Shown here: positions 1 to 49,180 of the stretch, in pieces | How positions within the stretch are numbered: position 1 is the stretch's first letter | Layout: the number at the start of each line of letters is the position of its first letter | Source: Betaproteobacteria bacterium RIFCSPLOWO2_02_FULL_67_26 | Lineage (GTDB): Bacteria > Pseudomonadota > Gammaproteobacteria > Burkholderiales > SG8-41 | Length of the DNA stretch: 49,180 nt | NCBI GenBank assembly: GCA_001771935.1 | Contig: MERD01000089.1 | Coordinates: 16,049 to 65,228 of the forward strand | Reading direction: 5' to 3' | Translations under genes and position numbers: made by a program | The notes under the pieces: generated by a model | What the model was told of the DNA's origin: nothing | Seen by the model: the letters and a program-made list of their open reading frames with translations, nothing else | Database searches by the model: none

Positions 1-5
1 CGGCG

Positions 6-2186
6 GTGCTCCAGGGCCGCATCCGGGCGCTCGCCGAGAGCGAGGCCAAGTTCACCGCGATCGCCGACTACAGCTACGACTGCGAGTGCTGGATCAATCC
101 CGAGGGCGGGCTGATCTGGATCAACCCGCGCGTGCTCGACATGTTCGGCTACACCCCGGAGGAGTGCCTCGCCATGCCGGGCTTCCCCGCGCCGTGCGTC
201 GCCGAAATCGACGCCGCGCGCACCGTGCGCCAGATCCGCCGCGCGCTGCGCGGCGGGACCGGCCAGGACTACGAGTTCCGCGGCAGGCGCAAGGACGGCT
301 CGGAATTCTGGGGCGCGGCGGACTGGCGCCCGATCTACGACAGCCGCGGCGGCTACCTCGGCATCCGCATCAGCATCCGCGACATCACCCAGAGGAAGGA
401 GGCGGAGCGGCGCCTCGAGACGACGGTGGCGGAGCTGCGCGACGCGCAATCGGTGCAGCAGGAATACCTGACGCGCGCGCAGGACGAGCACGCACGGCTG
501 TCCGCGCTGCTCGCGGCGATGGACACCGGGATCCTGTTCGTGTCGTACGACGACCGGGTGGTGTACACCAACCCCGCATTCACCCGCATCTGGATGATCG
601 CGCCGGGGACGCGGCTGATCGGCCGCAGCCCGCAGGAGGTGCTCGCCACCTCGGCGTGCGCGCTGGCGCGCCCCGAGGAGCAGGGCCGGCACGTGCTGCG
701 CCCGCCGCGCGAGGGCGAACTCCTCACCGCCCTGGAAATCCAGATGGCGGACGGCCGCCTCGTCACGCAGCAGGTGCACTCGGTCGAGGACGTCTACGGC
801 CGCCCGGTCGGCCACCTGTGGCTGTTCCAGGACGTGACCCGCGAGCGCCAGACCGCGGACCAGCTGATCTATCTCGCCGAGCGCGACGCGCTGACCGGCC
901 TCTACAACCGCCACCGCTTCAACGAGGAGCTGGCGCGCATGATCGCGGACGCCCAGCGCCACGACTCGCGGGTCGCGCTGCTGTTCTTCGATCTCGACGA
1001 TTTCAAGTACATCAACGACACCTTCGGCCACCGCGCGGGCGACGCGATGCTGATCCGCGTCGCGGGAGAAATCGCCGGCCAGGTGCGGCGCAACGAGATC
1101 TTCGCGCGCCTCGGCGGCGACGAGTTCGCGATCCTGGTGCCCGAGATCTCCGACGAGATGCTGCGGGTGCTCGCCGAGCGCATCACGCACGCGATCGCGC
1201 TGGTGCGCTTCCAGTTCGAGGGCCAGAGCCTGCGGCTCACCAGCTCGCTCGGCATCGCCGTCTACCCCGACCATGCCGACAACTCGGAAGACCTGATCGC
1301 GCGCGCCGACACCGCGATGTACCAGGCCAAGGACGCGGGCAAGAATGCCTGGCGCATCTACCGCAGCGACCTCGACACCACGTTCCAGATGGTGAAGCGG
1401 CTGTCGTGGAACGACCGCATCCTGCACGCGCTCGAAAACAACCTCATGGATCTGCAGTTCCAGGGGGTGTACGCGACCGACAACCGCGCGCTCGCGCACT
1501 TCGAGGTGCTGGTGCGCATGCGCGACAAGGACGACCCCTCGGTGCTGGTGATGCCGGGACAATTCATCCCGATGGCGGAAAAATCGGGCAAGATCCTCGA
1601 CATCGACCGCTGGGTGCTGCGCGAGTCGATCCAGATGCTGGCGGAGTTGAGCGGCATTCCGGCGCTCGCGGTCAACATCTCCGGTCGTTCGTTCGACGAG
1701 CCGATGCTGCCGCAATACATCGCCGAGCAGCTGAAGCACTATGGCGTGGCGCCGCGGCGGCTGATGGTCGAGCTCACGGAAACCTCCGCGGTGTCGGACC
1801 TGCACGATGCCCAGCGGTTCATCGAGGCGCTGCACCAGACCGGCTGCGGCGTCTCGCTCGACGATTTCGGCACGGGCTTCTCCTCCTTTGCCTACTTGAA
1901 GCATCTGCAGGTGGATTCCGTAAAGATCGACGGCCTCTTCATCCGCAACCTCCCCAACGAGAGCGACAACCAGCTGTTCGTGAAAGCGATCGTGACGGTG
2001 GCGCGCGGGCTGCACAAGACCACCATTGCCGAGTGCGTGGAGGACGAGGAGACGCTCGTCATGCTGAGGAATTTCGGGGTGGACTGCGTGCAGGGCTATT
2101 ATCTGGAGAAGCCGCGGGCGGACCACCCCTTGCTGGTGAATGCCTCGCGCCTGCAGCACACCAATCTGGAGCTGCGCTTCAGCTGA
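6..2186 (+). CDS. PAS-PAS-GGDEF-EAL cyclic-di-GMP protein (5' partial)
   Basis: Bifunctional-type signalling protein that makes and/or breaks cyclic-di-GMP. The reading frame is open to the left edge, so the GTG at base 6 is probably internal and the N-terminus is missing. Visible order: PAS with PAC (about residues 10-135), short coiled linker, second PAS (about 165-280), GGDEF (about 290-455) with intact LGGDEF, and EAL (about 470-715). The I-site position before GGDEF reads RRNE rather than RxxD, so product inhibition is doubtful. The EAL signature is EVL; NISGRSF, ELTET, DDFGTGFSS, the VKIDG segment and QGYYLEKP are present, and AECVE replaces the usual AEGVE. The phosphodiesterase is probably active, and the cyclase may be. 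Membrane or sensor regions would lie upstream of the window. Confident on family, unsure on net activity. Confidence 0.93.
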   Translation: MLQGRIRALAESEAKFTAIADYSYDCECWINPEGGLIWINPRVLDMFGYTPEECLAMPGFPAPCVAEIDAARTVRQIRRALRGGTGQDYEFRGRRKDGSEFWGAADWRPIYDSRGGYLGIRISIRDITQRKEAERRLETTVAELRDAQSVQQEYLTRAQDEHARLSALLAAMDTGILFVSYDDRVVYTNPAFTRIWMIAPGTRLIGRSPQEVLATSACALARPEEQGRHVLRPPREGELLTALEIQMADGRLVTQQVHSVEDVYGRPVGHLWLFQDVTRERQTADQLIYLAERDALTGLYNRHRFNEELARMIADAQRHDSRVALLFFDLDDFKYINDTFGHRAGDAMLIRVAGEIAGQVRRNEIFARLGGDEFAILVPEISDEMLRVLAERITHAIALVRFQFEGQSLRLTSSLGIAVYPDHADNSEDLIARADTAMYQAKDAGKNAWRIYRSDLDTTFQMVKRLSWNDRILHALENNLMDLQFQGVYATDNRALAHFEVLVRMRDKDDPSVLVMPGQFIPMAEKSGKILDIDRWVLRESIQMLAELSGIPALAVNISGRSFDEPMLPQYIAEQLKHYGVAPRRLMVELTETSAVSDLHDAQRFIEALHQTGCGVSLDDFGTGFSSFAYLKHLQVDSVKIDGLFIRNLPNESDNQLFVKAIVTVARGLHKTTIAECVEDEETLVMLRNFGVDCVQGYYLEKPRADHPLLVNASRLQHTNLELRFS

Positions 2187-2205
2187 GGCTGCCCCGGGCC
2201 GTAAC

Positions 2206-2238
2206 ATTGCCGCAATATTCCTGTCATATTCTGATGTC
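2206..2238 (+). promoter_or_regulatory. Candidate PhoB box upstream of yggX-ppk
   Basis: Three consecutive 11-mers each begin with ATT: ATTGCCGCAAT, ATTCCTGTCAT, ATTCTGATGTC. PhoB binds 11-bp direct repeats with a CTGTCAT core, and the middle unit has that core exactly. It sits 21 bp before yggX, which leads toward ppk, a classical phosphate-starvation gene. The outer units match poorly, so this is a candidate only. Confidence 0.4.
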
Positions 2239-2258
2239 TCTGGCGCGAGGGTGGAGCG

Positions 2259-2531
2259 ATGCCTAGAATGGTGAACTGCGTAAAACTCGGCCGCGAGGCG
2301 GAAGGCCTTGATTTCCCGCCTTATCCGGGCAACCTGGGGCAGCGCATCTTCGAGCGCGTGTCGAAGGAAGCCTGGAAGCAGTGGCTGGAACAGCAGAAGA
2401 TGCTGGTCAACGAGAACCGGCTGAATCTCGCGGACAAGAAGGCGCGCGAGTATCTGGCGCAGCAGGTGGAAAAGCACTTTTTCGGCGGCGGCGCGGACAT
2501 CGCCTCCGGTTACGTCCCACCCTCCCAATAG
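2259..2531 (+). CDS. yggX: Probable Fe(2+)-trafficking protein YggX
   Basis: Small cytosolic protein that protects iron-sulfur clusters from oxidative damage and is thought to handle labile Fe(II). The 90-aa length matches the family. Recognisable blocks are [20 protein letters not shown] near the N-terminus, the [18 protein letters not shown] helix, and a C-terminal GY-P tail. An ATG three codons further in (2268) would also give a family-like start. It lies directly before ppk and may share its transcript. Confidence 0.95.
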
Positions 2532-2626
2532 CAGGCGGGCCACACACCACGACCGACTGGGCCGCAGACCCGCAGACCGAAGCACGCGCCGCGCGCCGCG
2601 CGGGCCCGGCGCGCCGGCGCGATGCC

Positions 2627-4705
2627 ATGAACAAGCCACGCGACATCCCGGAGCTGTACCTCAACCGCGAGCTGGGCCAGCTCGCCTTCAACCGGCGCGT
2701 GCTGGCCCAGGCGGAGAACCGCGCGACGCCGCTGCTCGAGCGCCTGCGGTTCCTGTGCATCGTCTCCTCCAATCTCGACGAGTTCTTCGAGATCCGCGTC
2801 TCGGGCCTGCACGCTGAGATCGAGGCCGGTTCGCCGGCGATCGGTCCCGACCGCATGGACGCGGGCCAGGTGTTCGCGCAGGTGGCGAAGGAGGCGCACG
2901 ACCTGGTGGCCACCCAATACCAGCTGCTCAACCTGGAGGTCCTCCCCGGGCTGGCGGCCGAGGGCATCCGGTTCCTGCGCCGCTCCGATCTCACGCCCGC
3001 GCAGTCGGAATGGATCAAGGCCTACTATTTCCGCGAGGTGATGCCGGTCCTGACGCCGATCGGCCTCGACCCGGCGCACCCCTTCCCGCGCGTGCTCAAC
3101 AAGAGCCTCAATTTCGCCGTCGAGCTCGAGGGCAAGGACGCGTTCGGCCGCAATTCCGGCATCGCCATCGTGCAGGCGCCGCGGGTGCTGCCGCGGGTGA
3201 TCCGCCTGCCGCGCGAGATTTCGGGCGCGGAGTACGATTTCGTCTTCCTGTCGTCGATCCTGCACGAGAACGTCGCCGAGCTCTTCGCCGGCATGAAGGT
3301 GGTGGACAGCTACCAGTTCCGGGTGACCCGCAACAGCGAGCTGTTCGTGGACGAGGAAGAGGTGAAGGACCTGCGCACCGCGCTGCGCGGCGAATTGCCG
3401 CACCGCCAGTTCGGGGACGAAGTGCGGCTGGAGGTGGCCGACAACTGCTCGCCGCAGATCACGGAATACCTGCTCTCGCAATTCAAGCTGGACCCGGAGG
3501 ACCTCTACCGCGTCGACGGCCCGGTCAACCTGGTGCGCCTGATGAGCGTGCCCGACGGGGTGAACCGGCCGGACCTCAAGTACCCGGCGTTCCGCCCGGG
3601 CCCGCCCTCGCCCATCGCGCCGCAGGAGGACATGTTCGCCGCCATCCGCGAGGGCGAGATCCTGCTGCACCATCCCTACCAGTCGTTCCAGCCGGTGATC
3701 GCGTTTCTCCAGCAGGCGGCGCGCGACGCCGCGGTGGTTGCGATCAAGATGACGGTCTACCGCACCGGGGCGGAATCGGAGCTGATGGAGATACTGATCG
3801 GCGCGGCGCGCAGCGGCAAGGAAGTAACCGTCGTGCTGGAACTCCTCGCGCGCTTCGACGAGGAGGCCAATATCAACTGGGCGCAGCGGCTGGAGGAGGT
3901 CGGCGCGCACGTCATCTACGGCGTGGTCGGCCACAAGACCCACGCCAAGATGCTGATGGTGGTGCGGCGCGAGGAGGAGCGGCTGCGCCGCTACGTGCAT
4001 CTCTCGACCGGCAACTACCACCCGCGGACGACCAAGCTCTACACCGACTGGGGCCTGTTTACCGCCAACGAGCAAATCGGGGCGGACGTGAACGACGTCT
4101 TCACCCAGCTGACGGGGCTCGGCCGCGCCACCCGCTTGAAGCACCTCTGGGAGTCGCCGTTCACGCTGCACAAGCAGATCCTGCGCGCCATCCAGAACGA
4201 GATCCAGAACGCCCAGGGCGGGAAGAAGGGCCGCATCATCGCCAAGATGAACGCGCTGCTCGAGCCCGAGACCATCGGCGCGCTCTACGAGGCCTCGAAG
4301 GCCGGCGTCGAGATCGATCTCATCGTGCGCGGCGTGTGCGCGCTGAGGCCCGGCATCCCCGGTGTTTCGGAGAACATCCGCGTGTGCTCGGTGGTGGGCC
4401 GCTTTCTCGAGCACTCCCGCGTCTTCTATTTCCACAACGACGGCGCGGAGGACGTCTACCTCTCGAGCGCGGACTGGATGGACCGCAACTTCTTCCGGCG
4501 CGTGGAAGTGTGCTTCCCGGTGCTCGATCCCAAATTGAGGAAGCGCATCGTCAACGAGGGGCTCCAGCCCTACCTGGAGGACAACTGCCAGGCCTGGGAC
4601 ATGGACCAGGACGGGCATTACAGCCTGCGCTCGCCGCGCCGCGGCAAGCCGCAGGCGGCGCAGGACGCCCTGCTCGAATTGCTGGCGCACCGGCCGGCGA
4701 GCTAG
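2627..4705 (+). CDS. ppk: Polyphosphate kinase 1
   Basis: Reversibly polymerises the gamma-phosphate of ATP into polyphosphate at the membrane. The 692-aa length is typical of PPK1. The ORF track opens far upstream, but the protein clearly begins at MNKPRDIPELYLNRELGQLAF, so ATG 2627 is chosen even though no strong ribosome site precedes it. The N domain contains FLCIVSSNLDEFFEIR. The catalytic core has KTHAKMLMVVRR and the phosphohistidine segment HLSTGNYHPRTTKLYTD. The last domain has FYFHNDGAEDVYLSSADWMDRN with the second essential His. Its TAG stop shares a base with the GTG of the CYTH-CHAD gene, so the two are translationally coupled. A PhoB-like element lies upstream of yggX. Confidence 0.97.
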   Translation: MNKPRDIPELYLNRELGQLAFNRRVLAQAENRATPLLERLRFLCIVSSNLDEFFEIRVSGLHAEIEAGSPAIGPDRMDAGQVFAQVAKEAHDLVATQYQLLNLEVLPGLAAEGIRFLRRSDLTPAQSEWIKAYYFREVMPVLTPIGLDPAHPFPRVLNKSLNFAVELEGKDAFGRNSGIAIVQAPRVLPRVIRLPREISGAEYDFVFLSSILHENVAELFAGMKVVDSYQFRVTRNSELFVDEEEVKDLRTALRGELPHRQFGDEVRLEVADNCSPQITEYLLSQFKLDPEDLYRVDGPVNLVRLMSVPDGVNRPDLKYPAFRPGPPSPIAPQEDMFAAIREGEILLHHPYQSFQPVIAFLQQAARDAAVVAIKMTVYRTGAESELMEILIGAARSGKEVTVVLELLARFDEEANINWAQRLEEVGAHVIYGVVGHKTHAKMLMVVRREEERLRRYVHLSTGNYHPRTTKLYTDWGLFTANEQIGADVNDVFTQLTGLGRATRLKHLWESPFTLHKQILRAIQNEIQNAQGGKKGRIIAKMNALLEPETIGALYEASKAGVEIDLIVRGVCALRPGIPGVSENIRVCSVVGRFLEHSRVFYFHNDGAEDVYLSSADWMDRNFFRRVEVCFPVLDPKLRKRIVNEGLQPYLEDNCQAWDMDQDGHYSLRSPRRGKPQAAQDALLELLAHRPAS

Positions 4706-6231
4706 TGATTGAAACCGAACTCAAGCTGCTGATTCCACCGCAGGCGGTGCGCAAGCTCGCGTCGCACCCCCTGCTCAAGGGGCGGGCAGCGGGGACGCGG
4801 TCGCGGCTCTACAGCATCTATTTCGACACACCCGCGCTCGACCTCTGGCGGCAGGGCGTCGCCTTGCGGCTGCGGCGCGACGGGAGGCGCTGGGTGCAGA
4901 CGGTCAAGGGCGGCGGCGCGGTGCAGGGCGGGTTGCACCAGCGCGTGGAGCTCGAGGAGGAGGTCGCCGGGCCGGTGCCGGATTTTTCGCGCATCGGGAA
5001 TCACGGCCTGGCCGAAGCGTTCGCCTCCGCGCCGCTGAGGGCCCGGATCGAGCCCGCCTTCGTCACCGATTTCAACCGCGTCAGCCGCCTGCTCGAGCTC
5101 GATTCCGGAGTGGCGGTCGAGGCGAGCATGGACCGCGGCGAGATCCGCAGCGGCAAGCGCACCGAGGCGGTTTGCGAGCTCGAGCTGGAGCTGAAGAGCG
5201 GGGCGCCGGAACAGCTCTACGATTTCGCGCTCAGGCTCGCCGAGGCCCTCCCGCTCTCGATCGAGAACCGCTCCAAGGCGGAACGCGGCTTCGCGCTCGC
5301 GCGCGGCGAGCGCGCGCGGCCGGTGAAGGCGCGTCCCGCGGACCTGCGCGGGGACCTGTCGGTGAACGACGCCTTCAAGGCGGTGATGTGGGCGAGCCTT
5401 GCGCACCTGCTCGCGAACGAGCGCGGCATGCTGGAAGGCGCCGACCTGGAGTACCTGCACCAGATGCGGGTCGCGCTGCGGCGCCTGCGCTCGGCGCTCG
5501 GCGTGTTTTCGCCGCCGTTGCCTGAGGCTGCGGTCGCGCCGCTCACGGGCGAGATGAAGTGGCTGGCCGGCAGCCTCGGCCCGGCCCGCGACTGGGACGT
5601 GTTCATGACCGAGACGCTGCCGCCGATTGCGGCCGAGTTCGGCACGCAGGGAGAGTTGGGGGCCTTCAGCGCCCGCTGCGAGAAGCTGCGGCGCTACGCC
5701 AACGGCCGCGCGCGCCGCGCGCTGCGCTCGCCGCGCTACCGCCGCCTGACCCTTTCGCTGGCGGCCTGGCTCGTGTCCGAGCGCTGGCGTACCGAGCTCG
5801 ATGCCGACAGGCGCCTCGCGTTTGGCGCTCCGGTGGCGGATTTCGCCGCCGCCGTGCTCGAAAAACGCTACGGTCAGGCGCGCAAGCGCGGCCGCAAGCT
5901 GGCCGGGCTGACGACGGCGGAGCTGCACCGGTTGCGCATCGCGATCAAGAAGTACCGCTACGCGGCGGATTTTTTTGCCGGCCTCTACGAGCGCAAGCCG
6001 GCGCGCCAGGCGCTGAAGCGGCTCGCGCGCCTGCAGGATATACTGGGCGCAATGAACGATGCGGTAACGGTGGCGAACCTCATGGCGCAAGGCTTCGACG
6101 GCGCCGCGGGACGGCACGTGCCGGAAGCGAAAGGCATCCTGCTCGGATGGAGCCGCGGCCGCGCCGCCACCTTGAAGCGCGAGTTGAAGAGCGCCTGGAA
6201 GGACTTCCGCGCGGGCGAAAAATTCTGGTAG
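4705..6231 (+). CDS. CYTH-CHAD domain protein (inorganic triphosphatase type)
   Basis: Start is GTG at 4705, overlapping the ppk stop by one base (taGTG); the track's 3010 start is a read-through of the ppk shadow frame. Product is 508 aa. The N-terminal CYTH domain (about 1-205) opens with the ExExK signature (ETELK), which binds metal-triphosphate in a beta-barrel tunnel. The C-terminal CHAD domain (about 215-500) is helical and His/Arg-rich (LHQMRVALRRLRSAL, ELHRLRIAIKKYRYAADFF), and this fold is known to bind polyphosphate. E. coli YgiF, with the same architecture, hydrolyses triphosphate. Coupling to ppk suggests a role at polyphosphate granules or in short-chain turnover. Confidence 0.93.
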   Translation: MIETELKLLIPPQAVRKLASHPLLKGRAAGTRSRLYSIYFDTPALDLWRQGVALRLRRDGRRWVQTVKGGGAVQGGLHQRVELEEEVAGPVPDFSRIGNHGLAEAFASAPLRARIEPAFVTDFNRVSRLLELDSGVAVEASMDRGEIRSGKRTEAVCELELELKSGAPEQLYDFALRLAEALPLSIENRSKAERGFALARGERARPVKARPADLRGDLSVNDAFKAVMWASLAHLLANERGMLEGADLEYLHQMRVALRRLRSALGVFSPPLPEAAVAPLTGEMKWLAGSLGPARDWDVFMTETLPPIAAEFGTQGELGAFSARCEKLRRYANGRARRALRSPRYRRLTLSLAAWLVSERWRTELDADRRLAFGAPVADFAAAVLEKRYGQARKRGRKLAGLTTAELHRLRIAIKKYRYAADFFAGLYERKPARQALKRLARLQDILGAMNDAVTVANLMAQGFDGAAGRHVPEAKGILLGWSRGRAATLKRELKSAWKDFRAGEKFW

Positions 6232-6262
6232 CCGCCTCGTCACTCGTCACACATCACGCACC

Positions 6263-6718
6263 ATGGAATTGATCTTCTGGCGCCATGCCGATGCCGAGGA
6301 CGCGCCGCCCGGCGGAGCCGACGCCGCGCGCGCGCTGACCGGCAAGGGCAAGAAGCAGGCGCGCCGCATGGCGGCGTGGCTGCGCAAGCGGCTGCCCGAG
6401 GATGCGCGCGTGCTGGTCAGTCCCGCGAAGCGCGCGCAGCAGACGGCGTGGGCGCTGACCGGGCGTCTTGAAACCCTCACGGAGGTGGGCACTGGCGCCG
6501 GACCGCAGGCGGTGCTCGCCGCCGCGGGCTGGCCGGACGGGGACGGCACCGTGGTGGTGGTCGGCCACCAGCCGACGCTGGGGCAGGCGGTCGCGCTCGC
6601 GCTCACCGGCAAGCCGGGCGACTGGAGCATGAAGAAAGGCGCGATCTGGTGGCTCGAGAGCCGCGAGCGCGGCGGCGCCGCGGTGCGCGTGGTAGTGTCT
6701 CCCGACCTGCTGAAGTAA
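6263..6718 (+). CDS. sixA: Phosphohistidine phosphatase SixA-like
   Basis: Histidine-phosphatase superfamily protein of 151 aa, the SixA length. The phospho-accepting His lies in FWRHADAED at the N-terminus (RHA where many have RHG), VLVSPAKRAQQT follows, and the second catalytic His is in VVGHQPTLG. SixA dephosphorylates phospho-His in HPt or NPr proteins. It follows CYTH-CHAD by about 30 bp and is probably the last gene of the ppk transcript. It converges on ppx with only 2 bp between stops. Confidence 0.9.
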   Translation: MELIFWRHADAEDAPPGGADAARALTGKGKKQARRMAAWLRKRLPEDARVLVSPAKRAQQTAWALTGRLETLTEVGTGAGPQAVLAAAGWPDGDGTVVVVGHQPTLGQAVALALTGKPGDWSMKKGAIWWLESRERGGAAVRVVVSPDLLK

Positions 6719-6720
6719 GC

Positions 6721-8247
6721 TCAGCTCGCCAGCGCGAGCTCGTTGTCGCGCTCGAGCTCATCGAGCTCGGGGATCCTGAGCTCGAAGCCGATTTCCTCCC
6801 ACTCCTGGATTTCGTCGGCGAGCGCCGTGGCGGTCAACGTGTTGCGCGCGAGCCAGGCGGCCCCCAGCGACAGGCGGAACTTCTTGCCCTGGCGCCGTGC
6901 TTGCAGCGCGGGCAGCGCCACGTCGGCCCGGCTGCGATGAAACAGGGCCGCGAGCCGCAGCGCGAGCACCATGCCCCAGTCCACGTCGCGCTCCTCGATG
7001 TCCTTCGCAACCTTCCTGAGGGCGCGGCGGTGCGCCTGCACCAGCAGCGCGAGCTTCGCCTGCTCGTCGCGCGAGAACCCCGGCATGTCGGCATTGCCGA
7101 CGATGTAGGCGGAATGCTTGTGGTAGCCGCTGAAGGCCACCGAGATGCCGATCTCGTGCAGCTTCGACGCCCACGTGATCAGGCGCGCGACGTCCTCGTC
7201 CGGCTCGCCGGATTCGGCGGCGAGCTTGCGGTAAAGGGCGAAGGCGAGCGCCCCGACGCGCCGCGCCTGCAGCGCGTCGACGTGATAGCGCTGCATGAAA
7301 TGGACGACCGTGATGTCGCGCATGTCCTTGTGGTGGAACCGGCCGAGCAGGTCGTAGAGCACGCCCTGGCGCATCGCGCCTTCCGCCACCACCAGGGACT
7401 CGATGTCGAGCTCCGAGAGGATGGCGTTGAGGATCGCCAGCCCGCCGGGAAACACCGGTATGCGGTCGGGCTTCAGTCCGGCGAGCTCCACCCGGTCCAT
7501 GTCGCCGGCCTTGATGAGGTGGGAGCGCAGGCGGTCGAGCCCCGCGGGCGTGATGCCGATGTCGTCGAAGCCGTTCAGCCGCAGCACGTCCGCCAGCGCC
7601 CGCACCGTCCCCGAGGAGCCGACCGCGTGCTGCCAGTTGCCGCGCGCGAAGCGCGCCACGATCGGCTGCAGCTCGTTGCGCGCGGCGAGCTCGGCGCGCT
7701 TCATCGCGCCCTTGCTCACCTTGCCGTCCTCGAAAAAGCGCAGGCTGTAGGAGACGCAGCCCATGAACAGGCTCTCGAGCTTCAGCGGCCGGTGGCCGGT
7801 GCCGATGATGAGCTCGGTGGAGCCGCCGCCGATGTCCACCACCAGGCGCTTCTCGCGCGAGGCGGGCAGGCTGTGCGATACACCGAGGTAGATCAGCCGC
7901 GCCTCCTCGCGTCCCGCCACCACCTCGATCGGGAAGCCGAGGGCGGCCTGGGCCCGCCGCAGGAAGCCGGCGGCGTTCTTCGCCACGCGCAGCGTGTTGG
8001 TGCCGACGGCGCGCACGGCGTGGCGGTCGAGGCCGCGCAGCCGCTCGCCGAAGCGCTTGAGGCATGCCAGCGCGCGCTCCTGGGTCGCCTCGTCGAGCCG
8101 CTTGTCCTTGTCGAGGCCGCCGCCCAGCCGCACCGGCTCGCGCAGCGCATCGAGCGGATAGATCTGGTCGCCGACGACGCGGGCCACCTGGCAGTGGAAA
8201 GAATTGGTTCCTAAATCAACCGCGGCGAGCGTCGTGTATTCAGGCAT
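6721..8247 (-). CDS. ppx: Exopolyphosphatase / pppGpp phosphohydrolase (Ppx/GppA)
   Basis: Releases terminal phosphate from polyphosphate, and often pppGpp. The 508-aa length equals that of long Ppx forms. The ASKHA ATPase-like fold shows AVDLGTNSFHCQVARV (phosphate 1), VVDIGGGSTELIIG (phosphate 2) and a conserved catalytic-region EEARLIYLG. The C-terminal third is the HD-like helical domain (KLHEIG, FSGYHKHSAYIV). Start ATG gives MPEYTTLAAVDLGTNS, the normal N-terminus. It lies downstream of phoU on the same strand with a 197-bp gap that contains a TATACT hexamer, so an own promoter is possible. Confidence 0.95.
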   Translation of the reverse strand: MPEYTTLAAVDLGTNSFHCQVARVVGDQIYPLDALREPVRLGGGLDKDKRLDEATQERALACLKRFGERLRGLDRHAVRAVGTNTLRVAKNAAGFLRRAQAALGFPIEVVAGREEARLIYLGVSHSLPASREKRLVVDIGGGSTELIIGTGHRPLKLESLFMGCVSYSLRFFEDGKVSKGAMKRAELAARNELQPIVARFARGNWQHAVGSSGTVRALADVLRLNGFDDIGITPAGLDRLRSHLIKAGDMDRVELAGLKPDRIPVFPGGLAILNAILSELDIESLVVAEGAMRQGVLYDLLGRFHHKDMRDITVVHFMQRYHVDALQARRVGALAFALYRKLAAESGEPDEDVARLITWASKLHEIGISVAFSGYHKHSAYIVGNADMPGFSRDEQAKLALLVQAHRRALRKVAKDIEERDVDWGMVLALRLAALFHRSRADVALPALQARRQGKKFRLSLGAAWLARNTLTATALADEIQEWEEIGFELRIPELDELERDNELALAS

Positions 8248-8444
8248 GAGCTACCAGGGGATCAGGCGACGATCGCGCGGGGCGCGCGACGCGGAGAGGG
8301 GGAGGGACACCGCTCCCGCGGACGGGCCGCGGGAGGATTTCACGAAGCTGGATACGGTCGGATGCGTGGCGCGCCCTCGTCTGTTGCCGCCAGTATAAGG
8401 AATCTTGCGGCGCGACGCCACGCCGGGCGGGCTTTTTCGTGCTT

Positions 8445-9152
8445 TTAATGCTGCGTGAGCGCCTCGCGCTCGACGGCCTCCGGTCCGGTGTGGCGCACGT
8501 CCTTGCCTTTCACCATGTAGACCACGTACTCCGACATGTTCTTCGCGTGGTCGCCGATGCGCTCGATCGCCTTGGCGATGAACAGGATCTCGATGGCGTG
8601 CGAGATGGTGCGCGGGTCCTCCATCATGAAGGTGATGAGCTGGCGCAGGACGCCGCGGAAGGACTCGTCCACGCGCTCGTCCTGGCGCACCACCTTGGCG
8701 GCGACGGCGAGGTCGAGCCGGGCGAAGGCGTCGAGCGCGTTCCTCAGCATGGCGAGCGCGACATCGGCCATGTGCCGGATCTCGTTGGTGCGCGGCACGA
8801 ACGGCCGGTCGCTGTCGTAGATCAACTGCGTCATGCGCGCGATCTTGGCCGCCTCGTCGCCGATGCGCTCGAGGTCGGTGATGGTCTTCACCACCATCAT
8901 CAGCATCCTCAGGTCCACCGCCGCCGGCTGGCGGCGCGCGATGATCGTGCTGCACTCCTCGTCTATCCCCACTTCGAGCGCGTTCACGCGGTGGTCGTCG
9001 TCCACCACGCGGGCCGCGATCTGGGTGTTGCCCGACGACAGCGCTTCCATGGCGCGCGAGATCTGTTCCTCGACGAGCCCGCCCATCTGCAGCACGCGCG
9101 CGCGCACCGCCTCGAGCTCGGCGTCGAATTGCTTCAGGGTGTGCTCGGTCAC
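8445..9152 (-). CDS. phoU: Phosphate signalling protein PhoU
   Basis: Negative modulator of PhoR/PstB phosphate sensing; 235 aa with GTG start. It has the two repeated three-helix bundles of the family, each with its metal-binding signature: LERIGDEAAKIARM in the first and IERIGDHAKNMSEYV in the second. No pst transporter or phoBR genes are in the window, so phoU is split from them and paired instead with ppx, an arrangement I associate with betaproteobacteria. A PhoB-like direct repeat lies just upstream. Confidence 0.96.
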   Translation of the reverse strand: MTEHTLKQFDAELEAVRARVLQMGGLVEEQISRAMEALSSGNTQIAARVVDDDHRVNALEVGIDEECSTIIARRQPAAVDLRMLMMVVKTITDLERIGDEAAKIARMTQLIYDSDRPFVPRTNEIRHMADVALAMLRNALDAFARLDLAVAAKVVRQDERVDESFRGVLRQLITFMMEDPRTISHAIEILFIAKAIERIGDHAKNMSEYVVYMVKGKDVRHTGPEAVEREALTQH

Positions 9153-9177
9153 GTGATGGCCTCCTGCCGCGGCGAAA

Positions 9178-9210
9178 CAGGTGAACTTATCAGTGAATTA
9201 TGACAGTTTT
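9178..9210 (-). promoter_or_regulatory. Candidate PhoB box upstream of phoU
   Basis: Read on the - strand, three contiguous 11-mers occur: AAAACTGTCAT, AATTCACTGAT, AAGTTCACCTG. The first has the CTGTCAT core of the PhoB box, and the phasing of 11 bp is the PhoB protomer spacing. The element ends 26 bp before the phoU GTG. It has the same core as the element before yggX-ppk. Confidence 0.45.
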
Positions 9211-9251
9211 GTGTAGCGGCGCCAGCGCCCATTACCCAAATGCATCACCCG

Positions 9252-9911
9252 CTATCGCTTGAGGGTCTCGACGCCGCGCTCGGTGCCGAGCAGCAGCAGG
9301 TCCGCGCCACGGCGCGCGAACAGTCCGTTGGTCACGACGCCCGCGATCTGGTCGAGCGTCCCCTCGAGCTCGACGGGATTGACGATGGCCAGCCCGTGCA
9401 CGTCCAGGATCAGGTTGCCGTTGTCGGTGACGAAGTTCTGGCGCCATTCCGGGTGGCCGCCGAGCCGGACGAGCTCGCGCGCGACGTGGGAACGGGCCAT
9501 CGGGATGACTTCCACCGGCAGCGGAAATTTGCCGAGCACGTCCACGCGCTTCGACTGGTCGGCGATGCACACGAAGCGTTTCGCGACCGCCGCCACGATT
9601 TTCTCCCGCGTCAGCGCGCCGCCGCCGCCCTTGATCATGGCGAGGTGGCGCGTCACCTCGTCGGCGCCGTCCACGTACACCGGCAGCTCGTTCACGCTGT
9701 TCAGATCCACCACGCGGATGCCGAGCTCCTTGAGGCGCCTGGCCGTCGCGTCCGAGCTCGCCACCGCGGCGTCGATGCGGCGCTTGATCTTCCCCAGCTC
9801 GGCGATGAAGAAGTTGGCGGTCGAGCCGCTGCCGACGCCCACCACGCAGTCGTCGGGAACGTGGGCGATCGCGGCCCGCGCCGCGGCCTGTTTCATTTCG
9901 TCCTGGGTCAT
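9252..9911 (-). CDS. rpiA: Ribose-5-phosphate isomerase A
   Basis: Interconverts ribose-5-phosphate and ribulose-5-phosphate in the pentose phosphate pathway. 219 aa, the normal RpiA length. Signature blocks are [12 protein letters not shown] (phosphate loop), ASSDAT, VDGADEV with the catalytic Asp pair, and [16 protein letters not shown]. It precedes phoU on the same strand with a ~100-bp gap holding the PhoB-like element, so the two are probably separate units. Confidence 0.97.
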
Positions 9912-10053
9912 TTTTTTCGAGAGGCGTGACGGCTGACGACTGACGGGTAAACGCCGTGTTGACTATACACCAAGTTCCGGGCGCGATTCAGGGTCCGGAA
10001 ATGGCTGAAAAGCCTTATTCCTGCTACGCTTAGCACCCTTTACGATTTTCGCA

Positions 10054-11568
10054 ATGAAGAAGAACGACTACCTCGAACGGATCCTCGGAGCGCGCGTCTA
10101 CGACGTCGCGGTCGAGACGCCGCTCGAGCTCGCGCCGGCGCTCTCGGCGCGCGCCGGCAACCGCGTGCTGCTCAAGCGCGAGGACCTGCAGCCGGTTTTT
10201 TCCTTCAAGCTGCGCGGCGCCTACAACAAGATGGCGCGCCTGCCGCCCGCCACGCTCAGGCGCGGCGTGATCGCCGCGTCCGCCGGCAACCACGCGCAGG
10301 GCGTCGCGCTCGCGGCGCAGCAGCTCGCCTGCCGCGCCACCATCGTGATGCCGGTCACCACGCCCCAGATCAAGATCGCCGCCGTCAGGGCGCGCGGCGC
10401 GACGGTGGTGCTGCACGGGGATTCCTACGATGAGGCCTACCTTCACGCGCGCGTGCTGGGCCGGCGCCGCGGGCTCGCCTTCGTGCATCCCTACGACGAC
10501 CCGGACGTGATCGCGGGACAGGGCACGATAGCGATGGAGGTGCTGCGCCAGCACCCCGGGACACTCCACGCCATTTTCGTCCCGATCGGCGGCGGCGGGC
10601 TGATCTCGGGCATCGCCGCCTACGTGAAGCGCCTGCGCCCCGGGATCAAGGTGATCGGGGTCGAGCCGGAGGACGCCGATGCCATGGCGCGTTCGCTCGC
10701 GGCCGGCCGGCGCGTGAAGCTCGCGCAAGTGGGGCTGTTCGCCGACGGCGTGGCCGTGAAGCAGGTCGGGCGGCTCACCTTCCGCTTGTGCCGCGAGCTG
10801 GTGGACGACGTGATCCTGGTCGACACCGACGCCATCTGCGCCGCGATCAAGGACGTGTTCGAAGACACCCGCGTCGTGCTCGAGCCGGCCGGCGCGCTCG
10901 CGGTCGCCGGCCTCAAGGCCTGGGCCGCCCGCACCGGGATGCGCGGCAGGTCGCTGGTGGCGATCGCGAGCGGCGCGAACATGAATTTCGACCGGCTGCG
11001 GTTCGTCGCGGAGGAAGCCGAGCTCGGCGAGAAGCGCGAGGCGATCCTCGCCGTCACCATTCCCGAGCGGCCCGGCAGCTTCCGCACGTTCTGCTCGCTC
11101 ATCGGCGCGCGCAACATCACCGAGTTCAACTATCGCTACGCCGATCCGCGGCGCGCCCATGTGTTCGTCGGCGTGCAGGTCCGCGACCGCAAGGAGACCA
11201 CCCGGTTGATCCGCAAGCTCCGCGCGCGCGGGTTGAAGACGCTCGATTTCAGCAACAACGAGCTGGCGAAACTGCACATCCGGCACACGGTGGGCGGGCA
11301 CGCGCCGACGGTGGACGACGAGATCCTCTACCGCTTCGAGTTCCCGGAGCGCCCGGGCGCGCTGATGCGGTTCCTCACCGCCATGAGCAGCGGCTGGAAC
11401 ATCAGCCTGTTCCACTACCGCAACCACGGCGCCGACTACGGGCGCGTGCTGGTCGGCATGCAGGTGCCGCCGCGCGACAAGCGCAAGTTCCGCGCGTTTC
11501 TCGCCAAGGTCGGCTATCCCTGTCACGAAGAAACGCGCAATCCCGCCTACCGGCTCTTTCTCGGCTGA
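10054..11568 (+). CDS. ilvA: Threonine ammonia-lyase, biosynthetic
   Basis: PLP enzyme converting threonine to 2-oxobutanoate, the first step of isoleucine synthesis. 504 aa, with an N-terminal fold II catalytic domain (about 1-320) and two C-terminal ACT-like regulatory modules (about 325-405 and 420-500). The PLP lysine lies in FSFKLRGAYNKM, SAGNHAQGVA binds substrate, and PIGGGGLISG binds the PLP phosphate. Two ACT-like domains mark the isoleucine-inhibited biosynthetic form, not the short catabolic enzyme. The divergent gap to rpiA (142 bp) shows no recognised regulatory site. Confidence 0.96.
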   Translation: MKKNDYLERILGARVYDVAVETPLELAPALSARAGNRVLLKREDLQPVFSFKLRGAYNKMARLPPATLRRGVIAASAGNHAQGVALAAQQLACRATIVMPVTTPQIKIAAVRARGATVVLHGDSYDEAYLHARVLGRRRGLAFVHPYDDPDVIAGQGTIAMEVLRQHPGTLHAIFVPIGGGGLISGIAAYVKRLRPGIKVIGVEPEDADAMARSLAAGRRVKLAQVGLFADGVAVKQVGRLTFRLCRELVDDVILVDTDAICAAIKDVFEDTRVVLEPAGALAVAGLKAWAARTGMRGRSLVAIASGANMNFDRLRFVAEEAELGEKREAILAVTIPERPGSFRTFCSLIGARNITEFNYRYADPRRAHVFVGVQVRDRKETTRLIRKLRARGLKTLDFSNNELAKLHIRHTVGGHAPTVDDEILYRFEFPERPGALMRFLTAMSSGWNISLFHYRNHGADYGRVLVGMQVPPRDKRKFRAFLAKVGYPCHEETRNPAYRLFLG

Positions 11569-11653
11569 CGTCAACAGAACCGCCGCCGGTGCGTTAAGTG
11601 TTCCTGAAAACCCGTTAGAATGAAGGCCGTAGGACACGCATTTCGAGTCGGGC

Positions 11654-13579
11654 ATGAACCGGATCTGGATTGCTCTACTAGTACTGATCGCCGCAACCGC
11701 GCGCGGCGCCGCGCTGGATGACGAGTTCCTCGCCGCGCGCGAGGCCTACCGCGCCGGAGCCGCCGCCCGGCTCGATCAGCACGCTGCCCGGCTGAAGGGC
11801 CACCTGCTCGAGCCGTACGTCGCCTACTGGCAGCTCGCCATGAGGCTCGAGCGGGCGTCTACCGAGGACGTGCGCGCGTTTCTCGCCGCCCACCGCGACG
11901 GGCCGCTGGCGGAGCGGTTGCGCAAAGAGTGGTTGAAGGCGCTCGGCCGGCGCGGGGAATGGGAGCTGTTCAACGCCGAGCTGCCGCTGCTCGCCGCCGA
12001 CGACATCGAGATCACCTGCTACACGCTGCGGGGGCGGCTGCTCATCAACGCGAGCGATACGCTGCCCGAGGCCCGGCCGCTGTGGTTCGTCGCGCGCAAC
12101 CTGCCCGACAGCTGCACGCCGCTGTTCGAAGCGCTGGTTGCCGCGGGCATGTTGTCCAACGACGACCTGTGGACGCGGGTTCGCCTGGCGCTGGAGGCCG
12201 GCCAGGTGCGCGTGGCGCGCCGCGTCGCCGAGTGGCTGCCCGCGGGCCAGGCGCCGGAAGCGCGCGTGCTCGAGAGCGTCGCGTCCAACCCGGCGGGATA
12301 CCTCGAGCGCCCGCAGGCGTTCAAGCTCAAGAGCCGCGCCGGGCGCGAAGCCGTCCTGTTCGCCGTCCACCGCCTTGCGCGCACCTCGCCCCAGCAGGCG
12401 GCGCGCCACTGGCTGAAGATTGAAGAGCGCTTCTCCCGGGAGGATCGCGCCTACCTGTGGGGGATGCTCGGCTACCTCGGCGCCATGCGCCACGATAGCG
12501 AGGCGCTCGATTGGTACACGCGCGCCGGCGACCTCTCGGACCTCCAGCTCGCCTGGAAAGCGCGCGCGGCGCTGCGCGCGCGCGACTGGCAACAGGTGCA
12601 CGCGTCCATCGACGCCATGACCGGCACGGAATCCTCGGACCCCGCATGGCGTTACTGGAAGGCGCGGGCGCTGAAGGCGCAGGGGCACGCCGAGGCGGCG
12701 GCGGCATTGCTTGCGCCGCTCGCCGCCGAATTCAATTTCTACGGCCAGCTCGCGCAGGAGGAGCTGGGCGGCAAGATCACCGCGCCCGCCGCGCGCTACA
12801 AGCCGGGGGCGGAGGACGTGCGCGCCATGAGCCAGCACCCCGGGCTGCGCCGGGCGCTCGCGCTCTATGGCCTGGACCTGCGCGCGGAGGCCAACCGGGA
12901 ATGGCTGTGGGCGATCCGCGCGTTCGACGACCGCCAGCTGCTCGCCGCATCGGAAGTCGCGCTCCGCCACGAGCTCTACGACCGCGCCATCAACACCGCC
13001 GACCGCACCGTGGCGCTGCACGATTTCAACCTGCGCTATCTTGCGCCGTACCGCGAGGTCCTCAATGCGCATACCGCGCAGCTGGAACTGGATGAAGCGT
13101 GGGTCTACGGGCTGATCCGGCAGGAGAGCCGCTTCATCCCGGGCGCCCGATCGCGCGCCGGCGCGAGCGGCCTGATGCAGCTGATGCCCGGCACCGCGCG
13201 CTGGGTGGCGAAGAAGCTGGGGCTGAAGGACTGGCGCTGGTCGCGGGTCACCGAGCTGGATGTCAACGTGAGCCTCGGCACCTATTACCTCAAGCACGTG
13301 CTCGACACGCTCGACGGCCACCCGGTGCTCGCGTCCGCGGCCTACAACGCCGGCCCGGGCCGGGCGCGCGCCTGGCGCTCCCCGGCCGCCCTCGAGGCCG
13401 CGGTCTACGCCGAGACCATCCCGTTCAACGAGACGCGCGACTACGTGAAGAAGGTCATGGCGAACGCGACCTACTACGCCGGCGCCTTCACCCAGCAGGC
13501 GCAATCGATCCGGCAGCGCCTGGGCATCATCGGACCCCGCGAGCGCGACAGCGAGGTGTCGTTGGGGGACACCCCTTGA
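11654..13579 (+). CDS. slt: Soluble lytic murein transglycosylase
   Basis: Periplasmic enzyme cleaving peptidoglycan glycan strands to 1,6-anhydro ends. 641 aa. N-terminal signal peptide MNRIWIALLVLIAATARGA, then a long superhelical TPR-like ring (about 25-450) rich in paired helices, then the SLT catalytic domain (about 475-600). The catalytic Glu is in LIRQESRFIPGARSRAGASG, followed by LMQLMPGTARWVA and ASAAYNAGPGRARAW. Length and layout match E. coli Slt70. Confidence 0.95.
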   Translation: MNRIWIALLVLIAATARGAALDDEFLAAREAYRAGAAARLDQHAARLKGHLLEPYVAYWQLAMRLERASTEDVRAFLAAHRDGPLAERLRKEWLKALGRRGEWELFNAELPLLAADDIEITCYTLRGRLLINASDTLPEARPLWFVARNLPDSCTPLFEALVAAGMLSNDDLWTRVRLALEAGQVRVARRVAEWLPAGQAPEARVLESVASNPAGYLERPQAFKLKSRAGREAVLFAVHRLARTSPQQAARHWLKIEERFSREDRAYLWGMLGYLGAMRHDSEALDWYTRAGDLSDLQLAWKARAALRARDWQQVHASIDAMTGTESSDPAWRYWKARALKAQGHAEAAAALLAPLAAEFNFYGQLAQEELGGKITAPAARYKPGAEDVRAMSQHPGLRRALALYGLDLRAEANREWLWAIRAFDDRQLLAASEVALRHELYDRAINTADRTVALHDFNLRYLAPYREVLNAHTAQLELDEAWVYGLIRQESRFIPGARSRAGASGLMQLMPGTARWVAKKLGLKDWRWSRVTELDVNVSLGTYYLKHVLDTLDGHPVLASAAYNAGPGRARAWRSPAALEAAVYAETIPFNETRDYVKKVMANATYYAGAFTQQAQSIRQRLGIIGPRERDSEVSLGDTP

Positions 13580-13612
13580 GGGATGAGGGATGAGGGATGA
13601 AGGATGAAGGGT
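13578..13612 (+). repeat. Heptamer tandem repeat (GAGGGAT)n
   Basis: Five 7-bp units in a row: GAGGGAT three times, then GAAGGAT and GAAGGGT. The array begins within the slt stop codon and ends 11 bp before the next ATG, so it supplies several overlapping Shine-Dalgarno-like AGGGA/AAGG sequences. Confidence 0.85.
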
Positions 13613-13623
13613 AAAATCCGCCG

Positions 13624-14568
13624 ATGGAGATCACGACTGTAGCGGTCCTTGGGGGCTCCGGGTTTGTGGGCCGGCACGTCTGCCACGCGCTGGCGGCGGA
13701 GGGCTACCGCGTGCGGGTGGCGACGCGCGACCGCGAGCAGGCGAAGGAGCAGCTGATCCTGCTGCCGACCGTGGACGTGGAAACCGTCGACGTTCACGAT
13801 CCGGCGCAACTCCCGGCGTTCGCGCGCGGGGCGGACGCGATGATCAATCTCGTGGGCGTGTTGCACGACGGCAGCGGCGACCGCAGCTTCCGGGCGGCGC
13901 ACGTCGAGCTCGCGCGCAAGGCCGTCGCGGCGTGCCGTGAATCCGGCGTGCCGCGCCTGCTGCACATGAGCGCGCTGGCGGCGGACCGCGCGGGGCCCAG
14001 CGCCTACCTGCGCTCCAAGGGCGAGGCCGAAGCCATCGTGCGCGATTCGGCGCTGGCGTGGACGGTGTTCCGCCCCTCGGTCATCTTCGGGCGCGACGAC
14101 AGCTTTCTCAACCTGTTCGCGCTGGCCCTGCGCTTCTCGCCCATGATGGCGCTCGCCTGCCCGAATGCGCGCTTCCAGCCGGTGTTCGTCGAGGACGTGG
14201 CGGCGGCGTTCGTGAAGAGCCTCGCGGACCGGGGCAGCCACGGCAGGAGCTACGACTTGTGCGGCCCCCGCGTGTACCGGCTGCGCGAGCTGGTCGAGTA
14301 CGTGGGCGCGGTGACCGGCCACCGGCGGCCGGTCATCGGCTTGAACGACGCGCTGTCCTGGTGCCAGGCGCTGGCCCTGGAGCTGCTGCCGGTCAAGCTC
14401 ATGACGCGCGACAATTATCATTCCATGAAGGTGGACAGCGTCTGCAGCTGCGCGCCGCCGTTCGGCATCACGCCGACACCGCTGGAGGCGGTGGCCCCGT
14501 CCTGGCTCGGCAATCGCACGCCGCGCGCGCGCTACCAGGAGTTCCGGGCCGGCCGCAGCGGTTCATGA
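13624..14568 (+). CDS. NAD(P)-dependent epimerase / complex I NDUFA9-like SDR protein
   Basis: Atypical short-chain dehydrogenase, 314 aa. The Rossmann motif GGSGFVGRHV is at the N-terminus, MINLVGVLHDG follows in mid-domain, and the catalytic-type YxxxK is in AYLRSKGEAEAI. FRPSVIFGRDDSFLNLF is characteristic of the NDUFA9-like/NmrA-type group found in proteobacteria. The substrate is unknown; members are linked by homology to complex I assembly or ubiquinone biology. Its stop overlaps the cca start (ATGA), so the two are co-translated. Confidence 0.88.
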   Translation: MEITTVAVLGGSGFVGRHVCHALAAEGYRVRVATRDREQAKEQLILLPTVDVETVDVHDPAQLPAFARGADAMINLVGVLHDGSGDRSFRAAHVELARKAVAACRESGVPRLLHMSALAADRAGPSAYLRSKGEAEAIVRDSALAWTVFRPSVIFGRDDSFLNLFALALRFSPMMALACPNARFQPVFVEDVAAAFVKSLADRGSHGRSYDLCGPRVYRLRELVEYVGAVTGHRRPVIGLNDALSWCQALALELLPVKLMTRDNYHSMKVDSVCSCAPPFGITPTPLEAVAPSWLGNRTPRARYQEFRAGRSGS

Positions 14569-15674
14569 AAATCTACTGCGTGGGCGGCGCGGTGCGCGAC
14601 GAGCTCCTCGGCCTGCCGGTCAAGGACCGCGATTACGTCGTCGTCGGCGCGACACCCGAGGAGATGGTGCAGCAGGGCTACAAGCCGGTGGGCCGGGATT
14701 TCCCCGTGTTCCTGCATCCCCAAAGCCACGAGGAGTACGCGCTGGCGCGCACCGAGCGCAAGACGGCGCGCGGCTACCACGGCTTCGAGTTCCGCGCGGC
14801 GCCGGACGTCACGCTCGAGCAGGACCTGGCGCGGCGCGACCTCACCATCAACGCGATCGCGAGGGACGCGGAAGGCCGCCTCATCGACCCGCACCACGGC
14901 GGCGACGACCTCAAGGCCGGGGTGCTGCGCCACGTGAGCGCTGCCTTTGCCGAGGACCCGGTCCGGGTGCTGCGCGTCGCGCGCTTCGCGGCGCGCTTCG
15001 GGTTCCGCATCGCCCGGGAGACGATGAAGCTGATGCGCGAGATGGCGCGCGACGGCGAAGTGGATGCGCTGGTCCCCGAACGCGTGTGGCAGGAGATTGC
15101 GCGCGGCTTGATGGAATCGCGGCCGTCGGGCCTGTTCGAGGTGTTGCGGGAATGCCGGGCGCTGGAGCGTGTGATGCCGGAAGTGGATGCGCTGTGGGAC
15201 GATGCCGATACGGCCCGCACGGCGATGGCGGCGCTCGATGCGGCCGCCGCGGCTGGGGCCACGCTGCCGGCACGCTTCGCGACGCTGGCCCGCCACCTCG
15301 TTCCGCTGGCGGCGGAGTCGCTGGCGAGCCGGCTCAAGGTGCCCGCGGACTGCCGCGACCTGGCGCTCCTCGCCGCGCGCCATGCCAACACCGTGCTGGA
15401 TGCCGTCGAGCTGGATGCGCAATCCGTGCTGGAGCTTTTCAACACCGTGGACGCGTGGCGCAGGCCGGAGCGCTTCGCGGAGCTGATGGCGGCATCGTTC
15501 GCCGGCGAGCCCGACGCCGGCCCGGCGCGGGCGCACCTCGAGCGCGCGCTGAGAGCCGCCGCCGGGGTCGATGCCGGCGAGATCGCGAAAGCGGCGAAGG
15601 ACCCGGCCGCCATTCGCGGCGGCGTGGATGCGGCGCGGCTCGATGCGATTCGCAAGGCGCTTACGGACCGGTAA
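14565..15674 (+). CDS. cca: CCA-adding tRNA nucleotidyltransferase, HD region degenerate
   Basis: Adds or repairs the 3' CCA of tRNA. ATG 14565 overlaps the previous stop (ATGA); the track start at 14058 lies inside the epimerase gene. 369 aa, compared with about 412 for E. coli Cca. Nucleotidyltransferase motifs are intact: VGGAVRDELLG, KDRDYVVVGAT (metal Asp pair), ARRDLTINAIA and EDPVRVLRVARFAARF. Where E. coli Cca has its HD phosphohydrolase (an HxxxT segment, then FATLCHDLGKG), this protein has a shortened Ala-rich stretch and FATLARHLVPLAAE, so the HD pair is gone. LFNTVDAWRRPERF near the end still aligns. CCA addition is expected; 2'-phosphatase and phosphodiesterase activities are not. 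Confidence 0.93.
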   Translation: MKIYCVGGAVRDELLGLPVKDRDYVVVGATPEEMVQQGYKPVGRDFPVFLHPQSHEEYALARTERKTARGYHGFEFRAAPDVTLEQDLARRDLTINAIARDAEGRLIDPHHGGDDLKAGVLRHVSAAFAEDPVRVLRVARFAARFGFRIARETMKLMREMARDGEVDALVPERVWQEIARGLMESRPSGLFEVLRECRALERVMPEVDALWDDADTARTAMAALDAAAAAGATLPARFATLARHLVPLAAESLASRLKVPADCRDLALLAARHANTVLDAVELDAQSVLELFNTVDAWRRPERFAELMAASFAGEPDAGPARAHLERALRAAAGVDAGEIAKAAKDPAAIRGGVDAARLDAIRKALTDR

Positions 15675-15700
15675 TGGGCAATGAGTGAAAAGGGAGCGCG

Positions 15701-16327
15701 ATGATAGACCTGTACACGTGGACCACGCCCAATGGCCGCAAGGTTTCGATCATGCTGGAGGAGCTTCAGCTCCCGTATCGCGTGCATCCGGTGAATATCG
15801 GCCAGGGCGACCAGTTCAAGCCGGAGTACCTGAAGATCAATCCCAACGGCAAGATCCCCTCGATCGTGGATCCGGAGGGGCCGGACGGGAAGCCGATCGC
15901 GCTGATGGAGTCGGGCGCGATCCTGATCTACCTCGCGGGCAAGACCGGGAAGCTGCTGCCGGCCGCGGTGCGCGACCGCTACGTGGCGCTGCAGTGGCTC
16001 ATGTTCCAGATGGGCGGCGTCGGGCCCATTTTCGGCCAGGTGCACCACTTCCTGCGCGCGGCGAAGGAGCAGGTGCCGTACGCGATCGAGCGCTACACCC
16101 GGGAGACGCGCCGGCTCTACGGGGTGCTCGAGGAGCGCCTCAAGGGCCGCGACTACCTCGCCGGCGGCTACTCGGTTGCGGACATCGCCACCTACCCTTG
16201 GGTCGCGCGCTACGAGTGGCACCGGACCGATCTCAACGATTTCCCGCACGTGAAGCGCTGGTTCGACGCGATCTCGGCGCGGCCGGCGGTGCAGCGCGGG
16301 ATGAACGTGCCCCCGGTGGCCAGGTGA
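15701..16327 (+). CDS. Glutathione S-transferase, YfcG/Nu-like
   Basis: 208-aa cytosolic GST. The thioredoxin-fold N-domain has LYTWTTPNGRKVSIMLEEL (TPNG active-site turn), INPNGKIPSIVD (cis-Pro loop) and MESGAILIYLA (glutathione gamma-Glu contact). The helical C-domain has LAGGYSVADIATYPWVARY. This set of motifs is that of YfcG-like disulfide-bond oxidoreductases, more than of classic conjugating GSTs. The start is backed by AAGGGAG seven bases upstream. Confidence 0.93.
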   Translation: MIDLYTWTTPNGRKVSIMLEELQLPYRVHPVNIGQGDQFKPEYLKINPNGKIPSIVDPEGPDGKPIALMESGAILIYLAGKTGKLLPAAVRDRYVALQWLMFQMGGVGPIFGQVHHFLRAAKEQVPYAIERYTRETRRLYGVLEERLKGRDYLAGGYSVADIATYPWVARYEWHRTDLNDFPHVKRWFDAISARPAVQRGMNVPPVAR

Positions 16328-16423
16328 AGCGGGCGCTGGTACAACATGCGATGATGCAGTACAGTGTGGGCCTGCACGCCGCACGGCCGGGGTACTCTCG
16401 ATGATGATGGAGACCGCCTTCCG

Positions 16424-18586
16424 ATGAGCCGGCTCCTCGACATGATCGGTCGGGCCGAGCAGGCGCGCCAGCAGCTCGACACGGAGGCCGCTGCCGACAA
16501 CGATGCCGCGGCCGCCGGCAAATCACCCCCAACGACGGACGACGAAGCGCAACGGCGCGCCCTCGAACGCGCCGAAGCGGAGGAACGCGCGGCGGCCGCC
16601 ACGCGCGAACGGCTCACGGAAGAGGAGCACCGGCGCGCCGCGGCGCGCAAGCAGGTGCGAACGGAGCGTCGCGCGACGGAGGCAGCGCGGGAGCGCAAGG
16701 CAAACGAAGACCGGCTGAGAAAAGAGGCCGAAGCGCGGCTGGCCGACGAGCGGGAAGCGAACCGGCTCGCGCAGGAGCGCCGCACCCTGGAGCAGACGGC
16801 GATTGCCCAGGCCAACGCGCGCATCGAGGCCGAGCGCAAGGCCGCGGCGCTCGCCGAGGCGCGGCGCAAGCTCGACGAGGAAGCCGCGGCGCTCGCGCAG
16901 GCCCGCAGCAACGCGGTGGCCGAGGCGGCGCGCATCGCCCGCGAGCTCCAGGTCGCTGCGCCCGAGCTGCAACGGAGGGCCCAGGAGCGGCTGGAAGCCG
17001 AAGCGCACGCGGCGCTGGTTGCGCGCGAAGCCGAGGAAGCCAAGGCGAAGGCGCTCGTCGAAGTCACCGCGCAGCTCGAAGCCGAGCGCCGCCTCGCGCT
17101 CGCGGCGGCGGAGCGCATCGAGGTCGAGGACGCGCTGCGCGCCACGGCCGAGGCGCTGGCGGCCGCCGAGGGCGCGGCGCGCGACGAAGCCGTCTCCCGC
17201 CGGGCGCTGGAGAACATGGCCCGGCAGGCCGCGGAGGAGCAGGCGAAAGTCGCTGCCGAGGCCGCCCGCAATGCGTCCGAGCGCGCGAGTAGCGAGGCCG
17301 AGGCCGCGCTGGCCGCGCGCGAGCGCGAGGAAGCCGTGGGAAAGGCGCTGGCCGAAGTCACGAAGCAGCTCGAATCCGAACGCCGCCTCGCCATCGCGGC
17401 CGCGGAACAGGCCAAGGCCGAGAATGCGCTGCGTGCCAGGGCCGAGGCACTGGCGGCCGCCGAGAGCGCGGCGCGCGACGCCGCGCGTTCCCGCGAGTCC
17501 CAGGACGCGAGGGCCCGGCAGGCTGCCGAAGAGCACGCCAGAGCCGCCGCGGACGCCGCCCGCATCGCCTCCGAGCGCGAGGAGAGCGAGGCCCGCGCCA
17601 AGGCCGAATTGCAGGAGCGGATCGCCGCGGAACGGCAGCAGGAAGCGATCGCGCGCGAGCAGGCTGAGGCCGATGCCCGCGCCGCGGCCGAATTGCGGCG
17701 GCGGCTGCAAGCGGAGGAAACCCTGCGCAGCGTGGCAACCGAAGCGGCGCACGCCGCCGCCGTGGCAGCGCAGGCCGCGCGCGAGCGCGCGGAGCTGGAG
17801 TCGAGCCTGAAAACCGCTGCGCAGGCGAGCCTCAATGCCGGCGAAGCGGCGGCGCGGCTCGCCGAGGAGCGGGCGCAGGCCGAATCCGCCGCGCAGGCCG
17901 CGGCTCAGTCACGCACCCGGGCGGAGAACGAAGCGGCGGAGGCGGCCCGGCTACAGGAAGCGCAGGAACAGCGGGCCGCGGCACTCGCCTCGGAGCGATT
18001 GCAGGCGGAGGAGCAGGCGCGCGAGGCCGCCGACAAGCGCATCGAGGCGGAGCGCGCGCTGGCCGAAGCCGCGGATCGGAGAGCGCAAGCCGAGGCCGCG
18101 CTCGCGACCGAGGCCGAGGCGCGCACCAGGGCCGACGCCGGGCTCGATCGCGCCGCGCGGGAGCGCGCGCGCATCGAGGATGAAGCCGCTCGCAAGGCCG
18201 CTGCGCGGATACAGGCCCAGGAACGGGCGCTCGCCGCCGCCGCGAGCCGCGTGGAAGCGGAGCGCCGCGCCACTGCCGCCCTGGAAGCGCAGGTGGCATT
18301 GCAAACGCGCTCGCTGGAGCTCTCCAGGCAGGCCGGGGCTGCGGCATCGGAACTTGCGACACTGCGGGAAACGAAACGGGCGCTCAAGTCGCGCCTGCAT
18401 CGGCAGCTGCCCGCACTGGCGTCAGGGTTCGGGATCGCGGCCGTTATCGCGATCGGCATCTACGCAACGCTGCGCGCGCCGGAACCCGGGCCCGCGGCGA
18501 GCGTTACGGCAACGGGCACGCCGATCGCTCTGCGTCTCGACCGGAATCTCGACCGGCTCGCCGCCCGCGTCGGAATGACGAAGTGA
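16424..18586 (+). CDS. Long Ala/Glu/Arg-rich coiled-coil protein with C-terminal membrane anchor
   Basis: Not recognised as a named family. ATG 16424 (MSRLLDMIGRAEQARQQ) is preferred over the track start, giving 720 aa. Residues about 45-660 are almost pure charged/alanine heptads, predicting a rod-like coiled coil tens of nm long. A single hydrophobic helix (LPALASGFGIAAVIAIGIYA) sits about 45 residues from the C-terminus, followed by a short tail. A 98-aa block (from ALVAREAEEAKAKAL and again from ALAAREREEAVGKAL) is tandemly duplicated. It is convergent with ndvB, 8 bp between stops. A TolA-like or envelope-spacer function is possible but unproven. The long antisense ORFs here are composition shadows. 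Confidence 0.85.
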   Translation: MSRLLDMIGRAEQARQQLDTEAAADNDAAAAGKSPPTTDDEAQRRALERAEAEERAAAATRERLTEEEHRRAAARKQVRTERRATEAARERKANEDRLRKEAEARLADEREANRLAQERRTLEQTAIAQANARIEAERKAAALAEARRKLDEEAAALAQARSNAVAEAARIARELQVAAPELQRRAQERLEAEAHAALVAREAEEAKAKALVEVTAQLEAERRLALAAAERIEVEDALRATAEALAAAEGAARDEAVSRRALENMARQAAEEQAKVAAEAARNASERASSEAEAALAAREREEAVGKALAEVTKQLESERRLAIAAAEQAKAENALRARAEALAAAESAARDAARSRESQDARARQAAEEHARAAADAARIASEREESEARAKAELQERIAAERQQEAIAREQAEADARAAAELRRRLQAEETLRSVATEAAHAAAVAAQAARERAELESSLKTAAQASLNAGEAAARLAEERAQAESAAQAAAQSRTRAENEAAEAARLQEAQEQRAAALASERLQAEEQAREAADKRIEAERALAEAADRRAQAEAALATEAEARTRADAGLDRAARERARIEDEAARKAAARIQAQERALAAAASRVEAERRATAALEAQVALQTRSLELSRQAGAAASELATLRETKRALKSRLHRQLPALASGFGIAAVIAIGIYATLRAPEPGPAASVTATGTPIALRLDRNLDRLAARVGMTK
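17012..17599 (+). repeat. 294-bp tandem duplication inside the coiled-coil gene
   Basis: Copy 1 is 17012-17305 and copy 2 is 17306-17599, each 98 codons. Matching landmarks in both copies are AEALAAAE, RQAAEE and the ER-rich ends. The copies have diverged at many positions, so the duplication is not recent. Confidence 0.75.
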
Positions 18587-18593
18587 TTCGGCC

Positions 18594-21500
18594 CTACCCG
18601 AGGATCACGCGCACCTGGTGGGCCAGGCCGTCATCCACGAGCGGAACGCGCGCCGGGCCGCCCGCCAGCGGTTTGCCGTCCAGCTCGGCGTAACTCACTC
18701 CACGATTCACGCCGCGCGGGTTCTCGACCGCGATCTCGTAGCGCGCGGAGCGGTATTTATAGGCGATCTCGAAGCGCGGCCACTCCCGGGGTATGCAGGG
18801 CGCGAGGAGCAGGAACGCCCCCTGCCGGCGAAAACCGAGGATCGCTTCGATGCCGGCCCGGTACAGGCACCCGGCCGTGCCGGTGTACCAGGTCCAGCCG
18901 CCGCGACCGGCGTGCGGGGCGACCGAATAGACATCGGCGGCGACGGCGTAGGGCTCGACCTTGTAGCGCTGCACGTCGGCCCGCGTGCTGGTGCGGCTGA
19001 TCGGATTCATGAGCGAGAACACCTCGGCGGACTTGTCTCCCTGGCCGAGGGCGGCAAAGGCGATCACCGACCACGTGGCGGCATGGTTGTATTGGCCGCC
19101 GTTCTCCCGGATGCCGGGCGGATAGCCCTTGATGTATCCGGGATCGAGCGGCGTCCGGTCGAAGGGCGGCGTGAACAACAAAGCCAGGCCTTCGTCGCCG
19201 CTAATGAGCAGCTCGTCCACGGCGGCCATGGCGCGCGCGGCGCGAGCCGGATCGGCGGCGCCGGAGATCACGCTCCAGGATTGCGCAATCGAGTCGATCC
19301 GGCACTCGGCGCTCGCGGACGAGCCTAATGGCGTCCCGTCGTCGAAAAAGCCGCGCCGATACCAGCCGCCATCCCAGCCATCCTGTTCCAGGGCGTTCCG
19401 CAGCGCCGCCGCGTGGGCGGTCCACTTCATGGCGCGCGACTGCAGGCCGCGGGCTGTCGCAAACGGCGCGAATGCCGCGAGCGTCGCGTGCAGGAACCAG
19501 CCGAGCCAGACGCTCTCTCCCTTGCCCATCGCGCCGACCCGGTTCATGCCGTCGTTCCAGTCGCCCGTGCCGATCAGCGGCAAGCCGTGCTTGCCGACGC
19601 CGAGACTCTGGTCGAGCCCGCGCGCGCAGTGCTCGAATAGTGTTGCGCTCTCATCCGCGACCATGGGCTGGAAGTAGGCATCGTGTTCGCCGGGCCGCAG
19701 CACCTGGCCTTCGAGGAATGGAACGGGCTCCTCCAGCACCGCGGTGTCCCCGGTGGTCTCGATATAGTGTGCGGCGGCGCAGGCGAGCCATATCCGGTCA
19801 TCGGCGACGCGGGTGCGGACGCCCTGGCCGGAGTGCGGCAGCCACCAATGCTGGACGTCGCCTTCGACGAATTGCCGGGCCGCGGCGCGCAGGAGATGCT
19901 CGCGCGTCAGCGCCGGCCGCGACAGGGCGAGCGCCATGCCGTCCTGGAGCTGGTCGCGGAATCCGTAAGCGCCGCCCGCCTGGTAGAACGCCGCTCGCGC
20001 CCACATGCGGCAGGCGAGCGTCTGGTAGAGCAGCCAGCGATTGAGCATGAGGTCCATGGACCGGTCCGGCGTTGTCACCTGGACCGTGCCGAGCACATCG
20101 TCCCAATACCCGGTGACCTCGCGCAGGACCGCATCGAGATCGGCTGCCCGGTAGCGGGCGATCAGGGATTGCGCATCCGCCGCCGTTGCGGCCTCGCCGA
20201 GGAAGAACACGATTTCCACCGTGTCCCCCGGCTCGAGCTCGACCGGGGTTTGAAGGGCGCCGCAGGGATCGAGCCCGGCACCGACTGTCTGCGAAAGAAC
20301 GGTTTCCCCAGCAAGCGCAGCCGGGTTGTCGAGCGTGCCATTGCGCCCCAGGAATTCCCGCCGGTCGCCGGTCCAGGCGGTCTGCCGTCCGCCCAGATCC
20401 GCGAAGGCGACACGGGAACCGTACGCCAGGTTCCAGGGATTGCGCGCGAGCATCGCGCCGGTCTCCGGATCGAGTTCCGTCACGACCGAGAGCGCGGACG
20501 CGCTGCGCGACGGGCCGAGCACCCACTCGACGTAAGCCGTGACCGAAAGCCGCCGCGGCCGACCCGAGGTGTTGCGGATCGTCAGCCGCGAGATCTTGAT
20601 CGGATCGTCGAGCGGCACGTATTGCATGAGATCGAGCGCGATACCGTGCGCGCTGTGCTCGAACCGGCTGTAGCCCTGGCCGTGCCTGGCAATATAGGAC
20701 GCGGGCTCGTCGCGGATCGGCAGGACCGTCGGGCCCCACAGCGCGCCCGACTCTTCGTCGCGCAGATAGATGATTTCCCCCGGCCGGTCGGTGACGGGGT
20801 CGTTCGACCAGGGGGTGAGCTGGTTCTCGCGGCTGCTGAGCGACCAGGTGTAGCCGCCGCCCTCGACCGCGACCTGAAAGCCGAACGCGGGATTGGCGAT
20901 GACATTGATCCAGGGGGCCGGTAGCGACCGCCCGGGACCGAGCGTCGTCACATACTCCCGTCCGTCCGCGGCGAATCCGCCGAGCCCATTGAAGAATTCG
21001 AGGTTCTGCGGCACGGGAACGGCCTGCGACACGTCCGCGTGCGGCACGCGCCTCGGCGGCGCGTATTTTTCCGGTGGGGCGGCGGTGTCCGTCCCCTGGA
21101 GACGGTTGAGCTGTTCCGCCAGCGTTCCGCGTCGTCCGATCAGCACCGCGCGGGACATGGCGAGCAGCCGGGCGCGGGTCTCCGCCGGGATCAGGTCCGT
21201 GCGCAGCACGAACACGGCGCCACCCGCGACGTCCGCGGCGGTCTGCTGCCGGGACTGGCTGGTCCGAACCAGCGTCTCGAGGGCGGTCTGAAGGTCATGC
21301 ACATAGGAGGGCGCTCGTTCGTTCAGGATCACGAGATCGACGGCGAGCTGCTTCATGCGCCAGTATTCATGGGCGCGCAACAACTGGCGGACGATGGCGA
21401 CGTCCTCGATGTCGTCGATCCGCACCAGGATGATCGGGAGGTCGCCGGAGATGCCCTGCGCCCAGAGCGCCACCGGCGCGCCGCCGCCGCGGCGGATGGC

Positions 21501-24500
21501 GTCCGACGACGGACGCAGCGCGGGATCGGCGTAGAGTACGTGGCCGGCGAGACGCTGAAACAGGCCCGCCTGCTCCGCGTCGATGCCGAGATAGCTCAAC
21601 TGCACCTGCGCCTGGGTCCACGCCAGGGTGGCCGCGCGGTCGAAGGCCGTCGTGTCCTCGTGCTTGTCGATCAGATCCAGCACCTCGCTGCGGGACGACG
21701 CGACGACCGTCCAGAACGCGATGCGCACCGTCCTGCCCGGCGGCACCCGGACGCGGCGGCGCAGCGCGAAGACGGGATCGAGCACGGTGCCGACGGTATT
21801 CGAGAGCGGACGGCCGTCCATCACCGCGATCGGCGCCCGGACGTCGCGTCCGCGGCCGAGGAAGCGCGCCCGGTCGGTCTCGATCTCCGGCTCGCCCACC
21901 GCTTCGCCTTCGACCACGGCAAGATGCGCCGCCCAGATCTCGGGCTCGCCGGGCGAGCGCCGCCGCCGCGTTGCGAGGATGGCGCCGATTCTGGCGAGAT
22001 ACTCGGTTTGCACGAACAGCTTGGAAAAGACCGGGTGCGCCATGTCGGCGGCGGGCGGCGCCAGCACCAGCTCGGAGTACGAGGTGAGCTCGATGTCCCG
22101 GGCCGAATCGCCCGCGTTCACGACGGATACGCGGCGGACCTCGGCGTTGGCCTCCGGCGAGACGACGACGTCGAGGACGGTCGTGATCGTGCCGTCGTGC
22201 CGGACATACTCGGCGCGATCCTCGGTGAACGTGACCTCGTAGCTGTCCGGCTCGACGCCGCTCGGCTGGTAGCCCGCGGACCACACGTCGCCGCTGTCCA
22301 CGTCGCGCAGGAAGACATAGGCGCCCCAGTCGTCGCGGGTGACGTCCTCGCGCCAGCGCGTGATCCCGAGATTGCCCCAGCGGCTGTAGCCGGAACCGGC
22401 GCCCGTCAGCATCACCGCATAGCGTCCGTTCGAAAGCAGGTGCGCCTCCGGCGTGGCGTCGTGCGCGGAGCTGAGCCGCCGCACCGCCGGCAGCTCGAGG
22501 TCGCGCACCGTCGCCGCCGTCCTGACTTCCTCCGCCCGCGGATGCGCCAATGCGACGTCGCGCGGCGTGCGTTCCTGCAGCAGCAGCTCGGTAGCCTGCA
22601 CCATCGGCTCGGCATGGAACCGCGCCCGCATCTTCCCGTCGAGGAGAGCGTTGGCGATGGCGACCACCGTCATGCCCTGATGGTGTGCCATGTAGGCGCG
22701 CACGACCGCGACGTTTTTCCCCTCGGGCAGGCGCGCGGGCGTGTAGTCCAGCGCCTCGTAGAAACCGTAGCGCCCGCGCGCGCCGATGGCGGCGAGCCGC
22801 GCGAAGTTGCGCGCCGCCGCTCCCGGGTCGACCATGGCCGCGAGCGCCGTCGCGTAGGGCGCGACGACGGCGTTCTCTCCAAGGCCGCGTTTCAGGCCCA
22901 GGCCCGGGACGCCGAAGTTCGAATACTGATAGGTGTGCTCCAGGTCGCGGACGTTGTAGCCGGACTCCGAGATCCCCCACGGCACATCGAGCGTGGCGCC
23001 ATAGTTCACCTGCCGGCGCACGACGAGGCGGCTCGTCTCCTCGAGCAGGCTGCCGGCCGGTGCGCGCATCACCAGCGACGGCATCAGGTACTCGAACATC
23101 GATCCCGACCAGGAGACGAGCGCCGCGCCGCGCCCAAGCGGGGTGACGGCGCGCCCGAGCCGGAACCAGTGCCGCGAGGCGACGTCGCCCTTCGCGATCG
23201 CCACGAAGCTCGCCAGGCGCGCCTCGGAGGCGAGCAGATCGTAGCAGCTCGGGTCGAGACTGCCGTCCGCCACCCGGTAACCGATCGCAAGCAGCTTGCG
23301 GTCCGGGTCGAGGAGAAAGCCGAACTCCATCGCGCCGGCCATCGCCCGCGCCGTCGCCGCCAGCATTGCGAGGCGCCGTTCCAGGGAGCGGGCGGCATCG
23401 GCGGTCCGGGTAACGTCACGGCGGTGACTCTCGATCGAAGCCAGCGTCGCCTCCGCCCAGTACAGCATCTCGGCGCCGGCGTCGTCGCCGCGTTCGCTGG
23501 CGAGCGCGCGCGCGATGTCGGCCATCGTGGCGGCGTGAGGCGCGGCTTCCGCCAGCCGCGCGCCGATGTCCTCCGGCGGCACCGGCGCCCGGTAGAGCGC
23601 GGCGGCCAGCACATCGAGCGCATCGCCAAGCTGTTGCCGCGTGATCGTCTGCGTCCTCCGGTCGTCCGGAAGTCCCTGCAGCGATTCGCGCGTGAGTTGC
23701 AGGGCGTCGTCGATGCCGGCGAACAGCTCGGGACTCGCCACCGGGCGGCCGGCCCATTCCCGGCAGGCATTCGCAAGCGCGATCAGGTGCCCGGCCAGAT
23801 TGCCGCTATCCACCGACGAGATGTATTGCGGGTCGAGCGGCCGCAGGTCCCGTGTGCCGTACCAGTTGCAGAAGTGGCCGCGGAACCGCTGCAGTCGGTC
23901 CATCGCCGCGAGCGTCGCCTCCAGCCGGTCCACGGTCGCTGTCGTCCCCGCCCAGCCGAAGTCGCGGGCGCTGACCGCGGCGAGGAGGTAGACGCCGAGA
24001 TTGGTGGGAGAGGTCCGGTGCGCGACCACGGGCCTCGGGTCTTCCTGGAAGTTGTCCGGCGGCAGCATATGGTCTTCCGCCGTCACGAAGGTCTCGAAGT
24101 AGCGCCACGTGCGGCGCGCGACCAGGCGCAACGCGCGGGCGTCCTCATCCGAAACCGGCAGGCGACCCGCCACGAGCGGCGACAGGCTCATCCAGCGGGC
24201 GACGGCGGGCGACGCGATCCACGCGATCACGAACGGCGCCGCCACCGGCCAGGCGTCGCTCCCGACCCACCAGGCGACGGCGGCGGCGGCGATGGCGGCG
24301 GCGACGCCCCCGTTCATCTGCCGATAGAACCCGGCGAGGTCGAGCCGGGGACTGACCTGCGCCTGGGCCGCCGTGACCCAGTCGAGCAGATGCCGCCGGC
24401 TCACGAGCAGGCGAAACAGCGTTCTGACGATCGCATCGGCCATCAGCCATGCCTGATAGGCGAGAAACACGACCAGCAACACGGTCTGGGACAGCGCAAG

Positions 24501-27209
24501 CCGGACATCCGCGGCGAGCGCGCGGAGATGGCTGCGTGCCGTGACCCGGGCGCGTCGCGGCACGATCGCCGCGAGAACGGGGAGCAGCGTCGACAAGGCG
24601 ATCGTCGACAGGATGAAGCCGGTCCAGACCAGGGCAGCCTGCAGGGGCAGCGCCCATCCCGCCAGCAAGGCGGCGACACTCGCCGGCGCCGACAGCGACC
24701 GCCGCAGGTTGTCCAGCATCTTCCAGCGGCCGATCAGCGGCAGCATGGCTATGGCCCGATCGTGGACGGCGTCTTCGCCGCGACCGAGTATCCACGGCAG
24801 CAGTTGCCAGTCGCCGCGCGCCCAGCGGTGCTGGCGCGCGGCGGCGACGTCGTAGCGTGATGGAAACTCCTCGACGACCTCGATATCGGAAACCAGGCCG
24901 GCGCGGGCGAAGGTGCCCTCGAACAGGTCGTGACTGAGCAGCGTGCTGTCGCGCACGCGCCCGTCGAGCGCGGCTTCGAAGGCATCCACGTCGTAGATGC
25001 CCTTGCCGGTGTAGGAGCCTTCGCCGAAAAGATCCTGGTACACGTCGGACACGGCGGAGGAGTACGGATCGATGCCGCTCATGCTGGAGAAGATGCGCTG
25101 AAATAGCGATCCCTCGCGACCGATCGGCAGCGAAGGCGTGACGCGCGGCTGCAGCACCCCGTAGCCCTCGACCACGCGGCGCGTGACGGCGTCGAACCGC
25201 GGCCGGTTGAGCGCGTGCGCCATCTTGCCCACCAGCCGGCGCGCCGTTTCGCGCGGCATCCGCGTATCGGCGTCGAGCGTGATGACGTAGCGCACGCCGG
25301 CCGGCGGTGCGGAAGGCGGGGTGAAAGGCGGTCCGCCGGCACCGATGAAGTGGGTATCGGCCGCGCCACGCAGCAGCCGGTTCAGCTCGTGGAGCTTGCC
25401 GCGCTTGCGTTCCCACCCGATCCACCGCTGCTGCCCTTCGTTCCACACCCGCCGGCGATGGAACAGGAGGAAGCGGTCCCCGCCGGCGGCCGCTCCGTAG
25501 CGGCGGTTCAGGCGGGCGATCCCCGCGGCGGCCGCATCGAGCAGCGCGTCATCGCCGTCAACGGTCTCGGTCGTGGCGTCGGTCCAGTCCGACAGCAGCG
25601 CGAAATGAAGCTCGTCTTCCGGGCTGGCGAGGTGGTGGATCTCCAGGCGCTCGATGTGCTCTTCGAGCGCGGCCGGCGTCGTGAGCAGGATCGGGACGGC
25701 GAGCACCGTGCGCAGGTTCGAAGGTATGCCGTCGCGCAGTTCCAGGCCCGGCAGGATCGTCGCGCCGAACTCTCGCGTGACGCCGCGGTTGACGAGCGCC
25801 ATCGCCGCATCGATAGCCGGGATCAGCCCGAGCAGCGCGAGCAGGCCGAGCCACGCGCCGCCGATTCCCGCGCCCGCCAGCGCATGCAACGGCAGGAAGA
25901 GCACGAGCGCGGCGACCGCGATGACGCCGCCGATGTAGCCGCCGATGCCGATCGTGGCGTTGAAACGGCCGGGCCAGCTCAACAGGGGGGCGCGATAGGC
26001 GAGCGTCGCCTCGAACGCGCGGCGCCCTCCGGCGATCAAGTGATAGCCGGGTTCCCGCGAGCGGGCATCCGGGCCGCCCGCGGAGGTGGCCAGAAGTGCC
26101 GCACGCGCAATCTCCAGTTCCGTCAGTTTCGAGCCCCGCGCGAGTTCCTCGATCGCGCTGCGGTAGAGGTTGCGCGTCGGAAAATCCATTGCCGCGAAAT
26201 CGCTGCCGGACCGCAGCGTGTCGTCGACGAGACTGACGCTCTCGAACAACTCCGTCCAGTCGACGTCGGAGATCAGCCGCATGCTGGTGATGATGTTGCG
26301 GACCGTCACGTTGGTCGCGCCCTGGCTCTGGTGCTCGTCGTGCACGATCTCGTCGGCGGTCGTGCCCTGCGCCGCCAGGCGCTCCTCGAGCCACGTCAGC
26401 GCCCGCGTGACCTTCGGGTCCTGGTCCCGCAGCCGTTGCACGAGCTGGACGGCGAACGACCCCGGCAAGGGCGCCTGTTCGTAATGCTGAAGCACCGAGC
26501 GCATCGGCATGCCCGGGCGCCCGTTCACGCCCAGCAGCCGGTCGGCCAGGGCATCCGCTTCCTCGCGCGCGGCGCGGCTCGCCACGATGCGCCTCGCCCC
26601 GCGCCGAAGATTTTCCACCAGCACGATCCGCAGCGTGATCGCGACCGCCCACAACTCGCCGATCGACAGCGGCTGAACGCGCTGGTAGGCGCGCACGAAA
26701 CGGCGCAGCATCTCCGGGTCGAAGCGGCTGTCGGTATGAGCGACAAAGGCCCAGGCCACGCCGAACACCCGCGGGTAGCCGGCGAAGGGCCCGGTCGCCA
26801 GCTTGGGCAATTGCCGGTAGTAGCCCGGCGGCAGGTCGTCACGAATTTCGCGGATCTGCTCTTCGACGAGGTGGTAGTTGTCGAGCAGCCACTCGGCGGC
26901 CGGTGTAATGGAGCGCCCCTCGCCGATCGCGTCGGCGATGGCGCGATAGGCTTCCAGCAGGACCGACTCGTTGTCCCTCAGCCGGACGGCGAGCGATCGC
27001 CCGGCCACCGGCCGCGCGGTGACGGATTGGGCTGCCGCAAGGCTCTCGGCGTGCTGCTCGAGGCGCTCGATGCTGAAGAGCTCCTCGCGGATGGACTTTT
27101 CGTTATCCCACGGTGGAGCCCGCGACGAGCGCCCGAAGGCGCGAAGAATTACCGATTTCAAGTCTGCGCCATCGGCGTGATCAGCACCTGAGCATAGCGC
27201 TGCAGGCAC
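18594..27209 (-). CDS. ndvB: Cyclic beta-1,2-glucan synthase (NdvB/ChvB family)
   Basis: Giant inner-membrane enzyme that starts, elongates and cyclises periplasmic beta-1,2-glucan. 2871 aa with GTG start; Agrobacterium ChvB is about 2830. Layout by approximate residue: N-terminal helical region 1-420; TM pair around 425-475; GT84 transferase 500-800 with LDADTRMPRET near 645; further TM segments 820-1010; glucoamylase-like domain from about 1040 (EDHMLPPDNF); two carbohydrate-binding/GH94-N-type modules near 1590 (HLLSNGRYAVML) and 2075 (NLEFFNGLGGFAADGREY); GH94 phosphorylase-like domain 2370-2800 with the catalytic-type GTGDWNDGMNRVG near 2553. No frameshift is seen. A shared Crp-type operator lies upstream at 27358, between this gene and csbD. 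The long + ORFs inside it are shadows. Confidence 0.95.
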   Translation of the reverse strand: MPAALCSGADHADGADLKSVILRAFGRSSRAPPWDNEKSIREELFSIERLEQHAESLAAAQSVTARPVAGRSLAVRLRDNESVLLEAYRAIADAIGEGRSITPAAEWLLDNYHLVEEQIREIRDDLPPGYYRQLPKLATGPFAGYPRVFGVAWAFVAHTDSRFDPEMLRRFVRAYQRVQPLSIGELWAVAITLRIVLVENLRRGARRIVASRAAREEADALADRLLGVNGRPGMPMRSVLQHYEQAPLPGSFAVQLVQRLRDQDPKVTRALTWLEERLAAQGTTADEIVHDEHQSQGATNVTVRNIITSMRLISDVDWTELFESVSLVDDTLRSGSDFAAMDFPTRNLYRSAIEELARGSKLTELEIARAALLATSAGGPDARSREPGYHLIAGGRRAFEATLAYRAPLLSWPGRFNATIGIGGYIGGVIAVAALVLFLPLHALAGAGIGGAWLGLLALLGLIPAIDAAMALVNRGVTREFGATILPGLELRDGIPSNLRTVLAVPILLTTPAALEEHIERLEIHHLASPEDELHFALLSDWTDATTETVDGDDALLDAAAAGIARLNRRYGAAAGGDRFLLFHRRRVWNEGQQRWIGWERKRGKLHELNRLLRGAADTHFIGAGGPPFTPPSAPPAGVRYVITLDADTRMPRETARRLVGKMAHALNRPRFDAVTRRVVEGYGVLQPRVTPSLPIGREGSLFQRIFSSMSGIDPYSSAVSDVYQDLFGEGSYTGKGIYDVDAFEAALDGRVRDSTLLSHDLFEGTFARAGLVSDIEVVEEFPSRYDVAAARQHRWARGDWQLLPWILGRGEDAVHDRAIAMLPLIGRWKMLDNLRRSLSAPASVAALLAGWALPLQAALVWTGFILSTIALSTLLPVLAAIVPRRARVTARSHLRALAADVRLALSQTVLLVVFLAYQAWLMADAIVRTLFRLLVSRRHLLDWVTAAQAQVSPRLDLAGFYRQMNGGVAAAIAAAAVAWWVGSDAWPVAAPFVIAWIASPAVARWMSLSPLVAGRLPVSDEDARALRLVARRTWRYFETFVTAEDHMLPPDNFQEDPRPVVAHRTSPTNLGVYLLAAVSARDFGWAGTTATVDRLEATLAAMDRLQRFRGHFCNWYGTRDLRPLDPQYISSVDSGNLAGHLIALANACREWAGRPVASPELFAGIDDALQLTRESLQGLPDDRRTQTITRQQLGDALDVLAAALYRAPVPPEDIGARLAEAAPHAATMADIARALASERGDDAGAEMLYWAEATLASIESHRRDVTRTADAARSLERRLAMLAATARAMAGAMEFGFLLDPDRKLLAIGYRVADGSLDPSCYDLLASEARLASFVAIAKGDVASRHWFRLGRAVTPLGRGAALVSWSGSMFEYLMPSLVMRAPAGSLLEETSRLVVRRQVNYGATLDVPWGISESGYNVRDLEHTYQYSNFGVPGLGLKRGLGENAVVAPYATALAAMVDPGAAARNFARLAAIGARGRYGFYEALDYTPARLPEGKNVAVVRAYMAHHQGMTVVAIANALLDGKMRARFHAEPMVQATELLLQERTPRDVALAHPRAEEVRTAATVRDLELPAVRRLSSAHDATPEAHLLSNGRYAVMLTGAGSGYSRWGNLGITRWREDVTRDDWGAYVFLRDVDSGDVWSAGYQPSGVEPDSYEVTFTEDRAEYVRHDGTITTVLDVVVSPEANAEVRRVSVVNAGDSARDIELTSYSELVLAPPAADMAHPVFSKLFVQTEYLARIGAILATRRRRSPGEPEIWAAHLAVVEGEAVGEPEIETDRARFLGRGRDVRAPIAVMDGRPLSNTVGTVLDPVFALRRRVRVPPGRTVRIAFWTVVASSRSEVLDLIDKHEDTTAFDRAATLAWTQAQVQLSYLGIDAEQAGLFQRLAGHVLYADPALRPSSDAIRRGGGAPVALWAQGISGDLPIILVRIDDIEDVAIVRQLLRAHEYWRMKQLAVDLVILNERAPSYVHDLQTALETLVRTSQSRQQTAADVAGGAVFVLRTDLIPAETRARLLAMSRAVLIGRRGTLAEQLNRLQGTDTAAPPEKYAPPRRVPHADVSQAVPVPQNLEFFNGLGGFAADGREYVTTLGPGRSLPAPWINVIANPAFGFQVAVEGGGYTWSLSSRENQLTPWSNDPVTDRPGEIIYLRDEESGALWGPTVLPIRDEPASYIARHGQGYSRFEHSAHGIALDLMQYVPLDDPIKISRLTIRNTSGRPRRLSVTAYVEWVLGPSRSASALSVVTELDPETGAMLARNPWNLAYGSRVAFADLGGRQTAWTGDRREFLGRNGTLDNPAALAGETVLSQTVGAGLDPCGALQTPVELEPGDTVEIVFFLGEAATAADAQSLIARYRAADLDAVLREVTGYWDDVLGTVQVTTPDRSMDLMLNRWLLYQTLACRMWARAAFYQAGGAYGFRDQLQDGMALALSRPALTREHLLRAAARQFVEGDVQHWWLPHSGQGVRTRVADDRIWLACAAAHYIETTGDTAVLEEPVPFLEGQVLRPGEHDAYFQPMVADESATLFEHCARGLDQSLGVGKHGLPLIGTGDWNDGMNRVGAMGKGESVWLGWFLHATLAAFAPFATARGLQSRAMKWTAHAAALRNALEQDGWDGGWYRRGFFDDGTPLGSSASAECRIDSIAQSWSVISGAADPARAARAMAAVDELLISGDEGLALLFTPPFDRTPLDPGYIKGYPPGIRENGGQYNHAATWSVIAFAALGQGDKSAEVFSLMNPISRTSTRADVQRYKVEPYAVAADVYSVAPHAGRGGWTWYTGTAGCLYRAGIEAILGFRRQGAFLLLAPCIPREWPRFEIAYKYRSARYEIAVENPRGVNRGVSYAELDGKPLAGGPARVPLVDDGLAHQVRVILG

Positions 27210-27357
27210 TGTCGCGCGCGCATTCTCTTTCCTGATGGTGGGTCTGGCGGGGGTCGGGGCATTGTTATCAAGTTATTGATTTATGCATGAAATTACTTCA
27301 TGGCCCCAGCATGGCATACCACGGCTATCAAGCATAGCGGCGAGGCCATGCCCGGTA

Positions 27358-27373
27358 TGTGCGCCAGCGTACA
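27358..27373. promoter_or_regulatory. Crp-type operator, bidirectional (csbD + / ndvB -)
   Basis: TGTGCGCCAGCGTACA followed by GAACG. Rightward, GATCAT occupies 27395-27400, exactly 29.5 bp from the operator centre, predicting a start near 27407 for csbD. Leftward, TATGCT occupies 27331-27336 at the same distance, predicting a start near 27324 for ndvB. Both fit a class II activator position of -41.5. Confidence 0.75.
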
Positions 27374-27443
27374 GAACGAATGATTCACGAGCAGGATCAT
27401 GACCGCTGCGATGGAAACGTACGAGTGACGGCAGGAGGTTGAC

Positions 27444-27665
27444 GTGAACCGGGATCGCCTGGAAGGCAAGTGGAAGCAGCTCAGCGGGAGCGTGCGAGAG
27501 CAGTGGGGGCGGCTGACCGATGACCGGCTGAGCGTGGTCGCCGGCCAGCACGATCAGCTCGCGGGCAGAGTCCAGGAGCGATCTGGAATCTACAAGGAGG
27601 AAGGCGAGCGCCAGTTGAAGGCGTTCATGCGTCGCAACCGCGAATGGAATTCGACCAGCCGCTAG
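27444..27665 (+). CDS. CsbD family stress-response protein (copy 1)
   Basis: 73-aa soluble, highly charged small protein. The GTG start is fixed by GGAGG seven bases upstream. The family signature MNRDRLEGKWKQLSGSVREQWG is at the N-terminus, followed by an amphipathic charged helix. CsbD proteins are induced in general stress responses (sigma-B in Bacillus); their molecular role is unknown. First gene of a probable three-gene unit under the operator at 27358. Confidence 0.93.
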   Translation: MNRDRLEGKWKQLSGSVREQWGRLTDDRLSVVAGQHDQLAGRVQERSGIYKEEGERQLKAFMRRNREWNSTSR

Positions 27666-27689
27666 GCGCAGGAAAATCCGGGTGCCGCG

Positions 27690-28022
27690 ATGATCATCAG
27701 CAACCCCGTGATCCGGCTCGTGCTCAAAGCGATATCCGCGTGCGGCCTGATCGACGGTCAGCGCGATTCCGCCACCAGTCGCAGCAACCGGGCCGAGCAA
27801 AGGGATTCCCCCTTTGTGCTCGTCGGGCCTGCCCCCGACGGCAGGTGGGGCGTGTTTCAGCAGGACTTCGTCAAACCCCAGGCCTTGTTCGACGAAATGC
27901 AGGATGCCTGCAATTACGCAAACGAGCTGGCCAGGACCCGGACCGACGCGATGGTCCTGATACAGAAAAGACGGGATGCTGGCGCCAATCCGGATTCATC
28001 CATGGCGCAAGGAACGATGTGA
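27690..28022 (+). CDS. Hypothetical protein, DUF2188-like C-terminal half
   Basis: 110 aa, not confidently recognised. The C-terminal half (WGVFQQDFVKPQALFDEMQDA, then CNYANELARTRTDAMVLIQKR) has the Trp-rich strand, helix and final strand pattern seen in DUF2188-type proteins, which is a weak resemblance. The N-terminus carries a short hydrophobic stretch (VIRLVLKAISACGLI). It sits 25 bp after csbD, and its TGA overlaps the next gene (GTGA), so it is part of the csbD unit. Confidence 0.7.
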   Translation: MIISNPVIRLVLKAISACGLIDGQRDSATSRSNRAEQRDSPFVLVGPAPDGRWGVFQQDFVKPQALFDEMQDACNYANELARTRTDAMVLIQKRRDAGANPDSSMAQGTM

Positions 28023-28177
28023 GCCCGGCCCTGTGGATCGCCCTGGGCGTGGCGATCACCGTGGTGCTGGGCTATGTGCTCGGCATGCGTGTTCTGGCCC
28101 GCCAGAGCCGCGAGATCGACAGGCAGGTTGATTACAGCAAGATACGCCCATGGAAGGGCGACGAAGGCCGGGATTGA
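28019..28177 (+). CDS. Small single-pass membrane protein
   Basis: 52 aa, below the track's own start choice, which began far upstream at 27644. GTG 28019 overlaps the previous stop. Sequence: one TM helix (LWIALGVAITVVLGYVLGM) followed by a charged cytosolic tail (RQSREIDRQVDYSKIRPWKGD). No family recognised. It is the last gene of the csbD unit; 41 bp separate it from the convergent gene at 28219. Confidence 0.75.
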   Translation: MSPALWIALGVAITVVLGYVLGMRVLARQSREIDRQVDYSKIRPWKGDEGRD

Positions 28178-28218
28178 CCGGATCCGGCTTGCGACGGCTG
28201 CCGGCTACGGCTGCGCGG

Positions 28219-28677
28219 TCACTCGGAGGCCCAGCGGAAATCGACGGTCCTGAGTTTTGCCGCGCCGACGGCGACCTGGCGCTTGACCGTATTGCCCGCG
28301 AAGGTCGCGACGACTTGATAGTTGCCCGTCGGCAGCCTGGCCAGGAGCCACGGCCCGTCGGATGTGGTATCCAGAAGCGTCTTACCCGCCGCGTCAGCGA
28401 TGACCACCCCGACGTCGCTCACGTATGAGCCGGAATTCAGGGCAAACACGAGCTTGAGATTGAAATCGCCGGCGAGCGCACTGAGCCGGTCGATCGAATC
28501 CGTTCCGACGCCACCCGACACATAGGACACGCCACCGGCGGTCCTCTGGACGACCGCATCGTCGCTATTGGCGCCCGCGACGGGACCCAGGGCGGGCACG
28601 AGCAATGCGGAGCCCAGCAGGAGGGCCGCAATGCCGTGCGCAAGTGATTTGCTCTTCATGCCGGGAATCCGTTTCAT
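28219..28677 (-). CDS. Secreted protein with carboxypeptidase-regulatory-like beta domain
   Basis: 152 aa from ATG 28677 (MKRIPGMKSKSL), preceded by TGGAG; the track start is an upstream TTG. Signal peptide with AALLLGSALLVPALGPVAGA. The mature part has GVSYVSGGVGTDSIDRLSAL and a beta-sandwich pattern ending LPTGNYQVVATFAGNTVKRQV, typical of CarboxypepD_reg-like modules. Such proteins are periplasmic and of unknown function. Transcription is predicted from the operator at 28780. Confidence 0.8.
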   Translation of the reverse strand: MKRIPGMKSKSLAHGIAALLLGSALLVPALGPVAGANSDDAVVQRTAGGVSYVSGGVGTDSIDRLSALAGDFNLKLVFALNSGSYVSDVGVVIADAAGKTLLDTTSDGPWLLARLPTGNYQVVATFAGNTVKRQVAVGAAKLRTVDFRWASE

Positions 28678-28779
28678 GTGCTGATGCTCCAAGGTTAGCG
28701 ATTGTCGTTGTCATGCCGGCCAGTGCAGCAGACCGGCCCTGATGCATTCAGTGATTATCCGCAGCCGCGGGACGAACTC

Positions 28780-28795
28780 TGTGCGCTGGCGTACG
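28780..28795 (-). promoter_or_regulatory. Crp-type operator for the 28219-28677 gene
   Basis: On the - strand this is CGTACGCCAGCGCACA followed by GAGTT, the usual downstream extension. A GATAAT -10 lies at 28754-28759, 28.5 bp from the centre, one base closer than in the other sites. A second operator facing right is centred 39 bp away. Confidence 0.7.
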
Positions 28796-28818
28796 CCCGG
28801 CGCAGGATCATGCCCCTA

Positions 28819-28834
28819 CGTGCGCCAGCGCACA
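28819..28834 (+). promoter_or_regulatory. Crp-type operator for the 28892 membrane-protein gene
   Basis: CGTGCGCCAGCGCACA followed by GAGC. CATGCT at 28856-28861 is the NAnnnT hexamer at the expected 29.5-bp distance, predicting a start near 28868 and a 24-nt leader. The leftward direction has GGCGTA at that spacing, which is not a -10. Confidence 0.7.
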
Positions 28835-28891
28835 GAGCATGCCGGGGCAGGGGGGCATGCTGGCGTCCACGGGTTCAACAGCGGGTGACAT

Positions 28892-29524
28892 ATGGAATTC
28901 ATTGACAACTTCGTGATCCAGCGCTGGGCCGTCCAGTTCCTGGTCGTGCTTTTCCTGGCCGGGGGTCTTATGACCCTCGCTGTGGGCGCGGGCCTGATCG
29001 TGGGCAGTGCCGGGACGCTGCGGTTTTTCGTTGCCGTGAATCGCTGGGTGTCCACGCGTAGCGTTATCGGGCCGGTCGAGGATCCCCGGGTTGCCGGCCG
29101 ACCCGTGCAAAAATACCGGCGCTGGGTCGCAGTGGCGTTCATTGCCGGAGCCGCCTTTGCGCTATACGGCCTCGTCACGGCGTTCGACGCGCAGGAGGTG
29201 AGTCGTGCGTTCGGCCTGGACGCGCGGCCGTCTTCTGCCGCATCCTGGCTGGCCGAAAGCGCCAGGTGGGTGCTGATCGTGGGCAACCTGGCCGCGATCG
29301 CGATCGGAGTGTTCCTCGGCTTCTTTCCCGATGCATTGGCCGCTCTTGAAGTCAGTGGCGGGCGCCGGTATTCGTTTCGGCGGTTCGTCAAAGGCGCGGA
29401 TACCATGAATCTCTCGCTCGACAACTGGGTCGCGGCGTCCCCCCGGGCCGCGGGCTGGGTCATCTTCGTCGCCGGCCTGGTCCTGTTGGGCGATTTCGGA
29501 ATCGTGTTGTTCGGAGCCCGCTAA
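28892..29524 (+). CDS. Four-helix integral membrane protein, unknown function
   Basis: 210 aa. Hydrophobic helices at about 13-40 (FLVVLFLAGGLMTLAVGAGLIV), 78-98 (AVAFIAGAAFALYGLVTAF), 125-148 (LIVGNLAAIAIGVFLGFFP) and 188-208 (GWVIFVAGLVLLGDFGIVLF). Loops are charged and contain no catalytic signature. Family not recognised. It is convergent with the crp gene, with stops overlapping by a few bases. A small inner-membrane stress protein is the most that can be said. Confidence 0.8.
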   Translation: MEFIDNFVIQRWAVQFLVVLFLAGGLMTLAVGAGLIVGSAGTLRFFVAVNRWVSTRSVIGPVEDPRVAGRPVQKYRRWVAVAFIAGAAFALYGLVTAFDAQEVSRAFGLDARPSSAASWLAESARWVLIVGNLAAIAIGVFLGFFPDALAALEVSGGRRYSFRRFVKGADTMNLSLDNWVAASPRAAGWVIFVAGLVLLGDFGIVLFGAR

Positions 29525-30219
29525 GCCCGCGCGCCGTCAGCTACATCCTTGACGATCTGGTAACACCGGCAAGCGGCCGCTTCGAGGCCGTTCCCGTCGA
29601 GAATGCTGATGTTGCCCCGGCTGTAGCGGATCAGCTTGCGCCGCTGCAGGGCACTGGCGGCCTTGGTAACGGCAACCCGCAGCACGCCCAGCATATTGCC
29701 GAGCAGCTCCTGCGTAAGGCGAAAGTGATCCGTTCCCATGCGATCGCGCGTCATCAGGAGCCAGCGGGCAAGGCGGCCTTCGACCGGGTGAAAGCGGTTG
29801 CACGCGGCGGTTTGCGTGATTTGAACGATCCGCTCGTGGATATACCGGTTCAGCTCGTCATGCATGGACCCGTGCTTCGCATATTCGCTGAGGAAGCGCG
29901 CGGATGTCATGCGCAAGGCCGTTCCGGTTCCCTGAACCAGGGCGCGCACCGGCGAAATGTTTATCCCGAGTGCCACCGGTATCCCGAGCATGCCTTCACG
30001 GCCCACCAGGCCGATTTCCAGCGCCATATGCCCCTTGACCAGCGTGAGCAAGGACACCAGCGAGTCGGTTGGAAAGTAGACATGCCGGATCAACCTCCCC
30101 GGTTCATAGAGGACTTCGCCGAAAGTCAGCGTGACCGCCTCGAGGCTGGTCAGCAGACGCTGATATTCCCTGCGCGGCAGTGCCGCAAGCAGGCTGTTCG
30201 CAACCGGGACGCGGTTCAT
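29521..30219 (-). CDS. Crp/Fnr-family transcriptional regulator 1
   Basis: 232 aa from ATG 30219 (MNRVPVANSLLAALPRREYQ); the 394-aa track ORF runs back through the promoter and the next gene's start. It has an N-terminal cNMP-fold beta-roll (FGEVLYEPGRLIRHVYFPTDS, GREGMLGIPVALG, VRALVQGTGTALRM), dimer helix, and C-terminal winged helix (RLTQELLGNMLGVLRVAVTKAASAL). The recognition helix reads LRVAVTK where paralogs have RRxG. There is no FNR-type N-terminal Cys cluster, but AACN..H and a C-terminal CRCY motif are shared with the three paralogs. Operator 30291 predicts a promoter for it, so autoregulation or cross-regulation is likely. Confidence 0.92.
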   Translation of the reverse strand: MNRVPVANSLLAALPRREYQRLLTSLEAVTLTFGEVLYEPGRLIRHVYFPTDSLVSLLTLVKGHMALEIGLVGREGMLGIPVALGINISPVRALVQGTGTALRMTSARFLSEYAKHGSMHDELNRYIHERIVQITQTAACNRFHPVEGRLARWLLMTRDRMGTDHFRLTQELLGNMLGVLRVAVTKAASALQRRKLIRYSRGNISILDGNGLEAAACRCYQIVKDVADGARA

Positions 30220-30290
30220 GTGCTCATGCCCTACCGGGAAATTCAACAAAAGTGACGCCGGCAAGGTTACAGCGAGGAAATGGCCCTGTA

Positions 30291-30306
30291 TGTGCGGCCG
30301 CACACA
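30291..30306 (-). promoter_or_regulatory. Crp-type operator assigned to crp1
   Basis: TGTGCGGCCGCACACA on +, containing a perfect 14-bp palindrome. Leftward, TAACCT at 30264-30269 stands 29.5 bp from the centre, predicting a start near 30257 and a 38-nt leader for crp1. The rightward position holds GCACGG, which is not a -10. Confidence 0.6.
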
Positions 30307-30316
30307 GAGCGTCCTG

Positions 30317-30332
30317 AGTACGTTACCGCACG
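30317..30332 (+). promoter_or_regulatory. Crp-type operator for csbD copy 2
   Basis: AGTACGTTACCGCACG followed by GAAC. GACAAT at 30354-30359 is at the exact expected spacing, predicting a start near 30366. Its centre is 26 bp from the leftward-acting 30291 site, so two proteins bound together would lie on different helix faces. Confidence 0.6.
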
Positions 30333-30417
30333 GAACACGCAATCTACGAGGCAGACAATTGCCGCTAATGATGAACGGCTCCCTGAGGATCGGCTTGTGT
30401 AGCAACCGGAGATTCAC

Positions 30418-30606
30418 ATGAACTGGGATCGCATCGAAGGCAACTGGAACAGGATCAAGGGCAACGTCGTCGAGCAATGGGACGATCTCACCGCGGACCA
30501 GCTCGTCAGCCGGATCCAGGAAACGTATGGCATCGCGGACGACGAGGCGGAGCGCGAGCTTACGGACTGGCAGCAACGCCTGAGTGAGATCGTTCGCGCC
30601 GCGTGA
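30418..30606 (+). CDS. CsbD family stress-response protein (copy 2)
   Basis: 62 aa with the canonical CsbD opening MNWDRIEGNWNRIKGNVVEQWDDL and a charged helix (IADDEAERELTDWQQRL). Closer to the family consensus than copy 1, so the two are old paralogs and not a recent duplication. Single-gene unit under operator 30317, next to crp1. Confidence 0.94.
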   Translation: MNWDRIEGNWNRIKGNVVEQWDDLTADQLVSRIQETYGIADDEAERELTDWQQRLSEIVRAA

Positions 30607-30634
30607 CGGCGCGGGCTCGGGAAAAGCTGCGCTA

Positions 30635-30650
30635 TGAGCGCTGACGTACG
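30635..30650 (+). promoter_or_regulatory. Degenerate Crp-type operator for collagen-like gene 1
   Basis: TGAGCGCTGACGTACG followed by GAACC. TAGCTT at 30672-30677 is at the exact spacing. The stretch from GGAACC to the -10 (GGCGTAGCTT) closely resembles the promoter of collagen-like gene 2, where the hexamer is TAGTTT, suggesting homologous promoters. Confidence 0.55.
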
Positions 30651-30768
30651 GAACCGGCTGAATATTCGGCGTAGCTTGTCGGTAAGAATCGTACCCCGCA
30701 CACACGATTCCGACGCAAAGGAATTCGAAAAGTGCGAAGTTCTGTTACTTACAGTGAGAGGAATACAC

Positions 30769-31434
30769 ATGAGACATTCGATGCAGTTAGTGAAGATGAT
30801 GAAACGCCCGCTGTTGCTGGCGGTTATTGCGACGTTCGCCGCCGGGTGCTCGACGATGGAGCCCTCCCAGCAGGTTTCGAGCGAACCCCGCAGCCTGGTC
30901 GGCCCGCGCGGTGCTGATGGTCCTGCTGGTCCTGACGGCATGCGAGGCCCGGTCGGAGCGACAGGCGCCATGGGCGCCCCGCTGGCCGGTCCTGCAGGCG
31001 CAGACGGTCCGGCTGGCCCTGCCGGGATTCAAGGCCCGGTCGGAGCGACGGGGTCTCAGGGCATAGCGGTCGTGGGTCCCGCAGGTGAAACGGGAGCCAC
31101 GGGTCCTGCCGGCGCGCAAGGCGCGATCGGATACACCGGTGCCCAAGGCTCCAGCATGGCAGGTCCTGCCGGCGCGACGGGACGTGCCGGTCCCGCCGGG
31201 GTGCAAGGCGTAGCCGGAAGCACGGGTGCGCAAGGCCCGACGCTGGTCGGTCCTGCCGGTCCCGCCGGCTTTACCGGTGTTGCAGGCGCGCAAGGCGCAA
31301 CCGGATATACGGGCGCGCAAGGCAGCACTGAACTGAGTGGCGTAACTGGCCCAACCGGCCGTGCTGGCGAAACTGGCCCGCAAGGTCCCGTGGGTCAGAC
31401 CGGTGCTCAAGGCCCTATCGGTTCAGCCAATTAA
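30769..31434 (+). CDS. Collagen-like (G-X-Y) lipoprotein 1
   Basis: 221 aa. ATG 30769 is chosen for its GAGAGGA ribosome site and the lipoprotein signal LLLAVIATFAAGC, with Cys27 the lipidation site. From residue 45 the protein is almost wholly Gly-X-Y, in five consecutive 29-aa units of eight triplets plus a 5-residue break (APLA, IAVV, SSMA, PTLV, STELS mark the breaks). X/Y are mainly Pro, Ala, Thr and Gln. Bacterial collagen-like proteins form triple helices on the surface; this one would be tethered to a membrane by lipid. No globular tip domain follows, so partner and role are unknown. Confidence 0.88.
   Translation: MRHSMQLVKMMKRPLLLAVIATFAAGCSTMEPSQQVSSEPRSLVGPRGADGPAGPDGMRGPVGATGAMGAPLAGPAGADGPAGPAGIQGPVGATGSQGIAVVGPAGETGATGPAGAQGAIGYTGAQGSSMAGPAGATGRAGPAGVQGVAGSTGAQGPTLVGPAGPAGFTGVAGAQGATGYTGAQGSTELSGVTGPTGRAGETGPQGPVGQTGAQGPIGSAN
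30901..31338 (+). repeat. 87-bp repeat array encoding collagen-like units
   Basis: Five in-frame units start at 30901, 30988, 31075, 31162 and 31249; the first four are 87 bp (29 codons) and the last is 90 bp. Each opens GPxG and closes with a non-collagen break. An array of this kind is prone to copy-number change. Confidence 0.85.
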
Positions 31435-31456
31435 TTCAGTCTGGCAGTCCCGGTAG

Positions 31457-31490
31457 TCGAACGGCGCGATCGCAAGATCGCGCCGTTCGA
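31457..31490 (+). terminator. Perfect 15-bp hairpin with GCAA tetraloop
   Basis: TCGAACGGCGCGATC pairs with its exact complement across a GCAA loop (31472-31475), 22 bp after the collagen-like stop codon. There is no T-run after it, so it may be a 3'-end stabiliser or Rho-assisted terminator and not a classic intrinsic one. Confidence 0.55.
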
Positions 31491-31525
31491 ACGTACGGGC
31501 CGGACCACGACCATGGGCTGGCTTG

Positions 31526-31541
31526 TGTGCGACAGCGCACA
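31526..31541 (+). promoter_or_regulatory. Crp-type operator for the hybrid kinase operon
   Basis: TGTGCGACAGCGCACA followed by GAC. GATCAT, identical to the hexamer at csbD copy 1, lies at 31563-31568, 29.5 bp from the centre; predicted start near 31575. The reverse direction has TCCGGC, not a -10. Confidence 0.7.
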
Positions 31542-31649
31542 GACGTCCGTCGGCAAAACCGTGATCATTCACATTCACCCTGGAATAGGGAGGGTCTTTG
31601 TTGACAGTCCCCCCTCCGGATCGTTGTGCCCTTTTTACGGGAACCGGCA

Positions 31650-33359
31650 ATGTCTGAAACAAGAAACGGTCCCATCCTTGCCGGCGATGCCGGCAAGGCG
31701 GATGCCGCCACCGAAGTGCGACGCCAGAAGGCATTGCTTAAAACGGGGGCGTTGCAGAACGCGATTCTCACCAGCGCCAATTTCTCGATTATTGCCACCG
31801 ACGAGAAGGGCATCATTCAGCTGTTCAATATCGGCGCCGAGCGCATGCTGGGCTACACGGCCGCCGAAGTCGTGAACCGGATACGCCCGAGCGATATTCA
31901 TGATACGCGGGAAGTGATGGCGCGCGCCCAGGCATTGAGCGTCGAGCTCCGAACCTCCATTGCGCCAGGCTTCGAGGCGCTGGCTTTCAAAGCGTCGCGC
32001 GGGATCGAGGACATCTATGAATTGACCTATATCTGCAAGAATGGCAGCCGCTTTCCAGCCATCGTGTCGATCACGGCGCTGCGCGATGATTACGGCGAAA
32101 TCATCGGCTACCTGTTGATCGGCACCGACAATTCCGTGCGCAAGCAGGTCGAGTTGGAACTGAACAACGCCATGGCCGTTGCGGAAAAAGCCAACCTCGC
32201 GAAATCGGATTTCCTGTCCAGCATGAGCCACGAGCTGCGCACGCCGCTCAGCGCGATCCTCGGTTTCGCCCAACTGATGGAGTCCGGCTCGCCGCTGCCG
32301 ACGCCCTCCCAGAAGCGAAGCATCGACCAGATTCTCAAGGCGGGGTGGTACTTGTTGGACCTGATCAACGAAATCCTCGATCTCGCGCTGATCGAGTCCG
32401 GAAAGCTTCCGCTGTCGCTGGAACCGATATCGCTCACCGAAGTCATGGGCGAATGCCACGCCATGATCGAACCGCAGGCGCAAAAGCGCGACATTCGCAT
32501 GACCTTTCCCCGGTTCGAAATCCCGTACTTTGTCAAAGCCGACCGGACACGACTGAAGCAGGTTCTCATCAACCTTCTTTCCAACGGGGTCAAATACAAC
32601 AAGGTGGGCGGAACGGTCGTCGTGGACTACGCAGCGAGCACCCCGGGACGCATACGTATTTGCGTCAAGGACAGCGGCGAAGGCTTGGCTACCGATAAAG
32701 TGACGCAGCTTTTCCAGCCGTTCAATCGTCTCGGAAAAGAGACCGGCATCGAGGAAGGCACGGGCATCGGCCTGATGGTGAGCAAGCGGCTGGTCGAATT
32801 GATGAAGGGCGAAATCGGCGTGGAAAGCACGGTCGGTGTGGGCAGCGTGTTCTGGATCGAACTGAACCTGACGGCTGAACCACGACCGGGCGACGCCGCA
32901 GCCAAAACCAAGGCAGTCGCCCAGGCGCAAGTTCCTGCCGACGGGCGGTTGCATACCCTGCTCTATGTCGAGGACAACCCGGCCAATCTAATGCTGGTCG
33001 AGGATCTCATCGCGCGCCGGTCCGATATCCGCTTGCTGAGTGCGGAAGACGGCAACCGCGGCATCGAGATTGTGCGCGCCTCCCGGCCGGATGCAATCCT
33101 GATGGACATCAATCTGCCCGGCATCAGCGGCATCCAGGCGCTGAAAATCCTGCGCGCAGATCCGGCAACAGCGCACATCCCCGTGGTTGCCATCAGTGCC
33201 AATGCAATGCCCCGCGATATCGCGAAAGGCCTGGCGGCAGGATTCTTCCGTTATCTCACCAAGCCGATCAAGGTCAACGAATTCATGGATACGCTGGACG
33301 CGGCGCTGAAATTTTCAACAACGGAATCGGCCCGGGTCAATAGAGAGAAAAAAACATGA
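31650..33359 (+). CDS. Hybrid sensor histidine kinase (PAS-HisKA-HATPase-REC)
   Basis: 569 aa from ATG 31650 (MSETRNGPILAG); the track's GTG 31626 is less likely. Order: PAS with PAC (about 40-165), HisKA with phospho-His in FLSSMSHELRTPLSAIL, HATPase_c with NLLSNGVKYNKVGG and EGTGIGLMVSKRLVELMKG (N and G boxes), then a receiver domain with phospho-Asp in AILMDINLPGISG and a KP lysine. No transmembrane helix, so it senses a cytosolic signal through the PAS domain. Stop overlaps the next start (ATGA). It belongs to the operator-31526 unit with the REC-PAS protein and probably crp2. Confidence 0.93.
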   Translation: MSETRNGPILAGDAGKADAATEVRRQKALLKTGALQNAILTSANFSIIATDEKGIIQLFNIGAERMLGYTAAEVVNRIRPSDIHDTREVMARAQALSVELRTSIAPGFEALAFKASRGIEDIYELTYICKNGSRFPAIVSITALRDDYGEIIGYLLIGTDNSVRKQVELELNNAMAVAEKANLAKSDFLSSMSHELRTPLSAILGFAQLMESGSPLPTPSQKRSIDQILKAGWYLLDLINEILDLALIESGKLPLSLEPISLTEVMGECHAMIEPQAQKRDIRMTFPRFEIPYFVKADRTRLKQVLINLLSNGVKYNKVGGTVVVDYAASTPGRIRICVKDSGEGLATDKVTQLFQPFNRLGKETGIEEGTGIGLMVSKRLVELMKGEIGVESTVGVGSVFWIELNLTAEPRPGDAAAKTKAVAQAQVPADGRLHTLLYVEDNPANLMLVEDLIARRSDIRLLSAEDGNRGIEIVRASRPDAILMDINLPGISGIQALKILRADPATAHIPVVAISANAMPRDIAKGLAAGFFRYLTKPIKVNEFMDTLDAALKFSTTESARVNREKKT

Positions 33360-34180
33360 TGGTCAGTGCACCCGACATTCTCAACGCCAGCATCCTGATC
33401 GTCGACGATCAGGAGGTCAATGTCAGCCTGCTCGAGCAAATGCTGCGCGAGGCCGGCTACGCCTGCGTTGCCTCGACCACCAATCCACACGAAGTCTGCG
33501 CGCTGCATCGCAAGAACCGCTACGACCTGATCCTGCTCGACCTGCAGATGCCCGGCATGGACGGGTTCCAGGTGATCGAAGGCCTCAAGACCAACGCTGC
33601 CGACGGCTACCTCCCGGTCCTCGTGATCACCGCCCAGCCCGGCCACAAGCTGCGCGCACTGCAAGCGGGCGCAAAGGATTTCATCAGCAAGCCGTTCGAT
33701 CTGGTCGAAGTCAGGACGCGCATCCACAACATGCTGGAAGTGCGGCTGCTGTACAAGAAGCTCGAGGATTACAGCAAGGTGCTGGAACAGGCGGTGCAGG
33801 AACGGACCGCCGAACTGCGCGAGAGCGAAGCCCGCTATCGCAGCCTGACCGAACTGGCCTCCGACTGGTACTGGGAGCAGGACGAGAACGGGAACTTCAC
33901 CAGGGTTTCCGGCCCGGTCCTGGAAATGCTCGGTGTCCGGGTCGACGCCCTGGCGGGAGACAAAAGCGGTGCTCCGGTGGCCGGCTGGAACGAGGCGGAG
34001 CGGGAAACGCTTCAGGCAACGATCGCGGCCCGGCAGCCATTCCTGGATTTCGTCTTCAGCCGCGTCAATGCCGATGGCTCGCAACAGAAGTTTCAGGTGA
34101 GCGGGGAGCCGATGTTCAACCAGTCCTGCCGCTTCATCGGTTACCGCGGCATCGGCGTGGAACTCACCGCAAAGCGATAG
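33356..34180 (+). CDS. Response regulator REC-PAS without output domain
   Basis: 274 aa. REC domain (about 10-130) with IVDDQE, phospho-Asp in LILLDLQMPGMDG and ISKPFD; a coiled linker (LEQAVQERTAELRESEARY); then one PAS domain (SLTELASDWYWEQDENGNF) that ends the protein. The PAS opening SDWYWEQDENG resembles the first PAS of the PAS-Crp fusion across the divide (SDWHWEQDEHY), suggesting shared ancestry or a shared signal. No DNA-binding, GGDEF or kinase output is present. It probably relays signal by protein contact. Start overlaps the kinase stop. Confidence 0.9.
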   Translation: MMVSAPDILNASILIVDDQEVNVSLLEQMLREAGYACVASTTNPHEVCALHRKNRYDLILLDLQMPGMDGFQVIEGLKTNAADGYLPVLVITAQPGHKLRALQAGAKDFISKPFDLVEVRTRIHNMLEVRLLYKKLEDYSKVLEQAVQERTAELRESEARYRSLTELASDWYWEQDENGNFTRVSGPVLEMLGVRVDALAGDKSGAPVAGWNEAERETLQATIAARQPFLDFVFSRVNADGSQQKFQVSGEPMFNQSCRFIGYRGIGVELTAKR

Positions 34181-34204
34181 AACGCAAGATCCCGACGGTC
34201 AGCG

Positions 34205-34948
34205 ATGTCTTCGCCGCATAGTCCGAGTCAAAACCATCTTCTCGCCGCCCTGCCCGCGGAGGAATTCGAGCGCCTGGCTCCCCATCTGGAACTGGTCCCG
34301 ATGCCGCTCGGCGAAATCCTCTACGAACCCGGCGGACAGTTGCGGCACGCCTATTTCCCCACCACCGCCATCGTGTCGCTGCACTATGTCATGGAGTCCG
34401 GCGCGTCGGCCGAAACCGCGGGGGTGGGCAATGAAGGCGTGGTCGGAATTTCGCTGTTCATGGGCGGGGAGACCACGCCCAGCTCGGCCGTGGTGCAGAC
34501 CGCGGGCCACGGCTACCGGCTGGAGGACCGCTTGCTGAAGCGGGAATTCGGCCGCGCCGGCCTGATGCAGAGTCTGTTGCTGCGCTACACCCAGGCGCTG
34601 ATTACGCAGATGACCCAGACCGCGGCCTGCAACCGGCACCATTCGGTGGAGCAGCAACTGTGCCGCTGGCTGTTGTTGACCCTCGATCGAGTTTCCTCGC
34701 GTGAGTTGATCATGACGCAGGAATTGGTCGCCGGCATGCTCGGCGTGCGCCGGGAAGGCATTACGGAGGCCGCCGGGAAATTGCAGCGCGCCGGTTTTAT
34801 CCGCTATCGCCGCGGCCACATTTCAGTGCTTGAGCGGTCCGGACTGGAAACCCGCGCGTGCGAGTGCTACGCCGTGGTCAAGAAGGAATTGAGCCGCCTG
34901 CTGTCCGACGTGCGGCACCGCCAGGGCGTCGCTACGGCCGTCCACTGA
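34205..34948 (+). CDS. Crp/Fnr-family transcriptional regulator 2
   Basis: 247 aa, 24 bp after the REC-PAS gene and probably in its operon. Beta-roll: LGEILYEPGGQLRHAYFPTTA, GNEGVVGISLFMGGETTPSSAVVQTAGHGYRL. Winged helix: IMTQELVAGMLGVRREGITEAAGKLQ. The recognition helix keeps the Arg-Glu pair (RREG) that in E. coli CRP contacts the TGTGA half-site, which makes this paralog a good candidate for the TGTRCG operators. QTAACNRHH and CECYAVVKKE motifs are shared with Crp4. The MGGETTPS segment groups it with Crp4 and not with Crp1/Crp3. The last 17 bp overlap the opposing gene. Confidence 0.93.
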   Translation: MSSPHSPSQNHLLAALPAEEFERLAPHLELVPMPLGEILYEPGGQLRHAYFPTTAIVSLHYVMESGASAETAGVGNEGVVGISLFMGGETTPSSAVVQTAGHGYRLEDRLLKREFGRAGLMQSLLLRYTQALITQMTQTAACNRHHSVEQQLCRWLLLTLDRVSSRELIMTQELVAGMLGVRREGITEAAGKLQRAGFIRYRRGHISVLERSGLETRACECYAVVKKELSRLLSDVRHRQGVATAVH

Positions 34949-36650
34949 CGTTCTTGATGACCCGGTAACACTTGCAGGCAGCTGCCTCGAGGCCCTTCCG
35001 GTCAAGAATTCTGATGTTGCCACGGCGATAGCGGATCAATTTCTGTTTCTGCAGGGCGCCGGCAGCGGCGGTGACGCCGGCCCGGCGTATGCCCAGCATC
35101 TGCGCCAGCAATTCGTGCGTGAGGCGGAATTCGTTCGACCGCACGCGGTCGCGGGTCATCAGCAGCCAGCGGGCAAGGCGCGCTTTCACCGCGTGGAAAT
35201 TGTTGCACGCGGCGGTTTGCGCGAATTGGGCCATCAGCGCGTGCGTGTAGTGATACAGAACCCGTTGCAGTGGCATGCTTTGCAGCAGTTCCTTGCGAAA
35301 GGGCGCGGCTTCCATCCGCATGGCGGTTCCGGTGCCCTGCACCAGGGCGCGCACGGGTGAGACGTTGCTCCCCAGCGCCAACGGAATACCGACCATGCCC
35401 TCATGGCCGACCAGCCCGACTTCCAGGGCGCGGTGGCCGTCTACCGCCGTCAGCAGGGAAACCAGACAGTCGATCGGAAAGTAGACATGTCGGATCGGCG
35501 CCCCGGGCGCGTAGAGCACCTCGCCGAATGTCAGCGTAACCGGCTCGAGGCCGGTCTGCAGGCGTTGATATTCCGCATGGGGCAGGGCAGCCAGCAGGCT
35601 GTTTGCAACCGATACCCGGTTAGCCGGTTCCCGGTTTACAGCGGGCACCTGGTTTGCCACAGTGTAATCCAGCCCCAGCAGCTGCTCCGCACGCTTGCGC
35701 TCGGTAATGTTCTCGCGCGACACGACCGCGCGCATTGCGCCGTCTCCGCGATAGCCGGTAACGGTCAGCACGAACCAGCGCTGCCCGGCCGGCGAGTCGG
35801 AGGCATGCTCATGGCTGAACGATCTGCTCTCGCCCGCAATCACCTGGCGGATCCCGGCGGCGATCGCGCCGCCTTCCGCGCGCTCGTTGCCAACAGCGTT
35901 GTCGCACACCGCCAGATAGTTGGCGCCCTCACGGACGCCCGCTGCGACGCTGCCGTTGACGGCGGTGCAAGCGCGCCACGCCTGGTTCGCCATGATGACG
36001 GTCCCCGCCGGGTCGAGCACGCAGACCTGGGCGGCAAGCGCATCGAGCGCGGCGCGGGCGTGGCGATCCGATCCCTGCACCAGGGCTGCCGCCTGCTTGC
36101 GCCCGGTGATATCCCGAGTGGTTCCGCGGTAGCCCTTGAACTCGTCTTGCTGGTCGAAGACCGGCTCGCCGTCGACGCTGATGTAGCGCACCTCGCCGGC
36201 GCGGTCTACGCGCCTGAGTTCGAGGTCATGAAAGGTGGCGCGCCATTCCAGCTGATTGCGGTGCGTCTGCCAGTCGGCCTCGCTCATGTTGTCGAACGGC
36301 AGCTCCCAAAGCGCCTTGCCGATGATGTGTGCATCGTCGAATCCGGAACTGCCGACCCCGGCGCCCGCGCGCGCAGCGAAGCGGTAGTGCTCGTCCTGCT
36401 CCCAGTGCCAGTCCGAGCACAGCGCGACCAGGCTGCGGAAGCGCGTCTTGCGCTCGATCAGGGCCCGCTGCGCTTCGGGCAGCAGGATGGCGCTGCCGCT
36501 CGCGGTGTCGATGATGGCGTCAATCTGGCCCGCTTCGATGGCCAGCCGCTCGGGACCGCCCTTGACCAGCCGCAGCATGACGTTTTCGAACCCGGGCCTG
36601 GCACCGCTGCGAGCGGGGTTCTGCTGCGGCGCGTTGAGCTTGGGATTCAT
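34932..36650 (-). CDS. PAS-PAS-Crp fusion transcriptional regulator (Crp 3)
   Basis: 572 aa. An N-terminal leader (AIEAGQIDAIIDTASGSAILLPEAQRAL), often seen before PAS domains of sensor kinases, is followed by PAS 1 (about 70-190, with VRYISVDGEPVFDQQDEFKGY) and PAS 2 (about 200-330). Then comes a full Crp module: beta-roll (FGEVLYAPGAPIRHVYFPIDC, GHEGMVGIPLALGSNVSP, VRALVQGTGTAMRM) and winged helix (RLTHELLAQMLGIRRAGVTAAAG). The Crp part is closest to Crp 1. ATG overlaps the kaiB stop, so it is the third gene of kaiC-kaiB-crp3 and a plausible direct transcriptional output of the KaiBC pair. The architecture is unusual. Confidence 0.92.
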   Translation of the reverse strand: MNPKLNAPQQNPARSGARPGFENVMLRLVKGGPERLAIEAGQIDAIIDTASGSAILLPEAQRALIERKTRFRSLVALCSDWHWEQDEHYRFAARAGAGVGSSGFDDAHIIGKALWELPFDNMSEADWQTHRNQLEWRATFHDLELRRVDRAGEVRYISVDGEPVFDQQDEFKGYRGTTRDITGRKQAAALVQGSDRHARAALDALAAQVCVLDPAGTVIMANQAWRACTAVNGSVAAGVREGANYLAVCDNAVGNERAEGGAIAAGIRQVIAGESRSFSHEHASDSPAGQRWFVLTVTGYRGDGAMRAVVSRENITERKRAEQLLGLDYTVANQVPAVNREPANRVSVANSLLAALPHAEYQRLQTGLEPVTLTFGEVLYAPGAPIRHVYFPIDCLVSLLTAVDGHRALEVGLVGHEGMVGIPLALGSNVSPVRALVQGTGTAMRMEAAPFRKELLQSMPLQRVLYHYTHALMAQFAQTAACNNFHAVKARLARWLLMTRDRVRSNEFRLTHELLAQMLGIRRAGVTAAAGALQKQKLIRYRRGNIRILDRKGLEAAACKCYRVIKNVSGRP

Positions 36651-36973
36651 GCGACTTTTCCTTTTATTCCGAGCGCGAGCAGCACCTTGTTCTTGTCGTT
36701 GAGGTTGCCGACGACGTTCGCGGCCGGCAGTGGCGACACCTTGGTCAGGCTCGGTGTGACGAGAACGCCATCGGCCATCGCGCGCTGCGGCTGCTCGAGA
36801 ATGTCGACAATTTCCAGCTTGTGGATTCCCTTCAGGTGCTCCCGGCAGATCGCTTCCAGATTGGCGATGGCCTGAATCGAATTGGGCGCGCTGCCCGCGA
36901 TGTACAGGCGCATGACAACGACCGTCGTGGCAGCCGTTCCGGATGCCTTGTCGGGGTTCCGGCTACGGCTCAT
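36647..36973 (-). CDS. kaiB: KaiB-like protein
   Basis: 108 aa with a thioredoxin-like fold as in KaiB: VMRLYIAGSAPNSIQAIANLEAICREHL, LEIVDILEQPQRAMADGVLVTPSLTKVSPLP and NVVGNLNDKNKVLLALG are all hallmark segments. In cyanobacteria KaiB binds KaiC to set the dephosphorylation phase; many proteobacteria have KaiBC without KaiA and with unclear function, often stress-related. Overlaps both neighbours by 4 bp (ATGA), so stoichiometric co-translation is likely. Confidence 0.94.
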   Translation of the reverse strand: MSRSRNPDKASGTAATTVVVMRLYIAGSAPNSIQAIANLEAICREHLKGIHKLEIVDILEQPQRAMADGVLVTPSLTKVSPLPAANVVGNLNDKNKVLLALGIKGKVA

Positions 36974-38760
36974 TGGGTGGCCCCGTTTCCGCCCTTCTTC
37001 TCGGGGTCGGGGGCAATCCGACGCCTTGCGTGCGCGGCTGCGGCGCCCGGCGCGCGCGCTGCCGGGTCGGCGCTGCGCATCTTGCGCAGCTTTTCCTCCC
37101 TGTCGCTCGTGGTTGTATTGCGCACTTCATTGTCATTGGAGTACATGGCCAATTCGGCCTGCTGCCTCTGGAGGTCCAGCTGCAAGGCTTTGATCTGGGC
37201 GCCGGTATGCGCTTCGGCAGATTGCAGCTCGCGGCGTTTATGATCGAATTCGGCGTAGCGCCGGGTCTCCCTGGCGCTCTCTTCGGCCTCTTTTTCCCAG
37301 CGCAACGTGCCCATCAGCACCTCGCCGCCGGCGGTATAGACATCCGTCAGCTTCGGGCCGGTTGCGCTTAGAACCAGCTCGCGCACCTGGTTGGAGTGCC
37401 AGGTTCCCCGCGACTTGACGATGGTCAGTGCCCGGTTGCGTTCGCCGCTGCGCACCAGATACGAGAGATGGATCCAGGTATCGGCAATCGACGAAATCTG
37501 CAGATCAGTCGACTCAGCCTGCGGATCGTCGCCCTCGTTGAGGGCGGTTATCACCACGGTGACCCGCTCGTCCTTGATCATGTAAATGAGCCGGTTGGCG
37601 ACGGCGCGGGCGGCGACGAGCCCGCCCGCCTTGGCGATTGCCGTCAGCGGGTCGATCACCATGCAACGCGGTCGATGCTCGCGGATCAGCGCTCTGATCT
37701 TCAGCAAGTGGTCTTCCGCGCTGATGGTTTCGGTGCGCGCCGAATACATCCGCAACAGGCCGGATTTGACGTGCGGTTTGAGCTGGATTCCGACCGAAGA
37801 CAGATTGCGCGCTATCGGTTCGGCGCCTTCGTCAAAGCTCACGAACAGCGTGCGCTCGCCGCGCCGGCAGGCGGCCTCCGCGAATTTTCCCGCCAGGGTC
37901 GTCTTGGATGTGCCGGGCACCCCGGTGATCAGCGTGCTGCTGCCGCGGAACAAGCCGCCGCCCAGCATCGCGTCGAGGCGCTCGAAGCCGGAGGAAAGCC
38001 GTTCAATCGACGCCTCGTGCCTGATTTCGGCGGGTTCGGCGGCGCCCACTTCAATTCCGGACGGCCCGAAGCTCACCGGAAACTCGCCCGCCGCGAAATC
38101 CGAACCGCGATATTTTGCTATCCCGAGGCGGTGCGTTGATACGCCGTGCTCCAGGCGCCGCTCGAGCCGGATCACGCAATCGGCCATGAACTGCATGAAG
38201 CCGTAGTGCGGGGCCCCGCTATGACCATTGTCAAGCTTGGCGGTGACGATGGCGGTCAACGCGTTATCCGCCAGCCAGTCCCGGAGGCGGTAGATTTCCC
38301 GCATTTCCGCAACCGGATCATGCAGCAGCGTCAGCAGTACATCGATTCCGTCAAACGCGATCCATTCTGCGCCGATTTCCTGTTTCTTTGCTTTGAGCAT
38401 GGCCAGCATGCCGACCAAGTCGAACTCGCCGGACTGGATTGCCGTGGGCGACAAGCAAGCATCCAGCAGGAAGAGCTTGCTTTTCGCCAGGGCAGCCAGG
38501 CCCCAATCGAACGTGGCGCCATTGGCGATGACCTGGCGGGGCGCTTCCTCGAACGCAACAAAAATGCCGGCCTCCTGCCGCCGGCGGATGCCGTTGACCA
38601 GGGATTGCAGAGCGAAGACGGTTTTGCCCGCTCCCGGCCCGCCTACGATCAGGCTGGTGCGGTTACGCGGTAGTCCGCCACGGCTCAGATCATCGAATCC
38701 CTCGATGCCCGTGGAGAGCTTGGGCAGAGGTTGAGGAATTGCCCTTTTCGTCCCGTTCAC
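36970..38760 (-). CDS. kaiC: KaiC-family double RecA-like ATPase/kinase
   Basis: 596 aa from GTG 38760, fixed by AAGGAGG just upstream (the track start at 38967 reads through the operator). Two tandem KaiC domains: CI with Walker A GGPGAGKT and the Glu pair in FVAFEEAPRQ; CII with Walker A GVPGTSKT, VSFDEGAEP and Walker B MVIDPLTAI. In the CII autophosphorylation region it reads ISSIADTW where cyanobacterial KaiC has ISTITDT, so both positions stay phosphorylatable as Ser-Ser. A C-terminal coiled coil (DHKRRELQSAEAHTGAQIKA, LQLDLQRQQAEL) replaces the short KaiA-binding tail, consistent with absence of kaiA. Operator 38895 is its predicted promoter. Confidence 0.94.
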   Translation of the reverse strand: MNGTKRAIPQPLPKLSTGIEGFDDLSRGGLPRNRTSLIVGGPGAGKTVFALQSLVNGIRRRQEAGIFVAFEEAPRQVIANGATFDWGLAALAKSKLFLLDACLSPTAIQSGEFDLVGMLAMLKAKKQEIGAEWIAFDGIDVLLTLLHDPVAEMREIYRLRDWLADNALTAIVTAKLDNGHSGAPHYGFMQFMADCVIRLERRLEHGVSTHRLGIAKYRGSDFAAGEFPVSFGPSGIEVGAAEPAEIRHEASIERLSSGFERLDAMLGGGLFRGSSTLITGVPGTSKTTLAGKFAEAACRRGERTLFVSFDEGAEPIARNLSSVGIQLKPHVKSGLLRMYSARTETISAEDHLLKIRALIREHRPRCMVIDPLTAIAKAGGLVAARAVANRLIYMIKDERVTVVITALNEGDDPQAESTDLQISSIADTWIHLSYLVRSGERNRALTIVKSRGTWHSNQVRELVLSATGPKLTDVYTAGGEVLMGTLRWEKEAEESARETRRYAEFDHKRRELQSAEAHTGAQIKALQLDLQRQQAELAMYSNDNEVRNTTTSDREEKLRKMRSADPAARAPGAAAAHARRRIAPDPEKKGGNGATQ

Positions 38761-38894
38761 GGCGGCCCTCCTTGTCTTGGCGGTCGGCAGGGGTTCAGCA
38801 AAACCAGCGTTGCTGCAGCAAGACGCCGTAAGGCATTGCTGCTTATCCTGAAATGGCCGCCAACCGGAGTCTGAACCTGCGGTTATGCGCTGTA

Positions 38895-38910
38895 TGTGTG
38901 CCAGCGTACA
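38895..38910 (-). promoter_or_regulatory. Crp-type operator for the kaiCB-crp3 operon
   Basis: On + TGTGTGCCAGCGTACA; on - TGTACGCTGGCACACA. Leftward, CAGACT at 38868-38873 is the NAnnnT hexamer at 29.5 bp, predicting a start near 38861 and a ~100-nt leader for kaiC. Rightward holds CGGCGG. The rest of the 38761-39021 gap shows nothing else recognisable. Confidence 0.55.
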
Positions 38911-39021
38911 TAGCTCCACCGCGCCGGGCTGCGGCGGTGTCCGGTCCGCACGGATGGGCGCCGGCACCGGTGGTGGATCCCCGCGATACCCGCCGGGATC
39001 CGCCTTGCGCCAAGCTGATGA

Positions 39022-39174
39022 TCAGAAGTGAAAACTGCCGGCGCCGAAGAGCCCGATCAGCCCGATGACGATCAAGTAAATGGCGACGATGTAGTTCAGC
39101 AGCCGCGGAATGGCAAGAATGAGTATCCCGGCGACCAGCGATACCAGGGGACCAAGAGCCAGGGTGATATTCAT
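39022..39174 (-). CDS. DUF3096 small membrane protein
   Basis: 50 aa, shorter than the track ORF: ATG 39174 with AAGGG upstream gives MNITLALGPLVSLVAGILIL. Two TM helices (LVSLVAGILILAIP and IVAIYLIVIGLIGLFG) joined by a short PRLLNY turn match DUF3096 proteins, which occur in stress-gene neighbourhoods and have no known function. Predicted promoter at operator 39247, leftward hexamer CAAGGT. Confidence 0.85.
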   Translation of the reverse strand: MNITLALGPLVSLVAGILILAIPRLLNYIVAIYLIVIGLIGLFGAGSFHF

Positions 39175-39246
39175 GGATGCGCCCTTTCCTTGTGGAAGAC
39201 GGTTTTCATTTGCTTCCCGACCTTGCGCCGAAAGCGGTGCCGGCTC

Positions 39247-39262
39247 TGTACGGTCCCGCACG
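39247..39262. promoter_or_regulatory. Crp-type operator, bidirectional (39340 operon + / DUF3096 -)
   Basis: TGTACGGTCCCGCACG followed by GAAC on +; CGTGCGGGACCGTACA followed by GAGC on -. Rightward CACAAT at 39284-39289 and leftward CAAGGT at 39220-39225 both stand 29.5 bp from the centre. The operator lies midway between the two starts. Confidence 0.65.
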
Positions 39263-39339
39263 GAACGGCGTGACCGGCGGGACCACAATTGCCGCAACGA
39301 TTGAGGGCTGACGGCAGCGGTGATGTGGAGAGGGATGCG

Positions 39340-39582
39340 GTGAAATTCACGGCGTTTTGTGTGCTGGCAATTTTCTTGTCGATGGCAGCCCACGGCGGAA
39401 TTTCGGACGCCCTGGGCGCCACCGGGCCGCAGCTACCCCAAACCCCGGTGCCGCCATCCCGTGCGGCGACCCCGCCGTCGCTGGATACGCCGCCCGGCGG
39501 ACCACGGAATCCGAACCCAACGCCGATGCCGGCACCGGCGCCAACGAACCACTACGCCGGTTCGGCGGGAGATCTCAAGTGA
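39340..39582 (+). CDS. Small secreted proline-rich protein
   Basis: 80 aa from GTG 39340 with GGAGAGGGA upstream. Signal-type helix FTAFCVLAIFLSMAAHGG, then a low-complexity tail rich in Pro, Thr and Gly (QLPQTPVPPS, NPNPTPMPAPAPTN). Probably an extended periplasmic spacer or linker peptide; no family recognised. TGA overlaps the next gene's GTG. Confidence 0.65.
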   Translation: MKFTAFCVLAIFLSMAAHGGISDALGATGPQLPQTPVPPSRAATPPSLDTPPGGPRNPNPTPMPAPAPTNHYAGSAGDLK

Positions 39583-39959
39583 GCGGCGCAGCGCCCGTAA
39601 TTCGCATTATCGGGCTTCTCTTGTTCGCCCTGGCGGCAGGTTGTGCCGGGGAAACGGAGCCGCCGCTGGACGTGCCGGCTCTGAAGGCGCGGCTGCGGGA
39701 CACCAACGCCATCGGCGCGTTCACCAAGCTCGCCCTCAAGAATCAGGTGGATGATCTGCTGCAACAGTTCCGGGTGCACCACCAGAGCGGGCAGAAGACC
39801 GGCGTCGCCCCACTGCGGCAGCCGTATGACATGCTGGCCCTCAAGACGCTCTGCCTGGTCCAGGACAGCGATCCCTCCCTGGCCCGCACGATCTCGGGGT
39901 CGCTCGAAGCGATCTGGGGCATCCTCGCGGACCCGGAAAAATTCAACTCGGCGACTTGA
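39579..39959 (+). CDS. Small lipoprotein of unknown function
   Basis: 126 aa from GTG 39579, overlapping the previous stop; the 200-aa track ORF starts inside the neighbour. Lipobox in LLLFALAAGC (Cys about residue 18). The mature region is helical (VPALKARLRDTNAIGAFTKL, KNQVDDLLQQFRVHH, SLARTISGSLEAIWGIL). GAFTKLALKNQVDDL resembles stretches in uncharacterised proteobacterial lipoproteins, but I cannot name a family. Confidence 0.75.
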   Translation: MSGAAPVIRIIGLLLFALAAGCAGETEPPLDVPALKARLRDTNAIGAFTKLALKNQVDDLLQQFRVHHQSGQKTGVAPLRQPYDMLALKTLCLVQDSDPSLARTISGSLEAIWGILADPEKFNSAT

Positions 39960-39964
39960 CCCCT

Positions 39965-40216
39965 ATGCTGACCCGTAACCTTTCCGCCCTGGTGCTTCCG
40001 CTCGCGATGCTCTTCGCGGGACCGGCGGCGGCCGCGGAAGACGTTACGCTGCTCAAGGACCTGACAGCGGTCATCATGCTGCTGGGCTTGCCCTGCGGCC
40101 AGGTCGTCAGTGTCCGGCGGCAGGCGGACAAGGACTACATCGCGTCGTGCCGGGACGGCAACCGCTACCGGGTATTCGTGAACGCGGAAGGCCGGGTCGT
40201 CGCGCAGAAACAATGA
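39965..40216 (+). CDS. Small periplasmic protein of unknown function
   Basis: 83 aa from ATG 39965; an in-frame TTG at 39956 overlaps the preceding stop and cannot be excluded. Signal peptide NLSALVLPLAMLFAGPAAAAE, then a compact domain with two Cys (LPCGQVV, IASCRDG) that may form a disulfide, and a beta-rich end (RYRVFVNAEGRVVAQKQ). Third gene of the operator-39247 unit. Family unknown. Confidence 0.75.
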   Translation: MLTRNLSALVLPLAMLFAGPAAAAEDVTLLKDLTAVIMLLGLPCGQVVSVRRQADKDYIASCRDGNRYRVFVNAEGRVVAQKQ

Positions 40217-40233
40217 ACCCGGCTGACGCGCAA

Positions 40234-40249
40234 GGTGTGCCGGCGCACA
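40234..40249 (+). promoter_or_regulatory. Crp-type operator for the glycine-zipper gene
   Basis: GGTGTGCCGGCGCACA followed by GATC. TAAGGT at 40271-40276 is at the exact spacing; predicted start near 40283 with a 55-nt leader. The reverse direction has TGTTTC. Confidence 0.6.
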
Positions 40250-40337
40250 GATCGAATACGGTACCCGGGCTAAGGTGCACGCCTCAACATGCAACAACCA
40301 ACCTTGAAACGCCGGCAACCGGCGAAGGAGAACGGAA

Positions 40338-40847
40338 ATGACTGAAGTCATCACGAAGAAAGTCACAGCCAACGAGAAAGACCTCAACCGGGACCCCCTC
40401 ACCGGCACGCCGGGCGCTCATCCGCTGGGCACGACTGCCGGCGCAACGTCGGGCGCCGTTGCCGGAGGCGTTGCCGGATTGGCGGTGGGCGGGCCGGTTG
40501 GCAGCATGATCGGGATCGCAGTGGGGGCAGTGGCGGGCGGATTGGCCGGCAAGAGTGCGGCCGAATCGATCAACCCCACGGCTGAAGAGAAGTTCTGGAG
40601 AGAGACCTACATCCGGGAACCGTATTACGTGAAGGGCAGGACCTTCGAGTACTACGCTCCGGGCTTTCGCGCCGGCTGGGAAGGCCGCGTGCGTCACGAC
40701 GGCCGCACCTTCGAAGCGGCGGAAGCCGAATTGAAGGTGAATTACGATCTCGCCAAGTCCGAACTCGCCCCCAGCTGGCAAGACGTAAGGCCGGCGGCGC
40801 GCGCGGCGTGGAATCGCGTCGATCTCAACTGGAAAGCAAAGCAGTAG
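40338..40847 (+). CDS. Glycine-zipper domain protein
   Basis: 169 aa, start supported by GAAGGAG. The central segment (TTAGATSGAVAGGVAGLAVGG and IGIAVGAVAGGLAGKSAAESI) is a Gly/Ala-rich zipper that usually forms paired membrane-inserting helices. The C-terminal half is soluble and aromatic (FWRETYIREPYYVKGRTFEYY, PGFRAGWEGRVRHDGR), with a charged end. No signal peptide is seen. Similar proteins occur as hypotheticals in betaproteobacterial stress clusters (memory, not checked). Function unknown. Confidence 0.8.
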   Translation: MTEVITKKVTANEKDLNRDPLTGTPGAHPLGTTAGATSGAVAGGVAGLAVGGPVGSMIGIAVGAVAGGLAGKSAAESINPTAEEKFWRETYIREPYYVKGRTFEYYAPGFRAGWEGRVRHDGRTFEAAEAELKVNYDLAKSELAPSWQDVRPAARAAWNRVDLNWKAKQ

Positions 40848-40867
40848 GGCTATGCCGCATCCAGCGT

Positions 40868-40954
40868 AAAAAAAAGAGAGGCCCTCGGACCGAGTGTGAA
40901 CCGAGGGCCTCGACCCGCCAGTCGACTTCAGGGAGGGAAAGTGCCGGCGGGTGC
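40868..40954 (-). ncRNA. Predicted small RNA with CU-rich loop and intrinsic terminator
   Basis: The operator at 40988 in - orientation drives an AATAAT -10 (40961-40966), predicting a start near 40954. About 45 nt later comes an 11-bp GC hairpin (GAGGCCCTCGG with its complement, 12-nt loop) followed by TC and eight Ts: a textbook intrinsic terminator on the - strand. The ~87-nt RNA has a 5' stem (ACCCGCC/GGCGGGT) whose loop carries TTTCCCTCCCT, complementary to AGGGAGG-type ribosome sites. No protein gene lies downstream in this direction before the terminator, and the region is intergenic. Start and function are inferred. Confidence 0.62.
40878..40911 (-). terminator. Intrinsic terminator of the predicted small RNA
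   Basis: GAGGCCCTCGG and CCGAGGGCCTC form an 11-bp stem; on the - strand the stem is followed by TCTTTTTTTT. On the + strand no T-run follows, so it is a poor terminator for the 40338 gene. Confidence 0.8.
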
Positions 40955-40987
40955 GACAAGATTATTGCCGGTCCGTGCCGGGCGTTC

Positions 40988-41003
40988 TGTACGATAACGC
41001 ACA
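40988..41003 (-). promoter_or_regulatory. Crp-type operator of the predicted small RNA
   Basis: On the - strand TGTGCGTTATCGTACA followed by GAAC, the full extended motif. AATAAT is 29.5 bp from the centre. The + direction has TTCGCT at that position and lacks the extension, so the site points left, away from collagen-like gene 2. Confidence 0.65.
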
Positions 41004-41079
41004 TAGTAATTAAGCGTCTGAATTTTCGCTGGAATCGAGCCGGCTAACGGCTGCGCCGGGCTGCGCTGAAGCGAGGTTA

Positions 41080-41095
41080 TGCGTGCCAGCGAACG
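41080..41095 (+). promoter_or_regulatory. Degenerate Crp-type operator for collagen-like gene 2
   Basis: TGCGTGCCAGCGAACG followed by GAACC. TAGTTT at 41117-41122 stands 29.5 bp from the centre inside GGCGTAGTTT, nearly the same string as at collagen-like gene 1. Predicted start near 41129. Confidence 0.5.
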
Positions 41096-41161
41096 GAACC
41101 GCGCGCGCAATTGGCGTAGTTTCGGGCTGCAACTCCGGGTGGCCGCAAGTGCGTCCAGTCA

Positions 41162-41546
<385 letters not shown>

Positions 41547-41602
41547 TACGTCGCATATTCCTCACGTTAATCTTGCTCACCTTGATTGCCATCCGCCACG
41601 CA

Positions 41603-42991
41603 ATGCAAATGGCCGCAGCCAGGTATCTTGCGGTGGCTGGGTTTTGCCTGCTCGCCGCGGCAGGCTGCGCGACTCTGCCTGACACCGATGCCCTCATCGA
41701 GCGCCATGCCGGGCAGGCAGCCCGGTTCGAAAATGCGAGCGGTCCGCTTTCCGTGCAGAGAAACGCCGCTATCCTCGCAGAGCTCAAGCGCAAGTCCGGC
41801 GACATCGATATTCTGGACAAGCAGATTGCGCTGGAACAGGCCATCGTCGGCAGCCCGCTCGTCCTGGGAAACAAAGTTACCCTGCTGCAGGACGGAGCGG
41901 CCACCTACCTGGCGATGTTTGCCGCGATCCGCAACGCCCGGGACCATGTCAACCTGGAAACCTACATCATCGAGGACGACGAAATAGGGCGGCAGTTCGC
42001 GGATTTGCTGCTGGAGCAGCAGGGCGGGGGAGTCCAGGTCAACGTCATCTATGACAGTGTCGGTGGTTTGATTACGCCGAAGGCCTACTTCGACCGGCTG
42101 AAGGCAGGCGGGATCGAGGTGCTCGAATTCAACCCGATCAACCCGCTCAAGGCGAAGACGCCATGGCTGATCAATAACCGCGATCACCGGAAGCTGCTCG
42201 TGGTCGACGGGCGCACCGCATTCATCGGCGGGATCAACATCAGCAGCGTTTATTCTTCGGGATCGGCCGCCAGGCGGACCGGAAATGCGGCCGACCACAA
42301 TGTGGCATGGCGCGATACCCACCTTCAGATCGAAGGTCCCGTGGTCGGTGAATTGCAGAAGTTGTTCATGGAAACGTGGGAAAAGCAGCGCGGCAAGCCG
42401 CTTGCCCCGAAAGAATATTTCCCGGCGCTGGAGGCGCAGGGAAAGGACATTGTGCTCGCCATCGGCAGCACGCCCGACGATCCCTACAGCCTGATCTACC
42501 TGACGCTGATCTCCGCGATCGGCAATGCGGAAAAGCAGGTGTATCTGACCATTGCGTATTTCGTTCCCGACCCCCAACTGCTGAAGTCATTGACCGACGC
42601 CGCCGGGCGCGGGGTCGACGTGAAACTCATACTGCCGAGCCACTCTGATTCGGAGAGCGCGTTTCATGCCGGGCGCTCGCACTATTCCACGCTGCTGAAA
42701 GCCGGCGTCAGGATCTACGAGCGGCGCGGGGCGCTGTTGCATTCCAAAACCGCAATCATCGACGGCGTCTGGTCCACGGTGGGGTCGACCAATCTGGATT
42801 GGCGCAGCTTCCTCGACAACGACGAGGTCAACGCGGTGATCCTCGGGCGTGAGTTCGGCCGGAAAATGCTGGACATGTTCGCCGGGGACCTCGCAGTTTC
42901 GGAGGGAATCGATCTGGAGAGCTGGGAACGCCGGCCGCTGTCGTTCCGGCTGAAAGAGTTGATGGCGCGACTGTGGGGGCGGTTGCTCTAG
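41603..42991 (+). CDS. Phospholipase D / cardiolipin synthase-like lipoprotein
   Basis: 462 aa from ATG 41603 (ATG 41609 equally possible), placed by the predicted promoter. Lipoprotein signal LAVAGFCLLAAAGC. Two PLD domains with complete HKD motifs: NRDHRKLLVVDGRTAFIGG and LLHSKTAIIDGVWSTVGSTN. GGINIS and DWRSFLDNDEVNAVI are cardiolipin-synthase hallmarks (ClsB-like). Its predicted lipid anchor is unusual, since Cls enzymes are normally inner-membrane or cytosolic-face, and suggests action in the periplasm. Likely remodels phospholipids under stress. Confidence 0.9.
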   Translation: MQMAAARYLAVAGFCLLAAAGCATLPDTDALIERHAGQAARFENASGPLSVQRNAAILAELKRKSGDIDILDKQIALEQAIVGSPLVLGNKVTLLQDGAATYLAMFAAIRNARDHVNLETYIIEDDEIGRQFADLLLEQQGGGVQVNVIYDSVGGLITPKAYFDRLKAGGIEVLEFNPINPLKAKTPWLINNRDHRKLLVVDGRTAFIGGINISSVYSSGSAARRTGNAADHNVAWRDTHLQIEGPVVGELQKLFMETWEKQRGKPLAPKEYFPALEAQGKDIVLAIGSTPDDPYSLIYLTLISAIGNAEKQVYLTIAYFVPDPQLLKSLTDAAGRGVDVKLILPSHSDSESAFHAGRSHYSTLLKAGVRIYERRGALLHSKTAIIDGVWSTVGSTNLDWRSFLDNDEVNAVILGREFGRKMLDMFAGDLAVSEGIDLESWERRPLSFRLKELMARLWGRLL

Positions 42992-43001
42992 CCGGTCTCC
43001 G

Positions 43002-43220
43002 CTATTTGCGCCCGACGCCGACGAGCAGGAACACGCCGATGGCGATCACTCCCGCGCTGACGATCAGCGGGATGCTTACCGTTTCCTTCTCCTCGACCTT
43101 GAGTTCGATCGGGCCCAGCTTCACGGCGGAGGTTTCCTTCGTATAACTGAAGCCGCCATACGCCAGGCCGAGGCAGCCGGCCACGATCAGGACGATGCCT
43201 ATGATTTTTGCGGGATTCAT
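43002..43220 (-). CDS. DUF3185 small membrane protein
   Basis: 72 aa, start backed by GGAGG. Two TM helices (IIGIVLIVAGCLGLAYGGF and LIVSAGVIAIGVFLLVGVG) flank a charged loop (VKLGPIELKVEEKETVSIP), the DUF3185 pattern. Function unknown. No Crp-type operator was found just upstream. Converges with the PLD gene. Confidence 0.88.
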   Translation of the reverse strand: MNPAKIIGIVLIVAGCLGLAYGGFSYTKETSAVKLGPIELKVEEKETVSIPLIVSAGVIAIGVFLLVGVGRK

Positions 43221-43286
43221 TTGCGCTTGCCTCCAATGAAGTGAAAGGGTGAATCGAAAAAGTATATCGAACGGCGCGGCTATCGT

Positions 43287-43961
43287 TCAATTCTCCATTC
43301 GCGCGCTGCGCGCCGCTTCGGCGCAGAAAGCTGAAAGGGCTTCGAGCACGTTCTGCACCGCGCGGTTGGCCGCCACCACGCCTCCATGGGGGTCCTCGCT
43401 GGCGGCGGTTACGGTGGCATCGAACTCACGCGACGCAATAACCCGGCGCGTTGCGTTCTCCACGAGGTAGGCGCGCAGCGTGAAGCGCACCCGGCTCGGC
43501 ACCTGCAGAAACTCGTGCTGCAGGCGCAGGATTTCGGTATCCAGCCGCATCTCGCCCGCCGCGGGGCTCGGCGTTTGCACGACGGCGCGAAACGCTCCGC
43601 CGCGCTCGACGGCCGCGACGATCAGTGGCGCCAGCATGCGCGCCGGCGTGTCGATCCATTCGTTGTGCGCGAAGTATTCGGGCTGGTCTGCGTGGCGCAC
43701 GTACATGATGCGCCGGCTGTCGAAGCCGGCTGCCGCGTGCGGCGGGCTGACGGTCAGCGTCGGCGCCGTGGCTGCTGCCGTGGTGCCCGTCCGCGGCGCG
43801 GCCTGGGCGGCCCCCCGCGCATCGGCAAGCGAGAAGAAGCGGGGATGCTGCGCGACCGCAGGCGTCAGCGTCTCGCAGCCGCAGACCAGCGCAAGCGTCA
43901 GACCGCAGGCGCCGAGCCGCCACCCATGCGGCAGGGATGTCCATGACACTGTTGTTTTCAT
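43287..43961 (-). CDS. ABC-type transport auxiliary lipoprotein (Mla/Pqi type)
   Basis: 224 aa. Lipoprotein signal LTLALVCGC; mature part has the ABC_trans_aux pattern: IMYVRHADQPEYFAHNEWIDTP, LAPLIVAAVERGGAFRAVV, RLDTEILRLQHEFLQVPSRV. These lipoproteins (PqiC-like) sit with MCE transporters and bridge toward the outer membrane. ATG overlaps the mlaD stop, making it the last gene of the four-gene operon. Confidence 0.88.
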   Translation of the reverse strand: MKTTVSWTSLPHGWRLGACGLTLALVCGCETLTPAVAQHPRFFSLADARGAAQAAPRTGTTAAATAPTLTVSPPHAAAGFDSRRIMYVRHADQPEYFAHNEWIDTPARMLAPLIVAAVERGGAFRAVVQTPSPAAGEMRLDTEILRLQHEFLQVPSRVRFTLRAYLVENATRRVIASREFDATVTAASEDPHGGVVAANRAVQNVLEALSAFCAEAARSARMEN

Positions 43962-44896
43962 TTCGCCGCTCCTTTGCCCGCGGCTTCGCCCGGCCCGGGC
44001 GGCACCGGCCTGCGGCCCATCAGCAGGCCGCCAGGGCTGCCTTCCATCTTTTCGCTCAGACGCCGCAGCGAGGCCGCCAGCACGGACATTTCACCGAGCA
44101 GGCGTTCGAACTCGGGCAGTGCTTCCGAAGTGAAGCGTGCTATGTCGGCGCCGACGGCGTCAACGGTCTTGCCCGCGCTGGCGCTGGTGCGTTCCGCCTC
44201 GTTTGCCATCTTTTCGATGGCGTCGGCGCTGCGGCCCATGCGGTCGATCACCGGACCGAGCTGCGCCGTCACGCGGGCGCCGTTATCAAAGGTACGCGCC
44301 GCGCTGGCGATACCGGCGTCGAGCGTTTCCCTGCGCGCGGCGAGCGTGCGCGTGACGGCCGAGATATCGGCGAGCGCGCTCTTGAACGCCGCCTTGTTTT
44401 CGTCGCTGAGTATGGCGTTGATGCCGCTCGTCGTGCTGTCCAGTTTCGCCAGGACGTTGGTGAGAATGTTTTCCAATCGAGCGCTGAGCGAAGGCTTGGT
44501 GCGGATCAGCGGATACTCGTTTCCCGCGATTGCGGCGAGCGGCGGCGATTCCCGTGCGCCACCGCTCAACTCGACATAGGCGATGCCCGTCAGGCCCTGG
44601 GTTTTCAGAACCGCTACGGTGTCCTCCTTGATCGGCGTGCCACGCTCGATGGCGAAGAACAGGTTTACCTGTTCCGGGTTGCCCGGCTCGAGCCAGATTT
44701 TCTGCACTTTGCCCACGTCGACACCGTTGTACTTGACCGGTGCATTCAGATTGAGGCCGGCTACCGATTCATTCATGATCGCCAGATAGAGGTCGTATTT
44801 CTTCTGGAAAGCGCCGCCCGAGGCGAGCCAGAGCACGCTGGCGACCAGCACGGCGCCGAGGACGAGCACGAACGCGCCGATGACCGCATAGTTCAC
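43958..44896 (-). CDS. mlaD: MCE/MlaD-family substrate-binding protein
   Basis: 312 aa from GTG 44896, overlapping the mlaF stop (GTGA). Orthologs usually begin METKVNYA; here the corresponding codon is ATC, so GTG (Val of KVNY) is taken as start. An N-terminal TM anchor (YAVIGAFVLVLGAVLVASVLW) is followed by one MCE domain (about 35-115: NLNAPVKYNGVDVGKVQKI, GLTGIAYVELSGG) and a long helical region (about 125-290). It holds lipid in the periplasm as a ring. The helical tail is longer than in E. coli MlaD, closer to PqiB/TTG2C-like forms. Confidence 0.9.
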   Translation of the reverse strand: MNYAVIGAFVLVLGAVLVASVLWLASGGAFQKKYDLYLAIMNESVAGLNLNAPVKYNGVDVGKVQKIWLEPGNPEQVNLFFAIERGTPIKEDTVAVLKTQGLTGIAYVELSGGARESPPLAAIAGNEYPLIRTKPSLSARLENILTNVLAKLDSTTSGINAILSDENKAAFKSALADISAVTRTLAARRETLDAGIASAARTFDNGARVTAQLGPVIDRMGRSADAIEKMANEAERTSASAGKTVDAVGADIARFTSEALPEFERLLGEMSVLAASLRRLSEKMEGSPGGLLMGRRPVPPGPGEAAGKGAAK

Positions 44897-45717
44897 TTTG
44901 GTTTCGATGGCGGTTTCTCGCTTTTTGTATCGGCCTGCGTATCTGCTTGCCGTTTGCCCTGTTCCTGCGCCGCTCTCCCGCGCGGACCGTCGAAGAATTG
45001 CCGGATGGAGGGATTGTCCATGCGCGAGAGCTCGGACATCGAGCCGACGCCCTGCACCTTGCCCTCGGCGAGCACGGCGACGCGGTCGGCTACCTGCCAC
45101 AACAGGTCGAGGTCGTGAGTGATCATGACGATGGTCAGGCCGAACAGGTCGCGCAGCTTGCGCACGAGTTCGTCGACGCCGCCGGCGCTGTCCGGGTCGA
45201 GACCGGCGGTCGGCTCGTCGAGAAACAGCAGTTCCGGATCGAGCGCCAGCGCGCGGGCGAGGGAGGCGCGCTTCATCATGCCGCCGCTCAATTCGGACGG
45301 ATACTGTGCGCCGGCCTCCGGCTCGAGACCGGTCATGGCGAGCTTCCACGCCCCGATTTCATCGATCAACGCGTCCTCGAGCCCGGTGTGCTCGCGCAGC
45401 GGCAGGCCGACATTTTCGGCCACCGTCAACGAGCCGAACAACCCGCCGTGCTGGAACATCACGCCCCAGCGCTGGCGCAGCGCGAGGGCTTCGTCGTCCC
45501 CGAGCTCCTGCAGGTCGGCGCCGAGCACCCGGATGGAGCCTGAGTCCGGGCGTTGCAGCAGGATCATTTCGCGCAGCAGCGTCGATTTGCCGGAGCCGCT
45601 GCCGCCAATCAGCGCGAAAATTTCCGAACGGCGAACTTCGAGGTCGAGCTCGGAATGCACGACATGGTCGCCGAAGCGAGTCGATACTTTGCTCACCTCG
45701 ATGACCGCTTCCTGCAT
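44893..45717 (-). CDS. mlaF: MlaF-type ABC transporter ATP-binding protein
   Basis: 274 aa from ATG 45717 (MQEAVIEVSKVSTRFGD); the track start adds 22 unlikely residues from within the mlaE frame. Walker A GGSGSGKST, Q-loop in VMFQHGGLFG, signature LSGGMMKR, Walker B LLFLDEPTAG, H-loop ITHD. Ends in a hydrophilic tail (QADTQADTKSEKPPSKPK). Powers the MlaE permease for phospholipid transport between membranes. Confidence 0.93.
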   Translation of the reverse strand: MQEAVIEVSKVSTRFGDHVVHSELDLEVRRSEIFALIGGSGSGKSTLLREMILLQRPDSGSIRVLGADLQELGDDEALALRQRWGVMFQHGGLFGSLTVAENVGLPLREHTGLEDALIDEIGAWKLAMTGLEPEAGAQYPSELSGGMMKRASLARALALDPELLFLDEPTAGLDPDSAGGVDELVRKLRDLFGLTIVMITHDLDLLWQVADRVAVLAEGKVQGVGSMSELSRMDNPSIRQFFDGPRGRAAQEQGKRQADTQADTKSEKPPSKPK

Positions 45718-45736
45718 TGGGTGCCGGCTCTCCACG

Positions 45737-46873
45737 TCAGAGATCCAGTGCGCTGAAAGCGATCGAGAACAGGGCGTCGGCAACGATCACGAGAAAGATC
45801 GACTGAACGACGGCGCGCGTGGTCTGACGGCCGACGCTGTCCGCGCCGCCCTTGGTGCGGAAGCCCTGGAAGCAGCCAACCACGGCGATGATGGCTGCGA
45901 ACACCGGTGCTTTGCAGATACCGATCAGACAGGCGGTAATGCTGACCGCCTTGGCGAAGCGGTCGAGAAACTCGTCGAAGCCGACGCCCAGTTGCGCGTG
46001 CGCCATGATCATGCCGCCGAATACGCCGAGCACGTCCGCAAACACGGTCAGCAACGGCATCGCGATCACCAGCGCGATGATCTTCGGCAGAACCAGCAGA
46101 TCCAGGGGCGCGATGCCGAGCGTGCGCATGGCGTCGATCTCTTCGGTCACGGCCATCGTTCCGATCTGCGCGGCGTAGGCGGAGCCCGAGCGCCCGGCGA
46201 TGATGATGGCGGTAATCAAGGGCGCGAACTCGCGCAGCATGGACAAGCCGACGAGATCGGCAACGAAGATGTTGGCTCCGTATTGCCTCAACTGGTCGGC
46301 GCCCTGGTAGGCAACCACGATCCCGAGCAGAAAGGACAGCAGACCGACGATGGGCAGCGCATCGACTCCGGCGCTGCGGATGTTGTACAGGATCGGACGC
46401 CACCTGAATCGCTCCGGGTGCGCGACGCACCCGGCAAGCGCGACCGCACTTTCCCCGATGAAGGCGAGCAACGCAACGGTCTGTTCGACGGCGGCCTCGG
46501 CGCTCCGGCCCAAGCCTTCAAGCGTCGACGGGGGCGCGCTGGCAACGGTGGAGAGGGTGTCTGTTTGATCGGCTACCTGGCGCCCTACGACTTCAAGCAG
46601 TTTGGCGAACGCCGGGCGCAAGTCGCGCACCTGTACGGTGGTGCCTTCGTCGCGCAGCCGCCGCAGGAGTTTTTGCAGGACCCAGGCGCCAGAGGTATCG
46701 AGAGCCTCGATGCGCGCACCGTCGACGACCATCCCGGATCCGGAAGGCGCGGACAGCGCGTCGAGTTGCGGCTTGATGGCGCCGATTCCGCGCGCAGTCC
46801 AGGACCCCGACAGCGCGAGTTCCTGCGGCGTCGGCCGGGCGATTACGGCGGGTGCCACCGACAAGGGGTCCAT
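45737..46873 (-). CDS. mlaE: STAS-MlaE fused lipid ABC transporter permease
   Basis: 378 aa from ATG 46873 (MDPLSVAPAVIARPTP); the track's start lies beyond the operator. The N-terminal STAS domain (about 15-105; IEALDTSGAWVLQKLLRRL) corresponds to the separate MlaB of E. coli, here fused. The permease (about 130-375) has the MlaE core: VDALPIVGLLSFLLGIVVAYQG, FAPLITAIIIAGRSGSAYAAQI, GTMAVTEEIDAMRTLGI. First gene of mlaE-mlaF-mlaD-aux. The leftward promoter predicted from 46912 would leave only about 5 nt of leader, so either the message is nearly leaderless or another promoter is used. Confidence 0.92.
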   Translation of the reverse strand: MDPLSVAPAVIARPTPQELALSGSWTARGIGAIKPQLDALSAPSGSGMVVDGARIEALDTSGAWVLQKLLRRLRDEGTTVQVRDLRPAFAKLLEVVGRQVADQTDTLSTVASAPPSTLEGLGRSAEAAVEQTVALLAFIGESAVALAGCVAHPERFRWRPILYNIRSAGVDALPIVGLLSFLLGIVVAYQGADQLRQYGANIFVADLVGLSMLREFAPLITAIIIAGRSGSAYAAQIGTMAVTEEIDAMRTLGIAPLDLLVLPKIIALVIAMPLLTVFADVLGVFGGMIMAHAQLGVGFDEFLDRFAKAVSITACLIGICKAPVFAAIIAVVGCFQGFRTKGGADSVGRQTTRAVVQSIFLVIVADALFSIAFSALDL

Positions 46874-46911
46874 AGGTGAACTGGAGGGTAGATGAAATGT
46901 TTCGGCCCGTT

Positions 46912-46927
46912 TGTGCGCCAACGTACA
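46912..46927. promoter_or_regulatory. Crp-type operator between mlaE (-) and BON gene (+)
   Basis: TGTGCGCCAACGTACA followed by GAAC. Rightward GACCAT (46949-46954) fits the 29.5-bp rule and serves the BON gene. Leftward TACCCT (46885-46890) also fits, but would start transcription about 5 nt before the mlaE ATG, so that half is less certain. Confidence 0.65.
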
Positions 46928-47045
46928 GAACTCCTCCATGGAAGGGACGACCATGGCGATCTCGTCGAGGCCTACGGCAATGGCCCGCTGCTCCGTTATT
47001 GATACCAGCGCGAGTTTTATTCACCTTAGTCTGGAGAAATCGACC

Positions 47046-47357
47046 ATGAAACAATTTAAATACCTATCCGTAATCGTCCTCGCTCTCGTGTTCGCGTCGG
47101 TCCTGGGTTGCGCGGGCGGCCCGCAGCAGGAAAGCACCGGGGAATACGTCACCGACAGCTGGATCACGTCGAAAGTGAAGCTGGCGCTGGCCGACGACCA
47201 GCAGGTCAAGGCACGCGAAGTCAACGTCGAGACCTTCAAGGGCGCGGTGCAGTTGAGCGGCTTCGTGATTTCCCAGGCGGCCATGGACCAGGCGGTCTAC
47301 GTCACGAGCGGCATCCAGGGCGTGACCTCGGTCAAGAACGACATGCGCATCAAGTAA
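47046..47357 (+). CDS. BON domain lipoprotein
   Basis: 103 aa from ATG 47046 (track start reads through the operator). Lipoprotein signal SVIVLALVFASVLGC; then a single BON domain (TGEYVTDSWITSKVKLALAD, EVNVETFKGAVQLSGFV, QGVTSVKNDMRIK). BON domains (OsmY, DolP) bind phospholipid surfaces and support envelope integrity. With one BON domain and a lipid anchor it resembles half of DolP. Probably co-transcribed with the M48 protease. Confidence 0.93.
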   Translation: MKQFKYLSVIVLALVFASVLGCAGGPQQESTGEYVTDSWITSKVKLALADDQQVKAREVNVETFKGAVQLSGFVISQAAMDQAVYVTSGIQGVTSVKNDMRIK

Positions 47358-47392
47358 CGGCGTAAGCGCCGCTTGCAACCTGTTGCGGCAGG

Positions 47393-47419
47393 GGCCGTTT
47401 CAGCCGTGCTGAAACGGCC
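47393..47419 (+). terminator. 12-bp hairpin between BON and M48 genes
   Basis: GGCCGTTTCAGC, CGT loop, GCTGAAACGGCC: perfect stem without a following T-run. It may attenuate read-through or stabilise the BON message 3' end. Confidence 0.55.
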
Positions 47420-47467
47420 TCCTGGCGCACTCCAACCGTTGACCCACTGAAACCGGAGCACGCGATC

Positions 47468-48289
47468 ATGATTACTCTTCGATTCGCAGCGAACATGACT
47501 CTCTGCCTGTGCGCGTTGGCGTTCGCCGGCTGCCAGACCACCACCTCGGGTGGGTCGGTCGGCGAGAATCGCTCGCAACTGATGCTGGTGTCGTCGGAAC
47601 AGCTCGAACAGATGTCCGCGGACAGCTACGCCAAGCTGAAATCAGACGCGTCGAGCAAGGGTACGCTCAACCGGGATGCCGGGATGCTGCAGCGCGTGCG
47701 CGCGATCGCCAGCCGTCTCGAACCGCAGACCCGGGTGTTTCGTGCCGACGCGCCAGGCTGGAAATGGGAAGTCAATGTCATCACCAGCAACGAGCTCAAC
47801 GCATTCTGCATGCCCGGCGGCAGGATCATGGTCTACTCCGGGCTGATCAATCAACTGCACCTCACCGACGACGAGATCGCGATCGTGCTGGGGCACGAGA
47901 TTGCGCACGCGCTGCGCGAGCATTCGCGCGAGCAGGTGTCGCAGGCGATGGCCGCGCAGGCCACGATCGGTATCGGCGCCGCCCTGCTCGGCCTTGGCCA
48001 GGGCTCGGCCGATCTTGCCGGCGCCGGTTACCAGGCCCTGGTCGCCACCCGGTTCAGCCGTGGCGACGAGACTGAAGCCGACCGTATCGGCCTGGAGCTC
48101 ACGGCGCGCGCCGGCTACGACCCGCGCGCCGGAGTCACGGTGTGGCAGAAGATGATCAATGCCAGTCAGGGCGGGCGTCCGCCCGAATTCCTGAGCAGTC
48201 ATCCGACAGATTCATCCCGGATCCGGGAGATCCAGTCGCTGTTGCCCACCGTGATGCCGCTGTACGCAGCCGCGCGCCGGCCGGGCTGA
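47468..48289 (+). CDS. M48-family metalloprotease lipoprotein
   Basis: 273 aa. Signal and lipobox in LCLCALAFAGC. The zinc site HExxH is in VLGHEIAHALREH with the third ligand Glu in DETEADRIGLEL. VITSNELNAFCMPGGRIMVYSG is the conserved loop of LoiP/YcaL-type periplasmic proteases. LoiP and BepA degrade misassembled outer-membrane proteins, so this is likely an envelope quality-control enzyme. It follows the BON lipoprotein by 110 bp on the same strand; no own Crp-type operator was found. Confidence 0.93.
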   Translation: MITLRFAANMTLCLCALAFAGCQTTTSGGSVGENRSQLMLVSSEQLEQMSADSYAKLKSDASSKGTLNRDAGMLQRVRAIASRLEPQTRVFRADAPGWKWEVNVITSNELNAFCMPGGRIMVYSGLINQLHLTDDEIAIVLGHEIAHALREHSREQVSQAMAAQATIGIGAALLGLGQGSADLAGAGYQALVATRFSRGDETEADRIGLELTARAGYDPRAGVTVWQKMINASQGGRPPEFLSSHPTDSSRIREIQSLLPTVMPLYAAARRPG

Positions 48290-48295
48290 GCAGGA

Positions 48296-49033
48296 TCAGC
48301 TTGCGGTTCTAGCGGGGAGCAGGCGGTCCATTTCTTTTTTTACCACCGCGTAGCACTCGCATACCCGTTGCTCCAGCTTCGGGCGGTCGAGAACGCTGAT
48401 GTGGCCGCGACTGTAATGGATCAACCCGGCCGCTTGCAGGTGTCCGGCCGCCTCCGTGACGCCCTCGCGGCGCACCCCCAGCATGTTGGCGATCAATTCC
48501 TGCGTCATGCTCAATTCGTTCGCGGGCAACCGGTCCAGGCTTAGCAGGAGCCAGCGGCACAGTTGCTGCTCCACCGAATGGTGCCGGTTGCACACCGCGG
48601 TCTGCGCCATCTGCGTGATCAGCGCCTGCGTGTAGCGCAGCGCCAGGTGCTGCAGCGCGCCGCCCTGCTCGAATTCCCTTTTCAGCGCCGCCGCCTTGAG
48701 CCGGTAGCCGTAGCCCGCGCTTTGCACCACCGCCCGGCTCGGCGTGGTTTCGCCACCCATGAATAGCGCGATGCCGACCAGGCCATCGCTGCCGGTCACC
48801 GCGATTTCCGCCGATGCCCCGTCCTCCATGACGTAGAGCAGGGAAATGATGCTGCTGGTGGGGAAGTAGACGTAGCCCAATTTGCCGCCGGCCTCGTAGA
48901 CCGCCCAGCCCAGCGGCAACGGCACCAGTTCCAGGTCGGGCAGCAGGCGCTCGTAGTCGGCAGCAGGAAGAGCGGCCAGCAAGTGATTTTGGCGGGGGTT
49001 GTACTTTCCGGACGGGACGGGCGTGTTAGGCAT
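48296..49033 (-). CDS. Crp/Fnr-family transcriptional regulator 4
   Basis: 245 aa from ATG 49033 with GAGGTG upstream. Close paralog of Crp 2: LPLGWAVYEAGGKLGYVYFPT, GSDGLVGIALFMGGETTPSRAVVQSAGYGYRL, SMTQELIANMLGVRREGVTEAAG. It keeps the Arg-Glu pair in the recognition helix and the AVCNRHH and VCECYAVVKKE motifs. Lacks an FNR-type N-terminal Cys cluster; ligand unknown. Operator 49093 with a CATAAT -10 gives a 26-nt leader, so autoregulation is plausible. Confidence 0.93.
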   Translation of the reverse strand: MPNTPVPSGKYNPRQNHLLAALPAADYERLLPDLELVPLPLGWAVYEAGGKLGYVYFPTSSIISLLYVMEDGASAEIAVTGSDGLVGIALFMGGETTPSRAVVQSAGYGYRLKAAALKREFEQGGALQHLALRYTQALITQMAQTAVCNRHHSVEQQLCRWLLLSLDRLPANELSMTQELIANMLGVRREGVTEAAGHLQAAGLIHYSRGHISVLDRPKLEQRVCECYAVVKKEMDRLLPARTAS

Positions 49034-49092
49034 GGGCGCACCTCACGCGAATGGCTGAGTCCAGCATTATGGCGAATAAATCATACCCCTTG

Positions 49093-49108
49093 TGTACGCT
49101 AACGCACA
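49093..49108. promoter_or_regulatory. Crp-type operator, bidirectional (crp4 - / CU-rich transcript +)
   Basis: TGTACGCTAACGCACA followed by GAGC. Leftward CATAAT (49066-49071) and rightward AATAAT (49130-49135) are both 29.5 bp from the centre and are among the best -10 matches in the set. Confidence 0.75.
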
Positions 49109-49141
49109 GAGCCGCTGGTTGCGGATGTAAATAATTCACGC

Positions 49142-49180
49142 TCCTCCCCCCCGCCAATTACCCCCTTCTAAATGATTGGC
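49142..49180 (+). ncRNA. Predicted CU-rich transcript, cut by the window edge
   Basis: The rightward promoter at 49093 predicts a start near 49142. The RNA would begin TCCTCCCCCCCGCC, an anti-Shine-Dalgarno-like run, then a 6-bp stem GCCAAT/ATTGGC that reaches the last base of the window. It may be a small RNA like the one at 40868 or the leader of a gene outside the window; this cannot be decided here. Confidence 0.35.

Follow-up and report, generated by a model that had tools for sequence, protein, structure and literature searches.

A palindromic operator with a fixed −10 spacing recurs beside an uncharacterised Crp/Fnr subfamily and points to a shared stress and envelope regulon

The window studied here, a stretch of 49,180 nucleotides (G000:C89:16049-65228), carries in its right-hand part an island of stress and envelope genes with near-palindromic sites in its intergenic gaps. 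Are these sites operators that join the island into one regulon, and which protein would read them? A preliminary description had listed fifteen such 16-bp sites, and at every one of its coordinates we found the described sequence. The operator can now be refined to T-N-TGTRCG-YTAR-CGYACA-G-A. In the oriented logo of 111 distinct sites, a T at −51 and an unspecified base are followed by TGTRCG (−49 to −44), CTAn, CGYACA (−39 to −34) and then G, A and C. Beyond the 16-bp core the arms of the palindrome continue, the T at −51 (78%) being mirrored by an A at −32 (91%). The extension GA(A/G)C, which had been described as asymmetric, is hence in part the right half of this longer palindrome. The R of the half-site is A in only 34% of the operators, and the CG at positions 5 and 6 is almost invariant. 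Further downstream the same logo features a weak T or C at −12, an A at −11 and a T at −7; the A and the T reflect the rule by which sites were selected and hence are no evidence in that logo.

The relevant evidence for a promoter function comes from spacing. In the window, the hexamer NAnnnT lies exactly 29.5 bp from the operator centre in 14 of the 15 sites and in 18 of 30 directions, as had been reported, against 0 to 4 directions at 23 alternative offsets between 18.5 and 41.5 (binomial p 2.5e-18). Also the one deviating site was described correctly: it is a weaker operator (28780..28795, 13.4 bits) with GATAAT displaced by 1 bp on its left, where it would serve the gene at 28219-28692 (−). 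The exact spacing sets the operator centre at −41.5 relative to the predicted starts. The class II Crp/Fnr promoter geometry proposed before is thus borne out by sites in the window, beyond it and in foreign genomes, and we infer activation from this position. The −10 elements are weak, and no sigma-70-type hexamer pair was found in the stretch scanned. A sigma-S reading of the −10 element was considered and dropped, as a mild C at −8 with no C at −13 is not diagnostic.

Following the island from left to right, the operator at 27358..27373 faces both ways, with GATCAT to the right for a CsbD gene (27444-27665) and TATGCT to the left for the NdvB (GH94) gene (18594-27209). The site at 28819..28834 (+, 31.8 bits) would serve a membrane protein of unknown family (28892-29524), and those at 30291..30306 (−), 30317..30332 (+) and 30635..30650 (+) a B-type Crp gene (29524..30219, −), the second CsbD gene (30418-30606) and a collagen-like, Gly-X-Y lipoprotein gene (30769-31434), respectively. 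From 31526..31541 (+) an operon is predicted to be read that encodes a PAS histidine kinase (31626-33359), a response regulator (33356-34180) and an A-type Crp protein (34205..34948, +). On the opposite strand, the operator at 38895..38910 (−) precedes the KaiC-KaiB-(PAS-Crp fusion) operon, which runs from about 38709 down to 34932; its PAS-PAS-B-type Crp fusion (34932..36650, −) is apparently co-transcribed with KaiC and KaiB. Again facing both ways, the site at 39247..39262 would serve a short ORF with a signal-peptide-like start on its right (39339-39582) and a DUF3096 gene of 50 amino acids on its left (39022-39174, −). Single predicted targets follow for 40234..40249 (+), a glycine-zipper-like protein (40338-40847); for 41080..41095 (+), the second collagen-like (Gly-X-Y) lipoprotein (41193-41462); and for 41531..41546 (+), a phospholipase D or cardiolipin-synthase-like gene (ORF 41519-42991). 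The operator at 46912..46927 is placed between a BON gene to the right (ORF 46911-47357) and an operon of MlaE, ABC ATPase, MlaD and a lipoprotein to the left (46954-43287). Finally, 49093..49108 faces an A-type Crp gene on the left (48296..49033, −) and, on the right, a predicted short transcript or an OmpA-family gene past the window. A run of N, possibly a withheld stretch, is found inside a predicted short transcript just beyond the window (L016:229-245).

Some directions lack an obvious long gene. For the leftward direction of 40988..41003 (−) a small RNA indeed is the predicted target; the leftward direction of 39247 and the rightward one of 41080, however, lead to the DUF3096 gene and the collagen-like lipoprotein named above. 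The putative small RNA (40868-40954, −) would start at about 40954 and comprise 87 nt with two stem-loops, a strong terminal hairpin and eight U (z −6.0). Our terminator scan missed this hairpin because its loop exceeds the limit of the scan, and Rfam gave no match within the window. In genome G020 a relative, 72% identical along 97 bases, comes with an operator of its own (TGTTCGATATCGAACA), a correctly spaced AATAAT and a terminator.

Instead of stopping at 49.1 kb, as had been assumed, the island extends about 9.7 kb past the window and thus beyond the reach of the preliminary description, from 43.2 to about 75 kb of contig C89 (about 32 kb). Its third-position GC is lower. The added part served as a hold-out and contains seven more sites that obey the rule, at C89 65295, 66110, 68978, 69397, 70432, 72374 and 74701. 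NAnnnT is found at 29.5 bp in all seven and in 9 of 14 directions (p 3.6e-10), two sites acting both ways. Predicted targets there include OmpA and a fatty-acid desaturase, among others, and the same stretch holds genes for MlaC, an AI-2E transporter, DUF5670 and a glycine-zipper protein.

Counting mismatches only, enrichment in the window was moderate (19 matches with at most two mismatches versus 8.3 ± 3.0 expected), and in the whole genome there was no surplus over the reversed control at up to one mismatch (46 versus 56 strand-counted matches). Since plain mismatch counting gave no genome-wide excess, it was replaced by the exact motif and by the operator combined with the −10 element. The exact motif occurs at nine sites in the genome, versus one site in the reversed control. 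We then turned to 80 loci around relatives of the island Crp proteins, taken from named genomes of Cupriavidus, Paraburkholderia, Collimonas, Variovorax, Ramlibacter, Nitrosomonas, Dyella, Rhodanobacter, Methylomonas, Thiocystis, Steroidobacter, Pseudomonas and others. As these loci were anchored on A-type genes, their counts describe neighbourhoods chosen by the regulator, a bias of which the genome-wide samples below are free: the perfect motif was found 49 times versus one reversed-pattern match, and 36 of these 49 sites have NAnnnT at exactly 29.5 bp versus about 3.5 at other offsets. A matrix trained on foreign sites recovered, at 14 bits or more, 20 oriented promoters in the window versus none reversed. 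All of them lie between 27.3 and 49.1 kb; left of this, in the core-gene part, the matrix scores none, in agreement with the preliminary description. In 16 regions of nine other genomes the same matrix at 14 bits gave 121 versus 1. Spacing and an independently trained matrix thus make the enrichment decisive, beyond what mismatch counts could provide.

Scanning related genomes in this way recovered not only operator and spacing; the targets recur across families as well. Families found repeatedly as first downstream genes elsewhere are Crp (a count that is biased, as the loci were selected by Crp), fatty-acid desaturase, CsbD, GGDEF, BON, cyclopropane synthase, DUF883, PAS, sugar transferase, PRC-barrel and DUF5670 genes, and predicted targets repeated across lineages also include Mla and NdvB.

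Which protein reads the operator? Four Crp-type proteins had been counted, yet the island holds six such genes: A-type at 34205 (+), 48296 (−) and L016:6552 (−), and B-type at 29524 (−, with the Cys/His set discussed below), L016:8917 (−) and, fused to PAS domains, 34932 (−). A seventh copy of the subfamily, of A-type, is located on contig C36. There, away from the island, lies another small cluster (L019, 2539-4968), in which the A-type Crp is accompanied by a canonical Crp, by small PLDc_N membrane proteins and by a single perfect operator. With the A-type protein 48296..49033 as query, operator-plus-(−10) sites were found in 69 of 81 Burkholderiales genomes with the regulator family versus 25 of 169 without it (250 genomes, p 9e-28), the mean number of sites per genome being 4.6 versus 0.25; at least three sites were present in 45 of 81 versus 3 of 169. 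A sample of the class had sites in 16 of 20 genomes with the family versus 27 of 164 without. At the level of the phylum, sites occurred in 25 of 29 genomes with a close A-type relative, in 9 of 34 with distant paralogs only and in 44 of 236 with neither. Distant paralogs (31–43% identical) hence do not track the operator in this sample, which follows the close A-type group. Strict sites are missing from twelve genomes of the order sample that carry the regulator; G017 and G402 have four operator-type sites each, and at the thresholds applied neither yielded a regulator. In the apparent exception G045, a fragment of the regulator lies at the edge of a contig, adjoining a site.

The regulator genes themselves are preceded by operators, which lie within 400 bp upstream in 58 of 78 A-type genes where about 8 were expected. 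Of these 58, only 20 are accompanied at 29.5 bp by a −10 in the forward direction, so control of the regulator genes may differ. Sites adjoin the A gene in A-only genomes such as G110 and the B gene in the B-only genome G196; from this it follows that both types probably use the operator. Altogether, co-occurrence supports a specific Crp/Fnr subfamily as the regulator, which would bind the operator. Hold-out sites, the foreign matrix, co-occurrence in three samples and operators 5′ of regulator genes uphold the original proposal of one regulon.

PF13545 (HTH_Crp_2) scored above cutoff in all five island Crp proteins scanned, and PF00027 matched the two scanned A-type proteins only weakly, under its cutoff, and was absent in B-type. 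The predicted fold of an A-type protein (pLDDT 89.7, TM 0.73 to CRP and FNR structures) is Crp-like, which agrees with membership in the Crp/Fnr superfamily, characterised by a cNMP-type sensor domain and a Crp-type winged HTH. In 49 of 62 divergent members of the family, C, H, C and C occupy positions 148, 152, 225 and 227 (numbering of 48296-49033). None of the three cysteines is present in the remaining 13, two of which keep the histidine, and no member among the 62 keeps only some of the cysteines. Such all-or-none loss suggests one functional site, for example a metal centre, and C148, H152, C225 and C227 may thus be a candidate metal or redox sensor site.

Operator, spacing, conservation and regulator co-occurrence, all observed by computation, lead us to consider it very likely that the sites are operators of an uncharacterised Crp/Fnr subfamily that the island itself encodes, of A-type and probably also of B-type, acting as class II activator. 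A regulator dimer would bind the 20-bp palindrome, which is centred at −41.5 and overlaps the −35 position, and would recruit RNA polymerase to the weak NAnnnT element. Envelope, stress and signalling genes, the small RNA and the genes of the regulators would thereby be switched on together. Some regulator promoters have an operator with no −10 at the proper distance, and there it may act as a repressor site instead. An altered cAMP-contact motif and a Cys/His set that is kept or lost together suggest that the trigger, acting at C148/H152/C225/C227, probably is a metal, redox or ligand event rather than cAMP.

Alternatively, the protein might act as a repressor that blocks the −35 region until a signal releases it. 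The overlap with that region would allow this, as would the many regulator genes whose operator lacks an own-direction −10 at class II distance. Repressor sites, however, tolerate varied positions. Here the spacing is the same across many promoters in many genomes, the −10 elements are weak and the stretch scanned yielded no sigma-70-type hexamer pair, a combination typical of class II activation; general repression thus appears unlikely. Still less probable is that the canonical Crp of the same genome uses a variant site, with A- and B-type genes as mere passengers of the island. A Crp-like gene with an SRExVxR helix (L019:4070-4780) does adjoin the outlying C36 operator, and span and class II position are those of CRP. 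However, half-site position 5 is C in 97–98% of the operators where CRP requires A, genomes without the A-type family show only background site counts, and 58 of 78 A-type loci carry an upstream operator. Hardly credible, finally, is a reading of the motif as a mobile or structural repeat, or as a product of island composition, without regulatory role, even though sites cluster where third-position GC is lower: copies have unrelated surroundings (111 of 113 flanks distinct), reversed controls gave 0–1, and neither a fixed −10 nor conservation from class to class would be expected of a repeat.

Placing this proposed class II activator among known regulators, the nearest named family is cyanobacterial NtcA, which binds GTA-N8-TAC at −41.5 in class II promoters through a helix RVTVTR. 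NtcA is the best NCBIfam profile match of the family, a weak one (E 4e-7; 20.7–30 bits compared with an equivalog cutoff of 244.95). Both share the −41.5 geometry, GTR-N8-YAC includes the NtcA core when R is A, and the B-type helix RVGVTK resembles that of NtcA. The operator differs by its minority of sites with A at R and its nearly invariant CG, and the family by its targets, lineages and Cys/His set. E. coli CRP, which reads TGTGA-N6-TCACA through the contacts R180, E181 and R185, also from class II positions, shares fold, palindrome span, promoter position and a conserved Arg aligning to R180. In contrast, the operator has TGTRC with C replacing A at position 5, an alignment by eye with the CRP helix places E, K or A opposite R185, the phosphate-binding (cAMP) cassette region of the regulator is altered, and a C-terminal CxCY extension is present. 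The half-site was thus rightly set apart from that of CRP, although its GTR is close to the GTA of NtcA and so less unlike known sites than a comparison with TGTGA alone suggests. FNR, DNR, NnrR and CooA have the Crp/Fnr fold, but their half-sites TTGAT, TTGTC or TGTCG do not fit the operator. Unlike FNR, the family has no N-terminal cysteine cluster for a [4Fe-4S] centre, its conserved cysteines 148, 225 and 227 being located at the hinge and C-terminus. RedB of Rhodobacter capsulatus likewise represents a CRP/FNR subgroup that had long gone unstudied, but its motif is of another type: ChIP-seq yielded an AT-rich, non-palindromic one of 12 bp (PMC9603854). PMC5343134 does not mention Crp or Fnr. 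In the open-access literature searched, we found no described regulon with this operator, consistent with the preliminary description, and no shared regulator for CsbD, BON, DUF883, DUF3096, KaiBC and Mla genes.

These and other stress and envelope genes are widespread among environmental proteobacteria. Operator, promoter rule and protein family can now be offered for them, and targets become predictable from sequence wherever a genome has the regulator. The Cys/His set hints at what is sensed. We may tentatively speculate, with more doubt than confidence, that C148-H152-C225-C227 forms a metal or redox sensor of a new kind, which links the hinge with the C-terminal tail across a broad branch of Crp/Fnr proteins, and that several paralogs with different signals converge on one operator for a general stress and envelope response in beta- and gammaproteobacteria. 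The recurrence of the operators beside one uncharacterised Crp-like family in many other bacteria points to a shared stress regulon.
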